Shown here: positions 1 through 64,000 of the stretch, piece after piece
Position numbering within the stretch: the first letter of the stretch is position 1
Layout of the letters: every line of letters begins with the position of its first letter
Source: Tridacna crocea
Lineage: Eukaryota > Mollusca > Bivalvia > Cardiida > Cardiidae
Assembly (NCBI GenBank): GCA_943736015.1
Contig: OX031065.1
Coordinates: 25,930,427 to 25,994,426 of the forward strand
DNA length: 64,000 nucleotides
Reading direction: 5' to 3'
Notes under the pieces: generated by a model
What the model saw: the letters and a program-made list of their open reading frames with translations, nothing else
Told to the model about the DNA's origin: nothing
Database searches by the model: none
Position numbers and translations under genes: made by a program

Positions 1-61
1 TCGTCTGCAAATACTTTTAATTCAATCTGGTCCAAAATTTTGTTGTTTGGCAAGGAGTTAA
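1..61 (-). repeat. TH-A element, end fragment cut by window edge
   Basis: Shows the long-arm end (TCGTCTGCAAATACTTTTAA, then GTTGTTTGGCAAGGAGTTAA-type terminus). The rest lies outside the window. Confidence 0.75.
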
Positions 62-304
62 TTTGAATCTTAATTCTTAGACCTTTAAAAATCTTGTGAG
101 GGGGAAAGAATTTGGTTTTCAAATCAAATATATGTTGACCAATGCCTGGAAATGCTTTCAGTATGGACAAGTACATCATTTATTGGTAAAGAGGTTAAGA
201 TCAAGATACATTTAAATTATCTCAATTACACCGAAATTGAAACACTGGTAGATACAGTATATACATGAGGTAACTAAATTTGTATTTTCAGATGTTACTT
301 GTTT
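62..304. other. Intergenic DNA, nothing recognised
   Basis: AT-rich, no open frame of note, no inverted ends and no repeat that I can match elsewhere in the window. Confidence 0.5.
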
Positions 305-400
305 GACTGATTGCAAGGTGTTTAACAACCCTCACAGCATTATTTCAGTCATATTGCAGCAGCCAGTGCTTCAGTTCGAAGGGTGCTCCCGCCCCCCGCC
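305..400 (-). repeat. SINE 3' body fragment
   Basis: Contains GTGTTTAACAACCCTCACAG and ATTATTTCAGTCATATTGC, matching the SINE tail at 566-640 read on the same strand. No tRNA-like head remains. Confidence 0.5.
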
Positions 401-565
401 CCTCCAAAAAAAAAACAACTTCAGTCTTACGCTGGGTCCACTTTCATCAAGATCAAGACCAATGAAATACTGAAAAATAAGTAGATCTCCTTGAGAAACA
501 TTGGAAGTTTGGGACCCATTGCTGCTAGATCTACAGGCACATAAATTTCTAAAATTCTGGATTTT

Positions 566-828
566 CGTTTGTTTGTTTGTTTGAATGGTGTTTTACGCCG
601 CTTTCAACATTATTTCAGTCATATCATGGCGACAGCTCACATTCATATTTCCCTGGGTTTCACTACTAGGCTAGGCTCTGAATACCTTCAGTCTGAAGGT
701 GTCTGCTCCGATGCTATTTTTGTGACTGGTCTTCGCTAACACCTGTCACAAAAATAGCATCGGAGCAGACACCTTCAGACTGAAGGTAGGCTCTGAAGTG
801 TCTTGCCCAAGGACATTCCTGTGAAATA
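566..828 (-). repeat. SINE, minus strand, interrupted by a fold-back element
   Basis: Begins with a (GTTT)n tail at 567-582 and GGTGTTTTACGCCGCTTTC, the reverse of a molluscan-type SINE ending GGCGTTAAACACC. It continues with the sequence around TTCCCTGGGTTTCACTACTAG and TGTCTTGCCCAAGGACA. The insertion at 683-788 splits it. Confidence 0.55.
683..788. mobile_element. 106-bp fold-back element with 44-bp perfect inverted arms and 9-bp target duplication
   Basis: Arms 683-726 and 745-788 are perfect reverse complements around an 18-bp spacer. The arm begins TACCTTCAGTCTGAAGGT, itself a short palindrome. GGCTCTGAA flanks it at 674-682 and 789-797. A 9-bp duplication fits Mutator-like transposition. 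It has no coding capacity. Confidence 0.85.
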
Positions 829-840
829 CTCCAGATTTTC

Positions 841-1668
841 ATACAAGATACCATTTTGAATAAATTGAAAACACTGAAAAACTTAGTTCGTATCCATTAG
901 TGATGTCTATTTAGGGTAAGTCAATTTTCCTACTTTTAACAGGGTTTTAAACTTTTCACGAAAGTAAGCAGATGACAGCGAATCGCCGGATCACGTGTTT
1001 TGTGTTTATTTTGTGGCCATTCCGGTCAGTGATCACTAACTACATCTTTCAGTGTCTACAGTGTTCATCAGCTATTTCAAAGATACACTTAGTACGACTG
1101 ATTTATGTTTTTGATTAATCATTAAAAAAAATACATTACTTCATGTCGGTGTATTGTATTACAAGAAAAATAATGAGGACAAATTAGGTTGATAATATTG
1201 GGTAAATCAAAATGGCGGAATATCGACTGGCCATTCCGCGGTCATTCCAACAGCCAAACAAATAAGACAACTCCAATATGCTTTACCTTTGGATTGATAA
1301 ACTAAAATGGGGCCGGGTAGATGAAGAAAAAATGTTTTTCACTTAATACTTACTAGTCAAAGCATCGAATAACGACTGAGTCATTGTTTATGATGCACGT
1401 CTCTTTGTGAAAATCTGCTCCGTCTGTACGGAATAAAATCTGATAGGGGAGGTAACAGAGAACAGCTACTTTCGGCTTGTTTCGGTCCCGTCTTCGAAAT
1501 TATTTTCCCGCCATATGTCAGTTGTCGGGTAATGCCGGGAACAGCATGGCACAGTTTGATCTTTCAGTGATAATTCTTGACCGTTCACCATCTAACATTA
1601 ACGAGACAGATTGTAAAAATCTAGGGGTAACCAAGGATCTTATAAACACTTATGATACATCTATATAT
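841..1668. other. Unassigned DNA with CpG-richer stretch
   Basis: A region at about 960-1250 is richer in CpG and holds GATCACGTG (about 990) and AAAATGGCGGAATATCG (about 1209). It could be a promoter of a gene outside the window. No exon can be supported; a 78-codon frame at 1477-1713 runs into a hairpin element. Confidence 0.3.
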
Positions 1669-1899
1669 TTAACTCATTACCAAATGAAAAAAATTTGGAC
1701 CAGTCCAAATTGAAAGTATTTGCAGACGACAAAATAAAGGTGACTGAAAAAATGAAATTTGGTATGGGAAGGTAGAAAACACTGTGGGAAAAGGAGAGAA
1801 TGCTAGTTACCAGCATTTTCTCCTTTTCCCACGGTGTTTTCGAAAGGCTTCTTTCTACTAAGGTGCGTCAAAAGTAGGGATTGTGTGGTAATGGGTTAA
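1669..1899 (+). mobile_element. TH-A element, full copy
   Basis: Family description: about 230 bp, TTAA at both ends, inverted ends of the form TTAACYCWTTACCAMAC. A long arm carries AATTGAAAGCATTTGCAGAC; a hairpin of about 35 bp per arm is centred on AATGCTGGTTACCAGCATT; a short arm ends GGATTGTGTGGTAATGGG. TTAA ends and hairpin without coding capacity fit a non-autonomous piggyBac- or Kolobok-type element. This copy has both TTAAs and an intact hairpin. Confidence 0.85.
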
Positions 1900-2165
1900 G
1901 ATCCTTGGGGTAACCGAATAGTTATAAACGAAAAGATAAGGTACAAAGGGTCGCTGGTTTGAATTCTAAGATCGGTCAGTTTCTTTCAAGCTTAGGATCG
2001 ATAATTATCATATTGACAGGATTCGTGCATTTATGACAGGATAATCTTTTACCAATCATCAGTTTTCTGGGAAAGTAGTCAGTGGCTTGGAAATAATGTA
2101 GAGGGAAGTACTAGTCTAAATGAACACTAGGCGTTAAACACCATACCAGGGACCTTATATACATA
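1900..2165 (+). repeat. tRNA-derived SINE, degenerate
   Basis: A B-box-like GGTTTGAATTCTAAG lies at about 1957, then CAGTGGCTTGGAAATAATG (about 2080) shared with the SINEs at 53776 and 61960, and a tail with GGCGTTAAACACCATACC. Confidence 0.55.
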
Positions 2166-2440
2166 AGTATATAAAATCCCTGACCATACAGACAAACAAA
2201 AACTATCATATTTAAAAATTACTTGTATCAGCTAAACATCAGCTAAACCTGTACAGTCTGATCTTCCATGTTAAATGTCGATAAATTATTCAAAATTCTG
2301 CATAAACCTGTCGCGACGGAACGATTTTATTTTTTTCTCAGTCTCTTTCTAGTGATTTCCATAACACTTATTTAGAAGTCAAAAAGTAAACGAAGATACT
2401 TAGAAAATGGAAGATGTATAGAAAAAAAATTGACGTAGTT

Positions 2441-2625
2441 TTAAACGTTTACTAGACAATCCCTGGTTTTCACGACCGTAGAAAAGAAGCATTTTTTCCC
2501 CTTTTCCCACAATGTTTTCTACCCTATCAGAGACCTAAGCTACTTTGTACCAATTCTGAATTCGTCGTCTGCAGATGCTATCAATTTGGAAGAAAATAAA
2601 ATTTTGTCGATTGGTGAACGGTTAA
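2441..2625 (-). mobile_element. TH-A element with deletion in the hairpin
   Basis: TTAA at both ends; short arm with GACAATCCCTGGTTTTCAC first. One hairpin arm is missing, which shortens it to 185 bp. Confidence 0.7.
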
Positions 2626-2699
2626 AAGATTATGTTGTACTGCGAAAAAAAACGACAAAACTTGAGGCATCTCCATAACTTCAGAATTTTCAGGCGAAT

Positions 2700-2875
2700 A
2701 ATTGATAAGACTCAAATGATAGAATTTTCCAACGTTAGGAAAAGAAAACAATGTGATAAAATGAGAAAATCTGTTGGCCAGCATTTTCTCCTTTCCCCAC
2801 AATGTTTTTAGGGGCTACCATTCTCAGAGTTGCGTAATATAGCCTAAATAGATCTATCTTTTGTAAAGGATTTAA
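2700..2875 (+). mobile_element. TH-A element, degenerate, left end lost
   Basis: Hairpin half CAGCATTTTCTCC, then TTCTCAGAGTTGCG and a GTAAAGGATTTAA end. Confidence 0.55.
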
Positions 2876-2905
2876 CAATTATGCGATATACACCTGTTTG
2901 ATTCA

Positions 2906-3138
2906 TTAATTTGCCCTTTACCAAACAATCCCTGATTTTTTACAACCGGAGGAAGCATCTTTCTGAAAACATTGTGGGAAAAGGAGAAAATGCTGGTAAC
3001 CAGCATTTTCTCATATGCCACGATGTTTTCAACTCTTCTAAAGTCAATTTTCAATTTTTTAAGTCACGTTTATTTCGTCATCTGCACATGCTTTCAATTT
3101 AAACAAGTGTAACAATTTGTCGTTTGGTAAATAGTTAA
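2906..3138 (-). mobile_element. TH-A element, full copy
   Basis: CCCTTTACCAAACAATCCCT end, intact AATGCTGGTAACCAGCATT hairpin, and GTTTGGTAAATAGTTAA end. Confidence 0.8.
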
Positions 3139-3285
3139 CTTTGGATGCCAGGTATTCAACCATCAAACGTGGATAACGCAATACCAACGCATATATACAT
3201 GTACTACTGAAAATCAAACCATTCAACTTTAGCACAGTCTGATCCTGCACTGTCCACGAAAAGCAGCTGAAGAGACAATGTGGAC

Positions 3286-3504
3286 TTGAACGACAAAATT
3301 TTAGACTGGTCCTATAATTGAAAGCATTTGCAGACGACAAAATTAACGTAACTGAAAATTTGAAATTTGATTTCAGCAGGGTAGAAAATGTTGTGGGAAA
3401 AGGAGAAAATGCTGGTTGCAGCATTTTCTCATTTTTCCACAATGTTTTCAGAAGGCTTCAATCTCAGGGTCGTAAAAACCAAGGATTGAATGGTAAAGGG
3501 TTAA
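3286..3504 (+). mobile_element. TH-A element, left end truncated
   Basis: Starts inside the long arm at GACAAAATTTTAGACTGGTC. Hairpin tip reads AATGCTGGTTGCAGCATT. Right TTAA is intact. Confidence 0.75.
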
Positions 3505-3715
3505 AAAGCCTTACTTGTCAATTCATTTCCTACGAAAATACATGTAGCATTTGATAAATCCGTTAAATCCACTTAGTTTGTGCATGTACGTGTTCGAAAT
3601 CATTTTAAAGCAAGTCATTTACACCCACGCATAGAAAAAGTAAGAGAAACGAGGAAAAAAGGACAGATGAAACGTTTGAATGGGTGTAGTTTTCTGTCTG
3701 TTTTTGGCTCATCTC

Positions 3716-3945
3716 TTAACTCTTTACCAAACGACAAAATTTTTAGGTTTGTCCAAATTGAAAGCATTTGCAGACGACAAAATAAAAGTGACTAAAAATT
3801 TGAAACTGGTTTTGTGAAGGGTAGAAAACATTGTGGGAAAAGGAGAAAATGCTGGTTACCAGCATTTTCTCCTTTTTCCACAATGTTTTCTGAAGGCTTC
3901 TCTCTCAGGGTCTTCAAAAGGAGGGATTGGGTGGTATTGGGTTAA
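3716..3945 (+). mobile_element. TH-A element, full copy
   Basis: TTAA at both ends and an intact hairpin; long arm with AATTGAAAGCATTTGCAGAC. Confidence 0.85.
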
Positions 3946-4109
3946 ACGTACAGCTCTATCAACAAAAGGAGAAGGGTTATAAAGTGATCAAGTATGAAAA
4001 TGTCAAGGCTTAATGTCCAAGTACATGAATTTACATGTGTTGAATTCATGCAATAACATGTACACACAGAATATTCAATTTCATGATTCTATGATTTTTG
4101 TACCCTTTA

Positions 4110-4230
4110 GAAAACCAATACAGAGGAGACAGCTTCTGAAAGCATTGTAGGAAAGTGAGAAAACGCTGATAACCATCGTTTTCACGTTTTGTCGCATTTC
4201 CCCCTCATTTTAGCTCTGTCAAACGGTCTC
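4110..4230 (-). mobile_element. TH-A element, old fragment
   Basis: GCTTCTGAAAGCATTGTAGG and a decayed hairpin (AACGCTGATAACCATCGTT) remain; ends not recognisable. Confidence 0.4.
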
Positions 4231-4543
4231 AGTTCTCAAAGAACGTCTGGTACATGGTCATGCTTTTTTTTGTAACTTTGCCATACGAAATATGACTTTT
4301 TACGTCACTGCAATTTTTGAAATATTGGCAAAACTATAATTTTGATTTTAATATCTTTATGCACTTATATACAATTCCTAATTTGATCGTATTAGTCACA
4401 TAAATTCATGTAAGAGTGAAAAGTTCAGTGTTTCTTTCCTTATTTTTGAGTGTTTTTGTAAAGATATAGTGGGATATTTCCAAAGTCGATAAGAAAATAG
4501 ACCAAAACCTGATCTTATTATTTACAATTGGGCTTTGATAGAT

Positions 4544-4772
4544 TTAACCCTTTACTCCACAGATACTCATTTCGACGCATTGCTTGTATGAGCCTTTGGA
4601 AAACATTGTGGCAAAAGGTGAAATTGCTCGTGACAAGCAATTTCACCTTTTGCTACAATGTTTTCTACACTATCAAAAGGTGTCAAATACACACAAGAAA
4701 TAGCTTCATCCTTGCTGTTATTTAGGGTCAATCAGAGATACCATAGAAATGCCTTATGGGGTAAAGGGTTAA
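4544..4772 (+). mobile_element. TH-B element, full copy
   Basis: Same TTAACCCTTTAC ends but different arms (CTCCACAGATACTCATTTC and AGAGATACCATAGAAATGCC), and hairpin tip ATTGCTCGTGACAAGCAAT. The copies at 8239 and 16934 share both arms, so this is a distinct subfamily. Confidence 0.82.
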
Positions 4773-4907
4773 ACCATTGGACTAGGCCTATATATCCTAC
4801 ATTGGGACCTTGTGGAAAAAAAGAAGAAGATCAAGCTAATACTAACTGCTCGTCGATGAAGGCAGTATATTGTCAAACACTTCGATGAATATAACAATCT
4901 TGTTAGC

Positions 4908-5104
4908 TAAACCCTTTACCACACGACAAAATTTTAAACTGGTCCAAATTGAAAGCATTTGCAGACGACAAAATCAATGAGACCCAAAATTGAAATTTGT
5001 TTCCAGAAGGGTAGAAAACATTGTGGGAATTGGAGAAAATGCTGATTACCAGGCTTCAATCTCAGGGTCGTAATAACCAGGGAATGTTCGGTAAAGGGTT
5101 TTAA
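4908..5104 (+). mobile_element. TH-A element with one hairpin arm deleted
   Basis: Left end CTAAACCCTTTACCACACG; the right half of the hairpin is gone (ATGCTGATTACCAGGCTTC); right end GGTAAAGGGTTTTAA. Confidence 0.72.
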
Positions 5105-5460
5105 GCAGGTTTTCTAGAGCCTTCAGTTGTATAAAGGTCACTGAATTCCATTTCACATCGAAAAGATCCGAAGACTTTTTCTCTATCTTAATGTATTTCC
5201 CTAATAATGTAGAATTATAGAAGTGTAACATATTAATAAGCATTCTTTTGCGTCTTTTTTCCCATAATATTTTAGACGCCTGTTCAAAAACAACTTCCAT
5301 TATCCGTGTCAGATAGGCTAAATTTTGTCGTCTGCAAAATACTTTCCATAGATAGACAAGTCTTTTAAATCTTGTCTTTTGATCAGGATTTCAAAATCTA
5401 CAAAACCTTAATGAAAACTTTATTTCAAACAAAAGACTAGAAGTTAAGAGTAAGTCAATG
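5105..5460. other. Upstream DNA of ZFTRAF1 with minor hairpin debris
   Basis: Only short matches to TH-A arms are visible (CCCATAATATTTTAGACGCC, TTTTGTCGTCTGCAAA). No gene is supported. Confidence 0.4.
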
Positions 5461-5697
5461 TCCGTATATATAATCGGATTTTAATCTTACAAAAGGGGGA
5501 AAAGGGGGGGATTAAGACGTTTGACAGTTATCACGTGATTTTGTTTACACCCGAAAGATTTGTTACGGAAATAGCCGGAATTAGAGTCACATGACTAAAA
5601 TGCTGCACAAAGATTGGTTGGTTCTGACGTCACTATTCATTCGTTTACCCAAAATTCCCTACTCCAGCTACGTCGAAGTTTATTTATAAACAAAAAG
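5461..5697 (+). promoter_or_regulatory. Candidate ZFTRAF1 promoter and 5' UTR
   Basis: The 240 bp before the start codon hold a perfect CRE-type palindrome TGACGTCA at 5625-5632 and an E-box palindrome TCACGTGA at 5531-5538, with more CpG than the surrounding DNA. CRE sites close upstream of start codons are common in housekeeping promoters bound by CREB/ATF factors. The transcription start itself cannot be placed from sequence. Confidence 0.5.
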
Positions 5698-5901
5698 ATG
5701 GCAGATCAGTCGGAATCCGCCCTATCTGTCATTTCGTCTAATAGCGAAAATAAAGAAAACGAGGATACAAGCTTCGAACCAGAACAGAAAAAGCGCAAGT
5801 TAGAGGCCTCAGTTGCGCAGCCCGATTACAAATTGCAGGAGAGATTGAGCGGAATTCTGTGCTGCACAGTTTGTCTGGACCTGCCAAGAACATGTTTCCA
5901 G
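5698..5901 (+). CDS. ZFTRAF1: ZFTRAF1 coding exon 1
   Basis: Sixty-eight codons, ATG at 5698, ending CTTGTTTCCAG-like coding sequence before donor GTTAGT at 5902 (phase 0). It carries the acidic/basic leader and the first RING cysteine pair (CCTVC). Intron 1 is 4637 bp. Confidence 0.92.
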
Positions 5902-8900
5902 GTTAGTTTCCACTGCATGACAGAGGCAGATTGTTCTTTCAGAAACACATCAAGTTTTTTATCACCGCAATTTTTACAGTGATATTTGTAGACGTTTTCA
6001 GCAATCTTGTACAGTGCATTTCCTTGGCCACTGTATTCTGACCTAGCCATTTGGCTCAATGTCAAATTTAGTTAAGAGTGATGCATAGATTGTGCATTTG
6101 ATTGCGTAGTTTTCTTTTCCAAATATGAATGAAAGTGATTCTGCATGTCTGAAAAGGTGCATTTGTACATTTTTGTTTAAAAATAAACTGAGATCTCAGA
6201 TGGCAAATATTCTTTTACAGTTTCTGCTGTAATCGACTTTGACAGCTGGTGTTCACTCTTGCTACGTACCGTGACCTCGGGATCATGTTTTTCTCACGTG
6301 ATCACATGTAGTCTGCTGTTCACTGTCTGGCGTGCAGCCAACTAGGATCATATATTCAAGATAATGGTTGATAGATAAAATACACTATTAAAAAGATGAT
6401 CTTTTTCTCATAGAAGCATAATGATATATTAGAACATTTACTAAATGAAAAGTGGTACAGCTATGCTTGAACTATTCTATATCATTTAGTCTGGATGTTG
6501 GGACAACCTGGATTTATCATTAACCATTAACCCTTATCCTGCTTAACCCTTTACCACACGACAAAATTTTAGACTGCCACAAAATGAAAGCACTTGCAGA
6601 CAATGAAATATAGGTAACTTAAAAACTGAAATTCGTTTCCAGCAGGGTAGAAAACATTGTGGGAAAAGGAGAAAATGCTGGTTACCAGCATTTTCTCCTT
6701 TTCCCACAATGTTTTCAAAAGCCTTCTATCTCGGGGTTGTAAAAAACAGGGATTGTTTGGTAAAGGGTTAATAACTTCAAATGAAACTTTCAAGCGGATA
6801 GTAAAAACCAAATTTCTGCCCTTTCAAAGCTATTTTTGGGGAAAATTATCAAAATTATCACCATACTGGTCATCTAAGTTGTCTGCTAAAAATCAGTTAG
6901 TCATGCTTAGCAGCCTAAGATAATAGCAGAATATAATTCAATGGGTAAGTGCAAGACTATTGTAAGTGATATATTCATGTTCTTTTTTCATTGAAAAAAA
7001 AATCAATCCCGTTTAAATGCGAAGGATTTGCAAAAAAACAAGATGATCCACTGATTTGATCAGATTTGTTACTGAAAAGGGTAAAAACATCGAGTGTAGG
7101 ACAATTGCCCCTGCGGACAATTGCCCCTGGGACAATTGCCCCTGCGGACAATTGCCCCTCCGGACGATTCCCCCTGCGGACAATTGCCCCTGTGGACAAT
7201 TCCCCCTGATTCATTATTTTTTTACTTTAATTGATGTTATTTTTTTTCAAATTGTAACTTACATTTGATTTTGAGTGATATCATTTGTAATCTCAGAAAT
7301 TTACAGTTAATAAGTTATAAGTAGATGAATTTTTTCGCCGTTTCAGTTTTCACAGACACCTTAATTATTTACTTTTGTGCCTATTTGATGTTTTGTTTCA
7401 TTTCTTGACAGTTTTCAAAATATAGGCTTCTTTAATCAATTGATTTGATTGTTAAACAAAGAAAGGATCAAAGATAAAACAATTTAGTATAATTGAAAAA
7501 ATTAAGTTGTTGCACTTATTTTTGTAGAGAAGGCTGTAATTAGCAGTTTTGTTAAGGAATACTGTAACTAATCACTACCATATTCATGATCAAAGGATAT
7601 CAATGCAAATTCTAGTTCAAAGGATTATCATAACTATAATTAATTTATTCAATTACAAATTTAAGTCAGTAGATCTATTAAAGTAAAGTTTTTAATATCA
7701 ATTGAAATTAATTTGTTCTATTTCTAAAGAAACAAAGATACGCTTGTTATTTCTATGTTAGAGCTAACATTTTGCACATCTTATATAAAAAATCATAAAG
7801 AAAGTGCTATGAAATGCTATGAAAAAAAGTCAAATAAAAAAAATCAAACGGAAAATCTATATAAAAAATGCCATAAAACAGACTTATTTCAAAGAAAAAA
7901 AAAACACATGTTATATTGTTAAAATAAGACTAAATTTTTCAAAATAATAATGAAATTGCTATAAATTTAAAGATTAAAGCAAACAGAAATATTTCCGATT
8001 AAAATAAAAACCATTTTTAAGCTTTTTAAAAATTCAGGGGGAAATGTCCAGGTGAACAAATTCTGCAGGGGGAAATGTCCACAGGGGCAATTGTCCGCAG
8101 GGGTAATTGTCTCAGGGGCAATTGTCCGCAGGGGCAATTGTCCGTACCCCAAAACATCATGCTGATAGGAAAAAATGCTATTTGCTAGCATTCTGCCCAT
8201 GTTTCACAATGTTTTCAAAAGCATTTTCAGCAGGGAGTGATTTACTCCATAGATACTCATTTTAACACATCAACAACAGACTGCTTTTGAACAAATTTTG
8301 GAAAAATGGAGAAATTGCTTGTAACAAGCAATTTCTCCTTTTTCCACATTATTTTCTACTCAAGCAATTAATTGTATCCCCATTTGTCCATATATTTGCC
8401 ATCATATCTTTATTTGGTGCTGAATTGGAAGAGCCTAAAGTTGGCATAATTTATGAGGTAAAGGGTTAATTGTTGAAATACCTGTAGAAAACTTTGATAA
8501 CTGAAAGGTAGTACCTAGAAAGTGATGATTTGATGTTTTGTTCTTAAACTGTTTCTCATGTCATCAATAGAAGATGCTTTATTGTTCATCAAATCTTTCA
8601 CCTCTTACCCCTTTGTTCAAACCAGCATGATTGGCTGAAATTTGTCTTGATGTATAAATCATCAATGTATGACCATTCTGCAGCCAGAAGTCAACAGCTT
8701 TTGTCTACAGACAATGTAAAGTTTAACCCTTTACCAAACTACAAAATTTTTGACTAGTCCAATGTGAAAGCACTTGCAGATGACGAAACAAACGTAACTC
8801 AGAAATTGAAATTTGTTACCAGCGGGGCAGAAAACATTGTGGGAAAAGGAGAAAATGCTGGTTACCAACATTTTCTCCTTTTCCCACAGTGTTTTCAAAA

Positions 8901-11900
8901 GGCTTCTGTCTCAGGATCATAAAAACCAGGGATTGTTTGGTAAAGGGTTAAACATTGTGATTAGAAGATAGAGTGGTCCTTAGTCTCAATAATGAGACGC
9001 CTGGTGATCTTTTTCATATTTGGACATTTACTATGCACCGTACCAGTCAAAAAATAACATCGCCTTTGGGGACAGTTATCTGTATTGTACTAGAGTTGTC
9101 CTTACAAGCTGTTTCTTTTTGCATCACATAATTATGTACACATTATCCTTTTTCTGAACGAACCTGAGGGCAACAACCTTGAGATAAAAGGCCTTTTTAA
9201 CATTATGTGAAAAGAGAAAAAAATGCCGGTACCCACAATTTCTCTATATACCACAAAACGTTTCATTCTTTTCAAGACAGTATTCCATAATTTTAATTGC
9301 AATTGTAGAGTCACATTTATTTTGTGGTCTCCAAATGCTTTCAATTTGGACAAGTCTAAAATTTTGTTGTTTGGTAAAGAGTTCAAGGAGTAATACAGGA
9401 TCTTTTATGAGTCCTGGACTCCATTGGTGAGTGCTGATTAGGATATTGATTCTAAGAGAAATAGTAGCTGATGACCTGAGAGTAGAGACCTTTGATCAAG
9501 GCCAGATGTTACTAATACCAAGGCCAGTGATAATCCATAGAAGCTGGATATTCCTACTGAATGCAGACAGTGAAGATCAAGATTAGACTGCACAGAATGG
9601 GCATATCTCCACTGGCCAGCAATTTTATGTCATGACCCTGTGTCTGTCTTGTGTTTGTCTGTCAGTCAGTGAGTGTGTGCAAATGATTAGTGTTTTTTAC
9701 AAATGTTTCTGAAAATACCCTTCCATTTGTCATGAAACTTCTCAGAAATAACCCTGACATGAATTTCTCAGAAATTCTTCAAAGAAGTTTATTTCAGCGA
9801 AAACTCTGGCTGCAACAAAACTGAACAGTTTTGAACATCTTTAAAAATCTCCTTGCCAAAAACCATTAAGCCTTGGGCTACCGAATTTGGCATGTAGCTT
9901 AATCTTATGGACAGCTTTTGTTTAAAAAATGGTCTATGTCGGTTCAAAATTGGCCATATCCGTGTTTGTGCGTGGTGGAGAGGTTTTAAGTTTTACATAG
10001 GCATTATACAAAAATCTCCTTGGACCTTCATCTACTGGACCTGTATTAAGGTTGTTTTTTTTCCAATTGCAGGGATCAAAATTGGCATCACCACAAGTTT
10101 TACATGGGTACATGCATATAGGGAAAACTTTAAGAATCATTTTCAACGTAAGTGTAAGCTCTAGGACCGATAAATTTGGTATGCTCCTTTATGTTGTAGA
10201 GCTTTACCTAGATTGCCTGATTCTAGTCAAATGAATTATTGAAATACATTTTATGTGTCGGGGAAAAAAGCTATTGGAAATAAATTTTTCTCTTTTTTTT
10301 TTTTCAAAAAGTTGCACAAAATTTGATTATTCAGATCAGCAAGATTTGGTGTATTCTGATCTAGTCTCAATAATGAGACGCCCCGGTGATTTTTTTCATA
10401 TTTGGACATTTACTGTACACCAGTCGAAAAGTAACACCGCCTTTGGGGACAGTTATCTGTACTATATTCTGATCCTGATCTAAACAGTCTACAAAAGCAA
10501 TAAAGAATAACTGAATCATGATTTTATTCTCATTTCAGTGCACAAATGGGCATTTGATGTGCTGTGGATGTTTTAATCATTTACTGGCAGATGCTCGACT
10601 GAAAGATGAAACAGCAACATGCCCTAATTGTAGATGTGAGATCAGCAAGAATCTGTGTACTAGAAACTTAGCTGTGGAGAAAGCAGTTTCAGAACTTCCA
10701 TCAAACTGCCAGTTTTGTTCTGAAGAACTGGCAAGAAACTGTCTAGAACATCATGAAAGAGAACTTTGTATAGAGAGGTGAGGCTCCTTCTTCACTGGTA
10801 AGCTAACCTTAATCTATAGCAGATAAGATTGTAACCCTTGATGTATGGCATGGAGGTTCACTGTGGAAGAATGCAGGTGTGTTGCTTGGGGAAAAAGTAT
10901 AAAACACACCTGGAATCTTACCTAGACTCCAGACTGTCATGTTGTTTGAAAAATGCGATGTTCTTTTCCATTTTTCTACCAGAACAGGATGAGTTATGGA
11001 TAAGTAGTTAATGAAGAGGTTGACAACGAGAGTTTTTCATTGGTTGGCTGTGTTTGGTCAATCGTAGACTCTCGCCAAGGCAGAAAATGTTTGATGGTGG
11101 TAAAGTGAAGATGGCTTTGGGTCCATTTCCAGATGTCTCCATTCGTTTTTCAGTCACGGGCAAGTATCTTCCACATTTTTAAGTTGTCAAGTTATGTAGC
11201 ATGTTTAGTGAAATATCATGACAAAGTAATCTGTATTATGTAACATGAGCAGCCATAAAGAACAATAGGCAGTCAGTCTAGGTCCGTGTTGGTTCATGAC
11301 CTTCCACAAACCTAAAATGAGAAATTTATACAAAATCAAAGTACAAAAGTATTAGCAGACCTTATTTTATTAAGCTTACCTCAGCACATGTAGTGCACAA
11401 GATGAGCCTTTCGTGATTGTGCCGTGTCTGTCATCGGTGGTGTGTCATTCACTGTTGGTCGTCAAGATTTACCTTGCATGTGCTCCAGAGACCCATGTTT
11501 TCAGTCAGTTACTCCTGAAATTTTGTCAGAATTATATTTTGATAATATTTTGAACTTAAGTTTGAAATTGGGTCACATTGGGTCAAACGAAGGTCACTAG
11601 TTAAATCCTAGAAAAAGTTGTGTGCACTCTGGAGGCCACATTTTCAGTCTGATTGCTTGAAGCTTTGTCAGAATGTTTGTCTGGATAATATCTTAAACAG
11701 GTTTGAAATTGAGTCAAATTTGGTCAAAAAGTAGGTCTCTGGGCTAAATCTGATTTTCAGCCTGATACTATGAAGCATGGTCGGAATAGTTATATATATA
11801 TCTTGTTGTTATCCCTGACAAATTCATAACTGGTTCATGTCGGATCAAAGAGAGGGCCAAATTTGGGGAAATAAACTTTGTGTGCACTCTAGAGGCCACA

Positions 11901-14900
11901 TCTTTGAAATGATACTCATGAAACTATGGTAGAAAGGTAGTCCTTATGAAATTTCAGACAAGTTTGAAATTAGGCTACAACAGATAAAAAAATAAGGTCA
12001 CTGGGCCAAATCTAAAAAAAAACTTGTGAGTAGTCTAGAGGCCACATTTCCAGTCTGGTACTCCTGAAACAATATCAGAATATTTGTCTGGATGATACGG
12101 TATTCTCTGACAAGGTCAAATGAAGGTCAAATTGGTAAAAAATTAGGTCACTTACATGGATTTTACATTTGAGCCAGGATCTCTCTTCAGCTTTTTCAAC
12201 CATGGAAGACTTAATTTAGGTGAGTGCATTAGGGCCAATGGCACCATTGGTATTTTCAGCTTTTTATCTCCTTAAACCAACTTACTGCTAACAGCTTTGA
12301 ATATAATTATTTTTGTAAAACTATGGATAATAAACTTTCATCATAAATGAAGCTTTAACTGTTTACCAAACAATCGTAAGTTTGGAAGATCCTAAAGACT
12401 GGGACTTCTGAAACCATCTGGAAATAGGAGAACATGCTGGTTACCAGCATTTTCTCCTTTTCCCACAATGTTTTCAGAAGGCTTCTATCTCAGGGTCGTA
12501 AAAACCAGGGATTGTTTGGTAAAGGGTTAAAGCTTTCTGTCATGTTATGAAACAATAGATAGTTACATTCAGAAATACATAGATAAAAAGAATCTATTGA
12601 AAGTTTGGATTTTAATGAGAATGTTTTAGATACAAGTATAATTCTGGTTAATGTTACTGTTATTATTTAGTGTATTAATTAAGTCATTAAAAGCATTGCC
12701 TAGTCTTAATGGCTGTGAGTGAAACATGGTATAGATTTTTTCATTTGTCATGGAATAATATGGTTTGACATCTATCACTGATTCTGACTGACAAAGTGTC
12801 GGATGCTTTTGAGGGGTCCTTCATGGCCAAAGGTTATCTCTCGGGATTTTAAAATGGGTGTCAAGTTATGCCCCAACTGAAACTGTCCATTGTCGAAGTG
12901 CTGTTGAGCAAGACATAATTCCAGGGTTGAAGTACTGGTAGATAATCCAGGAAGCATGGATAAGTGCAGTGTAAGTCCCTTCAATATGTCTGAAATGCTG
13001 TTGGTCACTGTGTTTAATACTATGAAGTGGGAGTAATACATGTATAGATATGCTTATTGAAAAAAGTATGATTTGCATCTTGACTGCAGAAATGGTTGGG
13101 AGTCAGAAAGATTGAACTACATTTTGTTCAAAATGTTTTACCCTTTCTCAACCACTAATTATTGAAAACAGTAAATTGAGCTTTTGATGTGTTCATACAT
13201 TTGATTGCACAAACTGTAGAGGCTGGACAATGAATATTTTAGGCAATAATGTACCCTACTGCAGGTTGAATGCCACTGTTTGACACAATCTTTGAATCTG
13301 CTATGGGACAAAATGTACCGGTAATTGTCTGTTGAAAATGATAGATTTGATGGACTACAAAAATACTGTTTCTAATATGGGAAGTAAGGAAACATAATTA
13401 TACAGTTTTTAACATTTAAACAAGATGAAGATTTGAGAGTAGGGCTTTTTTTTTCCTCTCTTTTTATTTTTCTTGTACCTAACTCTTGCTGACTGAGTCA
13501 AGATTGTATGGATGGCTTGATTTATGACAGCAGACCTTGACAGGATTCATTCCTATTTTCATACTGATACAATGTTGCTATTGCAAAAATCTGTAAGATA
13601 TTTTTTTTTTTTTTTCAAAAAAATTTTGAAGATATCGTTTTCTTTAAAATTTAGGAACATGTACATGTAAGGATTAAAGCATATTTTGGCAGTTATATAT
13701 ATATTTTTGGAATTTTATAACCTTTGATTTGTTTCCACAATACAATTCCAGAAATTTACTCTTAACTTACTGGAAAGAGAGCCTTACTCCATGCTCAGCT
13801 TTTTAATTAAAATTTCACCAACACATGTCTTTCTGTTGGTGATGTGGAAAAAAGTAATTATATAATTGGCCATCTGAAACTTTATTAACATTAATATAAA
13901 AGATGTGTGTTTGACTGTGACTAAATTTCAGAAATAGAAATTTTATATTACATGAGCGCCAAAGAAATTTAGTTAGCTTTGAAAAACTATTTTGTATTTT
14001 TCTTTTATTAGGAGTGTGAATGTGCATTGAATGAATGTGGGAACCTTTCTTTAAATAGTATTTACATCTGTGGCCTACTGAAAGAAATAATGGAATGCAG
14101 TATATCTGCTTCACAGACAAAGACAACAATCTGTTTTCAAAAGAAATAAACACAAATTAGTATGCAAAAGGAGACACCTGTTTTCTTTCAACCATCTCTA
14201 GAGGTGAACCTGGTTCCTTTGCTTTACACAAATGACAGAATCTGGAGATGTACTTGCTGCTATGACCATCTGTTGACTGTAAGGCCAGATGTCTAGAAAC
14301 TGACTTGTATTTTTCCTTTTCAGCTTCCATTGACAAAATGAACACAATACATCTTGATGGAATGAAATCATGGATCAAAATGTCAAATGATAGGATAACA
14401 TGTTCACAAACAATCTTTCTGTTTCAGATAAAAATGGTATCAAAACTTGATGTTTTTACTTGAAAAGAGAGAAACAATCTCATTTAGTAAAATTTCATGT
14501 CAATAACAAGTCATATTGTTCATTTTATTTGATGTTCTTTATACTTGAACAGCATAAATAAATTATAATGAAAAAAGAAACTGCCCCACATACAGCCCAT
14601 CCACATCACTAGTTGCCTTGTGGCCAGCACATACCAAGATCAGACTGCACAGAATCATTCATGATCTTAGATCTACATTGTCTGCTTTGCTGAGATATTT
14701 TGGTCAAAAGCAGCTTTTGATTAGTGGTTGTTAGGGCTTTATTTCCCAGATGTAAAGTTTCAAGTTTGTGTATTTGGAACTTTAAGGGTTAACTGTGCAC
14801 ATTTTTTCTGTAGAATATCAATTCATAACTTTGCCAAATTTAAGTATGATGAAGAACAGTAATTTTATAAAAAAGCTTTTTTTAAATTCCAAAACTTGTT

Positions 14901-16224
14901 AAGCCAATATTATAAAGTTAAGAGGAGGCCCTCCAATGATTTTGTTACAAAATGAAGTCAGTCAAGTTAAAATAAGGTAAGTTTCTTTGGTTGTAGGGGG
15001 CAGGTAAGTTAATGATGAAATATGATGAAAATTTATATAAGCATACTTTCTTCAAAATGTGAAGGAAACTGGTAGGTATGATACATATAAGATTTTGATA
15101 CTACATATGAAAAGAATCTATTTGGCAAAGTTATGGAAAATAGAGTGTTTTATTTAAAATTTTAATCTCTCTTTTCAAGTTAAGTATCAGGTTTAACATT
15201 CCCTCTGGCCCTTGATAACCGTGAACTATTTTCTCTCTTTAGACCAACCATATGTAAATATGCTAGAATTGGATGCCCATGGAGAGGACCATTCCATGAG
15301 TGCAGTGTTCATGAGGTAGACTGCACCCACCCACAAAAATCTGGTCTGGAAATTATGGAGTCACTGAACAAGATGGATGATCTACAGCAAGAACAACAAA
15401 AGCTTCATAAAGATCTCGTCACTCTCTTGTCCTTTGAGAAAGTTACATTCAATGGTAAGATGTGATAAACAACAGTATGCAGAGTTGACTCTTCAACACA
15501 ATTTTACACTTGTTAGAATTGGAAGTATTTGGATGCAGATACCGTTTTGAATGAATTTCAAATGATGTGGGGGAACCGTAAAATGCTGTTTACAAGCATA
15601 ACCTGCAGTAATCTCACTGTTTTTAAAAGTTCTTTTTCTCAAGGTTGTTAAAGACAAGCTTAATAGATGATAACATATGGCAGATGAAGAATTTGACTTT
15701 CAGCATTTTCTCTTATCTGTTTATATCCTTTCAAAAGTTTTTTCTCCTAGAGTTGTAAAGTCAGATTGTTTAATTGGGTATTATTTTGCCATAACATGTA
15801 GTTTATTTGCATTGCTTTTCCCTTTTTTTCAGATATTCAGCTGAAGCCATATCGTACTGATGACTTCATCACTAAGCTTTTCTATGAGTCAAGTAGATTC
15901 TCTGCATTTAATCACCAATGGGTGTTGAGAGCCAAGATTGTTCATGACCAGAAGGACCCTGCCCACTCTTCCCAGAGGTCTCTGACCTTCCAGCTGGTCC
16001 TGAAGAGCAAACTCTCACAACCTATGACCTTGCATTACCTTGCCATGAAGGGACCATATGGGGACATGAAAGCAAACCCAAGCATCAACAAGCATGAGTT
16101 TACAGCAGAAAGTTTGGAGAGCGACCATCATGAACTGCCTCTTATAGACTCTGTTGAGTGTAATAGGCTTCTTGCCTCAAAGTTGATAAACTTGAGATTG
16201 ATCATTTTTCAAGTTCCTTCCTAA
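5698..16224 (+). CDS. ZFTRAF1: Zinc finger TRAF-type containing protein 1 (cysteine/histidine-rich protein 1), complete, four coding exons
   Basis: Joined exons 5698-5901, 10539-10777, 15243-15454 and 15833-16224 give 348 codons and a TAA stop. Every junction has GT/AG borders and the phases agree (0, 2, 1). Residues 1-45 are a polar, charged leader with a KKRK basic patch. A C3HC4 RING follows: C56, C59, C69, H73, C76, C79, C96, C99. A TRAF-type zinc-finger region follows at about 125-178 (C125, C128, C136, H140, C145, C152, C159, C168, H171, C175), then a short Q/K/L-rich helix at about 187-207 that may be coiled coil, and a C-terminal region ending in a [10 protein letters not shown]-type motif that I remember as conserved in CYHR1/ZFTRAF1. 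The family is thought to work as RING-type ubiquitin ligase-like proteins; the function here is inferred. The start ATG has a strong context (AAGATGG). An in-frame extension to 5614 would need a TTG start and is rejected. Confidence 0.93.
5902..6542 (+). other. ZFTRAF1 intron 1, proximal part
   Basis: Intronic. It contains TCACGTGA at about 6294, which might be an intronic regulatory site. Nothing else is recognised. Confidence 0.5.
6543..6771 (+). mobile_element. TH-A element, full copy in ZFTRAF1 intron 1
   Basis: TTAA at both ends, perfect AATGCTGGTTACCAGCATT hairpin. Confidence 0.85.
7005..8238 (+). mobile_element. Decayed TH-A element split by a 1.06-kb insertion
   Basis: The left part has AAGGATTTGCAAAAA and AAAAGGGTAAAAACATC. 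The right part resumes at 8151 with AAAACATC, then AAATGCTATTTGCTAGCATT and CACAATGTTTTCAAAAGC. Rejoining at the duplicated 8 bases restores the TH-A order (GGGTAGAAAACAT then hairpin). Confidence 0.65.
7092..8150. mobile_element. 1.06-kb non-autonomous element with inverted ends built of tandem GGACAATTGCCCCTGC units
   Basis: Left end 7092-7211 and right end about 8033-8150 are inverted copies of about 110 bp. Each is a short array of 14-17-bp units such as GGACAATTGCCCCTGC. The interior is very AT-rich with no coding frame. AAAACATC at 7084-7091 and 8151-8158 is an 8-bp target duplication, as in hAT, P or Merlin groups. Confidence 0.82.
8239..8469 (+). mobile_element. TH-B element
   Basis: Left end TTTACTCCATAGATACTC without clear TTAA, hairpin tip ATTGCTTGTAACAAGCAAT, right end GGTAAAGGGTTAA. 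It abuts the TH-A remnant on its left. Confidence 0.78.
8723..8951 (+). mobile_element. TH-A element, full copy
   Basis: TTAA at both ends; hairpin nearly intact (GCTGGTTACCAACATT). Only 29 bp separate it from the next element. Confidence 0.85.
8981..9092 (+). mobile_element. Short element with 10-bp target duplication, copy A
   Basis: Family: starts TAGTCTCAATAATGAGACGC, ends CAGTTATCTGTACTA, about 103-118 bp. Each end forms a small hairpin (GTCTCA/TGAGAC and ACAG/CTGT) rather than long inverted repeats. Here the flanks are GAGTGGTCCT and GAGTTGTCCT (9 of 10 match). Confidence 0.8.
9140..9386 (-). mobile_element. TH-A element, degenerate
   Basis: CAACAACCTTGAGATAAAAGGCC, decayed hairpin (AATGCCGGTACCCACAATT), then TTGTTGTTTGGTAAAGAGTT-type end. 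Confidence 0.6.
9600..10240 (+). repeat. Dispersed repeat with CATGACCCTGTGTC start, interrupted
   Basis: Shares runs such as ATGAAACTTCTCAGAAATA, AAACCATTAAGCCTTGGGCT and GGTACATGCAT-type segments with the repeats at 17440 and 19947. Lies in ZFTRAF1 intron 1. No intact coding frame. Confidence 0.5.
10362..10464 (+). mobile_element. Short element with 10-bp target duplication, copy B
   Basis: TAGTCTCAATAATGAGACGC to CTGTACTA, flanked by perfect TATTCTGATC at 10352-10361 and 10465-10474. It lies 74 bp before ZFTRAF1 exon 2. Confidence 0.87.
10539..10777 (+). CDS. ZFTRAF1: ZFTRAF1 coding exon 2
   Basis: Acceptor TCATTTCAG ends at 10538; donor GTGAGG begins at 10778. The exon encodes the rest of the RING ([11 protein letters not shown] and CPNCRC) and the start of the TRAF-type zinc finger (CQFC). 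It ends two bases into an Arg codon, completed in exon 3. Intron 2 is 4465 bp. Confidence 0.92.
10778..11369 (+). other. ZFTRAF1 intron 2, proximal part
   Basis: Intronic; no repeat or exon recognised. Confidence 0.5.
11370..12165 (+). repeat. Dispersed repeat with degenerate internal tandem units
   Basis: Starts AGCTTACCTCAGCACATGTA, similar to the repeat at 38282. Inside, units of roughly 130-200 bp recur (GTGCACTCTGGAGGCCACAT, TTGAAATTGGGTCA, GGTCAAA..AGGTCACT) about four times with substitutions. Confidence 0.6.
12355..12530. mobile_element. TH-A derivative with two copies of the short arm
   Basis: Both arms resemble the short arm (TTTACCAAACAATC... GACTTCTGAAACC on the left; GGCTTCTATCTCAGGGTCG on the right). 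The 176-bp element is close to a complete palindrome. TTAA at both ends. Confidence 0.68.
12531..15240 (+). other. ZFTRAF1 intron 2, distal part
   Basis: AT-rich DNA without a supported exon or repeat unit. Frames at 13815-14153 and 14157-14378 on the minus strand show no family features or splice context. Confidence 0.45.
15243..15454 (+). CDS. ZFTRAF1: ZFTRAF1 coding exon 3
   Basis: Acceptor TCTCTTTAG ends at 15242; donor GTAAGA begins at 15455. It encodes the second part of the TRAF-type zinc finger ([22 protein letters not shown]) and the Q/K/L-rich helix. Intron 3 is only 378 bp and holds degenerate hairpin-element remains. Confidence 0.92.
15505..15790 (+). repeat. TH-A remains in ZFTRAF1 intron 3
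   Basis: Decayed stretches AAATGCTGTTTACAAGCAT, CTCAAGGTTGTTAAAGAC and CAGCATTTTCTC, then AAGTTTTTTCTCCTAGAGTTG, look like two old copies. They fill much of the 378-bp intron. Confidence 0.45.
15833..16224 (+). CDS. ZFTRAF1: ZFTRAF1 coding exon 4, C-terminal domain and stop
   Basis: Acceptor with a long pyrimidine tract ends at 15832. The exon encodes the C-terminal 131 residues and ends with TAA at 16222-16224. The 3' UTR end is not clear; an AATAAA occurs at 17419-17424. If that signal is used, two hairpin elements (16505-16735 and 16934-17162) would lie in the transcript. Confidence 0.92.
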
Positions 16225-16504
16225 AAATGAAAGGACAGATAGGCAAAGTTTCTCTGATATTGCAGCTTTCTCATGGTTGACTCATTTCCATTGCTTATAG
16301 ATACAGGGTATTTCTTAATAGTCTGTTGCCATTTTTCTGTCTGAAAATTTTCAAGATGTGAAGTTATACTAGTATTCAATTAAAAATCAGTTAGCAATAA
16401 GAGATGATATGTATAACATTATTTTGCTAACTATCTGGGGCTAAACCTGAAAAGAACTTTTCTTTAACTCTTGAATTGTGTTTCTGGATTCCTAACCATA
16501 GGGG

Positions 16505-16735
16505 AATTTACATTACTGTTACCAAATGACAAAATTTCAGACTGGTCCAAATTGAAAGCATTTGCAGAGGACAAAATTAATGTGACTCAAAAATTGAAAT
16601 TTGTCCTTGGAGGGTGGAAAACATTGTGGAAAAAAGGAGAAAATGCTTGTTGCCAGCAGTCTTCTTTTCCCATAATTTTTTCAATGCCTCTTTTCCCAGA
16701 ATCATGAAAAGTAGGGATTTTTGGTAATGGGTTAA
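16505..16735 (+). mobile_element. TH-A element downstream of ZFTRAF1
   Basis: Left end decayed (TTACATTACTGTTACCAAAT), right TTAA intact, one hairpin arm partly deleted. It may lie in the ZFTRAF1 3' UTR. Confidence 0.75.
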
Positions 16736-16933
16736 ATCACACTTGATTAACTTTTTTGTCTACAATTGTGATCAGTTTTGACCAAATTTATATTTTGTTG
16801 TCTGACGAAGGTCAAGTGTACCACCTCTGTGTACCACCACTTTCCTTTGGCAATGCTACCCTGAAAATATGACTTGATTTGAACAAATCGGAATATGAAG
16901 TCATGATTTCAATGTCTTCCACGGATTTTTACA

Positions 16934-17162
16934 TTAACCCTTTACCCCATAAGGCATTTCTATGGTATCTCTAACTGACCTTAAATAACAGCAAGGATAA
17001 AGCCGTTTTTTATGTGTATATGAAACCTTTTGATAGCATAGAAAACATTGTGACAAAAGGTGAAATTGCTTGTGACAAGCAATTTCACCTTTTGCCACAA
17101 TATTTCCCAAAGGCTCCTACAAGCAATGCATAGAAATGAGTATCTATGGAGTAAAGAGTTAA
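16934..17162 (-). mobile_element. TH-B element, full copy
   Basis: TTAA at both ends, hairpin tip ATTGCTTGTGACAAGCAAT perfect, arms inverted relative to the copy at 4544. Confidence 0.83.
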
Positions 17163-17439
17163 TTTACTTCAAATTTTATTCTATCTCTTTAGAGTTCCAT
17201 ACAACATTGTTTCTGTGTGTTGCATTTATGTTTTAATTACTGGTAGCTTGTAATGGTAACATATTTGGAAACACCCTGTATATCTTGCTAACTTATGGCT
17301 GTTACTGTAATTTATCTTGGATAATAGTAGTAATGTATTTAGTAGCTTACGCTTACTAGGTGTAGACTCTTTAAGTAGGTGAGATTTAATAGATTATCAG
17401 AGGAGTCTAGACTAACAGAATAAATTCATACAGACAGCC
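17163..17439. other. Downstream of ZFTRAF1, possible polyadenylation site
   Basis: AATAAA at 17419-17424 is the first canonical signal seen well after the stop. Nothing else stands out. Confidence 0.3.
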
Positions 17440-18475
17440 GCAATATATATTGCAAATATGTACATGTGGCAACTGATTTACTAGCCCCAATTGTCAAAGG
17501 TTTGTGAGCTTATGTCATGGCCCTGTGACAGTTGTGCGTCTGTAGATATAGCAGTCTGGTGGCCACGGCAACAAAACTGAAAAATATGGAAAATCTGTAA
17601 AAGCAGTCTTGTCTGAAACCATAAGACCTTGGGCTACAAATTTTGCACATGGCTGTATCTAATTGAACTACCAAGATTCTTCAAATTATAACACTTGGGG
17701 AAAAAAATTGGCTACTTCATGAATGGGCCAAAAGCTTTACAGCAGGTTATTTATTGAAAACTAATAGGTCTTCTCCTTCCATAAAGCCTATTGCCACCAA
17801 ATCTGGCATGTACTGTAATTTTAAATGATGGACATCTAATGAAACTTGTCAAATTATAGTCCTGAATTCAAATTGGACCTGTCACTGGGGTCACAAGTTT
17901 TACATGGGCTTATAAAGCTAAAACTTTAAAATCTTTCTATTCCTGCCATACAACCCAGGGTTACCAAATTTTTCATTCATATTTATCTAGACTAGTGGAA
18001 TGTAATGAAATATTACAGTTATAGCCCAAGGAGAAAAATCGGCTGTATCCCACATGTCACAAGCGTTCCATAGGTTTACATAGTGAAAACTTCAAAAAAC
18101 CATTTTGTTTTTTACTAAGCTACAGCTGTATGATATTTTGTGAGTGTTTATTAGCTAGCTGATCTCTTCCTAAATTTTTCAAATAAAAACTCCGGTATCA
18201 AACTTAGCCCCAGCCTATTTAACATGTGCTCTTACAGGGAAAATTTATATGGAGGATAAGTTCAAAATTGGTTCTCTGAATAGCTCTAGGGTTGAAATTA
18301 GTCTTGCCTTGTGGGTTTATGGGTCTCATATTTTACAGGGGTTTTATATGAGAAATTAAAAGAAAACTTCTTGTTTGAATCCATTTGTCATAGAACTGTA
18401 ATATTTTGTATGTATGGTTTGCATTAATTACACTGTGGAGTTATACATGGCCATCATGGCCCTCTTGATCTTTGC
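17440..18475 (+). repeat. Dispersed repeat of about 1 kb
   Basis: Begins around CTTATGTCATGGCCCTGTGA and ends GGCCATCATGGCCCTCTTGA. Internal segments (AAGACCTTGGGCTAC, TTTTGCACATGGCTGTATC) recur at 19947-20870 and 9600-10240. Confidence 0.6.
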
Positions 18476-18679
18476 CACCATGCTTTCAAAAATTGTCTTC
18501 TTCAGATTGCTACAAATCTGTCTGTATGAATAAAAAGTTACAGGAAGATAAACATGAACACTTTATACAGGAATCTTTTTGTACAAATGTTTTCCAAATT
18601 GACTGGATGTATACCTCTAGAAATAAATTTGTATTTTAGGCAACAAATTAGTCTAGCTCAAATGATTGAAATATTTTTC

Positions 18680-18778
18680 AAGAATGGAATAAAGCAGTGA
18701 AAAAGGAGCAAATATTGGTCGCCAGTATTTTCTCTTTTTCCCTTTCCTAGGATGTTTTCAAATGCCTTTTTTTCTTAA
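18680..18778 (+). mobile_element. TH-A fragment joined to the next copy
   Basis: Hairpin remains (ATATTGGTCGCCAGTATTTT, GATGTTTTCAAATGCC). Its end coincides with the TTAA of the next copy. Confidence 0.5.
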
Positions 18779-18998
18779 CTCGTTTCGAAATGACAAAATT
18801 TGGATGGATCAAATTGAAAGCATTTTCAGATAACACATTAAAGGCAGCCCAAATGTCAAAATTTGTCCTTGATGGTAAAGGAAAAAATTGTTGGAATAGG
18901 ACAAAATGTTGGTTACCAACATTTTCTCCTTTTCCCACAATTTTTTTCAAGGGGATTCTGCCCTAGTCAAAAGTTGGGATTGAGTGGTAAAGGGTTAA
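18775..18998 (+). mobile_element. TH-A element, diverged full copy
   Basis: TTAACTCGTTTCGAAATGAC start; hairpin tip AATGTTGGTTACCAACATT keeps symmetry although it differs from the consensus; GGTAAAGGGTTAA end. Confidence 0.8.
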
Positions 18999-19409
18999 GC
19001 GCATTTAAACATTGCAAAAGGGTGAAAACAACCCTATGGAAGGCCAGATGCAATCTCTACAATAAATTTGTTTTGAAGGAAAGAAATTCAGTAGTTTTTA
19101 TGTATTGCTGGATGTTATAACAAAATACCTTGATGATAATGATATGTGGTTATGTACATAATATATAAGATTTTTAGACAATTTTTAAACTCTTCCATAT
19201 CCGAAATGTGATTGATGGTCAGTATTTAATGTGTTACTAATTATTTGGTTCTTGCAGAAAACAGATTTCTAACACAATGTCAGCAAAGTAACAGTCTCTT
19301 GTTGCAAATATTTGCTCCTATAGCCTCAATATTTTTCATATCATTCTTGAACTATTTCTACTTTCGGCAACATGCATTGATTGGCGGTAATAGGTTAAAT
19401 TGAAATAGT

Positions 19410-19530
19410 TTAACACTTAACTAGGTAAAAAAGGGCAGAAAATATTGTGGGACATAGAGAAAATGCCTACAAGCATTTCCTCCTTGTCCTACAAATGTTT
19501 CAAAAGACTTCTATCTTTGGAATCTTATTA
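19410..19530 (+). mobile_element. TH-A fragment
   Basis: GGGCAGAAAATATTGTGGG, AAATGCCTACAAGCATTT and TTTCAAAAGACTTCTATC remain. Confidence 0.5.
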
Positions 19531-19946
19531 AAATTTTCCATGTCAAAGGTACTTTGCAAGTCATTATAGTAAGACAACAACTTCTGAAACTTTACTTGTG
19601 TAAAATCTGTTGCTACATACCGGTACATGTTACTAAATGATAGTTTTGAGTTTAGAACCTACAGAATTCAAATTGACTGAGAAATGGTCATTTTAATCAT
19701 TCAAGCATTATTAACTTTCTAAAAAGTCAAAGACCTAGGCCTGTTAAATAATGATCTTACAAATTAATGAGAGGAGTATTTTTTTTTAAAACAGGATTCA
19801 TTTTGTAGTGCTTTTTTTTTCTCCATGTTTCCCTCTTGAAATGGGGGGGGGGATTACAAAACAGGAAATTTTTACTTTTTCACCATTTTATACCTTAAAA
19901 TGAGCCATTTTTTCACTCCTTTTGTGCTTAATTGTTTGTTTTTAAG

Positions 19947-20870
19947 CTGCAGTGGCCAAAGGCCAGCCAGCTAATGTCATGGCCCTGTATCCGTTGTACA
20001 TCCATATGTCTGCCTGTTTTTCAGTGTTTGTGTGTTTTGTGTAACTTTTATTTCAAACATCAAACTTCTCTAAAAATACCCATCCAATATTGATGAAAAC
20101 TTCACAGAAATTATCCTGCCATGGTCCTCTTCGGAATTTTTTGAAAGAATTTTATTTTTTCAAAAACTCTGGTTGCCATGACAACAAAACTTGAAAAATA
20201 TTGAAAATCTTTGAAAAATTTTTTGTCTGAAGCCACAAGGCCTAGGGCTGCTGAATTTTGCATGTCGCTTTATCTAGTGGACCTGTTCAAATTATAGCCC
20301 TGAGGTCAAATTTGGCTCTGCCCTTGGGGTCCTAATTTTAGTATGGGCTTATGTAGTCAACTTCAAATTTCTTCTTGTAGGTAGCGTTATAAATTGGGCA
20401 TCTGTCCAGAGTGCCCAAATCATAGCCCTTGGGTCAAATTTGGCACTGCCTCCGGGGAGTTTTATACGGGCTGATATTTGGAAAAGTTTAAAAATCTGCT
20501 GGTACCTAACCATAAGGCAGAGGGTTACCAGTTCTTCATGTAGCTTTATCTAGTGGGTCTCAACCAAGAAGTCCCGAATTATAACCTTGGAATGAAGTTT
20601 ATAACCACTTATTCAGAACCTGTACTATTTGGTATGGGACTTTCTGTTGTGGACCTCCACTGGGATTCAAGTAATTCTAGCTGTATGACGAAAAATGGCT
20701 TTCCCACAGGGTCATAACTTTCTCTTATGAAATCATAGAAAAAAAAAATTGTATAATTTTCTTTTAGTTTAAAACCAATCAGCCAGTTATTGTATGTTTG
20801 GCTAGTAGTGTTTTGATCTATTAGCCAGTGGAGTGATACAGGGCCATCATGGTCCTCTTGTTATTTACTT
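19947..20870 (+). repeat. Dispersed repeat of about 0.9 kb
   Basis: Begins GCTGCAGTGGCCAAAGGCCA, CTAATGTCATGGCCCTGTA and ends GGGCCATCATGGTCCTCTTG. Same family as 17440-18475; no intact frame. Confidence 0.62.
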
Positions 20871-21024
20871 TTCTCTTCAAGAAACAATGGGATGAAAGAT
20901 ATCACAGATCCATGCTTTTCATATTTAACTAGATCTATTCATACATGGACTTAATTGTATTGTTTGACCTTTATTGTTATAGCATATAGTTGTTACTGTA
21001 TATATTAGTGAATATTTGTTTATC

Positions 21025-21190
21025 CTATTTTTATCCTGAGTTGTAACAATCCTGAGGAAAAAGGCCCTTTGAAAACATTGTGAGAAAAGGAGAAAATGCT
21101 TGTAAACAGCATTTTCTCCTTTTTCTTTCTCTGTTTTCAAAAGCCGTCTTTCTCACCTTCATTTAAAAAATGGGATCATTTTGTAGAAAA
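21025..21190. mobile_element. TH-A derivative, both flanks of short-arm type
   Basis: Left TAACAATCCTGAGGAAAAAG and right AAAAGCCGTCTTTCTCACC flank a hairpin AATGCTTGTAAACAGCATT. Ends are worn. Confidence 0.5.
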
Positions 21191-21262
21191 TGTATAGCAC
21201 ATCATGAAACCATGAACTGATATTGTACAATAACATTTTCATGAGTATCACCATACACCTAT

Positions 21263-21430
21263 ATAACCCCTTTACCACACAGCCCCTAGTTGTAATGATC
21301 CAGAGAGAGAGGCCATTTGAAATCATTGTTATAACCAGCATTTTCTCCTATATTTTCTTACAATGCTTTTTACCCTATCTTATAACTTAAGCTAGTTTGT
21401 AATTATTCTAAATTTCGCAACCATGGAAAC
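21263..21430 (-). mobile_element. TH-related element, truncated
   Basis: ACCCCTTTACCACACAGCCC start, hairpin half CAGCATTTTCTCC, then TTTTACCCTATCTTATAAC; right end lost. Confidence 0.55.
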
Positions 21431-21792
21431 TTCCAGTTCAAAAACTTGTTGTCTAAACATATTTATTTCATATTGATTGAGAAACAAGTTCTTACAACTT
21501 GTGCTAATACTATTTAGATTCTGCTTCCTGGAACTACATTGTTACCTATGTTGAATGTGTAGGCCAACGAAAAATCCCATAGCTGACACCTGCTCCAGGG
21601 TATCCAAGTTGGGACCACATTGTTATGAGGCCAACACTCTACTTCACAAACATGGACACCACACGACTTGTTGTCTGAGAATGGGGTCAGCTTCCTTACC
21701 TTATTCAAGAAACAAGAGACATAACTGGTACTGTCTTTAAAGAACAATGAATGTCGTGCCTATTGCAGTATGTTAGCACTTTTATAAAGCTG

Positions 21793-22009
21793 TTGTTTAC
21801 CATGTACCACTGTCCTGAATTTTAACAACCCTGAAGGAGAAAGCTGAAAAAAATGATGGAATAAGGAGAAAATGCTGGAAACCATTTTCCCAAACATGTT
21901 TTCTACCCTCTCAAAGAACTTTAATTCATTTGTATCACTTTCAAATTTGTTGTCTGCAGATCCTTTCAATTTGGAAAAGTTTAGAATTTGTTAATAGGTA
22001 AAGGGTTAA
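21793..22009 (-). mobile_element. TH-A element, diverged
   Basis: TAACAACCCTGAAGGAGAA, worn hairpin, TTTGTTGTCTGCAGATCC, then GGTAAAGGGTTAA. Confidence 0.62.
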
Positions 22010-22102
22010 GATTTATGAAACCTGTACTGATAAAAAGGTAAAATCAGCAGGGGTACTGATTGAAAAAAAAAAATGTTACAAAAGATTTTATAAAAGATAA
22101 TG

Positions 22103-22306
22103 CCAGGGTCCGTATTCACCAACCATTCTCAAGAATGTTCTCAGTCTTATTCTTCAAGATTTTCAGATAGTGAAAGTAACAGAACATCTGATTGGCTAAA
22201 CCATTCGGTTTAGCCAATCAGATGTTCTGTTACTATCACAATGACAAAATTTTGAAGAATAAGACCAAGAATATTCTTGAGAATGGTTGGTGAATACGGA
22301 CCCTGG
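22103..22306. mobile_element. Palindromic GGTCCGTATTCACC element, copy 1 (204 bp)
   Basis: CCAGGGTCCGTATTCACCAA at one end is mirrored as GGTGAATACGGACCCTGG at the other; nearly the whole 204 bp is one inverted repeat. The centre carries GATTGGCTAAACC and its complement, which holds CCAAT-type motifs. Non-coding. Confidence 0.85.
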
Positions 22307-22313
22307 ACTTATC

Positions 22314-22711
22314 AGGGTTTGCATTCACCAACCATTCTTAAGAACATTCTTAGTCTTACTCACTTTTAATCAGAAGTCTCACAGCAGTTCTGATTGGCTA
22401 AACCATATGGTGTTACTTTCAAATTTAGAAAAAGAGCAGAAGATGAAGGATGTTCTTTAGAATGGTTGCTTAACCCATTACCACACAATCCCTACTTTTG
22501 ACGCCCCTGAGAAAGAATCCTTTAGAAAACATTGTGGGAAAAGGAGAAAATGCTGGTAACCAGCATTTTCTCCTTTTCCCACAATGTTTTCTACCCTTCA
22601 CAAAACAAATTTCAAATTTTCAGTCACTTTTATTTTGTCGTCTGCAAATGCTTTCAATTTGGACCAGTCTAAGATATTGTTGTTTGGTAATGGGTTAATA
22701 TGAACCCAGGT
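22314..22711. mobile_element. Palindromic GGTCCGTATTCACC element, copy 2, interrupted by a TH-A insertion
   Basis: Left half 22314-22473 ends GAATGGTTGCTTAA. After the insertion, TTAATATGAACCCAGG completes the end. Removing the insert and one TTAA leaves GGTTGCTTAATATGAACCC, aligned with the family's GGTTGGTGAATACGGACCC. Confidence 0.8.
22470..22698 (-). mobile_element. TH-A element, full copy nested in palindromic element copy 2
   Basis: TTAACCCATTACCACACAAT start, perfect hairpin, TTGTTTGGTAATGGGTTAA end. The host element shows that a single TTAA existed before insertion. Confidence 0.9.
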
Positions 22712-22828
22712 CTCTTTACAGATTATACTAATCTAGATTTGTGATTTTAGTCATAGTTGGAATAATGTTATAGAAAAAAGAAATTGTGTCATGGTATTAA
22801 AATGTTGCTTTTTGCATTATTGCCGCAA

Positions 22829-23022
22829 TACGAGTCTGTCTTCACCAACCATTCTTAGGAACATTCCTTGTCTTATTCTTCAAGATTTTCTGACTGTGTA
22901 ACTAACAGACATTCTGGTTGGCTAAACCAAATGGTTTTGCCAATCAGAACTTGTATTACTTTCACACTGACAAAATTTTGAAGAACAAAACTTAGAATGT
23001 TCTTGGTGAATACGAACCTGAG
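22829..23022. mobile_element. Palindromic GGTCCGTATTCACC element, copy 3
   Basis: Starts CGAGTCTGTCTTCACCAACC, ends GGTGAATACGAACCTG; centre GGTTGGCTAAACCAAATGG. Confidence 0.75.
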
Positions 23023-23186
23023 GTCACTATTCACCTACCATTCTTAGTGTTATTCACTAGAGTTTTCTAGGTTTGAAAATAACCACAACTGCTGGTTGGC
23101 TAAATAAAATCAAAACTTGTGTTTATAAATAAATGTAGACTAAGACTTAGCATAACATTAAGCATGTTTGGTGAATATTGACTCGG
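23021..23186. mobile_element. Palindromic GGTCCGTATTCACC element, copy 4, decayed
   Basis: GGTCACTATTCACCTACCAT to GTTTGGTGAATATTGACTC, joined directly to copy 3. Confidence 0.65.
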
Positions 23187-23191
23187 TATAC

Positions 23192-23389
23192 TGGGTCCGT
23201 ATTCACCAACCATTCTTGAGAATATTCTTAGTCTCATTCTCCATGGTTTTCTAATTTTGTAAGTAACACAACTTCTGATTGGCTAAACTGAATGGTTTAG
23301 CCAATCAGAAGTTGTGTTACTTACAAATGTAGAAAATTCTGGAGAATAAGACAAAGAACGGTTTAAGAATGGTTGGTAAATACAGGCTC
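23192..23389. mobile_element. Palindromic GGTCCGTATTCACC element, copy 5
   Basis: TGGGTCCGTATTCACCAACC to GGTTGGTAAATACAGGCTC; long perfect central stem around TGGCTAAACTGAATGGTTT. Confidence 0.8.
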
Positions 23390-23493
23390 TTGTACTATCA
23401 CAACCTGCTGTGGTCAAAAGGTTTGTTACCTGGATAGATCAACATTGAAAATTGGGGAAAAAACTGTCGGAGAAATACCAGTAGTAGACTAGC

Positions 23494-23668
23494 TAGGCCT
23501 GTATTCACAAACCATTTTTAAAATAATTTTAGTCTTATTTTCTAGATGTGAATAAAATTCAATTTCTGATTTGCTAAACCATGAAGTGCAGCCCTAGGAA
23601 AATTCTGTTACTGAATTTAGAATAAGATAAAGATTGCAAACTGAGAATGGTTGATGAATGTGAGCTGT
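23494..23668. mobile_element. Palindromic GGTCCGTATTCACC element, copy 6, decayed
   Basis: AGGCCTGTATTCACAAACC to GAATGGTTGATGAATGTGAG. Confidence 0.65.
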
Positions 23669-23805
23669 CTAATGTTTTCTCTGTTGGCTCTTGTATAACC
23701 TTCTATTTATTATTTTTCTTATACGGGTACAGTAATGTATTTTGAAGGATTTAGGAGAGAGATGTCAATATTTACTCTTCCAACTTTTTTCTTCTCATCT
23801 CTTTA

Positions 23806-24016
23806 CCAAACGACAAAATTTTGGACTGCTCCAAATTGAAAGCATTTGCAGACGACAAATGCGACTTAAATATTGAAATTTATTTTGGGAAGGGTAGAAA
23901 ACTTTGTGGGAAAAGGAGAAAATGCTGGTTACCAGCATTTTCTCCTTTTCCCACTGTTTTCAAAAGGCTTCTTTCTAAGGGTCGTTAGAAGTCGGGATTG
24001 TGTGGTAATGAATTGA
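23806..24016 (+). mobile_element. TH-A element
   Basis: CTCTTTACCAAACGACAAAA start without TTAA, perfect hairpin, end GTGGTAATGAATTGA. Confidence 0.78.
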
Positions 24017-24182
24017 GTTTTGGATTTCACGAGCCATCTGATTGCCGAATGACTCTTCTGTCTAAGCCAATCAATTTTGAAATACAATCAAAATTTATTA
24101 TTGGAGGTAAAAACTTAAGTTTTACGAAAATGCAAAGTGTTACAGTGTACATGATTGTAAGTATTCACAAAAAAAAAAAAAT

Positions 24183-24325
24183 TTAATTGTCCGATTTATC
24201 ATCAAAACAGTTGGAAACATTGTGGGGAAAAAAGAGAAAATGCTGATTACTGGCATTTTGCTCTATTTCCAGTAGGGTTTTAAAAAGCGTTCCTTATATC
24301 ATGGAATTGTTTGGTAAAAGGTTAC
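24183..24325 (+). mobile_element. TH-A fragment
   Basis: Left TTAA, long arm mostly missing, hairpin TGCTGATTACTGGCATTTT, end TTGTTTGGTAAAAGGTTA. Confidence 0.58.
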
Positions 24326-24643
24326 GTGACAATTTTGGAGTTTGTATTGATGTGAACAGCTGGTAAGGAACTGAATACTCAATTTATTGTAGTTTGGATC
24401 CTCTTGCCATGTTTTTGCTTAAAATTTTGTGTGTATATTCTTACACTGCCATGTTAGTGTTTTAGTTAATTTCACATTTTCAGATATAAAAAGTTTAATG
24501 ATGTATCAAGAGCTCTCTTTCCAATTGCATTTATTTCATTTACCACTGCATTAGTATCTATTGTTTGAAATTTTGCCATTATGTTGAAAAATTATTCACT
24601 GTGTAGATTTTGAATGCAAAGGATGGTGTATGTTATTTAGATA

Positions 24644-24825
24644 ATTATCCCTTTCCCAAACAATCCCTGGTTTTTACGACCCTTAGATAGAAGCCTTTTG
24701 AAAACATTTTAAGAAAAGGAGAAAATGCTGGTAACCAGCATTTTCTCCTTTTCCCACATTGTTTTTCTACCCAGCTGGCAACAAATTCAGGATTGTAAAA
24801 TCAGGATCATTTGATAAAGGGTTAG
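24644..24825 (-). mobile_element. TH-A element, rearranged right end
   Basis: CCCTTTCCCAAACAATCCCT start, perfect hairpin, then a shortened long arm continuing into GGATTGTAAAATCAGGATC, which belongs to a local direct duplication. Confidence 0.7.
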
Positions 24826-25158
24826 AGAGAATTTAAATTCCAAGGAAAGGTTTTATGTCTCTGTTGTACACATGTCTCTACTGATTGAACATTGTGAGAT
24901 GACTTTTTTTGTCATTTATGATGCTAGATGATGCTCAGATGTTGAGACCTATCATTTATAGGGTAGAAAACCATGCTGTAACATACATTCTCATATTTCT
25001 AAAATGTTTTCAAAAGCCGTCTTCTTCAGGATTGTAAAATCAGGATCATTTGATAAAGGGTTAGAGAAAATTTAAATTCCAAGGAAAGGTTTTATGTCTC
25101 TGTTGTACACATGTCTCTACTGATTGAACATTGTGAGATGACTTTTTTTGTCATTTAT
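24788..25158 (+). repeat. Local direct duplication, period 239 bp
   Basis: 24788-24919 and 25027-25158 are nearly identical over about 132 bp, both starting CAGGATTGTAAAATCAGG. The first copy includes the end of a TH-A element, the second follows another hairpin remnant at about 24960-25030. Confidence 0.8.
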
Positions 25159-27910
25159 CGTTTTGAGATTAACTCAGCCATCTGACTTGTAGTTTCTGTC
25201 AAAAAATTTTAATTGGCTTTGAAGAGAAATTTTTGGTGTGGATATAGGATAAAGAATTCCAAGCTGTTACATGTCCTCTATGGACAAAGAAAACAACTTG
25301 TATTTATGATGAGTTATTGTGGTATTCAAGTGGAAACTTTTACTTATTTTGAATTAGAATCTGTATCATCATAGATTTAATTCCACTAGATAGATTTGAC
25401 AGATTTTGATTGGTGAAAAATCCTCTGCGGCCCTTGTATAATAAGGATATTGCTCTTTGTAGCCTTGTTTTTTTTTTCAAAATTCAAAATCTGAGCTGCT
25501 TGTAGTGATATATGTAGATTAAAAATAAAAGAAAAACAGCAGAAACTGAATTTCTAGGCGAGGTTGTTTTGACTGAAAATATCCATGAGCCCTGTAAAGG
25601 CGTAGCTGAACTATGTCAAAAGTAAATATATCCAAAATTATAAACAATTCAAAATTTTAATGCTCATACAGCCCTTTAAAGATTTAAACCTGTATCCAGT
25701 GTGTGTCTTGTAAGGAAGGGTTTATAAACAATAACAATATAAGGTATGTTCTTTTGCATTTGTGTACATAATTAGCTGAGTCATATTGTAGGTGCTTGAA
25801 GGCACACTTAAGGCCAGTTACCAGTGTTGTATTCTTTATGCACAAAGTTTTCGAAAGCTTTCCTCCTCAGGGTTGTGTATCTTCAGAATTATTTATCAAG
25901 GGTAAAGCCTCACTGAAGGCCCTTGTTGTTTTCATCAGGCAAAGTACTGAAAAACCAAGAAACATGCAGCAGTTGACTGTTGTGATAAAATTGCTAAAAA
26001 AAAAGTTTAAAGCAGTGAAAAGCTGCCATGTTAAAATATGTAATATATACATGTATATTGTTTATAAAGCTGTGAATTAATTCTTCTTGTAATGAACTGC
26101 TCACAAGAATAACTAAACAAATTTTCTGTATTTAAATGAATGTGAATGATGGGTTTTTTTTTTTTGAAATGGGCATCATGGATAAAGGCTGCAAAATAGC
26201 ATCAACAAGATCTGAAACCTGGTCCTACAATTCATAGCAAAAACACAAATTGCCTATAAAAACCTTTCCTCTTGAAGCAGTTAATTTGTATATATCATGT
26301 AAGAATACTGTTACAGTACTAAAGTCTTGTTTTCTCTGTAGACATGATAAACTATTCTATCATCCTCAATTTAGTCAGTCCTTTAAACACTGTGAAAAAA
26401 AGTGTAAAGACAACTAAAAGAAATTACAAATGGAATTTTTTCCAGGGAGTAACAAAGTAAAGAAAATTAAGTTATTGCATATTTGAAAGGTTTTGTTTAC
26501 AAAAAAATAACTTATCATCAGGTTTCAATCAGGATTTATAAATTTATGACAAACCATTTGCCATGTTTTATATTTGTTGGTGTTATCAACCAAATGCAGT
26601 CATGGTATCTCTACAAGCTGCACGAATTGAGTAATTCATTTACATGTGGAAATATTGGGTGCTAACTAAAGATTGTATCTGAATTGATGGAGTTTGAACT
26701 GTAACCTGTACAGAAACAAAATCCAACTCTTGAAAGACTCGCAATTATTAATGGGTGAAGTGAGCCCTGTTCCCTTTAGGGGAGCCTTTGGGGTGGGGTC
26801 TTCACTTTATATAGCCCATTTCAGACCTACATGTGCTTGAATCTTCATGAAAGATGTACATTATTATAATGGATGAAGTTTTGAAATGTTTCTGTTGCTC
26901 TGGTTACAACTAGACTGTTGGAGTGCTTTTATGCTTAAATAAGTCATGAGAAATGGTATTGCAAATGGCAGCTTTTGTATATTTGAACAGTTACCTGTAC
27001 ATGTACTTATGTACATGAATCATCTTAATGACCACTATGGCTACATCTAGAACAAAATGAACACATAAAAGCAAACTTAATTCCAATTTCTATTAAATCA
27101 AATAATAAGATATACCATAGTAATCAGGGGAATAAGCAAAATTGAATGTATTTAAACATATATTATACTGCAATACTATTTGTATGGATCAGGCTTAAGA
27201 TTTTTTGAAGAACATACTAATTTCCTTAGAAAGAGAAATTATGGCAAGAAGCAGTTATCAGTTCCTTATCAGGTGAGATTTCTACAGTGTTGAACTGATG
27301 ATGTCATATTTACTTTCAATAGAACACAAACTTAATTTTCTGTTTCAGTGTTGAAGTATTTCAAATTACCTATAATTAGACGAAAAAAATAAGTTTTCAA
27401 ATATCTTTTGGGCTCTCATGAACCTCATAAATGGTATTCACAAGATCAGTAATAACTTTATCGTTATGTGTAAAAAGATGATTTACTGTGAGGTTTGGGT
27501 GCCTATTGCCCAGGTAGATAAACTTAAGTTTGACACCCTACCACTAGCAGCAGTTAAAACTATTAAATATGGCTACACAATACAGCTGTTTATTTTATGA
27601 AGTTTATTTTAGTGATATTAGGCATTATATTACTACAGGTATTTGCATGCATCAGGTCCCCGTTCATTGCTAATATATCAAGTAGTAAATCTGACATGAA
27701 GCAGGCAGCTGCATTTTAATCAGGCTTTTGTATTTCAAATCCTCTTCAGGGTGGCTGTTGGGACAGAGCCAAGAAATTATAGTAATGGTAAATCTCTACA
27801 TTGCCGACATGATAAGCATCTCACAATGATTTCCAACAGTTCCAGGAAGTGTACATATAATCTATTCTAGTAATTTTTTTTGTGTACTCCATTATTGCAT
27901 CAACACTTGT
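25159..27910. other. Intergenic DNA, little recognised
   Basis: A decayed TH-A trace is possible at about 25795-25910 (AAGGCCAGTTACCAGTGTTG, TCCTCAGGGTTGTG). Otherwise AT-rich without supported exons. Confidence 0.4.
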
Positions 27911-28079
27911 TTAACTCTTTACCAAATGTGAAAACTTTGAACTAGTTCAAATTTAATTTGGAAAGGGTAGAAAACATTGTGGGAAAAGGAGAAAATGCTG
28001 GTTACCTTTTCACACAATGTTTTCAAAGGCCTATTTTCTCAGGGTCGTTAAAAGTCAGGATTGTACAGTAAAGAGTTAA
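27911..28079 (+). mobile_element. TH-A element with internal deletions
   Basis: TTAA at both ends. Long arm shortened and one hairpin arm lost (GCTGGTTACCTTTTCACAC). Confidence 0.75.
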
Positions 28080-28210
28080 GCATGTGCAAAACAAGACAAT
28101 TGTATTAGCATTTTTTCTTGAGTTTGTAAACAATCCTGTGGTCATTTCATTCACTTGTACATGCACTGTATTTTCTAATACAGAGTCTGATAATTATCAT
28201 TTTTCAGGCA

Positions 28211-28595
28211 TTAACCCTTAACTAAACAACAAAATTTTAGACTAGTCCAAAATTAAAAGCATATTTCGATAGGTGAGTGCAACACTATTCTAAGTGCCTG
28301 TACAGTGTACAGGCACTTAGAATAGTGTTGCACTCACCTATCGATTTGCAAATGACAGTATGTGACCTAATAGTGAAATTTGTTTTGGGATGGATAGAAA
28401 ATACTGAGGGAAAAGGAAATGCTGCTAAATGGTAGAATTTGTCTTTGATAGGATAGAAAACATTGTGAGAGAAAAAAAAAGAGAAAATGTAGGTTCAAAG
28501 CTTTTTCTTTTTTTCACACATTATTTTCAAAAGGCTTCTTTCTCAGGCTTGTTAACAGGGTTGTTAAAAGTCGGGATTGTGTGGTAAAGAATTGA
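28211..28595 (+). mobile_element. TH-A compound (two partial copies) carrying a palindrome insertion
   Basis: Starts with TTAACCCTTAACTAAAC and has AAAATTAAAAGCAT before the palindrome at 28266. Then a first GGATAGAAAATACTGAGGG core is followed by a second GGATAGAAAACATTGTGAG core and a short arm ending GTGGTAAAGAATTGA. Confidence 0.65.
28266..28344. mobile_element. Perfect 79-nt palindrome inserted in a TH-A copy
   Basis: Arms of 39 bp are perfectly complementary around a single G at 28305 (GCCTGTACAGTGTACAGGC at the centre). ATTT flanks it at 28263-28266 and 28344-28347, where the TH-A consensus has one ATTT (GCATTTGCA), so a 4-bp duplication is likely. A related half sequence, TAAGTGCAAGACTATTGTAA, occurs at about 6945. 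Confidence 0.82.
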
Positions 28596-28868
28596 GGGAG
28601 AGAATTAAGTTTGATGTCTGACATAGTATAAAATTGTACTTTTCTGATTGATAGAAGAACACCCTGTATTATACTACATACATGTACATTATCTTACATC
28701 ATCTCAAATCTTTATCAGGCAGAGTATTTCAGACACAACTAATTAAAATAATTTGCCGAAATGCGACTCAAAGATTTAAATTTTTTCTGTAAAGGAGGGG
28801 GAGGGGGGGCACGGATAATTATAATTTTAGGATTTTTCACCTTTTCAAAAGCCATCTTCCTCAGAGTT

Positions 28869-29092
28869 GCTAACTCTTTATCAAATGATAAAATTTTAGA
28901 TATGTCTAAATTGAAAGCATTTGCAGATGACAAGATAAACGTTGACTCAAAAATTGTAACTTAACTATAGAAGAGTAGAAAACATGTGGAAAAGCAGAAA
29001 ATACTGGTTACCAGCATTTTCTCCTCCTACTCTTTCCAGAAAGCTTGTTTCTCTGGGTTGTAAAAACCAGGAATTGTTTGGTAAAGCATTAA
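28869..29092 (+). mobile_element. TH-A element
   Basis: CTAACTCTTTATCAAATGAT start, hairpin with a reduced right arm, end TTTGGTAAAGCATTAA. A short-arm scrap (AAAAGCCATCTTCCTCAGAG) lies just upstream. Confidence 0.75.
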
Positions 29093-29291
29093 AGCAAAGA
29101 ATTTTACGGTAAAGGGATAAGTTGAACTAACCTTGTATCAAACTGACATGTGTGGGTTTTTTTTTTGTTCATGCTTTTATTGTATCATTTTTATCTCACA
29201 TTTTGTATTTCTTGTGAATTATATATAAAGTATTAATACCTGGCTTCTGGTTTTTTCTTTCTTTCAAATTCCAGTTGCTAAATTGTATTTG

Positions 29292-29520
29292 ATTGACCCA
29301 GTACCAAACAGCAATATTTTAGGCTTGTCCAAATCAAAAGCATTTGCAGACAACAAAAGAAAAGTGATTAAAATTTGGAATTTGTTTTGTGAAGGATAGA
29401 AAACACTGTGGGAAAAGGAGAAAATGCTGGTTACCAGCATTTTCTCCTTTTCCCACAATGTTTTCTGAAGGCTTCTTTGTCAGGGTCGTCAGAAGTAGGG
29501 ATTGTGCAGTAATGGGTTAA
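29292..29520 (+). mobile_element. TH-A element
   Basis: Left end GACCCAGTACCAAACAGC slightly decayed, perfect hairpin, right GTAATGGGTTAA. Confidence 0.82.
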
Positions 29521-29576
29521 ACAGCAAGGAGACTTATTACATAGAGCAATCTCTTTCCATGTAGAGCTTACTGTTT

Positions 29577-29804
29577 CTTCTCATTACCACATGACAATAT
29601 TATAGACTTGTCCAAATTGAAAGCATTTGCAGACGACAAAATAAAAGTGACTGAAAATTTGAAATTTGTTTTGTGAAGGATAGAAAACATTGTGGGAAAA
29701 GGAGAAAAAGCTGGTTACTAGCATTTTCACCTTTTCCCACAATGTTTTATAAAGGCTTCTTTCTCAGGGGCGTCAAACGTAGGGATTGTGTGGTGATGGG
29801 TTAA
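29577..29804 (+). mobile_element. TH-A element
   Basis: CTCATTACCACATGACAATA start without TTAA; hairpin tip AAGCTGGTTACTAGCATT; right GTGATGGGTTAA. Confidence 0.8.
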
Positions 29805-29876
29805 ACAACAAATTGTTAGATTTGTCCAATTTGAGAGCATTAGGAGAAAGAGATTAGAATAATGGGATTTGATTTT

Positions 29877-30089
29877 CTAATTCTTTTACCAAACAATCCC
29901 TGGATTTCACACCTCTCAGGGAGAAGCTTTTGAAAACATTGTGGGAAAAGGAGAAAATGCTGGTAACAGCATTTTCTCCCTTTCCCAATATGTTTTCTAC
30001 TTTCCCAGAACAAATTTCAATTTTTGAGTCACATTAATTTTGTTTTCAATTATGACTAGACAAAAATTTTGTCGTTTGGTAAAGAGTTG
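29877..30089 (-). mobile_element. TH-A element
   Basis: CTTTTACCAAACAATCCCTG start, hairpin AATGCTGGTAACAGCATT, GTCGTTTGGTAAAGAGTTGA end. Confidence 0.78.
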
Positions 30090-30094
30090 ACTCT

Positions 30095-30320
30095 TTAGTC
30101 TTTACCAAACAACAAAATTGTAGACTGGTCCAATTTGAGAGCATTTGCAGATGATAAAATGAACGCAACTCAAAATTTGGAATTTGTTTCCAGTAAGATA
30201 GAAAATATTGTTGGAAAAGGAGCAAATGCTGGTTACCAGCATTTTTTCCCTTTTTCCATGTTTTCAAAAGGTTTTTATCACAGGGTCGTTAAAACCAGGC
30301 ACTGTTTGGTAAAGCGTTCA
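30095..30320 (+). mobile_element. TH-A element
   Basis: GTCTTTACCAAACAACAAAA start, hairpin intact, end TTTGGTAAAGCGTTCAA. Only a few bases separate it from the previous, oppositely oriented copy. Confidence 0.78.
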
Positions 30321-30534
30321 AGTGTAGGAATCACAGAATAATGTTAGAAATCTGTGTCAGTCATTTCTTTCCAGCTCATCTGCATGAACTGTGTATATCT
30401 TCATGTATGTGTTTCAAATAGCACAAGCTTTCATACCTTTCTACCAGAAGACATAACTTTAAAACTTCTACATGTTGAAAGCACTTGTAGGCAACATATC
30501 AAAATTAATGTTTCTCACAATATTATGGTAGACA

Positions 30535-31262
30535 AAAGTAGAGCTGTCACTGAATGTGACTTAAAGGTGGGTACTTAGAAATTTCACTTCACACCAAATA
30601 AAAAAATATATATATCACTGAAATTTAAATGAAAAAACAATACAAATCATCAATAATTAAGAATCATAAAATTACACCCCCAAAATTTTTTTGATGGTAT
30701 TCCCTTAAAAGGCTACGTAGCCTCTTAAGCTATTTTTAGATTTCGTGCCAAAAACAAAAAAAATGCATTGTGGGAATGTTAAGTGACTGGTACGTGACTA
30801 ATGATGCTTAAATTCCATTACATGATTACTTGTAATTATTTTTCATAATATCTTCTTCAGACGCTATGTTTGAAGCTTCGTCTGTGTTTTTCCAGTATGT
30901 AAATGAGCGAGGTGTTCATGTAAAAATAGAACGTGTTTCCCGTCGATGTCGACCTTGGCCACAGTAAATCTCCAATTTCTCTTGTTGTCGGATGGTTTTC
31001 GACTACTGGGGTTTTATGAATAACGATTATAAGGCTTTGGGAGTATAAGGATGATATTTTGTATTTTGGTAAAATTTTTGTCCCAAATTCTGAAGGGCCA
31101 CCTTTAATACCCCCGCCAGCACTTTGACAGAAACAGGTAATTATTTGTACACACACGGACACACAAAAGGACAAACAGACAGGCTGATTCCAGTATACCC
31201 CCCGAAAACATTCGTTTTGTGGACATAGGCGTAGCCAAGAAAAACTAAATTATATGAAAGCC
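30535..31262 (+). repeat. GAGCTGTCACTGAATGTGAC repeat, interrupted
   Basis: 5' part 30535-30564 and 3' part 31104-31262 (TACCCCCGCCAGCACTTTGA, GGCTGATTCCAGTATACCCC, TTCGTTTTGTGGACAT) match the intact copy at 34950. The 543-bp element between them has TTAA ends. Confidence 0.7.
30561..31107. mobile_element. Non-TH TTAA element with AGGTGG ends
   Basis: TTAA-AGGTGGGTACTTAG begins it and GGGCCACCT-TTAA ends it; inverted ends match over about 20 bp with gaps. The host repeat has GTGACTTAATACCCC uninterrupted at 34967, so the TTAA was duplicated. Interior is AT-rich, with no transposase frame. Confidence 0.78.
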
Positions 31263-31499
31263 GAAGTTGGCCATTTTTGAGGCAGGTGACGAGAGCAATT
31301 CTGAATCAGCCTAGTGGAATCAGAGCTGTAAAATCAAGATACTTCTGATCTAGGCTGATTTAGAAACATCCAAACTGAAAAATATGTGAAAAGAGGCAAC
31401 CTACAACCTGTTCTCGACTTTTTTTTACATTACACACATGCGTGATGTGCGTAATAGAAGTTACGCCTATGGTGGAGGAATAATAAAATGTCATAAATT

Positions 31500-31650
31500 T
31501 GTCTTTAAAAGTGGAAAAAGCATAGTGAGAATTCCCCTTCTCACAGAAGATTGTAAAAGACTTTCTCCTGGAGTAGATTGTAAGTTACCAGCATTTTCTC
31601 CTTTTCCCTCCATGCTTTCAAAATCATGCTTCCTTATCACAACAGGGCGC
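31500..31650. repeat. TH-A debris
   Basis: AAGTTACCAGCATTTTCTCC followed by CTCCATGCTTTCAAAATC. Confidence 0.4.
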
Positions 31651-31799
31651 ATTTAGTGTGAATGTGATCTCTGCCAAGACTTCAAATTTTACTGAAGGGG
31701 CTAAAAATGGTCCAGCCTTGGAGAGAGATGATTGATAACAAATTTCAGTTATGCAGCAAGTTTGAAAAACCTTCAGTAGCCAAACTGTGAGACATAAAG

Positions 31800-32028
31800 T
31801 TAACCCTTTCCCAAACGACAAGCTTTTGGACTAGACCAAATTGAAAGCATTTGCAGACGACAATTTAACTTTTGCTGAAAAGATGATTTCTGTCTATGAT
31901 AGGGTAGAAAACATTGTGGCAAAAGGAGAAAATGCTGGTTACCAGCATTTTCTCCTTTTCCCACAATGTTTTCAAAAGGCTACTATTCAAGACCCGTAAA
32001 AACCAGGGATTGTTTGGGAAAGGGTTAA
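31800..32028 (+). mobile_element. TH-A element, first of three joined copies
   Basis: TTAACCCTTTCCCAAACGAC start, perfect hairpin, GTTTGGGAAAGGGTTAA end. Both termini share the same CCC-for-ACC variant, so they still pair. Confidence 0.86.
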
Positions 32029-32257
32029 ACCATTATGACATAATCCCGCCTTAACACAATCCTTAGAAAGAAGACTTCTGAAAACATTGTGGGGAAAAAA
32101 GAGGAAATCCTGGTAACCAACATTTTCTCCTTTTCCCCACAATGTTTCCTACCATGTTGGAAACAAATTTTAACTTTTGAGTTATGTTTATTTTGTCATG
32201 TGCATGTGCCTTCAATTTGGACCAGTCTAAAATTTTTGTCGTTAGGTAAAGAGTTAA
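32025..32257 (-). mobile_element. TH-A element, second of three joined copies
   Basis: Shares TTAA 32025-32028 with the first copy and TTAA 32254-32257 with the third. Left end worn (TTAAACCATTATGACATAAT), hairpin AATCCTGGTAACCAACATT. Confidence 0.8.
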
Positions 32258-32482
32258 CCCTTTACCAAACAATCCCTGGTTTTCACGACCCTGAAATAGA
32301 AGCCTTTTGAAAACACTGTGGGAAAAGGAGAAAATGCTGGTAACCAGCATTTTCTCCTTTTCCAACAGTGTTTTCTACCCTTCCCAGAACAAATTTCAAT
32401 TTTTCAGTCACCTTTATTTTGTTGTCTGCAAATGCTTTCAATTTGGACCAGTCTAAAATTTTCTCGTGTGGTAAAGAGTTAA
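32254..32482 (-). mobile_element. TH-A element, third of three joined copies
   Basis: TTAACCCTTTACCAAACAAT start, perfect hairpin, GTGTGGTAAAGAGTTAA end. Confidence 0.86.
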
Positions 32483-32564
32483 AAAACATGGTGCAATACT
32501 TGGCACTATGGATCATCCATAAGGATCAAGGTAAGACCTAGATAAGGATTCATTTCAAACTTCT

Positions 32565-32790
32565 TTAACCCTTGACCACACAATGATGACTTTTGATGCC
32601 CCTGAGGAAGAAGCCTTTTCAAAACACTGAGGAAGGAGAAAATGCTGGTAAACAGCATTTTCTCCTTTTCCCACAATTTTTTTTACCCTATTAAAACAAA
32701 ATTGAGTGTTTGAGCCACTTTGAAATTGTCATCTGCAAATACTTTCAATTTGGATAGGTTAAAAAATTTTGCTTGCTTGTTACAAATTAA
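32565..32790 (-). mobile_element. TH-A element
   Basis: TTAACCCTTGACCACACAAT start, hairpin AATGCTGGTAAACAGCATT, decayed long-arm end TTACAAATTAA. Confidence 0.75.
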
Positions 32791-33193
32791 AACACAATCC
32801 AGAGATTTTATAACGTGGATGAAACCTTTGGAAAAAGTTGTGGCACAAAGGAGGAAATTCCAGTTGCAAGCATTTTCTCCAGCGCCCTAATGTTTTCTAC
32901 CCTATCAAAGAAAATTTGTTCATTTTGGCCACATTTTTTTTTTCAAATGCTTTTTAACTCATAACCAAACAATAAAATTTTAGGTTTTTCCAAATCAAAA
33001 GCATTTGCAGATGACAAAATAAAAGTGACTGAAGATTTGAAACTTGTTTTGTGAAGGGTGGAAAACATTGCGGGAAAAGAAGCATTTTCTTCTTTTCCCA
33101 CAATGTTTTCAAAAGGCTTCTTTCACAGGAGCGTCAAAAGTAGGTATTGTGTGGTAACAGGTTAATCTAAATTTCTGTCGTTCGGTATAGATT
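32787..33193 (-). mobile_element. TH-A element, old copy interrupted by another TH-A
   Basis: Left 32787-32957 runs to TTTTCAAATGCTTTTTAA. After the insertion, TCTAAATTTCTGTCGTTCGG TATAGATTTAG completes the long-arm end. Confidence 0.68.
32954..33165 (+). mobile_element. TH-A element nested in an older TH-A copy
   Basis: TTAACTCATAACCAAACAAT start; shortened hairpin (GGAAAAGAAGCATTTTCTTC); GTGGTAACAGGTTAA end. Confidence 0.78.
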
Positions 33194-33322
33194 TAGCTAA
33201 AAAAAAAATAAGGAAGATATAAACATCTAGTATACATATTTGATAACAATATAAATATACAATATATCAAGAAGGAAATGATTACAGATACAAAATGCAA
33301 AGACTGTATAAAGTACTAGTAT

Positions 33323-33558
33323 GTGAACCATGCTCTATGAAAAGGGACCTTGCTGCATCTTTAGAAGTATCAACCCAGGTCAGCCTGTGCAACCTTGGCC
33401 AAAACTTTTCACTACTGGTCACTTCTTTTGTATATTCACCTCAAGATTAAGTCAGTTCATAAAAAAGGTGGCAATTATGAATTCATGATTACGTAACAAC
33501 TTGATTGTATCATGCATCATGGAGATGCATTAAGCCCCTTTCGCTAGAGCATGGCTCA
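33323..33558. mobile_element. Inverted-repeat element with GTGARCCATGCTCT ends
   Basis: GTGAACCATGCTCTATGAAA at the left is mirrored by CTAGAGCATGGCTCAC at the right; the inverted ends run about 36 bp. CAGCCTGTGCAACC inside is typical of palindromic bivalve repeats I recall. Second copy at 56899. Confidence 0.65.
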
Positions 33559-33799
33559 CTTTTTTTTTCTCACATGACTTGTATGTTAACAAAGTGATAG
33601 AAAAAGCACTTCAAACATCAATGAGATCGGTCTTTGATCAATTTTGCATGAGCAAATACTCAATTTGGGCCAAATATAGACATTTTACATTTATTTTATG
33701 AAAATGGGGGTGAATCTTATAAAATTTCATCTCATTTAACAATCAAAAAAGAACATGTATTTACTGTACAATGTAACCATATCTAATGCATTTCATGAA

Positions 33800-34042
33800 T
33801 TAACTCTTTATTAAATGACACAATTTGCACTAACCAAATTTAAAAGGTTTTGCACACAAAAAAGTAAATATAATTTGGGAAAAAAATTAAACTCCTCTTT
33901 GAAAAAGTGGTAACATTGTGGGAAAAGAGGAAAATGCTGGTACCCAGCATTTTCTTCTTTTCTCACAATGTTTTCCAATTTCTACCCGACTTCTTTAGAG
34001 CTAGAAGTCATTAAAACATGGAATTGTGGGGTACAGGGTTAA
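33800..34042 (+). mobile_element. TH-A element, diverged
   Basis: TTAACTCTTTATTAAATGAC start, hairpin AATGCTGGTACCCAGCATT, end GGGTACAGGGTTAA; 14 bp longer than typical. Confidence 0.75.
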
Positions 34043-34949
34043 AGCCACAGATATGATACTGAAAACCTGGTGAAAAGTCTTTCGTGTTTTAAAGACTAGT
34101 AAACAAACATTTGGGCAAATACAGAGAACAATAAGGATGAATTTTTTTTCTATCACATTATATCTGCAGTGGTTTGCCATCAATATTTCAACATATTGTC
34201 TGTCTACATGGTAGAGAAAGTTCACTTGAATGTAAAAGCAAGAATGAAGTCTAAGTGATAATCAATTTCTTATGTATTCACTATTGTTTACAGTAATCAA
34301 AATAACTCTAGCAAGAATTAAGTGTACATTACATAGAGCAAAGAGATGCTAACAAGAACTGAGTTTTAAAAAAGTTGGAACTTGACCCATCATCAATTCA
34401 TTGAGGCATTCAATAGCAAAAACTGATTGCTGAGAACTCGATAAAATTCTGCTTCAACAAAAGGCATTAGTTTTTTGACAGTTTATCTCCTACAAAGTAG
34501 TATATTCATTTGTCATGACGCTTTAGGGGGTAAAGTTCATGAAAAATAAAATAAAATGTATGTGGTTTTGTAGAAAAACCTGTTGAAAATAATCCAACAG
34601 CATTCAGACAAAAACTTTGAAACCTATTTCCCTTAAGGTTAATGCTTTAGATATATCAATATTCACAGAGTATGAAGTTGGAACTATATTTAATTTTTTT
34701 TTTTCAGTATGTATAAAAAAGTTTCAAAACATGTCACCTATCAATCATACAGTTGCCTATTTGTCAATGCTTGAATTTCAATAAGCCATGGTAAGACATT
34801 AACATGAGAAGAGTTTCCCTTTACAGTTGATTGTCTCATTCCCACGACTGACATTTATTTTGATTAAAGACATAGGGAAAACTATTTTAAACTGTGATAT
34901 AATAAAAGTTATAGAAGTATACTGTATTCAAATGTCAATGATAGAATAA
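34043..34949. other. Intergenic DNA 3' of the TMEM276-like gene
   Basis: AT-rich. A minus-strand AATAAA occurs at about 34853-34858 and could end the TMEM276-like transcript; this is a guess. No exon or repeat found. Confidence 0.35.
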
Positions 34950-35272
34950 ACTAGAGCTGTCACTGAATGTGACTTAATACCCCTGCCGGCACTTTGACAG
35001 AAAAAAGTGTCAAGTTCAAGGGGATATAATTCCTCAACCAGGAAGAGTTGATACTTGAAAATTGTGTCTTGCAAATCTTCAATATATGATCAGTATATGT
35101 GCAAAGTTTCAACACAATTGAAGGAAAACTGTAGGAGGAGTTCGCAACACAAAATTACTAGAATTTTGCACACAGATGGACACACAGATGGACACACGGA
35201 CAGACAGGTTGATTCCAGTATAGTACGAGTATATCCCTGAAAACATTTGTTTTGCGGGTGTATAATAAAAGT
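34950..35272 (+). repeat. GAGCTGTCACTGAATGTGAC repeat, uninterrupted copy
   Basis: About 320 bp, with TACCCCTGCCGGCACTTTGA, an array of GGACACACAGAT units at about 35175-35205 and GTTGATTCCAGTATAG. It serves as the empty-site reference for 30561. It may be part of the TMEM276-like 3' UTR in antisense. Confidence 0.7.
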
Positions 35273-35389
35273 TTGTTCCTGATAAAAACTAGTGAAAGAA
35301 GCACTTTCAATACATTGTATCTTCAAGTATACTTTGAAAATGGTTTGGTTCATCAAGAACATGGCAACAAACATTTAATTGAATTTAGT

Positions 35390-35956
35390 TTATGACAATG
35401 CTCTCAAGAAGAACAAGTTTCCTATCACTAATACATAATGTAACCAGTCAACTTTTTGAAATGACAAAATAACACCATCTGATCCAAATATCATGCCCCC
35501 ACCCATGTAGATCACTCCTGCAGCAACTCCATTCCAGTTACCAGCATACAAGGACAAAAAGGTTAGGGAGAGCAAAGAAAGTCCACTGCAGGCCTGACTG
35601 TACAGCTGTTTATTGTCAGCACTTTGTAAGGGCCAAGTAAATGTAGCTGCAGCAGAGAAAATGAGGATGGCACCACCAAGGTTTGCAGAACTGTATTTTA
35701 GACAAAACTGATAAGCTATCAATGCCATCCCAGCTGCTGCTGACAACCAGGAAAGGAATTTGTGTGTTTTGAAAACTGGTGTCCTCTCTGCATGTTTCAC
35801 ACCAAACCTTGCTACTCCAACAGATGCCGCTATACCCAGGATGGTGAGCCCAACAATGAAGTATGGATATAATCTAAACTCCAAGTTAAGCACTACATAG
35901 AACACAGAGCAGGCAAGCGCAAAGTCTGAGATAACTGTGCTGATCTGCTGCACCAT
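35390..35956 (-). CDS. TMEM276: Multi-pass membrane protein, TMEM276-like, 188 aa
   Basis: Minus-strand reading frame from ATG at 35956 to the stop at 35390-35392. The frame can be extended to a GTG at 35977, but TGA is in frame at 35992-35990, so the ATG is the start. About seven hydrophobic stretches are visible: residues 5-24, 30-48, 68-86, 92-109, 122-138, 143-160 and 172-187, several rich in small residues (GGGMIFG, AAAGMALIA). The C-terminal third (NWNGVAAG, GGGMIFG, final FFLRAL) resembles what I recall of human TMEM276. That gene lies beside ZFTRAF1 in human, which supports the call. A pyrimidine-rich acceptor at about 35999-36010 implies a non-coding 5' exon upstream. No biochemical function is known to me. 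A generic TMEM protein remains the alternative. Confidence 0.7.
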   Translation of the reverse strand: MVQQISTVISDFALACSVFYVVLNLEFRLYPYFIVGLTILGIAASVGVARFGVKHAERTPVFKTHKFLSWLSAAAGMALIAYQFCLKYSSANLGGAILIFSAAATFTWPLQSADNKQLYSQACSGLSLLSLTFLSLYAGNWNGVAAGVIYMGGGMIFGSDGVILSFQKVDWLHYVLVIGNLFFLRALS

Positions 35957-35994
35957 ATCTATAATCCTTTTATCCACTTCAAGTTGAGATCAGT

Positions 35995-36012
35995 GCTGCT
36001 GGAAAATAACAA
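35995..36012 (-). promoter_or_regulatory. Splice acceptor before the TMEM276-like coding exon
   Basis: On the minus strand the sequence reads GTTATTTTCCAGCAG, giving two acceptor AGs three bases apart (NAGNAG type). Either leaves the TGA at 35992-35990 in the 5' UTR, so coding starts within this exon at 35956. Confidence 0.5.
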
Positions 36013-36207
36013 TGATACGAATTTTAGATTTTTTAAAAGCAAAGTTCTTCCCATTCCACTTTCTTAGTGTGTCAGGGTTCAGGGTACCACATTACAAGAT
36101 GTGGCATTTAACGTATTATATTTTGATTTATAAAAGAGATTTCATTTTTTTAAGAAATTATATATTTTTACATGAGCAACAGGTGAATATAAGTACAATA
36201 ATGGTGA

Positions 36208-36356
36208 ATAGGCTTCTGAAAACATTGTGGGAAAAGCAAAAAATAGCATTTTCATCTTTTCTTACAATGTTCTCTACCATTTCGAAGACTAAATTTGTTG
36301 TCTGCAAATGCTTTGAATATGAGTAAGTCTTACATTTTTTTCTGATGTAGAGTCAA
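36208..36356 (-). mobile_element. TH-A fragment near the TMEM276-like exon
   Basis: GGCTTCTGAAAACATTGTGG, broken hairpin, TTGTTGTCTGCAAATGCTTT, worn right end. Confidence 0.6.
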
Positions 36357-36502
36357 ACACCCAGGGTTTTCTTGGATCCCTTGTTTCTTTAAATTTTGCC
36401 CTAAATTTTCATATGTGCCTCCTTTTATTCATTTGATGGGAGTCAAATGACCCCAACACCAGTATGTTCCAATATAAAACCTGAATACCTTATTGATACC
36501 CT

Positions 36503-36731
36503 TTAACTCATTACCAAACAACAAAATTTTAGGTTTGTTCCGAGTTGAAAGCATTTGCAGACAACAACACAAAAGTGACAGAAAATTTGAAATTTGTTTT
36601 GTGAAGGGTCAAAAACATTGTGGGAAAAGGAGAAAATGCTGGTTACCAGCATTTTCTCCTTTTCCCAAAATGTTTTCTAAAGGCTTCTTTCTCAGGGTCA
36701 TCAAAAGTAGGGATTGGGTGATAATGGGTAA
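36503..36731 (+). mobile_element. TH-A element
   Basis: TTAACTCATTACCAAACAAC start, perfect hairpin, right end GTGATAATGGGTAAA. Confidence 0.8.
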
Positions 36732-37384
36732 AAACAGAAATTTTGTCCAGTTTAAGATACCACATACTTGTATTCTATATTTGCTGTACACTTCAAGTCT
36801 ACAGCCCCTAACTCTCATATTTAAAGATGGAAGCTGCTGCAAAAAGCCTCTATGGTAAATGTTACACAATATTCACTGACAAGTTAGTGAGTCTACGGTC
36901 TCTTACTCTCATATTAAAAAACAGAAGCTACCAAGATTGGCTGAATAACCTTTAGGAAAACATTGATTTTACACAATTATATACAGATGAAATAGGGGTT
37001 GTAATCCTTAATACTCTAAAAGTGGTTCACAAAGACAATATGTTGTAGGGCGATGGTATGCTTGGTCTGTCAATAGATTGTCATCTGTATTGGGTTTATC
37101 TGTAAGGTTGAAAACTGATGTAAGAAAGCTTGTTTGGTGTAGGTATATTGCAAATAATATCAATTGTGAAAAGCAAATGAAATATTTTCTTTCAAAATGA
37201 GAAAATTACTTTTTTGTTGCATTTTTGTGTCTTATTCTTATTCGATAGAAAAATGCTATCGATGTAGGATAGTATGTTATGCATAATATCTGACCGAGAA
37301 GAATAGAACCAGGGTGAAACAAAACGTCACGAGGGCTTATTCCTTCCACTTTAGTACATGAACGGAGAAGTGAGAACGAACGGA
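36732..37384. other. Upstream of the TMEM276-like exon, nothing recognised
   Basis: Two related stretches (CTACAGCCCCTAACTCTCATAT at about 36800 and CTACGGTCTCTTACTCTCATAT at about 36893) hint at a small local duplication. Confidence 0.35.
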
Positions 37385-37558
37385 GAAATGAGAAAAGGCC
37401 ATAAACCAGCATTTTCTGATTTCTGCGAATCTCTTTCCAAAAATTTCTCTGCTTCTTCTAAACCACATTCCAATGTTTGAGTTAAATTTAACTTTTCATC
37501 TCCCAATGCTGCCGATATGGACGAGTCTAAAATTTTGTCGTCTGATAAAGAATTGAGA
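37385..37558 (-). mobile_element. TH-A fragment, diverged
   Basis: CAGCATTTTCTGATTTCTGC, CTCCCAATGCTGCCGATATG, AAAATTTTGTCGTCTGATAA, GAATTGA end. Confidence 0.5.
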
Positions 37559-37917
37559 AATCATGATTATCCGAATTATTTTTTATCCGAATACTATGAC
37601 TTACAAAGGTACAATCCAGACAACTGATTTTTCACAAGGGAAAAATGAAGCTAACATCATTATTCTATACCTTATACAACAAAACAAGTCAGATGAATTT
37701 GCCCTGGCTTTCAGGGTATGACAGTATTATATTTTCTGTCCCTAAAAAAATATTTTCGAGCAAAGATAAGACAGAGCTACTTGTTTAACAAAAGAAAAAT
37801 ATTCGTTGAATTATGTTCCGGTGTCATCGTGTTTTAAAATACATTTCGTCGTTACTAGTCTGTAAACACTATGTTTAACTCACCTTGTTTGTAGGCAGGA
37901 AGAAGAAGAAGAAGTAG

Positions 37918-37921
37918 AAAA

Positions 37922-37964
<43 letters not shown>

Positions 37965-37971
37965 GGGGGGG
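37918..37971 (+). repeat. (AG)n microsatellite and G run
   Basis: About 18 AG units followed by nine or more G. A minus-strand donor (AAG then GTGAGTT) lies just beyond, at about 37874-37880. Confidence 0.9.
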
Positions 37972-37975
37972 AATG

Positions 37976-39877
37976 CAGTCACTTCGTACCATAACCATTT
38001 CATACCATTCTGTTTATGACCATTTCGTGCCATAGATTTACCACTACGTGCCATAAATTTACCATTTCGTACTATAACGTTACCACTTTGTACCATGATA
38101 ATACTATCTGGTACCAAGACCAAAAGTATCAATACTGTGACAGTAAGATACATAAATTTAATGTATTTATTTTTAATGTATTTATTTAGTATAAACAAAT
38201 GCTTTTGTAATCAAATCTTTATTTGTATCATATACCTGCTAAATCAGTTGCTACTCAGAAAATAGTTAATTGGTATGTTTTTAGCTCACCTCAGCACAAA
38301 GTGCTAAAGGTGAGCTATTTTGATTGCCCTGTGTCCGGCGTCCAGCGTCCGTCGTCTGTCAACAATTTCTTACAATGTCTTCTTCTCCTAAACTTTTGGG
38401 CCAATCTTGAAACTTGGCAGGGATGTACCTTGGGTGAAGCTCTACCAAAATTGTTCAAAGAATTTGATTCCACCCATAACTCTGGTTGCCATGGCAACTA
38501 AAACAAGGATTCTATATGTATGATCCCTGACTAAAAGGAAAAAAAAAATCTTTGAAAATCTTCTTCTCTGAAACTACAAGCTATACAGCTTTGATATTTG
38601 GTATGTGGCATCTCCTAGTAGACCTCTACCAAGAGTGTTCAAATGATGCCCCTGGGATGAAAATTGGTCCCACCCCGGGGTCACAAGTTTGAGCAAGTAA
38701 GGAAAATTTTAAAAATCTTCTCCTCTAAAACTTGAAGGCGTAGAGCTTTGATATTTGGTATGTAGCATCTCCTAGTGGACCTCTACCAAGTTCATTCAAA
38801 TGATGCCCCTGGGGTCAAAACTGGCTCCGCTCCGGGGGTCACAAGTTTGAGCATAGGAACAAAGAAGGAAAACTTTAAAAAATCTTCTTCTCTGAAACTA
38901 GAAAGTGTAGAGCTTTGATATTTGGTCTGTGGCATGTCCTAGTGAACCTGTATCTAGTTTCTTCAAATGATGCCCCTGGGGTCAAAACTGGCCCCAACCC
39001 GGGGGTCACAAGTTTGAGCATAGGAACAAAGAAGGAAAACTTTGAACAAAGATCTTCTCCACTGAACTAGATGGTGTAGAGCTTGATATTTGGTCTGTGG
39101 CATCTCCTAACAGACCTCTATTAATGTTGTTCAAATAATGCCACTGGGGTAAAAACTGGCCCGCCCCGGGGGGCACAAGTTTGAGCATAGGAACAAAGAA
39201 GGAAAACTTTAAAAATCTTCTTCTCTGAAACTTGAAAGCGTAGAGCTTTGATATTTGGTAAGTAGCATCTTCTAGTGGACCTCTACTAAGTTTGTTCACA
39301 TGATGCCCCTGGGGTCAAAACTGGCTCCGTTCGGATGATCAAACTGATAACATTAAGCTGAACATTCAATCAAAGGATTATGATTGTTTGGTTACTCTTG
39401 ATTGCCCTGATCACGGATGTTATATATGGTACCTCAGTCTGTCATCCATTCCATTTCGGTCTGGTTTATTATTATTTTTGCAAATATGATGCCTAGACAA
39501 GGACTAGGTCAAACGTCATGGTCAATGTGACGATTTTATTTCTCGTAAAATCGCCATTTACCACAATATTCATTTGCTGAAACAACACAGTAAACAAAAT
39601 CAGAAATTTAGTTTTTATGACTTTTAGAGAAACTGCTTTAAAGACATTATTTGAATAGGAGATAATCAGACATTTTTATTGCACATTTCTATCATAATTA
39701 TATTGCTTCACTTCCATTTAAATTTAACTTTAATTTATTATATAAATAAAACTTTAAAAAAAATAGCATTTTTGATTTTGTTTTTCTTCTTTCAAAATCG
39801 TCAATGATTATGGTACAATGTGGTATACCCTATGGTACGAAGTGACAGGTACGAAATGGTAATGGTACGAAAAGTCT
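37976..39877. mobile_element. Candidate 1.9-kb element with inverted ends built of TACCATTTCGTACC units
   Basis: Left 37976-38114 has several units such as CATTTCGTACTATAACG, CACTTCGTACCATA. Right about 39800-39877 has the inverse (GGTACGAAATGGTAATGG, TATGGTACGAAGTGAC). GTCACTTCGTACCATA occurs at both ends in inverted orientation. A dispersed repeat lies inside. No target duplication identified. Confidence 0.5.
38282..39345 (+). repeat. AGCTCACCT repeat with tandem ~160-190-bp units
   Basis: Starts AGCTCACCTCAGCACAAAGT and soon AAGGTGAGCT, a short inverted pair. Then about five units recur, each with TAGAGCTTTGATATTTGGT, CTAGTGGACCTCTACCAAG and GATGCCCCTGGGGTCAAAAC. No intact frame. Similar start at 11370. 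Confidence 0.72.
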
Positions 39878-42439
39878 GTAATTCGAAAGCGAACGAACAA
39901 ATTATAATATTTTACGGATCTAATTATTTGATAAGTTAGAATCAAACGCAGCTCCCTTTTGTTGACAAAGGTCAAACTAAAATGGTCAGGTGATTTATTT
40001 ATTTTTTTTGTTTTTCGATGGTTGTACGGTTTGAAAGAAATTGAAAACGGCCATTTGATATTGTTAGAAGTATACAGTGTAATATATTTCCTAATAGTTT
40101 TAATTTCAAGAGGTCATGCAAACCGTTTTTCATCTTGGAAACATCAAAACACATGTTCAACATGCAAACTATTTTTCGTCCGCTACCAAAAAATCCCGGG
40201 AATTTCTAGCAGGGGTATCTCACAAGGCCGTGAAATCTGATCTTTTCAAAATTTTGATCATGAAAATGTTTCTTAAAAACTCTACGTTGATACATATCGA
40301 ATTATTTCTTTCGTATATGTGCAAAAAAATCAAACCTTTTTCACAAGCCCTTTGATTTTGAAGTAATGGCAAATTTTCCGAAACTCCTTACCATTTTATT
40401 AAAAGACGGGAAAGAGTTTCTACTTATTTGCTTTTCAGTGTCTGAAAAACTTGAACTTTATCTACAGCATACAGTTTAAATCTTACGGTCACTCAGGAAG
40501 CAAGCTGTTGCAAGCATTGCGGGAAAAGTAATTATTTTCTTTTCTCGGCAAAACAGTACAAAAAAAAAATTCAAAACTCTTTACCATTTTAGTGAAAATA
40601 TTTTGGTAAAATGGTTTCTGATACTGTTTATGGAGTTAATGCTTGTTATGGATTTGAGTCATTTCATTTGTTTCCAGTAGTTTTGTTCCTGCTGTTTGAA
40701 TACCAACCAAAATTTAAAATGTAATGAGGAAATTGTGTAGCCACGTGAAGCAAAACACATCCATGTACCTATGTAATTACAAATATTTATTTCTTTTTTC
40801 TTATATTTTCTCACGTATTTATTTCCCTTTGCGCTCTTCATTCGAATAAAACCCGAATCAAGTTCTATGTTTCATTATACTGAAGACTGGCAAAATTGCA
40901 AACATTTAATGGCCTAAGGGAGACAACTCGTACTTTCTTAAATCTTCGTATGTCCCAGAGTCGTCTCCCTTACAATGTTGAGCCGCCTAAAACCAAAGAC
41001 GAATAAAATATGGTACACGCTCATAGTTTGTGGAGACGATCGGCATAAAAAAAAAACTCTTAAGCTTACTTATAATGGATTATATAATCTTTTCACGATG
41101 GTAACGTAAATATTTACGTTTCTGAAGGATTGCTGTATAATCCTAAATCAAGAGAGGCGTAAAAGAATGATAGTAATACTTTAAACCAGTCGGTAGTCTC
41201 CCTTGCGTGTCATCTCGTTTGTAAACGCAACAACCGCTACAATTCGAAGTTGTAAGTGCCGATTTATTTATACTGTTAAGCAGAATGTAAACATAATTCG
41301 GATTATTAAACATTCAAACAACATATAAATCGGAAGACGAAATTCTATCTAATAGATTATTGCACGTATACTTAAATATTTATAAAGTAAATGGGGATTG
41401 ATAGCGTCGGACATCCGGGCATTTTCGGTGATCACGTGATAGCAACAAGGGCGGAGGTGAAAACGAACGGCATCTGAATATACGCGTATAGTTATTTGGT
41501 GACATTTTAGAAATGAAATTCACCGTAAAAACTATAAATATGCCAAAAATCGGCCGTGTCGGTAGTTGTATCCATTATCACTTTCGAAGAATCAAAAACT
41601 GTCAATTTATCAATTTTCCGGTATCCTACAGAAAAAAGAGTTATAACTCAGGCGCTGCTTCCTTTTGCTTTTCATAGAAGCTTTCGTGTGCAGACTATAC
41701 ATTATTAATACCGAGAAAGAAATAATAATTTCTAGCAAACTACCTGAGATTTATAAGACAAGAATTTAAAAAAATATGAAATGCGAACTGTAGTTAAATC
41801 AGGGATTAATAAAAATGCATTTGAAAACGAAACAAAAGTTTTCGGAACTCAAAAATGAGAATGAACTTACCCTATGTAAAAAAAAGTTGATTATTCCAAA
41901 TCCTGTTTTCCGTATTTACAAATGATAAAGTGAAAATTAAACAGGACAGGCACATTTTTATGACATGTGTGTGTTAGTCTGTGTTTAGCAAAGACCATGT
42001 GTCACCTACTAAGTACTTCAGTGATATACCGAGATCAAAGGAACACCCGGCTAACCCTTTACCAGCTTTAATACGAAAACAGTTTAGCACATACTTTTCC
42101 CTTAAAATGAAACTGACACCACCATTTTTGGAGGGAAAGAGAAGTTTAAAATTTGAACAGACCTTCGTCGTTACAATAGTCATAGATTAAGAGGGATTTT
42201 AAAAAATTGCAAGTGAGAAGATATATAATATCTTCTTCGGCCCGAATTTTATCAGGAAACTCAAACTTTATCGTGTTCCAACTTTCAACAAATGGTCTGT
42301 TGGTGTCTCTTTGCACACAATAAAACTCTTTTTTCTCATTACAGAAATGACATTTATCACAACACTAATCCTTTTCAAAAAAAAAAAAAAGACATCTCCA
42401 ACTTGAAAACATCTACTCACTTCAATTTCATATGGTTTA
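39878..42439. other. Intergenic DNA with a CpG-richer middle
   Basis: 40.9-41.7 kb is richer in CpG than its surroundings (listed separately). I cannot support an exon. A 93-codon frame at 39959-40240 has no recognisable family. Confidence 0.35.
41380..41700. promoter_or_regulatory. Second CpG-rich stretch with E-box palindrome
   Basis: CpG-rich DNA with TCACGTGA at 41432-41439 and GGGCGGAG followed by GTGAAA, which could be a donor. It is an alternative promoter for the TMEM276-like gene or a distal enhancer. No coding exon is visible beside it. Confidence 0.25.
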
Positions 42440-42574
42440 ACTAATGTCACTGAATAGAAAACATCATAGGGAAAGGAGAAATGCTTGTCACGAGCAGTTT
42501 ATACCCTTCCTACAATGATTCTTTTTTTTTTTTTTTTTTTTTTTTTAATTCGGGATTGTAAGGTAAAAGTTTAA
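42440..42574 (+). mobile_element. TH fragment interrupted by a poly-T tract
   Basis: GAATAGAAAACATCATAGGG, AAATGCTTGTCACGAGCAG, then T(24) and GGATTGTAAGGTAAAAGTTTAA. Confidence 0.5.
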
Positions 42575-42582
42575 TGGTTAAA

Positions 42583-42640
42583 ATAAATCGAACCAGTTAT
42601 CCCTGTGTTTCAAGCCCTGCACTTTACCAACTTAGAAAAG
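42583..42640 (-). repeat. tRNA-like SINE head
   Basis: On the minus strand: AAGTTGGTAAAGTGCAGGGC then AACTGGTTCGATT, resembling A and B boxes of a polymerase III promoter. No full cloverleaf. Confidence 0.45.
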
Positions 42641-42688
42641 TCCGACATGTGCTGAACAATCAGACTAGCTATCGCAATTTTTATAAAC

Positions 42689-42924
42689 TTAATTTGTCCT
42701 TTTCAGAACGACAAAATTTGACTTGTCCAAGTTAAAAGCATTTGAGGATAACAAATATAAGTGTGGCTCAAAACTGATATTTTGTATATAAAGGGTAGAA
42801 GACATAGTAAAAGGAGACAATGTTTGTAACTAGAATGTTCTCCTTTTCCCACAATGTTTTCTGAAGGATTTTTCTTTCTCAGAGTCTTTAAAAATCGGGT
42901 TTTGAACAATGAGAGTAATGGCTT
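42689..42924 (+). mobile_element. TH-A element, diverged
   Basis: TTAATTTGTCCTTTTCAGAA start, hairpin tip worn (AATGTTTGTAACTAGAATG), right end without TTAA. Confidence 0.65.
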
Positions 42925-43151
42925 ATTGGACTAAAAATTTCAGTAAACTGCAAACCTTGGGACCTATCAAAATCCATAGCATTTGAAGCCGACTGTTTAG
43001 ATGTGGGTCAAATTGATGAAATTGTTTTTGAAAAAGTAGAAAATATCCTGGGAAAAGGAGAAAATGCTGATTCCAAGCATTTCACTTTTTCTTCAGGGAT
43101 CCTTCATTTCCAGGGTTGTTAAAACTCGGTATCGCTTGGTAAAAGGTTTAA
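42925..43151 (+). mobile_element. TH-A element, diverged, adjacent to previous
   Basis: Long arm AAAATCCATAGCATTTGAAG, hairpin AATGCTGATTCCAAGCATT, end TTGGTAAAAGGTTTAA. Confidence 0.6.
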
Positions 43152-43740
43152 GAAGCTTTTCGGTGTCTTGAAAGAAATAGGGACAGTCAATTTACTGAAA
43201 TTACACAACTGAAAGCATACTTTTGAATTTTTAAGAAAGTTACGATTTAAAAAAAAAAAAACTTCGAACTTTTATGTTGCGCATAATTCAGTCATGTGCC
43301 TAAACATGGCTTCAGTTCAAATCTTCAATTTTCCATCCCCATTCACAAAATACTCGTATTTATAATCCAGGTTGAGTTCTCAAAAGTCTTAAAAAGTACT
43401 AGTATACTTTGTACGTGTCATATGAATCTTCACAAAATGGGTGAAGGGTGTTCCGTGTTCTTTTGATCTCGGTATCGCACTGCAGGGTGGACAACCCAAG
43501 AGCTGTAACGTAATTGCTTGGTGGAAATAAAAAAATAACGCGCACGTGTCACATTACACTGACTGTTTATGTCTGCTACTGATTTTCTTTCACCCTTATG
43601 GTGACCATTTGTGTTTAAAATTTGGATTTTTTTGCAGATTACAGAGGGTAAGTCCATTCTTCAAACTAACACATTTATCCTAACACATTTATCACAATTA
43701 GAATTTTCGAACAAGACATAGACTACCAAAGCCATTTTTT
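43152..43740. other. Intergenic DNA, nothing recognised
   Basis: No repeat or exon supported. Confidence 0.4.
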
Positions 43741-43749
43741 TTTTTTTTT

Positions 43750-43880
43750 TTTTTGATATAGTAGCAATATTGTGGAAAAAAGAAAGGATGCTGATTGGTA
43801 TTTTCCTTTCACTGCAATATTTTTCAGAATTCTCTCTCTCCATGGTCGGAAAAACCATGGATTTCTTTTGTACTGGGTTA
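43750..43880 (+). mobile_element. TH-A fragment
   Basis: AGCAATATTGTGGAAAAAAG, worn hairpin, CATGGTCGGAAAAACCATGG, TACTGGGTTAG end; preceded by a T run. Confidence 0.45.
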
Positions 43881-44071
43881 GATCTTATCAGGTCGGTCTC
43901 GGGGCAAGGTTTAAAAAGACTGCCCCTTTTTTTTTTTCGCTCAAATATTAGACAATTAAAATGATAACCATCAAATAACAAGATATTTTACTGGTATAGT
44001 AATTTTTAATGACTAAACTTGAGATGTTTAATAGCTTATCAGCCTTTGAAAATTCAGGAAATCGCTCTGGT

Positions 44072-44072
44072 C

Positions 44073-44105
<33 letters not shown>

Positions 44106-44107
44106 GA
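44072..44107 (+). repeat. (GA)n microsatellite
   Basis: About 18 dinucleotide units with one C interruption. Confidence 0.9.
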
Positions 44108-44439
44108 ATCCTTGGGAACCATGGAATTCTTCGACCTTTCTTTAAGTCTGATGAACAACATAATGTGTTTACACTCTTTTAAGGCTCGGACATGAAGCAG
44201 ACTAAGACAAAATGAACATTCATTTCTATGTCTGAAGGGTCTAGATATATAAATGGTAGGTCTATTTGTGCAGGCATATTTAAAGAAAATCGTCTCAAAG
44301 AAAAATTGACAACTCGTCATTCGTATTCTAAAGTATATTTCTAATAGTTATCGTAACTGTTAAAAGCTTTTGATTCGTGAAAAACGTAGTTTTTCTCAAG
44401 GATAAAAATTGCAAACAGCACTAAAACATATGGTTGCTA

Positions 44440-44760
44440 TGTTATCGATTCACCTCCGAAAATGGCCGCCGCTCGTTGTTAGGGAATGTGACGTCACGCC
44501 GATGTACCCTATTCACATTGTCCAGGTCATGGTTGAACTAAAAGGGCAAAGCGTTTAAAATATTTTTTACTATGTACTGATATCCATAGACTCCGGTATC
44601 ACCGTATATACACCGGTATATTTGAGTGGCCGGGACTACTTTGACGTCAACCTCACTGCCATCTATAGTTAAAACTGTACAACCATTTTAGTTGACGCGT
44701 TGACAAATCAGAGACGATCTGCTAGACAGTAAATACGCTACTGTGAGTAGGTTCTGCGTT
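44440..44760. promoter_or_regulatory. Candidate CpG-rich, possibly bidirectional promoter
   Basis: Two perfect TGACGTCA sites (44489-44496, 44642-44649), a YY1-like AAAATGGCCGCC at 44459-44470 and many CpGs stand out in AT-rich DNA. A strong plus-strand donor GTGAGT begins at 44743; on the minus strand GAG then GTGAAT lies at about 44450-44457. It sits between the minus-strand TMEM276-like gene and plus-strand Piezo, both of which seem to need a non-coding first exon. The assignment to either gene is inference. Confidence 0.38.
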
Positions 44761-44999
44761 AAAAAAAATATTTAGATATAAGTTTATTTATCTGTTTAGC
44801 AATAGACTATTCTGATATTTTGTTAGATTTTTTTCTCGGGTATCAGTCTTGGTTGGATGATATCATAGCGGCAACGTCTGAAACTGAAAGATTATGGAAG
44901 CAAAGCCATGTCATGAAATGCGGCTTAGAACTATCGCTACAGATCTGATTTGGTAGTGTCAAATGTCTCCGATTACTCATACCAAAATTGACATTATCA

Positions 45000-45230
45000 T
45001 TAACCCATTACCAAACAACAAAATTTTAGACTGGTTCAAATTGAAAGCATTTGCAGACGACAAAATAAAGGTGACTGAAAAACTGAAATATTTCTGGAAA
45101 GGGTAGAAAACATTGTGGGAAAAGGAGAAAATGCTGGTTTTTACCAGCATTTTCTCCTTTTCCTACAGTGTTTTCAAAAGGCTTCTTTCTCAGGGGCATC
45201 AAAAGTAGGGATTGTGTGGTAATGGGTTAA
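45000..45230 (+). mobile_element. TH-A element, full copy
   Basis: TTAACCCATTACCAAACAAC start; hairpin tip expanded symmetrically (GCTGGTTTTTACCAGC); GTGTGGTAATGGGTTAA end. Confidence 0.85.
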
Positions 45231-45489
45231 AGTTTATCAACTGACTACATGTAAGACCTTTCCGAAATGAAAACGTTTGCAGATGACTATGCAGAAAGGA
45301 AAGGGAGTAATAGCTGGTTCCAGAGACATAAAATAAGAGTATTGTATGTCTCTGCTGGTTCCAAGCACTTTCTGATTTACCTGATGAAAACATTTTGAAA
45401 TCATTAGTTTAATTTTTCAGATGACGAGATTTTGTGAAAACAAAGAGTAGAAGGTATTTTCCACTTTCCCCACAATGTTTTCAAGGTAC
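45227..45489 (+). mobile_element. TH-A element, degenerate, with a 32-bp insertion
   Basis: Shares TTAA with the previous copy. GTTTGCAGATGACTATGCAG and a hairpin GCTGGTTCCAAGCACTTTC remain; the end runs into the next copy. Confidence 0.55.
45322..45353. mobile_element. 32-bp inverted-repeat insertion with 9-bp target duplication
   Basis: AGAGACATA at the left mirrors TATGTCTCT at the right; GCTGGTTCC flanks it at 45313-45321 and 45354-45362. It sits in the hairpin tip of a decayed TH-A copy, where the consensus has GCTGGTTACC once. Confidence 0.7.
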
Positions 45490-45720
45490 TTAAACTCTTT
45501 TCCAAACAACAAAATGTTAGACTGGTCCAAAATTGAAAGCATTTGCAGACGACAAATTGAATGTATCTTGATTTATGAAATTTGTTTTGGAAAGGGTAGA
45601 AAACCTTGTGGTAAAAGGAGAAAATGCTGGTTATTAGCATTTTCTCCTTTTACCACAAGGTTTTCAAAAGCTTTCCTTCCAAGGGTGGTGAAAACTATGG
45701 TTTGTTTGGTAAAGAGTTAA
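45490..45720 (+). mobile_element. TH-A element, full copy, joined to next
   Basis: TTAAACTCTTTTCCAAACAA start; hairpin tip AATGCTGGTTATTAGCATT; stems use ACCTTGTGGTAAAAGG on both sides instead of the usual CATTGTGGGAAAAGG, a paired change. Confidence 0.84.
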
Positions 45721-45945
45721 CTCTTTACCACACGACAAAATTTTAGACTGGTTCAAATTGAAAGCATTTGCAGACGACAAAATAAAAATGACTGAAAATT
45801 TGAAATTTGTTCTGGGAAGGGTAGAAAACACTGTAGGAAAAGGAGAAAATGCTGGTTACCAGCATTTTCTCCTTTTCCCACAGTGTTTTCAAAAGGATTC
45901 TTTCTCAGGGTCGTCAAAAGTAGGGATTGTGTGGTAATGGGTTAA
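45717..45945 (+). mobile_element. TH-A element, full copy, joined to previous
   Basis: Shares TTAA 45717-45720. Perfect hairpin. A stray short-arm end (GGATTACTTGGTAAAGGGTA) follows at 45946-45972. Confidence 0.86.
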
Positions 45946-46115
45946 CCACAGGATTACTTGGTAAAGGGTAAATGAGGTTTCTTTGCCCAGTGGTCGGACT
46001 ACAACAAAATATTGTCCTGTAGCCACTGTTGTCGGTAGAGGCACTTTTTTTTAATGCCAAGCCATAGTGAAAAAGTTAAAACAGCACCATTTCCTCCTTA
46101 CCCACAGTTTTCTGT

Positions 46116-46344
46116 TTAAACCTTTACCAAATGACAAAATTATAGATCAGTCCAAATTGAAAGCATTTGCAGACGACAACCTAAGTATGGGTCAAAAATT
46201 GAAATTTATCTTGGGAAGTGTAGAAAACATGGTGGGAAAAGGAGAAAATGCTGGTTACCAGCATTTTCTCCTTTTTCTACAATGTTTTCAAAAGGCTTCT
46301 TTCTCAAGGTCGTAAAAAGTCAGGATTGTGTGGTAAAGAGTTAA
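46116..46344 (+). mobile_element. TH-A element, full copy
   Basis: TTAAACCTTTACCAAATGAC start, intact hairpin, GTGTGGTAAAGAGTTAA end. Confidence 0.84.
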
Positions 46345-46459
46345 AAGTATGTTTTTCAGCATAAGAGCATTGTTTGGAAAAGGATGAAGTCATGTAGATG
46401 GAATCAATGTGTTTTTCTTAAAGCGTATTAAAAACAGGCTGCACTATGCAGTGTGATCT

Positions 46460-46640
46460 TTAATCCATTACCACACAATCCTGCCTTTTAACAACCCTTT
46501 GAAGACTTTTGAAAACATTGTGGGAAAAGGAGGAAATGCTGGTAACTAGCATTTTCTCCTTTTTTCACAATGTTTCCACTACATTCATTTCTTGGCTATA
46601 ATTACTTTGAAATTTTTTATTAAATTTTTTCATTTTGTAG
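46460..46640 (-). mobile_element. TH-A element, right end lost
   Basis: TTAATCCATTACCACACAAT start, hairpin AATGCTGGTAACTAGCATT, then decays. Confidence 0.68.
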
Positions 46641-46779
46641 AAAAGGATAAGACCTTAGTCTAATGGTTGTGGGTGTTCATTTTTCAAAATCTTTATTCGT
46701 TCACTAAAACTACAACTTGTGGGTAGTAACAACACAACAGAATTGTACTGATCAAACAGCAATTTCCCCTTTTCCCACA

Positions 46780-46925
46780 TCGTTAAAAAAAAAAAAATTG
46801 TGTAGGTTTGTTGTATGTTATGGTCCTGGTTGTCCATCTGTCTGTCCATCTGTCTGTCCATCTATTAGCAATTTCTTGTGTGTGCAAGTTCTTCAACAAT
46901 TTCCATCCGAATAACTTAAAAATTG
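46780..46925 (-). repeat. GTCTGTCCATCT repeat, related to the GAGCTGTCACTG repeat
   Basis: Tandem TGTCCATCTGTC units at about 46828-46865 and GTGCAAGTTCTTCAACAATT resemble the reverse of the repeat at 34950 (GGACACACAGAT units). Confidence 0.45.
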
Positions 46926-47152
46926 CCACTATGAATCTCTATAATGTGTAGTTGTGCATGTGACACTAAAAGTTTGGATCTCTGTAGTCTGTAGGTATTT
47001 CACTTGTTAGCCATTTCACTGACAACCTTCCCGGGCATATACTGGTATGTGCCACTCTGCAAAGCTCTTGTTATATAATTATTCTGAGGCTTGAAAACCA
47101 TAGATAGCTGATTTGATTCCTAGGCTAGCCAAATTCTTTTCAAGGGTTTATG

Positions 47153-47270
47153 TAGTCTCAATAATGAGAAGCCCCGGTGATCTTTTTCATATTTGGACAT
47201 TTACTGTACACCGTACCAGAGGCGACCAGTCGAAAAGTAACATCGCCTTTGGGGACAGTTATCTGTACTA
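47153..47270 (+). mobile_element. Short element with 10-bp target duplication, copy C
   Basis: TAGTCTCAATAATGAGAAGC to ATCTGTACTA. Flanks AGGGTTTATG and GGGTCGTTGT no longer match well, so duplication is not provable here. It abuts the repeat at 47279. Confidence 0.75.
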
Positions 47271-47278
47271 GGGTCGTT

Positions 47279-47600
47279 GTCTGCGCATGTCATATTCTTC
47301 GAAGATTTGACTGTCTTATATGACGCATCACTACTAGCCCCGAAAGTGGGTTGACTGTACGCTCTATAAAGTAGCAATGTTGAAAATAGCTTTTACGTAT
47401 CAATACGTTTGAGCAGAAATGAGACCTGCATTAGCAACAGATTTCTCTCAACAGGTGATCATAGTTTATTGGGTAAACCTTGTTTATGTTTTAAATTCAA
47501 AGTAACGGTTGTCGCGTAGGAAAGTGGTTCGGTTCTGTACCCAGGATGCCCATATCAGATAGATGAGTATTTATAGAATGCCATCTAGCGGGAGATAATG
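47279..47600 (+). repeat. ~320-bp repeat, copy inverted at 57733
   Basis: CTGCGCATGTCATATTCTTC to GCCATCTAGCGGGAGATAAT, matched over its length by the reverse complement of 57733-58083 with indels. Confidence 0.78.
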
Positions 47601-47746
47601 GTACTAGGGTTTATGGTACTCATTGTGAAATTTTTTTATTTCATTCTAACTTCTGAAAACTGATATGAAAGGGAAAGCTGCCTATGGCATGGAAAGAATG
47701 TGCAAAGGACTGAGGAAAGAAACCCGTAGCACATTGGCTTCCTCTA

Positions 47747-48132
47747 TATACATATGCATCCTCGGATACCCCGGGGTCTCCCTATTTGCTACGCTACATC
47801 GACCCCTGGGACAATTAGTTGAATTTCCTTCGCTTTACCGCTGGCCGAATGCTGGCTTTTCATTGGTTCCATCATCATTTTGTGATGGGCGAGTGTACTG
47901 TACGCTATGACGTTTCGTATCGATTTTCGGCGGCTCGCTTTACCGCTGGCCGAATGCTGGCTTTTCATTGGTTCTATCGTCATTTTGTGATGGGCGAGTG
48001 GACTGTACGGTATGACGTTTCGTATCGATTTTCGGCGGCTGATTCAAAGTTTTATTAGTCAATTGTCCCAGGGTCGATGTAGCGTAGCAAATAGGGAGAT
48101 CCTGGGGTATCCGAGGATGATACATATGTATA
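47747..48132. mobile_element. 386-bp element with long inverted ends and an internal tandem duplication
   Basis: Inverted ends of about 70 bp: TATACATATG, CATCCTCGGATACCCC, CTATTTGCTACGCTACATCG and GACCCTGGGACAATT on each side. Inside, a unit of about 110-118 bp (from CGCTTTACCGCTGGCCGAAT to GATTTTCGGCGGCT) occurs twice at about 47831-47938 and 47938-48042. CpG-rich. No transposase frame. Target duplication unclear. Confidence 0.78.
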
Positions 48133-48219
48133 CCTCAATTACATGTTGTAAACAGCATTAAGCACCATACAAATGAGCTAACAAACAAACAGGTGACTTA
48201 ATTGAGCTTGCAGACATTG

Positions 48220-48350
48220 TCAAAAATTCATTATGGCTGAAGGAGAAATTGCCCATGAGCAACTTCTCCTTTTGCTAAAATGTTTTTATAAGTGTTCAAA
48301 TAATGAACCTTATGTACAACGATACTTCTTTCAGTCGTCTGCAGCTAGAT
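48220..48350 (-). mobile_element. TH fragment with TH-C-like tip
   Basis: GAAGGAGAAATTGCCCATGA then GCAACTTCTCCTTTTGC, followed by CAGTCGTCTGCAGCTAG. Confidence 0.45.
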
Positions 48351-48758
48351 AAAGTTATGTAACCAATAATTAGGTTGAGGGGAAGGTAAATCAGATACCA
48401 TTAAACCAGAAGCTGTGTATGGATTGTGATATAGCTTGTAACAGTATCATACAATTCAGTGGTTGATTATTTGAGTGGGAGGCTGTACACAATTTTGTGG
48501 TTTAGTATTTGAGTGGAAGGCTGTCAGAGTACATGTAATTATAAAACATACACTAAGTCTTGTTGATGAGTAAAATGTAGTTATGTCATAAAGTTAGTTG
48601 TACATGTAATATCAAAGTGTTTTAGATTTTTATTTTGAGCTTGGATTTTGTTTTCTCTTTGGTGATGCATTTTGTTTAGTATTCATGTATTCAATTGAAA
48701 AGGAATTTTAGGAATTCAAAGTGTGTAAGTTTACAGAAATATACTTTCCACTGTAAGT

Positions 48759-48943
48759 TTAACCTTTTACTAAACAATCCTATGTTTTCATCACCCTGAT
48801 AAAGTAGATCTTTTATCAACATTGGTGGCAACCAGCATGTTTTCTCCTTTTCCCACAATGTTTTTTTGCTCTTTACAAGAAAAATATAATAATACATGTA
48901 CCTCTTACGTTTGAAGAATTTGTCTGCGAATGCTTTACTTTAA
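48759..48943 (-). mobile_element. TH-A element, cut by the next copy
   Basis: TTAACCTTTTACTAAACAAT start, half hairpin, TTTGTCTGCGAATGCTTTAC, then the next copy's TTAA. Confidence 0.66.
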
Positions 48944-49169
48944 CCCTTTACCATATAATCCCGATTTTTAACGACCCCCAAGGAAGAAGGCTTTGAAAAC
49001 ATTGTGGAAAAAGGAGAAAATGCTGGTGACCAGCATTTTCTTCTTTTCCCACAATGTTTTCTACTCTTCTAAAGTCAAGTTTCAGTTTTTAAGTAATGTT
49101 TAATGTGTCACTTGCAAATTCTTTCAGTTTGGACCTGTCTAAAATTTTTGTGATTTAGTAAAGAGTTAA
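48940..49169 (-). mobile_element. TH-A element, full copy
   Basis: TTAACCCTTTACCATATAAT start, hairpin AATGCTGGTGACCAGCATT, GATTTAGTAAAGAGTTAA end. Confidence 0.84.
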
Positions 49170-49404
49170 GATTGAAGTTCACCTGAAATTGATGTCTTAA
49201 TGAAACATCTTCAAGCTTTGATGATAGATAAAGAGCCATTTAGTATAAACTTCAAATTTAATTACAGATAGCCCACATAAATTGACCTCTAACAATCTTT
49301 TTCAGTTTGCCTGAATTTAAAACCTTGACTGTAGACTGTAGATTTATATCAGACTTCTACTATTTCTTCTTGTACTTTACAAAGAAAACTAGAATTGTTA
49401 TTAG

Positions 49405-49480
49405 ATTGCATCTGGAAATTTTGAAACGATAGAAAACTTTGTAGAAGAAGGAGAACATACTGGTTTATAAATTGCTTTTC
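49405..49480 (+). repeat. TH-A debris
   Basis: GATAGAAAACTTTGTAGAAG and GAACATACTGGTTTATAAAT only. Confidence 0.35.
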
Positions 49481-49489
49481 CTGGCGTCC

Positions 49490-49770
49490 TGGGTGGTTTA
49501 GTGGTATTGTGCAGAACTCGTAACCTGGATGTCCCTGGATTTTGCCTTACTACTAGTCTCAATAAGGAGTCGTTGCGGTGATCTTTTTCATACTTGGACA
49601 TTTACTGTACACCGGAGGTGACTAGTCAAAAATTAACATCGCCTTTGGGGACATTTATCTGTACTAGCCTTACTACATGCACAGAGTTTTTCTAGGAGTG
49701 TCCTTGGGCATGACACTTCAGAGCCCCTGAGCCTTGTACTGGTAAAACCCAGGACACACATGAATATGAG
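49490..49770 (+). repeat. tRNA-derived SINE interrupted by a short element
   Basis: GGGTGGTTTAGTGGTATTGT and CAGAACTCGTAACCTGGATG resemble the tRNA-Met-like head at 63012; body resumes after 49676 with CCTTGGGCATGACACTTCAG and GTACTGGTAAAACCCAGG. Confidence 0.6.
49554..49666 (+). mobile_element. Short element with 10-bp target duplication, copy D
   Basis: Flanked by perfect GCCTTACTAC at 49544-49553 and 49667-49676, inside a SINE. Ends TAGTCTC and GTACTA as in copies A-C. Confidence 0.88.
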
Positions 49771-49886
49771 AAATGTGGCCAATGAGATGAATGAGCTGAT
49801 GTCGAAAACAATGTTGAACACATCTAAATCATTCAAAAACTGCTTTTGCCACACTTTTTCAAAAGCTGGGATTGTTTGGTATAGGC

Positions 49887-50115
49887 TTAAGTATTTAACA
49901 CACAATCCTGATTTTTAACGACCCCTGAGAGAGAAAGCCTTTGAAAACATTGTGGGAAACGGAGAAAATGCTGGTTTCCAGCATTTTCTCCTTTTCCCAC
50001 AATGTTTTCTACCTTTTCCAATTCAAAATTCAATTTTTGATTCACATTTTTTTTGTCGTCTGCAAATGCTTTCAATTTGGACTAGTCCAAAATTTTGTCA
50101 TTTGGTAGAGAGTCA
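49887..50115 (-). mobile_element. TH-A element
   Basis: TTAAGTATTTAACACACAAT start, perfect hairpin tip with AATGCTGGTTTCCAGCATT, end CATTTGGTAGAGAGTCAA. A short-arm scrap (GATTGTTTGGTATAGGC) precedes it and shares its TTAA. Confidence 0.78.
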
Positions 50116-50165
50116 ATACATTTCCTCCTAGAGATTTGTTTTTGCAGCCAACCAAATTAATATAT

Positions 50166-50399
50166 TTAACCCTTTACCCCATAATCCTGTGTTTTAATGA
50201 CCCTGAAAGAGAAGCCTTTTGAACATATTGTCTGGAAAAGGAGAAAATGCTGGTAACCATTCTAACCAACATTTTCTCCTTTTCCCACAATGTTTTCATC
50301 CCTATCAAAGATATAATATCATTTTAGGCCACTTAAATCATTGTCTGCAATCACTCACTTTGGACACATTTATAATTTTGTTGTGTGGTATAGAGTCAA
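50166..50399 (-). mobile_element. TH-A element
   Basis: TTAACCCTTTACCCCATAAT start; tip has a small insertion (GCTGGTAACCATTCTAACC); end GTGTGGTATAGAGTCAA. Confidence 0.78.
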
Positions 50400-50477
50400 G
50401 ATATTCCCTTCATGTGGATATGAGTCAATAATTGACAAATTGCCTTATTGTTCATCAGTCATGAGTTTTAATGACCC

Positions 50478-50705
50478 TTAACCCTTTCCCAAGCAAGCCC
50501 TTGTTTCTATGTGTCTGCAGTACAAGTTTTTAGAAAACACTTTGGGAAAGGGAGAAATTGCTCGTAACGAGCAATTTCTCCTTTTTCCACAGTGTTTTCC
50601 ACCCTTTTTAAGAACTTTTTGCCATTTTGTCTAAATCTAAAATTGTCGTCTGCAAACTCTTTCAGTTTGGAAGAGTCCCAAATTTGTTGTTTAGGAAAGG
50701 ATTAT
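50478..50705 (-). mobile_element. TH-C element, first of a joined series
   Basis: TH-C differs by TTAACCCTTTCCCAAACAAG ends, TACGTGTCTGCAGTA in the short arm, AAACTCTTTCAGTTTGG in the long arm and tip ATTGCTCGTAACGAGCAAT. Here the tip is perfect and the right end reads GAAAGGATTAT. Confidence 0.82.
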
Positions 50706-50896
50706 CCGTTCCCCAAACAATCTCAAGATTTAATGACCTTCGTATGGATTGCTTTTGAAAAAAATGTGGGAAAAGGGGAAAATGCTGTTTATCCAGCATT
50801 CGCTCCATTTCCCCCATGATGTTTTCCATCCTGTCAAACGCAAATCCAATCATTTTGGACATGCTGGTATTTGATATGTTGTTACATAATACTTAA
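50702..50896 (-). mobile_element. TH-related element between two TH-C copies
   Basis: CCGTTCCCCAAACAATCTCA start, tip AATGCTGTTTATCCAGCATT, worn right end at the next copy's TTAA. Confidence 0.68.
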
Positions 50897-51109
50897 CCCT
50901 TTCCCAAACAAGCCCTTGTTTTTACGTGTCTGCAGTACAAGTCTTTTGAAACATTGTGGGAAAAGGAGAAATTGCTCGTAACAAGCAATTTCTTCTTTTC
51001 CCACAGTGTTTTCTGCCCCTTCGGATATGCTATTGTTATGAAAGTTAAAAGTGTCTGCAAACTCTTTCAGTTGGATGAGTTTAAAATTTGTTGTTTGGGA
51101 CAGGGTTAA
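50893..51109 (-). mobile_element. TH-C element, full copy
   Basis: TTAACCCTTTCCCAAACAAG start, tip ATTGCTCGTAACAAGCAAT, GTTGTTTGGGACAGGGTTAA end. Confidence 0.84.
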
Positions 51110-51129
51110 GTTTTATATTTTGGATATGT

Positions 51130-51336
51130 GTAGAATGTTATCGTTTGGAAAAGACTTTTGAAAACATTATAAAAAAGGAAGAAAAAGCTGGCTGTCAGGT
51201 AAAGGGTTAAAAAGGAGAAAATGCTGGTAACTAGCATTGTCTCCTTTTCCCACAATGTTTTCTACCCTTCTTTTGTTGTCTGCAAATACTTTTGATTTGG
51301 ACAAACCTAAAATTTTGTTGTTTGGTAATGACTTAA
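51130..51336. mobile_element. Two TH-A fragments fused
   Basis: A first remnant ends GTCAGGTAAAGGGTTAA at 51210. The second continues with AAGGAGAAAATGCTGGTAAC, a hairpin, TTTTGTTGTCTGCAAATACT and GTTTGGTAATGACTTAA. Confidence 0.6.
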
Positions 51337-51539
51337 ATATTTGTTCTATGAAAAGGTAGCAGATGTTGTTTGCACCGAAGCAAACATTTATGCCAGCTGT
51401 AGCACTCGTTTTTGTGCTCTATTTGGAAATTTCAATAGTATTATTAAAGCAATATTTTTTTTTACAATTATTGTAGTCATACTACATGTACTGTACAAGA
51501 GCCTTCTTTCATATGCAAGTTTTCAGCAGGCATAAAGGA

Positions 51540-51685
51540 AATAGAAATGTTTTGTGAAGGGTAGAAAACATTGTGGGAAAAGGAGAAAATGCTGTTTACC
51601 AGCATTTTCTCCTTTTCCCACAATGTTTTCTGAAGGCTTTTTTCTCAGGGGTATCAAAAGTAGGAATTGTGTCGTAATGGGTTAA
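51540..51685 (+). mobile_element. TH-A element, long arm missing
   Basis: Begins at TTTTGTGAAGGGTAGAAAAC; hairpin AATGCTGTTTACCAGCATT; end GTCGTAATGGGTTAA shared with the next. Confidence 0.75.
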
Positions 51686-51784
51686 CTCTTTACCAAACAA
51701 CAAAATTTTAGACTAGTCCAAACTGACAGCATTAACTAGCAGACAACGAAAAGGATGTGACTCAAAATTTGAATTCTGATTTGG
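51682..51784 (+). mobile_element. TH-A long-arm fragment
   Basis: TTAACTCTTTACCAAACAAC to TGACTCAAAATTTGAATTC, then abuts the inverse copy. Confidence 0.68.
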
Positions 51785-51995
51785 ATTACCAAACAATCCC
51801 TACTTTTGATGCTCCTGAGAAAGAAGCTTTAGAAAACATTGTGGGAAAAGGAGAAAATGCTGGTAACCAGCATTTTCTCCTTTTCCCACAATGTTTTCTA
51901 CCCTTCACAAAACAAATTTCAAATATATATTTTGTCGCCTGCAAATCCTTTCAATTTGGACAAGTCTAAAATTTTGTTGTCTGATAATGAGTTAA
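51785..51995 (-). mobile_element. TH-A element
   Basis: ATTACCAAACAATCCCTAC start, perfect hairpin, GTTGTCTGATAATGAGTTAA end. Confidence 0.8.
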
Positions 51996-52394
51996 CGAAA
52001 CTGATTACCTCATTCTGTATGGGAAAAAAAATTAGTTCAATAACTTCCTTTCGTGGATTGCAGGTTATTATCAGGGGATATAAAGTGGAAAAAAAAAAAG
52101 ATGATGAAGGGATAAAAAGTGGAAAAAAGGCTGTTGTAGTGTTGATAATATTGATTTTCCTGAAGGCGAAACATCCTTTGATAAAAATCAGTGAACCATG
52201 CACTTACCTGGAAATTCATTTAAGTCGTTACTTCATCATGCAGAAGTGCTCCAGGGAAGAAGATAAAACAGAATGAGATATGGAAAAATTTTAATGATAA
52301 GGCCACTTTTTATCTTTTCTCTTGCTGTTCAGATGATGGTGACCACAAAGTGAAACTCAAAGAGACATTAAAAGTTCACAGTTATTGGAAAAAA
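51996..52394. other. Intergenic DNA, nothing firm
   Basis: An open stretch to 52276 continues a TH-A reading frame and lacks family features. Confidence 0.4.
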
Positions 52395-52540
52395 GCCATT
52401 TACATCCTGAGGGCCAGTGCACCTATCCATGCTTCTTTTCACTAGTACAATAGAAATTGGCGTAGCCAGGGATCAAATCCAAGACCCCCTGTTCTCAAGT
52501 CCTACACTCTACTAACTGAGCTACTGAGCTCGGCTTTGAA
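52395..52540 (-). repeat. tRNA-derived SINE, shortened
   Basis: On the minus strand: GGTAGCTCAGTTAGTAGAGT (A box), GGTCTTGGATTTGATCCC (B box), then GGATAGGTGCACTGGCCC as in the SINE at 53776. Confidence 0.62.
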
Positions 52541-53029
52541 AGGCAAGCCCATTCATAAATAAAGCCATATTTTATTTGTAGCCGACAAATGCTTACAATT
52601 GGAAGAGCCTTTTTTTATCACATAACCTCCCTTGTTAACGGTATAATATGCTCATTAGGAATTTTCTTATCTTATACAAGTTTGATATCACATTTGTGTG
52701 ATATCATTTTTGATGTCATTTTGTACGCATGAAATCATAGAAGTGAAGTGGTCTTCTGGATATTACTGCATCTTTGAACGTTTTTGCATCATCTGATCTA
52801 TATTTTCTGAAATACCGTAATACGATGAAAAGAATCTGACAACCGTGGGCATTTGAGATAAGTTTTTATTAAACTTGCCAAGGTAGAATGTTATTAAGCT
52901 CTCCAAAGGCTCGCTTAATAACATTTCCCTAGACTCGTTTAAAAAAATCTTATCTCAAAAAAGCCTATTCATATCAGATCCTATATATCTCATGGTAAAT
53001 ATTAAACACTTTTACAGAATAACACCAAG

Positions 53030-53165
53030 TTTTGATAACACCGTGAAAGAAAGTTGAAATTCTCCTTTTCACAAAATGTTTTCTATCCTTTAAAAGACAA
53101 ATTTCATCATCTGAGCCATGTTTAGTTTGATTTCTGCACATCTAAAATATTTGTCATTTGGTTAA
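53030..53165 (-). mobile_element. TH-A fragment, joined to next
   Basis: TTCTCCTTTTCACAAAATGT, TTTGATTTCTGCACATC, ATTTGTCATTTGGTTAA. Confidence 0.58.
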
Positions 53166-53396
53166 GCCATTACCACACAATCCCTACTTTTGACAATTCC
53201 GAGAAAGAAGTCTTTAGAAAACATTGTGGGAAAAGGAGAAAATGCTGGTAACCAGCATTTTCTCCTTTTCCCACAAAGTTTTCTACCTTTAACAAAACAA
53301 ATTTCAAATTTTTAGTCTCTTTTATTTTGTCGTCTGCAAATGCTTTCCATTTGGGCAAACCTAAAATTTATTGTTTGCTAATGAGTAAAGAGTTGA
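53162..53396 (-). mobile_element. TH-A element
   Basis: TTAAGCCATTACCACACAAT start, hairpin perfect, right end GAGTAAAGAGTTGA. Confidence 0.8.
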
Positions 53397-53589
53397 TATA
53401 TTTTCACTAGGAGCTAACTTGATCCTAATCTGTCTGTTGCATTGTCTGAAATAGCTTCTTTTGTAGGGTTTACTTTTTTGGCAGGCATTGTTCACTTGCA
53501 TTAGATCAAGAGAATTAAAGATACTTTAGGACGAAGGAGATAGCTTTAGCCTTATTGTCAGAGATAATCTTAGTCTTGTATGAATTTAA

Positions 53590-53775
53590 CAATTTAAGTC
53601 CTACAACAAAAACACACTTTGCAGTTTTGAAATATGAGTCTGAAAGGGTATACAATTTTGTTGGGAAAGGAGTAATGCCGGTAAAAAGCATTTTCTTCTT
53701 TTGTTGACAATGCGTTACAAGGCTTCTTCATTAGGATCGTCAACAATTGGGATCATGTGATGAAAGGTTACGAAG
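53590..53775 (+). mobile_element. TH-A element, diverged
   Basis: GAAAGGGTATACAATTTTGT, tip AATGCCGGTAAAAAGCATT, GGGATCATGTGATGAAAGGT end. Confidence 0.52.
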
Positions 53776-54085
53776 AATCTGCTGATTGATTGATTGTAGG
53801 GTGTTTAATGCTGACATAACTTCAGTTATATAGAGGTGGCCAGTGCACCCCCGTTCATGCCTTCCTTGAGTTTCTTTTACCAGTACTCTGCACAATATAC
53901 TTTCCAAGCCACTGGCTGCTTTCCCTAATAACCATCGTTGAAACAATGGTTATCTGTTAGAGAGAAATGAATCCTGTCGCAATGACTGTTATCAATCTTT
54001 GGAAAGAAATTGGCTGAGCCAGGGAATGAACCCATGACCCCCTGATCTCAAGTCCACACTACTGGCTGAGCTACTGGGGTTTGGC
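53776..54085 (-). repeat. tRNA-derived SINE, near full length
   Basis: Minus strand: AGTAGCTCAGCCAGTAGTG (A box), GGTCATGGGTTCATTCCC (B box), body with CAGCCAGTGGCTTGGAAAGT, tail GTCAGCATTAAACACCC and (AATC)n. About 310 bp. Confidence 0.72.
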
Positions 54086-54113
54086 AGGAAGGATTTGCAC
54101 TTGATTTTTTTTT

Positions 54114-54319
54114 GTCTCTCTTTGCTTGACAACAAAATTTGCAACTTGTTTAAATTGAAACCATTTTCTGATGTCAAATTCAATATTGCAAAATGATGTA
54201 CCATGTTGTAGAAAGAGGGGATAAATTGTAACAAAGGAGAAAATGCTGGTTACCAGCACTTTCTCCTTTTCCTACAAATGTAAAATTGATTCAAAAGCCT
54301 TTTCCATAAGGTTGTTTAA
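54114..54319 (+). mobile_element. TH-A element, diverged
   Basis: GCTTGACAACAAAATTTGC, AAATTGAAACCATTTTCTG, hairpin AATGCTGGTTACCAGCACT; right TTAA shared. Confidence 0.65.
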
Positions 54320-54491
54320 TCCTTCATTACACAGTCCCAACTTTCAATGACCCTGAGAAAGAAGCCTTTTGAAAACATATTGGGAATAGGAGAAAATGCG
54401 GGTAACCAGCATTTTCTCCTTCTCCCACAATGTTTTCTAAAGGGTTCTTTTAAGGGTTGTCAAAAGTAGGGATCATGTGATAATGGGTGAA
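54316..54491. mobile_element. TH-A derivative with two short arms, near-complete palindrome
   Basis: Left TTAATCCTTCATTACACAGT, AATGACCCTGAGAAAGAAGC; right GGGTTCTTTTAAGGGTTGTC, GATCATGTGATAATGGGTGA. Both arms are short-arm type, so the 176 bp fold on themselves almost entirely. The long arm is absent. Confidence 0.78.
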
Positions 54492-54716
54492 CCCTTTCCC
54501 AAACAACAAAGTTTGGACTCTTCCAAAACAAAAAGAGTGTGCAGATGACAATTTTAGATTTTGAAAAAATGGCGGAAAATTCTCAAAAAGGGTAGAAAAC
54601 ACTGTGGGAAAAGGAGAAATTGCTCGTTACAAGCAATTTCTCCTTTTCCCACAGTGTTTTCAAAAGACTTTTACTGCAGACACGTAAAAACCAGGGCTTG
54701 TTTGGGAAAGGGTTAA
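54488..54716 (+). mobile_element. TH-C element, full copy
   Basis: TGAACCCTTTCCCAAACAAC start, tip ATTGCTCGTTACAAGCAAT, GTTTGGGAAAGGGTTAA end. A stray end GGGATTGTTTTGCAAAAG follows. Confidence 0.84.
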
Positions 54717-55052
54717 CCTTGGGATTGTTTTGCAAAAGAATATGCGATATAACACATCTTGATATCTGTAGATACAATGAAACCGACACCTTGACAAAAT
54801 AAGTATCAAGTACTCAGCTGTGAAATTATTTTGGTGTAGATTTTCATTCATTTTCTTAGATTTCATCTTCCTTATTTCTCTAAGGATTACATCAAGGTGC
54901 AGTGAGGGTTTGGACCAAACATAGATTGGCCATGCAGTTCAGGCATTTTGTGACCAGAATATTTCACAAATAGACAGACATTGAAGATGTATGAGCAGAC
55001 ACACTCTGTGCTGTCTCATCTTGTCTTTCTGGAAAACCTGAACTAAGTTGTG

Positions 55053-55274
55053 TTAAACCTTTGTCCAAATTGAAAGCAAATTTGCAGACAACAATTTATT
55101 GTGGTGACAAAATAAAGGTGACTGACATATTAAAATTTGGTAAGGGAATGGTAGAAAACACTGTGGGAAAAGGAGAAAATGCTGGTTACCAGCATTTTCT
55201 CCTTTTCCCACAGTTTTTTCGAAGGCTTGTCTTTCAGGGTCGTTACTAGTTGGGATTGTGTGGTAAAGAGTTAA
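55053..55274 (+). mobile_element. TH-A element, joined to next
   Basis: TTAAACCTTTGTCCAAATTG start with part of the long arm deleted; perfect hairpin; shares TTAA 55271-55274. Confidence 0.8.
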
Positions 55275-55436
55275 CTCTTTACCACACAAGAAAATTTTAG
55301 ACTGGCCTAAATTAAAGGCTTTTACAGATGGCTTTATAAATGTGACTGAAAAATTGAAATTTGGTTTGGGAAGGATAGAAAACATTGTGGAAAAAGGATT
55401 TCAAAAGATTTTCAAAAGGTCTTTTTCTCAGGACAC
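55271..55436 (+). mobile_element. TH-A element, hairpin deleted
   Basis: TTAACTCTTTACCACACAAG start, intact long arm, then GAAAACATTGTGGAAAAAGG followed at once by short-arm remains. Confidence 0.7.
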
Positions 55437-55472
55437 TAATGCATGTCAAGTATAGACTAGCAATGACTGAAA

Positions 55473-55878
55473 CATCTTCGCAAGCCAAGGCTGACGATTT
55501 ACTACGCTACTCTACCCTTGGCGGATCGAGCTTGATTTTTAAATTCCGGGGCACGATATGCTTTTTCATTGGATGCAGCCAGCTCTAACTGCAACGAATG
55601 AAATGGCTCGTAGCATTTCATCTTTGATAAAAACAGAATAAGGTCGCTACCTTTCGAATAGAAGTTAAACATGGAAACCCACGTGGATGTCTGCTAATCG
55701 CTTCATGTGTATTCGTAAGCGGTTTGTAAAAGGATATTTCATTGGCTTTTAGAAATATGATGCAAAGGGGGGTAGTAACCAGCATCCAATAGAGGGCGCA
55801 TAGCAGGAATCTCGAAATCAGGCTGAATCAGCCAAGGTAAGATCCACATTGTGATCGTAACCTTGGCTCGCAAAGATG
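55473..55878. mobile_element. 406-bp inverted-repeat element with 9-bp target duplication
   Basis: Ends CATCTTCGCAAGCCAAGG and CCTTGGCTCGCAAAGATG are inverted repeats with two mismatches. TGACTGAAA flanks it at 55464-55472 and 55879-55887. The interior is CpG-richer than its surroundings and may hold captured host sequence. A 9-bp duplication fits Mutator-like elements. No transposase. Confidence 0.83.
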
Positions 55879-56017
55879 TGACTGAAAGTAATTGAAATAG
55901 TATAGTACGACTGTGAATGTTCAATGGTATGCAGTATTTACAAGCAAATGGTTTAAACTTAGGAAAAGGTGTAGAAATGTTGTCCTTGTAAAGAATTAGA
56001 TTGGAATGCAGAAATGT

Positions 56018-56308
56018 TTAACCCTTTACCAAACAACAAAATTTTAGACTAGTTCAAATTGAAAGCATTTGCAGACATGATAAAAGTCACTGAAATTTTG
56101 AAATTTGTATTGGGAAGGATAGAAAACATTGTGGGAAAAAGAGAAAATCCTAAATTTGCAATTTGAAATTTGTGTTGGGAAGGATAGAAAACATTGTGGG
56201 AAAAGGAGAAGATGCTGGTAACCAGCATTTTCCCCTTTTCCTACAATGTTTTCAAAAGGTTTCTGTCTCGGGGTTGTTAAAAGTTGGGATTGTGTGGTAA
56301 AGGGTTAA
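56018..56308 (+). mobile_element. TH-A element with internal tandem duplication
   Basis: TTAACCCTTTACCAAACAAC start. The segment TTGAAATTTGTATTGGGAAG to GTGGGAAAAAGAG is repeated (about 60 bp later with GTGTTGGGAAGG), lengthening the copy to 291 bp. Hairpin formed by the second repeat. Confidence 0.82.
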
Positions 56309-56426
56309 GAAAAGGAAAAACCCATGTTTTAAACGAAAAGGTTGTGTCTACTCACTATAATCTGTATATGAAGAAGAAACCATTTCACCACAGGTAGCCT
56401 GTGAAAAATGTAAAAAATCGATTTAT

Positions 56427-56661
56427 TTAACTCTAAACCAAAATTTGATAACAAAATTTAGTTTTGTCCAATTTGAAAGCACTTGCTGATGAAAAATGTG
56501 GCTCAAAAGATGAAAGAAGAAGTCGATCTTTGAAAGGGTAGAAAATTCATATGGAAAAGAGAAAATGGTGGTTATAGGTTTTTTTCCCACTGCTTACATT
56601 GCTTCCAAAGGCTTCTTCCTTAAAGTCGCTGATAAAGGTTTTCATTTAGAAAAGGCTTTAA
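56427..56661 (+). mobile_element. TH-A element, diverged
   Basis: TTAACTCTAAACCAAAATTT start, AATTTGAAAGCACTTGCTG, worn hairpin, AAAAGGCTTTAA end. Confidence 0.62.
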
Positions 56662-56898
56662 GATGAATGAAATTCAAATAGAATAGAAAAGTGTGCTTGA
56701 AATGAATCTAATGAGTCATTAGTCCTATTTATAAGACTCTATGCATGTTATTTCACATTTTGACATTCATCGTGAACTTAACATGCAAAAGAAAAGTAAA
56801 ATGTGAAATGTCCGAAAAATAAATGTTGAAAGGCAAACAAGCATGTGTATGTCTAAATATTTGGACTAATGAGTCATATGAACAAAAGAAAATAGATT

Positions 56899-57382
56899 GG
56901 AGCTGTGCTCTGTGAAAAGGGGGCTTAAGGCATTTGCAAAAAGTATCCACCAAGTTCAGCCTCCACTGTCTGTGCAGGCTCACCTGGAACTTTTCCCTGT
57001 CGGTCAAGTTTCTCTCTGTTAACCCATTACCACACAAGAAAATTTTAGACTGGTCCAAATTAAAAGCATTTGCAGACGACAAAATAAAGGTGACTGAAAA
57101 ATTGAAATTTGTTCTGGGAAGGGTAGAAAACACTGTGGGAAAAGCAGAAAATGCTGGTTACCAGCATTTTCTCCTTTTCCCACAGTGTTTTCAAAAGGCT
57201 TTTTTCTCAGGGGCGTCAAAAGTAGGGACTGTGTGGTAATGGGTTAAGCGGCCAATCTACCTCATGATTAAGTCAATTTTTGAAAAAAGTGGCTCCTATC
57301 GATCCATTATTATTTGATAGCCTAGACTAGTATCATGTATAAAGCAGATTTATAAACCCGCATTTAGCTAGAACATGGCTCA
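56899..57382. mobile_element. Inverted-repeat element with GAGC..GCTC ends, interrupted by TH-A
   Basis: GGAGCTGTGCTCTGTGAAAA at the left and GCTAGAACATGGCTC at the right pair as in 33323-33558; CTGTCTGTGCAGGCTCACC inside. The TH-A copy at 57019 splits it. Confidence 0.62.
57019..57247 (+). mobile_element. TH-A element, full copy, nested
   Basis: TTAACCCATTACCACACAAG start, perfect hairpin, GTGTGGTAATGGGTTAA end; both termini carry the same CCCATTACCACAC variant. Confidence 0.87.
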
Positions 57383-57540
57383 TTTAAGATCAGTATGTGC
57401 CAGGAAAACTGGTGCCAGGAAAACTGGTTCCAACATACCTCATGAAATATTGGACAGGATAATTCATGATTTGGTTGTCAGAGCTCCAGATAGACGAAAT
57501 GATTTGGATTTCATAATTGAAAACATTACTTATTTTGCAC

Positions 57541-57617
57541 CAAACCTTATGATGTGGGTACTCATTAGAATTGTCTCATTGAGACGATTCTAATGAGTAC
57601 ACACATCGTAGGGTTTT
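57541..57617. repeat. Imperfect palindrome, about 38-bp arms
   Basis: GTACTCATTAGAATTGTCTC is mirrored by GAGACGATTCTAATGAGTAC with a three-base loop; weaker pairing continues outward (CAAACCTTATGATGTG with CACATCGTAGGGTTTTG). Confidence 0.75.
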
Positions 57618-57732
57618 GAAGAAAAATAATTGATTTTATTTTAGAATACAATTACTGGTACTCCCACTTATACGGAGCTCTGGTTGTACTTACTGCACAG
57701 TTTGATCTTGATGTACATTGTTGCTGTCAAGG

Positions 57733-58083
57733 CATTATCTCCCGCTAGATGGCATTCTATAAATACTCACCTTTCTAATTTGGGCATCCTGGGTACAAAA
57801 CCGAACCACTTTCCTATGTGACAACCGTTACTTTGAATTTCAAACTAAAATAAACGTTTACTCAATAAAACGCTACCTCGTGCAATTCATTCAGCTATGA
57901 TCAGCAGTTTAGAGAAATCTGAAGCTAAAGCAGGTCTCATTTCTCCTCAAACATATTATGAAAGCTATTTTCTACATTGCTACTTTATAGAGCGTAATAT
58001 TACAGTCAGCCTGCTTTCAGGGCTGGGGTACGTCATATAAGACAGGTCAAATCTTCGAAGAATATGACATGCGCAGATAACAG
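57733..58083 (-). repeat. ~350-bp repeat, inverted copy of 47279-47600
   Basis: ATTATCTCCCGCTAGATGGC to ATGACATGCGCAGATAA. The two copies, 10 kb apart, are inverted. Confidence 0.78.
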
Positions 58084-58192
58084 CCATCAAGGTGATGCTT
58101 CCTATGTGGGTTACTGTAAGATATGAGAATTGGTTGATTGCCCCATGACTCTGCTTGATTTGGGTGACAAGTCTCGAGCCATGACTTTGATT

Positions 58193-58423
58193 GTGAACCC
58201 TTTTGTATGTATACAATCAAGTTTTAATGACCTTGAAGCAAAAGCGTGTTGAAAACATTGTTGGAAAAGGCGGAAATGCAAGTAACCAGCGTTTTCTCCT
58301 TTTTCCACAATGTTTTCTTCCCTTCCTGTCACAAACTAGAATTTTTCAGTCACATTTATTTTGACGTCCGCAAAATGTTTTTGAATGTGGATGGTCTAAA
58401 ATTTTATTGTTTGGTGAAAAGTT
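58193..58423 (-). mobile_element. TH-A element
   Basis: TGAACCCTTTTGTATGTATA start, tip AATGCAAGTAACCAGCGTT, TTGTTTGGTGAAAAGTTA end. Confidence 0.7.
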
Positions 58424-58546
58424 ATATCGGAAGTAAAAAAAAATTGCATCAAGCGTTGTACTCTTTATGTTTGGTAAACAGCAACCTGACTGTATCATTG
58501 TGGTTTTTAGAGGAGATATCAATATAACACACTTTATTACTGCACA

Positions 58547-58770
58547 TTAACTCTTAACCAGACGGTTTAGACGGGTCCATATTGAAAGCACTTGCAGACG
58601 ACAAATAAAAGTAACTGAAAATTTGAAATGTTTTGTTTTGAAGGGTAGAAAACATTGTGGGAAAAGGAGAAAATGCTGGTTACCAGCATTTTCTCCTTTT
58701 CCTACAATGTTTTTAAAAGACTTCTTTCTCAAGGTCGTTTTAAAGCTGGGATTGTGTGGTAAAGAGTTAA
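58547..58770 (+). mobile_element. TH-A element
   Basis: TTAACTCTTAACCAGACGGT start, perfect hairpin tip, GTGTGGTAAAGAGTTAA end. Confidence 0.83.
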
Positions 58771-59176
58771 TGCAAATTTCTCAGGGAAGATTGTTTGAAT
58801 GCAGGCTCTGTTTACTTGTATGGAAAAAAAGAAAGATGGAAGTGTCAAAGACAAAATGTTTGAAACAGGCAGTTGTTCCTTTGTGGTCAATTTTCGCATG
58901 GGTGTGTGAAAGTGTTTGAGAATTAAAAGTTTTATTCACATGCTAATTGAATAAGTATTGCCCGGAAAGAATTACTCAGTAAGGATCCTATTGGAATGTT
59001 GGTGGCTGCAGTCGGTCACACTTCAGATTTGTGAAGGTAGCATTGTCCTCCTTTGATCTCGTTAGTCTGTCTTTGCACAGGTGATAGTATATTGTCGATT
59101 TACTTCCAAAACCCCGTAACTACAGCTTGTAACAAGCTTTAGTTGCGAGGTTTTTGAAGTAAACTGGCGATATACC
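58771..59176. other. Intergenic DNA with a small inverted repeat
   Basis: TTTACTTCCAAAACCCC at about 59099 and GAGGTTTTTGAAGTAAAC at about 59148 are inverted around GCTTGTAACAAGC; this may be a miniature fold-back of about 66 bp. Confidence 0.45.
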
Positions 59177-59408
59177 TTAACTCTTTACCAAACCACAAAT
59201 TTATAGACGGGCGGTTCAAATTGAAAGCATTTGCAGACAACAAAATAAAAGTTACTGAAAATTTGAAGTATGTTTTGTGAAGAGTAGAAAACATGGGAAA
59301 AGGAGAAAATGCTGGTTACCAGCATTTTCTCCTTTTCCCTGAATGTTTTCTAAAGGCTTGAACTTTCTCAGGGTCATCAAAAGTAGGGATTGTGTAGTTA
59401 TGGGTTAA
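59177..59408 (+). mobile_element. TH-A element, full copy
   Basis: TTAACTCTTTACCAAACCAC start, perfect hairpin tip, GTGTAGTTATGGGTTAA end. Confidence 0.84.
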
Positions 59409-59487
59409 ACCTATAATAAGTAAGGAAAGGTCATGAGGATGTGACTGTATACTCTTAGCTTGGGAGAAATTTAAAAAAAAAAACATC

Positions 59488-59555
59488 GGATTTGAACCCA
59501 TGACCTCAAAAATAGTTGTCTACGACTTTACCAACTGAGCTATTGGGACTACTGA
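59488..59555 (-). repeat. tRNA-like SINE head
   Basis: Minus strand: AATAGCTCAGTTGGTAAAGT and GTCATGGGTTCAAATCCG match A and B boxes well, but the anticodon arm does not fold as a real tRNA. Confidence 0.6.
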
Positions 59556-59598
59556 TATTTTGACCTTGTAAAAAAATGTAGTTATCTGTTGTTGTGCA

Positions 59599-59820
59599 TT
59601 AACCCACACAATGGCGACTTTTAACGACCCTGAGAAGAATCCTTCTGAAAACATTGTGGGAAAAGGAGAAAATGCTGCAAACCAGATTTTTCTTCTTTTC
59701 CTACAATGTTTTCTACCCTTCCAACCACAAATTTCAATTTTTCAACCACATTTATTTTGTCATCTGCAAATGCTTTAAATTTGGACTGGTCTAAAATTTT
59801 GCTGTGTGCTAAAGGGTTAA
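59599..59820 (-). mobile_element. TH-A element
   Basis: TTAACCCACACAATGGCGAC start, tip AATGCTGCAAACCAGATTT, GTGTGCTAAAGGGTTAA end. Confidence 0.8.
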
Positions 59821-59922
59821 CTGCTTTACTGTTATCTATAAAAAGTCCTTATTTCTTTTTTAGTAAAAATATGTTATAATTCAGTAACAGCATGTTTTCT
59901 TTGTGTATTTCTATATTATACT

Positions 59923-60147
59923 TTAAAACCCAAATGACAAAACTTTAGATTTGTCCAGATTGAAAGCATTTCAAGATAACAAAATAAAAGTGACCCAAAA
60001 ATTGAAAGTTGCCTTCAGAAGAGTAGAAAACATTGTTTGAAAAGGAGAAAATACTGGTTACTAGCATTTTCTCCTTTTCCCACAATGTTTCTACAGGCTT
60101 CTCCCTCTGGGTTGTAAAATCCAGGTATTGTTTAGTAAAAGGGTTAA
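59923..60147 (+). mobile_element. TH-A element
   Basis: TTAAAACCCAAATGACAAAA start, tip AATACTGGTTACTAGCATT, TTTAGTAAAAGGGTTAA end. Confidence 0.8.
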
Positions 60148-60224
60148 TTTTAAAACCATCATAACACATGATTGAATATTTGCAAAGAATTTAAAAAAAA
60201 AAAAGTCACTAAATGAAAACTGCT

Positions 60225-60446
60225 TTAACCCATTACCACACAATCCCTATTTTTGACGCCCCTGAGAAAGAAGCCTTTAGAAAACATTGTGGGAAAAGGA
60301 GAAAATGCTGGTAACCAGCATTTTCTCCTTTTCCCACAATATTTTCTACCCTTCACAAGACAAATTTCAATTTTTCAGTCACTTATATTTTGTCATCTGC
60401 AAATGCTTTTGATTTGGACAATCCTAAAATTTTGGTATTGAGTTAA
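60225..60446 (-). mobile_element. TH-A element, full copy
   Basis: TTAACCCATTACCACACAAT start, perfect hairpin, GGTATTGAGTTAA end. Confidence 0.85.
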
Positions 60447-60453
60447 AGTCCAT

Positions 60454-60659
60454 TTAACCCTTTTCTAAATGAAACTTTTTTGGTTACTCCAAATTGAAAT
60501 GATTTTCAGACAACTGAAAAATTGAAGTCTATTTTGGGAAGATTAGAAATCATTGTGAGAAAAAGAAACATTGATGGTTATCAGCCCATTTTCTATCTCG
60601 CACAATGATTTCAAGAGATTTCCAAGGGTCCTTTAACGTTGGAATTGTGATGGTTTATG
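60454..60659 (+). mobile_element. TH-A element, diverged
   Basis: TTAACCCTTTTCTAAATGAA start, ATTGAAATGATTTTCAGAC, worn hairpin (TTGATGGTTATCAGCCCA), right end lost. Confidence 0.62.
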
Positions 60660-61109
60660 ATTTCTATGATTGGTAACAACATAGAATAGAATGCAGTTGA
60701 TTAAAACTACTGTGATTTGTTTGTTCATGCACAGTGCATGAATCAGGCAGCCTCACAAAGATTTACTGGTCTGTGGAAAACCAATTTGTGTGTTTTATTG
60801 TAATTGATATGGTGAATAGGAAACTCATCATTTACTCTTTACTCTATAAGTTGATATTTTTGCAACATGGAAATTTTTGTGATTTCATGAATTTGAAAAA
60901 TTTGCAGACTCTTCTGTTTATGTATTTTACCACAATAATACTTATAAATAATGAGTGTCTTCGATTCACAAACATTTCTGTATGCAAAATGTCTGTAATC
61001 GGTAATTTGCAATTTTTCAATTCACATATAAATCCACATAATATATCCACATACACTGCTACATTGTATATGACAAAATCTGCTCTTCTCTGATTGGTGG
61101 CAGTTGACA
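60660..61109. other. Upstream of Piezo exon 1, nothing recognised
   Basis: Overlapping frames on both strands at 60734-61110 have no family features and AT-rich codon use. Confidence 0.4.
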
Positions 61110-61235
61110 TTAAATGTGGCTCAAATGATGGAATTTGTCTTGAATAGTATTGAAAACACTTTTGGAAAAGGAGAAAATGATGGTAACCAGCATTTTCTCT
61201 TTTTCCTGCAATGTTTTCAAAGGTATCTTTCCTGA
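61110..61235 (+). mobile_element. TH-A fragment just upstream of Piezo exon 1
   Basis: GGCTCAAATGATGGAATTTG, tip AATGATGGTAACCAGCATT, ATGTTTTCAAAGGTATC. It ends about 55 bp before the proposed exon. Confidence 0.6.
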
Positions 61236-61289
61236 ATGTATCTTATTGCAAACTTCAGTTTTTACATGGTTTTATTTTTACAATTTCAG

Positions 61290-61341
61290 ATAGAATGTTA
61301 ATCCCATGACAGTAGTGAGAAGATTTGAGTGAGGAAGCAAG
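61290..61341 (+). promoter_or_regulatory. Piezo 5' UTR with two short upstream reading frames
   Basis: Between the acceptor at 61289 and the Piezo start there are two ATGs: 61295-61309 encodes MLIP then stop, and 61306-61332 encodes an eight-residue peptide then stop. Both end before the main start, so they could dampen translation. This holds only if the exon starts where proposed. Confidence 0.45.
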
Positions 61342-61414
61342 ATGGCAACCCGTGTTGTACGGCTTGTGTGTTACACATTGTATCGGGTGTTACTGCCAGT
61401 GGTGTTACTTGTCT
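61342..61414 (+). CDS. PIEZO: Piezo coding exon 1
   Basis: ATG at 61342, 24 codons plus one base, donor GTATGT at 61415. The exon probably begins at 61290, after TTTACAATTTCAG, so there is 52 bp of 5' UTR in it and a further non-coding exon upstream. Confidence 0.86.
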
Positions 61415-62930
61415 GTATGTATCATATTGACATGATTTTTGCTCTTGATTTAACTTTCTATCATCTTAAACTAATCATTATCAAATATTGAAAATCAATA
61501 GAATTAAGGTTTATTTTCATTAATTTATACAAAAAAATTGTCAAAAAGAGGAGTCATGCTATGTTCGTTAAAACTCTACTTTGTGTAGTAAAAGGTTCAG
61601 ACTTCATTTTTATATACCCCCACAAGGTAGTGGAGGGGGGTATACTGGAATCACCATGGTTGTCTCTCTGTTTGTCTGTCTGTCTGTCTGTCTGTCCGTC
61701 CGTCCGTTCGTAGACACAATTTGTGTCTGGAGCAATACTCCTACAGTTTTTGCACTCAGTGAACTCAAATTTACACACAAGAAGTTGTGCATGTGCAATT
61801 TTCATGACCCTGCTGGGATTTGTCATGGAATTATCTACCCTTGAGCTTTTTTCAACTCTTTTATACTAAACCATTCTGCATTCTGTAACAAAGACCTGTG
61901 TTTGTGACAAGGAACTGGTGGGGGGGGGGGGGGTTATAGTCACTTTTAGTTATAGCTTTAGTTATTGCCAAGTCCAAAAGCTTGATCAGTAAGATACAGG
62001 GCTCGAAACCCAAAGGCCACTGGTTTGATTCCCATCCTTGGCCAAATTCATTCAGAAGATTGATGATAGTTACTGTGATGTGAGAGGCTTTGTTACTCCC
62101 TAACTGCAAGACATTGTTTCATCAATATTTATGAAAAAGGAGTGAGTGGCTTGGAAAGAATGTAGTGTTGTACTGGTAAATGAAACTTAACCCATTACCA
62201 CACAGTCTGTACTTTTGATGACCCTGAGAAAGAAGCCTTTAGAAAACAAAGTGGGAAAAGGAGGAGAAAATGCTGGTTACCAGCATTTTCTCCATTTCCC
62301 ACAATGTTTTCTACCCTTCACAAAACAAATTTCAAATTTTCAGTGACTTTTATTTTGTTGTCTGCAAATGCTTTTGATTTGGACAAGCCAAAAATTTTGT
62401 CGTTTTGTAAAGATTTAAGTTAAGCATGGTGCACTGGTAGATACAATGTTACGGAAATAATGTTGAAAAAGGCCAAACAAAGAGAAAAAAAATACCAGAT
62501 TTATCCAATTCTATTTTGTTCTCTATTTAACAATGATAGTGTCCTGTCTGACTGCCTATTGCACAAATTAACCCTTTCCCAAACGACAAATTTTAGACTC
62601 TTCCAAATTGAAAGAGTTTGCAGACGACAACTTTAACTTTCATAACAATGGCAGAAAATTATCTGAAGGGGCAGAAAACACTGTGAGAAAAGGAGAAATT
62701 GCTCGTTACGAGCAATTTCTCCTTTTCCCACAGTGTTCTCTAAAGGCTTGTACTGCAGACACGTAAAAACAAGGGTTTGTTGGGGAAAGGGTTAAGCATA
62801 TTGCATATCAATTTTTTACCTTTTTTTTTTTCAGGTGCTGCAGTGAGATTCAATGCTCTCTCGTTCTTGTATACCATATTTCTTCTCCTGAATCCATTAC
62901 TGAGTTCGCCAACACCTGCTACAATTAGAG
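61342..62930 (+). CDS. PIEZO: Piezo mechanosensitive ion channel, first two coding exons (gene continues beyond window)
   Basis: Joined 61342-61414 and 62835-62930 encode the first 56 residues plus one base. The exon junction falls inside a Cys codon and restores LLVCAAVRFNALSFLY. Piezo proteins start with a short hydrophobic helix, then RF(S/N)-LS-(F/V)-Y and a leucine-rich second helix ending near a Pro-rich turn; the layout LLPVVLLVC, RFNALSFLYTIFLLL, PTPATIRG matches this N-terminus of vertebrate and fly Piezo as I remember it. Piezo forms trimeric, membrane-tension-gated cation channels of more than 2000 residues; only the first pair of transmembrane helices is here. The start ATG lies in AAGATGG. 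Donors are GTATGT and GTACCA. Exon 3 is not found before 64000. Confidence 0.87.
61612..61860 (+). repeat. TATACCCCCACAAGG repeat with (TGTC)n
   Basis: TATACCCCCACAAGGTAGTG, GGGGGGTATACTGGAATCAC, then (TGTC)n at 61672-61710 and TGCATGTGCAATTTTCATGA. It resembles the 3' part of the repeats at 31104 and 34950 in reverse. In Piezo intron 1. Confidence 0.6.
61950..62175 (+). repeat. tRNA-derived SINE
   Basis: AGTAAGATACAGGGCTCGAA, B box CACTGGTTTGATTCCC, and shared body GAGTGGCTTGGAAAGAATGT near the end. In Piezo intron 1. Confidence 0.6.
62187..62418 (-). mobile_element. TH-A element, full copy
   Basis: TTAACCCATTACCACACAGT start, perfect hairpin, GTCGTTTTGTAAAGATTTAA end. Confidence 0.84.
62568..62795 (+). 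mobile_element. TH-C element, full copy, directly before Piezo exon 2
   Basis: TTAACCCTTTCCCAAACGAC start, perfect tip ATTGCTCGTTACGAGCAAT, GTTGGGGAAAGGGTTAA end. Confidence 0.86.
62835..62930 (+). CDS. PIEZO: Piezo coding exon 2
   Basis: Acceptor with a T-run ending TTTCAG at 62834; donor GTACCA at 62931. It encodes the second N-terminal transmembrane helix. A TH-C hairpin element ends at 62795, only 39 bp before the exon, inside the region where the branch point should lie. Confidence 0.86.
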
Positions 62931-63007
62931 GTACCATATTTAACCAAATTAACGCCTAATCGGTCATTGTAGCACACCCTACTATATTACTTATTCCAGA
63001 GGCCCTA

Positions 63008-63277
63008 GCCGGCCCGGGTGGCTCAGTGGTGAGCGTGTCAGACTCATAACCTGGTGGTTGTGAGTTCAATACCTGGTTGAGGCAAACTTTCTTTCTGACA
63101 TATTTTTGCCTCTGACCTCTGCTGAAGCATGTGAGAAAAGTAGTTGGTGGCTTTGGAAAGAAAGTTGTGTTTGTACTGCTGTGAGAAACCCAGGAAACAC
63201 ATGTGCGTCACCGACGGCCATGATATGACCTTAGCTGTTAAATTGGCATTAAACCCCGATACAACCAACCAACCAGA
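63008..63277 (+). repeat. Full-length SINE derived from tRNA-Met
   Basis: Head GGGTGGCTCAGTGGTGAGCG (A box), CAGACTCATAACCTG with a CAT anticodon, GGTTGTGAGTTCAATACC (B box). Body has GGTGGCTTTGGAAAGAAAG. Tail ends GGCATTAAACCCC and (AACC)n. In Piezo intron 2. Confidence 0.78.
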
Positions 63278-63541
63278 GGCCCTAGGACAACCCCCTTTCA
63301 CACTTGTCCATACCTTAAAATAGATGACCTAAGTGACAAACTTCCAAACTCAGCATAGCTTCACCAAAACATTTCAAACACAGGCTGACAAAAATTATTG
63401 ATGACCGGTATTTTAATAATACAAAAAATTAAACCATCAACGTAATCCTAATTACTTCACAAAATGATATGAATAACAACAGACAGTCCTTCTATACAAA
63501 TTTGTAGTTTGGTCATTTGGTAAAGAGTTAAATGGTATGAG
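63278..63541 (+). other. Piezo intron 2, with one TH-A end scrap
   Basis: GGTCATTTGGTAAAGAGTTAA at about 63510-63530 is a lone TH-A terminus. Confidence 0.45.
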
Positions 63542-63769
63542 TTAAACCTTTCCCAAATGACAAATTTTGGACTCCTCCAAACCAGAAGAGTTTGCAGACG
63601 ACAATTTTAGATTTGGAGAAAATGCCTGAAAGTTCTCAAAAATGGTAGAAAACACTTTGGGAAAAGGAGAAATTGCTCGTTACGAGGAATTTCTTCTTTT
63701 CCCACATTGTTTTCAAAAGACTTTTATTGCAGACATGTAAAAACCAGGGCTTGTTTGGGAAAGGGTTAA
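63542..63769 (+). mobile_element. TH-C element, full copy in Piezo intron 2
   Basis: TTAAACCTTTCCCAAATGAC start, tip ATTGCTCGTTACGAGGAAT, GTTTGGGAAAGGGTTAA end. Confidence 0.85.
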
Positions 63770-63961
63770 GCAAAAGTAATAAAGATATAAAAGATAATCT
63801 GGTAGAAATCATTCAAGTTATCTGGAGCAATTTTTTTCTCTTGTCATATTGTTTTGTAGTTGAATGGACCTGAGATATTTTGGGAAAATAGTTAAACTAC
63901 TCAGCATTCAACCACTGAAAAAATATATTTAAATGGAAATTGTTAGTTCAATACTGTTTAT

Positions 63962-64000
63962 TTAACTCATTACCACACAATCCCTTCTTTTGACACCCCT
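63962..64000 (-). repeat. TH-A element, start only, cut by window edge
   Basis: TTAACTCATTACCACACAAT, then CTTTTGACACCCC. Confidence 0.72.

Follow-up and report, generated by a model that had tools for sequence, protein, structure and literature searches.

A putative piggyBac-type MITE family covering about one-fifth of the Tridacna crocea genome and its seemingly conserved central hairpin

The window, the whole 64-kb stretch of Tridacna crocea DNA that was analysed, contains many copies of a non-coding mobile element of 229 letters with a near-perfect hairpin at its middle. An earlier note on this DNA had described about 90 recurring TTAA-bounded hairpin copies which, with their fragments, made up about a quarter of the window, and this description holds. 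A search with nhmmer, using a profile of 229 columns made from copies inside the window, returned 106 non-overlapping matches totalling 18,389 bp (28.7% of the 64 kb), of which 40 were near full length (5 columns or fewer from both model ends). As the note had also stated, most of the full copies are about 225–232 bp long, with TTAA ends, short inverted ends and a hairpin in the centre. No profile matches were returned from the reversed window or from reversed genome samples, and TTAACCCTTTACC, with at most 2 mismatches, was matched 99 times in the window against a shuffle mean of 2.5. The modal length is 229 (37 of 131 near-full copies), and the hairpin consists of 33-bp arms around one base (model columns 108–174). 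A cursory look at the three genes that the note had called conserved gave weak matches for two. The single family proposed in the note is real but not uniform, as it comprises several subfamilies: A is the largest, C has TTAACCCTTTCCC ends and five copies in the window, and D has mainly the hairpin and ends in common with A. The features are as follows (window positions, strand):

1669..1899, +, near-full copy, subfamily A; profile match, TTAA at both ends
2912..3138, -, near-full copy; profile match
3716..3945, +, near-full copy, subfamily A; profile match, TTAA at both ends
4544..4772, -, subfamily D copy; hairpin and ends in common with A, flanks mostly different
4910..5100, +, copy whose right hairpin arm has lost about 33 bp; profile match
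6543..6771, +, near-full copy, unchanged hairpin; profile match
8723..8951, +, near-full copy; profile match, TTAA at both ends
16934..17162, +, subfamily D copy; profile match
18775..18998, +, near-full diverged copy, 2 compensated hairpin pairs; profile match
21797..22009, -, near-full diverged copy; profile match
22470..22698, -, near-full copy, 4.4% off consensus, hairpin pairs 34/34; profile match
23799..24013, +, near-full copy; profile match
28871..29092, +, near-full copy; profile match
29293..29520, +, near-full copy; profile match
29580..29804, +, near-full copy; profile match
30095..30319, +, near-full copy; profile match
31800..32028, +, near-full copy, first of a trio with common boundary TTAAs; profile match
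32025..32257, -, near-full copy, second of the trio; profile match
32254..32482, -, near-full copy, third of the trio; profile match
32954..33165, +, near-full copy, 17-bp deletion in the hairpin; profile match
33800..34042, +, near-full diverged copy; profile match
36503..36731, +, near-full copy; profile match
45000..45230, +, near-full copy; profile match, TTAA at both ends
45493..45720, +, near-full copy, 2 compensated hairpin pairs unique among window copies, TTAA in common with the next copy
45717..45945, +, near-full copy nearest the consensus (3.9%), fold z -8.5; profile match, folding
45824..45890, +, central hairpin of copy 45717..45945, 2 pairs broken; columns 108–174
46116..46344, +, near-full copy; profile match
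48940..49169, -, near-full copy; profile match
49890..50116, -, near-full copy; profile match
50166..50399, -, near-full copy; profile match
50478..50704, -, subfamily C copy; profile match
50893..51109, -, subfamily C copy; profile match
53162..53388, -, near-full copy; profile match
54490..54716, +, subfamily C copy; profile match
56427..56657, +, near-full old copy, 35% diverged; profile match
57019..57247, +, near-full copy; profile match, TTAA at both ends
58547..58770, +, near-full copy; profile match
59177..59408, +, near-full copy; profile match
62187..62418, -, near-full copy; profile match
62568..62795, +, subfamily C copy; profile match, TTAA at both ends
63542..63769, +, subfamily C copy; profile match, TTAA at both ends

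Among the 131 near-full copies, TTAA occurred at 194 of 262 ends, against 0.8% of positions, and at both ends of 80 copies. Just inside the TTAA, C[C/T]C was present at at least 104 left and at least 107 right ends, in forms that included CCCT (35 left, 57 right), CTCT (40 left, 15 right), CTCA (18 left) and CCCA (11 left, 35 right). A scan for nested copies gave 5 candidates, of which the 2 clean ones (L023:811-1034 and L015:638-866) show insertion at TTAA-like sites; together with the TTAA ends, these agree with the earlier proposal of a non-autonomous transposon that inserts at TTAA. A joined-flank search for empty sites in the window mostly returned neighbouring copies, and the endpoints of partial copies were scattered, with no clear peak pointing to a longer sister element. 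The element has the features by which a MITE is recognised, being short, non-coding, uniform in length and high in copy number.

The choice between piggyBac and Kolobok had been left open; the class of TTAA movers fits, and the C ends resolve the choice toward piggyBac. Judged by its termini, the element is a non-autonomous TTAA transposon (MITE) of the piggyBac type, because the ends are mostly C[C/T]C, like those of resident piggyBac elements, and the Kolobok pattern RR...YY does not fit. The commonest end motif given for the piggyBac superfamily in the text drawn on here is CCCTT, with TTAA as target (PMC10813416). The MITE definition in the consulted part of PMC2872659 places a CC[C/T]T terminal motif in 12–19-bp inverted ends, and the left end of subfamily A (CTCT) is one base from that motif. 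A Kolobok-type MITE, comparable to Xenopus T2, would fit the TTAA target, and Kolobok occurs in bivalves according to excerpts of PMC10294476, but the ends described for it are 5'-RR...YY-3' (PMC9587614, in part) or AG (PMC6004289, in part) and those observed here mostly begin with C; this candidate failed its defining end test and is scarcely credible. As excerpted, the T2-MITE is likewise abundant, long-lived and targeted to TTAA, but has AGGRR / AG ends in place of C ends (PMC6004289). The solo terminal repeats of KolobokP, in the sections consulted, are also molluscan, associated with TTAA and found as multimers, but have RR ends and long terminal direct repeats (PMC9587614).

Unlike such multimers, abutting copies in the present family do not exceed what random choice of TTAA sites would give, and tandem amplification was rejected. 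Abutting copies had 12 TTAAs in common against 18.2 ± 3.6 expected under random choice, and thus require no special mechanism.

The piggyBac domain (PF13843) had 118 matches in the genome, of which 26 span almost the entire domain with no stop codon, in frames of 462–668 aa; none among the listed matches falls inside the window. Resident piggyBac elements end in TTAA-CCCTT and similar, also in CCCAT and perhaps in CTCTT (CCCTTTATATAC, CCCTTTCAG, CCCT[A/T]GTCATGC, CCCATTTATGCC, CCCTATCCTCCA and perhaps CTCTTCTAGAAA). The MITE resembles these autonomous elements in its TTAA target, but it has no coding capacity where resident copies have open frames. In the search for a transposase partner that the earlier note had suggested, an autonomous element with the MITE's own CCCTTTACC ends was found at none of the 20 inspected of the 118 loci. 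An autonomous relative that differs in its ends and target site would have contradicted the note; none was identified. A composite element at L040/L045, with two direct-orientation copies flanking a transposase frame, was rejected. L040 and L045 are 97.8% identical along all 3.1 kb examined, and L039 (70% identical) aligns with them over the transposase part only, so the copies are read as insertions. Old, decayed hairpins are present at L030 and L043.

The local concentration implied by the earlier note does not stand. Twenty systematic 10-kb stretches (200 kb) of the 1.049-Gb genome contained 238 profile matches covering 41,152 bp, an average of 20.6% (95% CI 15–26%) with a range of 0–41.5% for single stretches, which rules out a hot spot in the window. 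Scaled to the genome, this amounts to 0.9–1.6 million profile matches, fragments counted in, so that the family covers about one-fifth of the genome and its copy number is about 10,000 times that of the window; a number no higher than the window's would have refuted the note. Exact copies of the 31-letter hairpin core number 183,553 genome-wide (reversed control 0), and those of the 13-mer end 133,483 (reversed control 48). The closest pair of near-full copies is 3% apart, and there is thus no sign of present activity. The hairpin patterns had 0 matches in the viral contigs and genome contigs searched. A literature search, with Repbase and Dfam outside its scope, found the family named nowhere; exact strings returned the 13-mer only in one unrelated paper and no match for four 18–20-mers.

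The hairpin, mentioned in passing in the earlier note, is more informative than the density of copies. Private mutations in subfamily A are equally frequent in the hairpin (48 of 4,190 cells) and the flanks (97 of 8,137), with 25 of 2,012 at the ends, and the copies thus decay neutrally. Between subfamilies the internal region is more conserved than the rest, as in the coral elements termed CMITEs: flanks of A differ from those of cluster 11, C and D by 24–59% and hairpins by 0–13%. For A and cluster 11, 0 of 68 hairpin sites and 31 of 128 flank sites differ (Fisher p 3e-5); for A and C, 6 of 68 and 42 of 127 (p 0.005); and for A and D, 9 of 68 and 74 of 125 (p 5e-5, computed with 8/68). The hairpin thus seems, on these sequence comparisons, to have been retained as the remainder of the element drifted, and in the larger subfamilies it is still a near-perfect palindrome. 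The paired positions that separate the three largest subfamilies number five, all compensated, with 13–22 compensated doubles each in 131 copies; as independent events, these compensated changes are few in number. Uncompensated, single-sided changes stand in the hairpin consensus of the two smallest clusters, which have 4 and 3 copies and 32/34 and 30/34 positions paired. Across 212 copies, a hairpin's own arms gave better pairing than arms that had been shuffled, with 0 of 1000 shuffles as good. Genome-wide, a change at left 14 only was found in 5,334 hairpin cores and a non-partner double (left 14, right 12) in 115 copies, the latter a baseline only.

Matched changes may also arise by quasipalindrome correction, in which one arm is copied from the other. 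This could happen in source copies or as the element transposes, and would need no functional selection. The differences among A, C, D and cluster 11 occur as matched pairs, the window copies at 45493 and 18775 have compensated pairs of their own, and copy L020_8932 has two extra compensated pairs with zero single changes, all of which favour such copying. However, private hairpin changes in resident copies included 0 compensated doubles against 45 (A), 15 (D) and 23 (C) singles, and correction leaves the lower change in the hairpin than in the flanks unexplained; we consider it rather unlikely. Recombination could be a partial source of the common hairpin. A fuller version of this idea, that different TTAA elements captured one hairpin module, would account for cluster 11, which combines the A hairpin with C-like ends, and for the left flank of D, which is scarcely more like A than shuffled sequence is (34% versus 27% identity, p 0.08). 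It is nonetheless improbable as a replacement for constraint, given that the right flank of D is significantly similar to A (49%, p 0.0005), that the D window copies match A in length (229) and hairpin position, and that the compensated A, C and D changes represent diverged hairpins and not simple swaps. Conservation as a transcribed and processed RNA (miRNA- or siRNA-like), or for the host and not for transposition, is suggested by the resemblance of so large and near-perfect a hairpin to a small-RNA precursor and by Rfam miRNA matches that fall below threshold and occur on both strands. Those matches lie far under the gathering scores and fit either strand like any perfect hairpin, the window had zero Rfam miRNA matches at the gathering threshold, and resident A copies are unconstrained where host use of many copies predicts otherwise, making this account very improbable.

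The pattern hints that the hairpin helps the element spread. The family is probably a very successful MITE moved by a piggyBac-type transposase, either a partner of its own that is now extinct or a cross-acting resident enzyme, that would cut and paste the element, and the copies with an intact hairpin would be those that keep spreading, because the hairpin, by forming a cruciform or by offering two inverted arms for transposase binding, would aid excision, synapsis or a gain in copy number. Constraint would then act on lineages during jumping and not on resident copies. It is quite possible, at somewhat less than even chances, that the palindrome is a selfish functional module, a transposition enhancer in the form of cruciform DNA or paired transposase sites, selected only among transposing copies. 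Should the enhancer reading be true, the family would serve as a natural experiment for comparing constraint at the level of lineages with the neutral decay of resident copies and, with about a million matches over one-fifth of the genome, would rank among the most successful of the known single MITE families.

The nearest precedent found is the CMITEs, piggyBac/TTAA MITEs of Acropora corals described in the consulted sections of PMC2872659. By that partial account, both duplicate TTAA (CMITE ends begin CCC, mostly CCCTTT), have abutting copies, include families with different ends and hold an internal region that is conserved between them (75 bp in CMITEs, 67–71 bp in the present family; likened by description, not by sequence) and suggested as an aid to transposition, a role on which the CMITE authors only speculated. 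CMITEs differ in size and number (about 100 bp and 1,600 copies versus 229 bp and about a million matches), their main text uses none of the words hairpin, palindrom- and stem, and the sections consulted contained no test that separates copy decay from lineage change (PMC2872659). Why some non-coding MITEs reach huge numbers, and whether their internal sequence matters, are unsettled questions that this family addresses: an estimated million matches in one genome permit a test like that of McDonald and Kreitman, and a small first version, run on 131 copies, already points to the hairpin. The family would be likely to affect introns, replication and RNA editing, and in 264 kb it supplied 160 of the 199 long palindromes.

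A profile of 229 columns, built from the window's own copies, gave 106 non-overlapping matches in the window (63 on the plus strand and 43 on the minus strand), of which 40 are near full length, i.e., within 5 profile columns of both model ends. Together these matches occupy 18,389 bp, or 28.7%, in agreement with the roughly 90 copies and quarter of the window counted in the earlier note. The reversed sequence returned no matches to the same profile, and TTAACCCTTTACC occurs 99 times in the window at two or fewer mismatches against a shuffle mean of 2.5. The TTAA ends, short inverted termini and central hairpin first noticed in the sequence are all present in a typical copy of subfamily A, which reads TTAA, short inverted end, flank, near-perfect hairpin, flank, inverted end and TTAA. 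The subfamily A hairpin lies in columns 108–174, with 33-bp arms and one base between them, and the fold of one copy as single-stranded DNA has a z of -8.5. Hairpin deletions of 33 bp (window 4910–5100) and 17 bp (window 32954–33165) are what palindrome instability would predict.

The earlier note considered this density striking around three genes. Gene features in the window include:

5.7–16.2 kb: exons of a RING/TRAF-type zinc-finger gene, presumably CYHR1-like, with a weak zf-RING_4 match
35390–35989, minus strand: membrane protein in a single exon, with a weak DUF6962 match

The window maps to C10:25930427–25994426 of a genome with 1,048,827,098 bases and 31 contigs. Sampling of this genome in 20 systematically chosen 10-kb stretches, 200 kb in all and drawn from 15 contigs, returned 238 matches, 91 of them near full, covering 41,152 bp or 20.6% (bootstrap 95% CI 15.0–26.1%). 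The window is only moderately higher than this average, and single stretches span 0 to 41.5%. Extrapolation yields 1.25 million matches genome-wide (0.91–1.56 million, fragments counted), a number well beyond that of the window. Calibration by an exact 13-mer end (133,483 genome-wide, 34 in the sample) gives 0.93 million matches and 15.4%, and by an exact 31-mer hairpin core (183,553 genome-wide, 30 in the sample) 1.46 million and 24.0%.

Window and sample combined (264 kb) hold 342 matches, 131 near full, with an exact TTAA at 194 of 262 ends (both ends in 80 copies, one end in 34 and neither in 17). Two of five nested-copy candidates are clean: at L023:811–1034, a stretch elsewhere in the genome, a C copy lies within an A copy between TTAA and TTGA flanks and the host columns run on unbroken, while at L015:638–866 a copy sits in a hairpin loop with TTAA on each side. 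There was no excess of copies with one common TTAA (12 seen versus 18.2 ± 3.6 under random TTAA choice).

The first letters inside the TTAA of the 131 copies are predominantly CTCT (40), CCCT (35), CTCA (18) and CCCA (11) on the left and CCCT (57), CCCA (35) and CTCT (15) on the right. In the literature, piggyBac ends are described as CC[C/T]T (PMC2872659) or as CCCTT in most cases, with CCCAT, CCCTC and CACTA also occurring (PMC10813416), and Kolobok ends as 5'-RR...YY-3' (PMC9587614) or AG (PMC6004289). Of the two movers left standing by the earlier note, Kolobok is excluded because the mostly C-starting ends here are unlike either of its forms, while piggyBac as the machinery class is well supported. 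By target and, for most ends, end letters, the family is a piggyBac/TTAA MITE, with a partner transposon that is only putative.

The genome contains at least 118 matches to the piggyBac transposase domain; among the matches listed, at least 26 span almost the full domain with no stop, in frames of 462–668 aa, and none lies in the window. Ends were examined at 20 of these loci, identifying CCCTTTATATAC at four (both ends at three), CCCTTTCAG, CCCT[A/T]GTCATGC and CCCATTTATGCC at two each, and CCCTATCCTCCA at one. CTCTTCTAGAAA ends at two loci, one end each, are uncertain because the duplicated unit extends beyond the fetched stretch, and no C-starting end pair was recognised at the remaining seven. 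The transposase gene with matching terminal repeats proposed for a search did not emerge, as none of the 20 loci has CCCTTTACC ends of its own, and those found nearby are part of MITE copies. Two loci on different contigs (L040 on C15 and L045 on C18) share a duplicated unit of at least 3.1 kb, 97.8% identical between them, that contains a frame with the piggyBac domain and two MITE copies; further matches of nearly equal score and equal frame length (492) occur on other contigs.

The nearest published case found is the coral CMITE, for which PMC2872659 describes TTAA, CCCTTT-type ends, abutting copies, a 75-bp internal region conserved more than the ends, and about 1,600 copies of roughly 100 bp each. 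The T. crocea MITE works in a similar way, but its different length, and internal regions likened by description and not by sequence, keep it from being classed as a CMITE. No prior description of this MITE was found in the literature searched; a deposited consensus may exist in Repbase or Dfam.

Clustering of the 131 near-full copies at a 0.2 cut separated 64 copies as A, 13 as D and 8 as C, plus three small clusters (4, 4 and 3 copies), the remainder being lone copies. Mean distance from the own consensus is 9.0% in A, 5.7% in D and 8.0% in C, and the closest pair of near-full copies is 3.1% apart. Changes private to single A copies are equally frequent in all three parts, with 48 of 4,190 hairpin cells, 97 of 8,137 flank cells and 25 of 2,012 end cells affected; resident A copies thus decay with no visible constraint. 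Between lineages, consensus differences are distributed as follows.

Consensus differences from subfamily A, with Fisher tests of private versus between-lineage changes where computed (clusters 6, 11 and 15 are small clusters of near-full copies)
Cluster; hairpin; flank; Fisher p
Cluster 11 (four copies); 0/68; 31/128; 2.7e-5
C; 6/68; 42/127; 0.005
D; 9/68; 74/125; 5.5e-5 (computed with 8 hairpin differences instead of 9)
Cluster 6; 2/68; 27/120
Cluster 15; 2/67; 20/128

Counting every within-cluster departure, private or shared, the hairpin also has the lower share (4.6% versus 10.5% in the flanks), which would follow if variants shared inside a cluster are older too.

Hairpin pairs 3, 8, 13, 20 and 26, counted from the centre, tell A, C and D apart, with both sides changed and still Watson-Crick. 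Compensated doubles at these pairs number 19, 22, 13, 14 and 18 among the 131 copies, where single-sided counts predict 0.04–1.24; since the copies are related, these represent few independent events. Also counting against compensation, the consensuses of the clusters of 4 and 3 copies carry single-sided changes (32/34 and 30/34 paired). Arms pair better with their own partner than when dealt among copies, at 0.849 versus 0.818 across 212 copies and 0.917 versus 0.910 within A (0 of 1000 shuffles in each case), which relatedness within subfamilies can also yield. Correction tied to transposition, in which one arm is copied from the other, seems a less likely source of this pattern than selection that keeps the hairpin intact as copies transpose, because hairpin letters also vary less than flanks, though this inferred step is less secure than the rest. 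Copying between arms in resident copies should leave private compensated doubles, of which there are 0 versus 45 (A), 15 (D) and 23 (C) singles, while a few single copies (window copies starting at 45493 and 18775, and L020_8932 elsewhere in the genome) have compensated pairs of their own. Genome-wide, the unchanged 31-mer core (183,553) compares with 5,334 carrying a left change at pair 14, 9,565 of the C form and 33 with only pair 8 changed on both sides; the double of left 14 and right 12, which are not partners, numbers 115 and provides a baseline for unrelated double changes.

Several other repeats accompany the MITE. GGACAATTGCCCCTGC arrays at window 7099–7208 and their reverse complement at 8065–8144, about 860 bp apart, resemble one element with tandem-repeat inverted ends. 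A 26/26-paired palindrome starting TCGATAGGTGAGTGC, at about 28270–28345, is a second palindromic element inserted into a MITE copy. GTGAAAGTAACAGAACTTCTGATTGGCTAAACCA and its complement represent a further palindromic family, which occurs with variants at window 22200, 22928 and 23287 and in L014, L023, L024 and L028, and a palindromic element with GTAAAGTGTCGTCCCGGATTAGCCTGCGCAG, common in bivalve genomes, occurs with variants in L011, L014, L021 and L024. A tandem array of a 167-bp unit (4.7 copies) lies at window 38555–39329.
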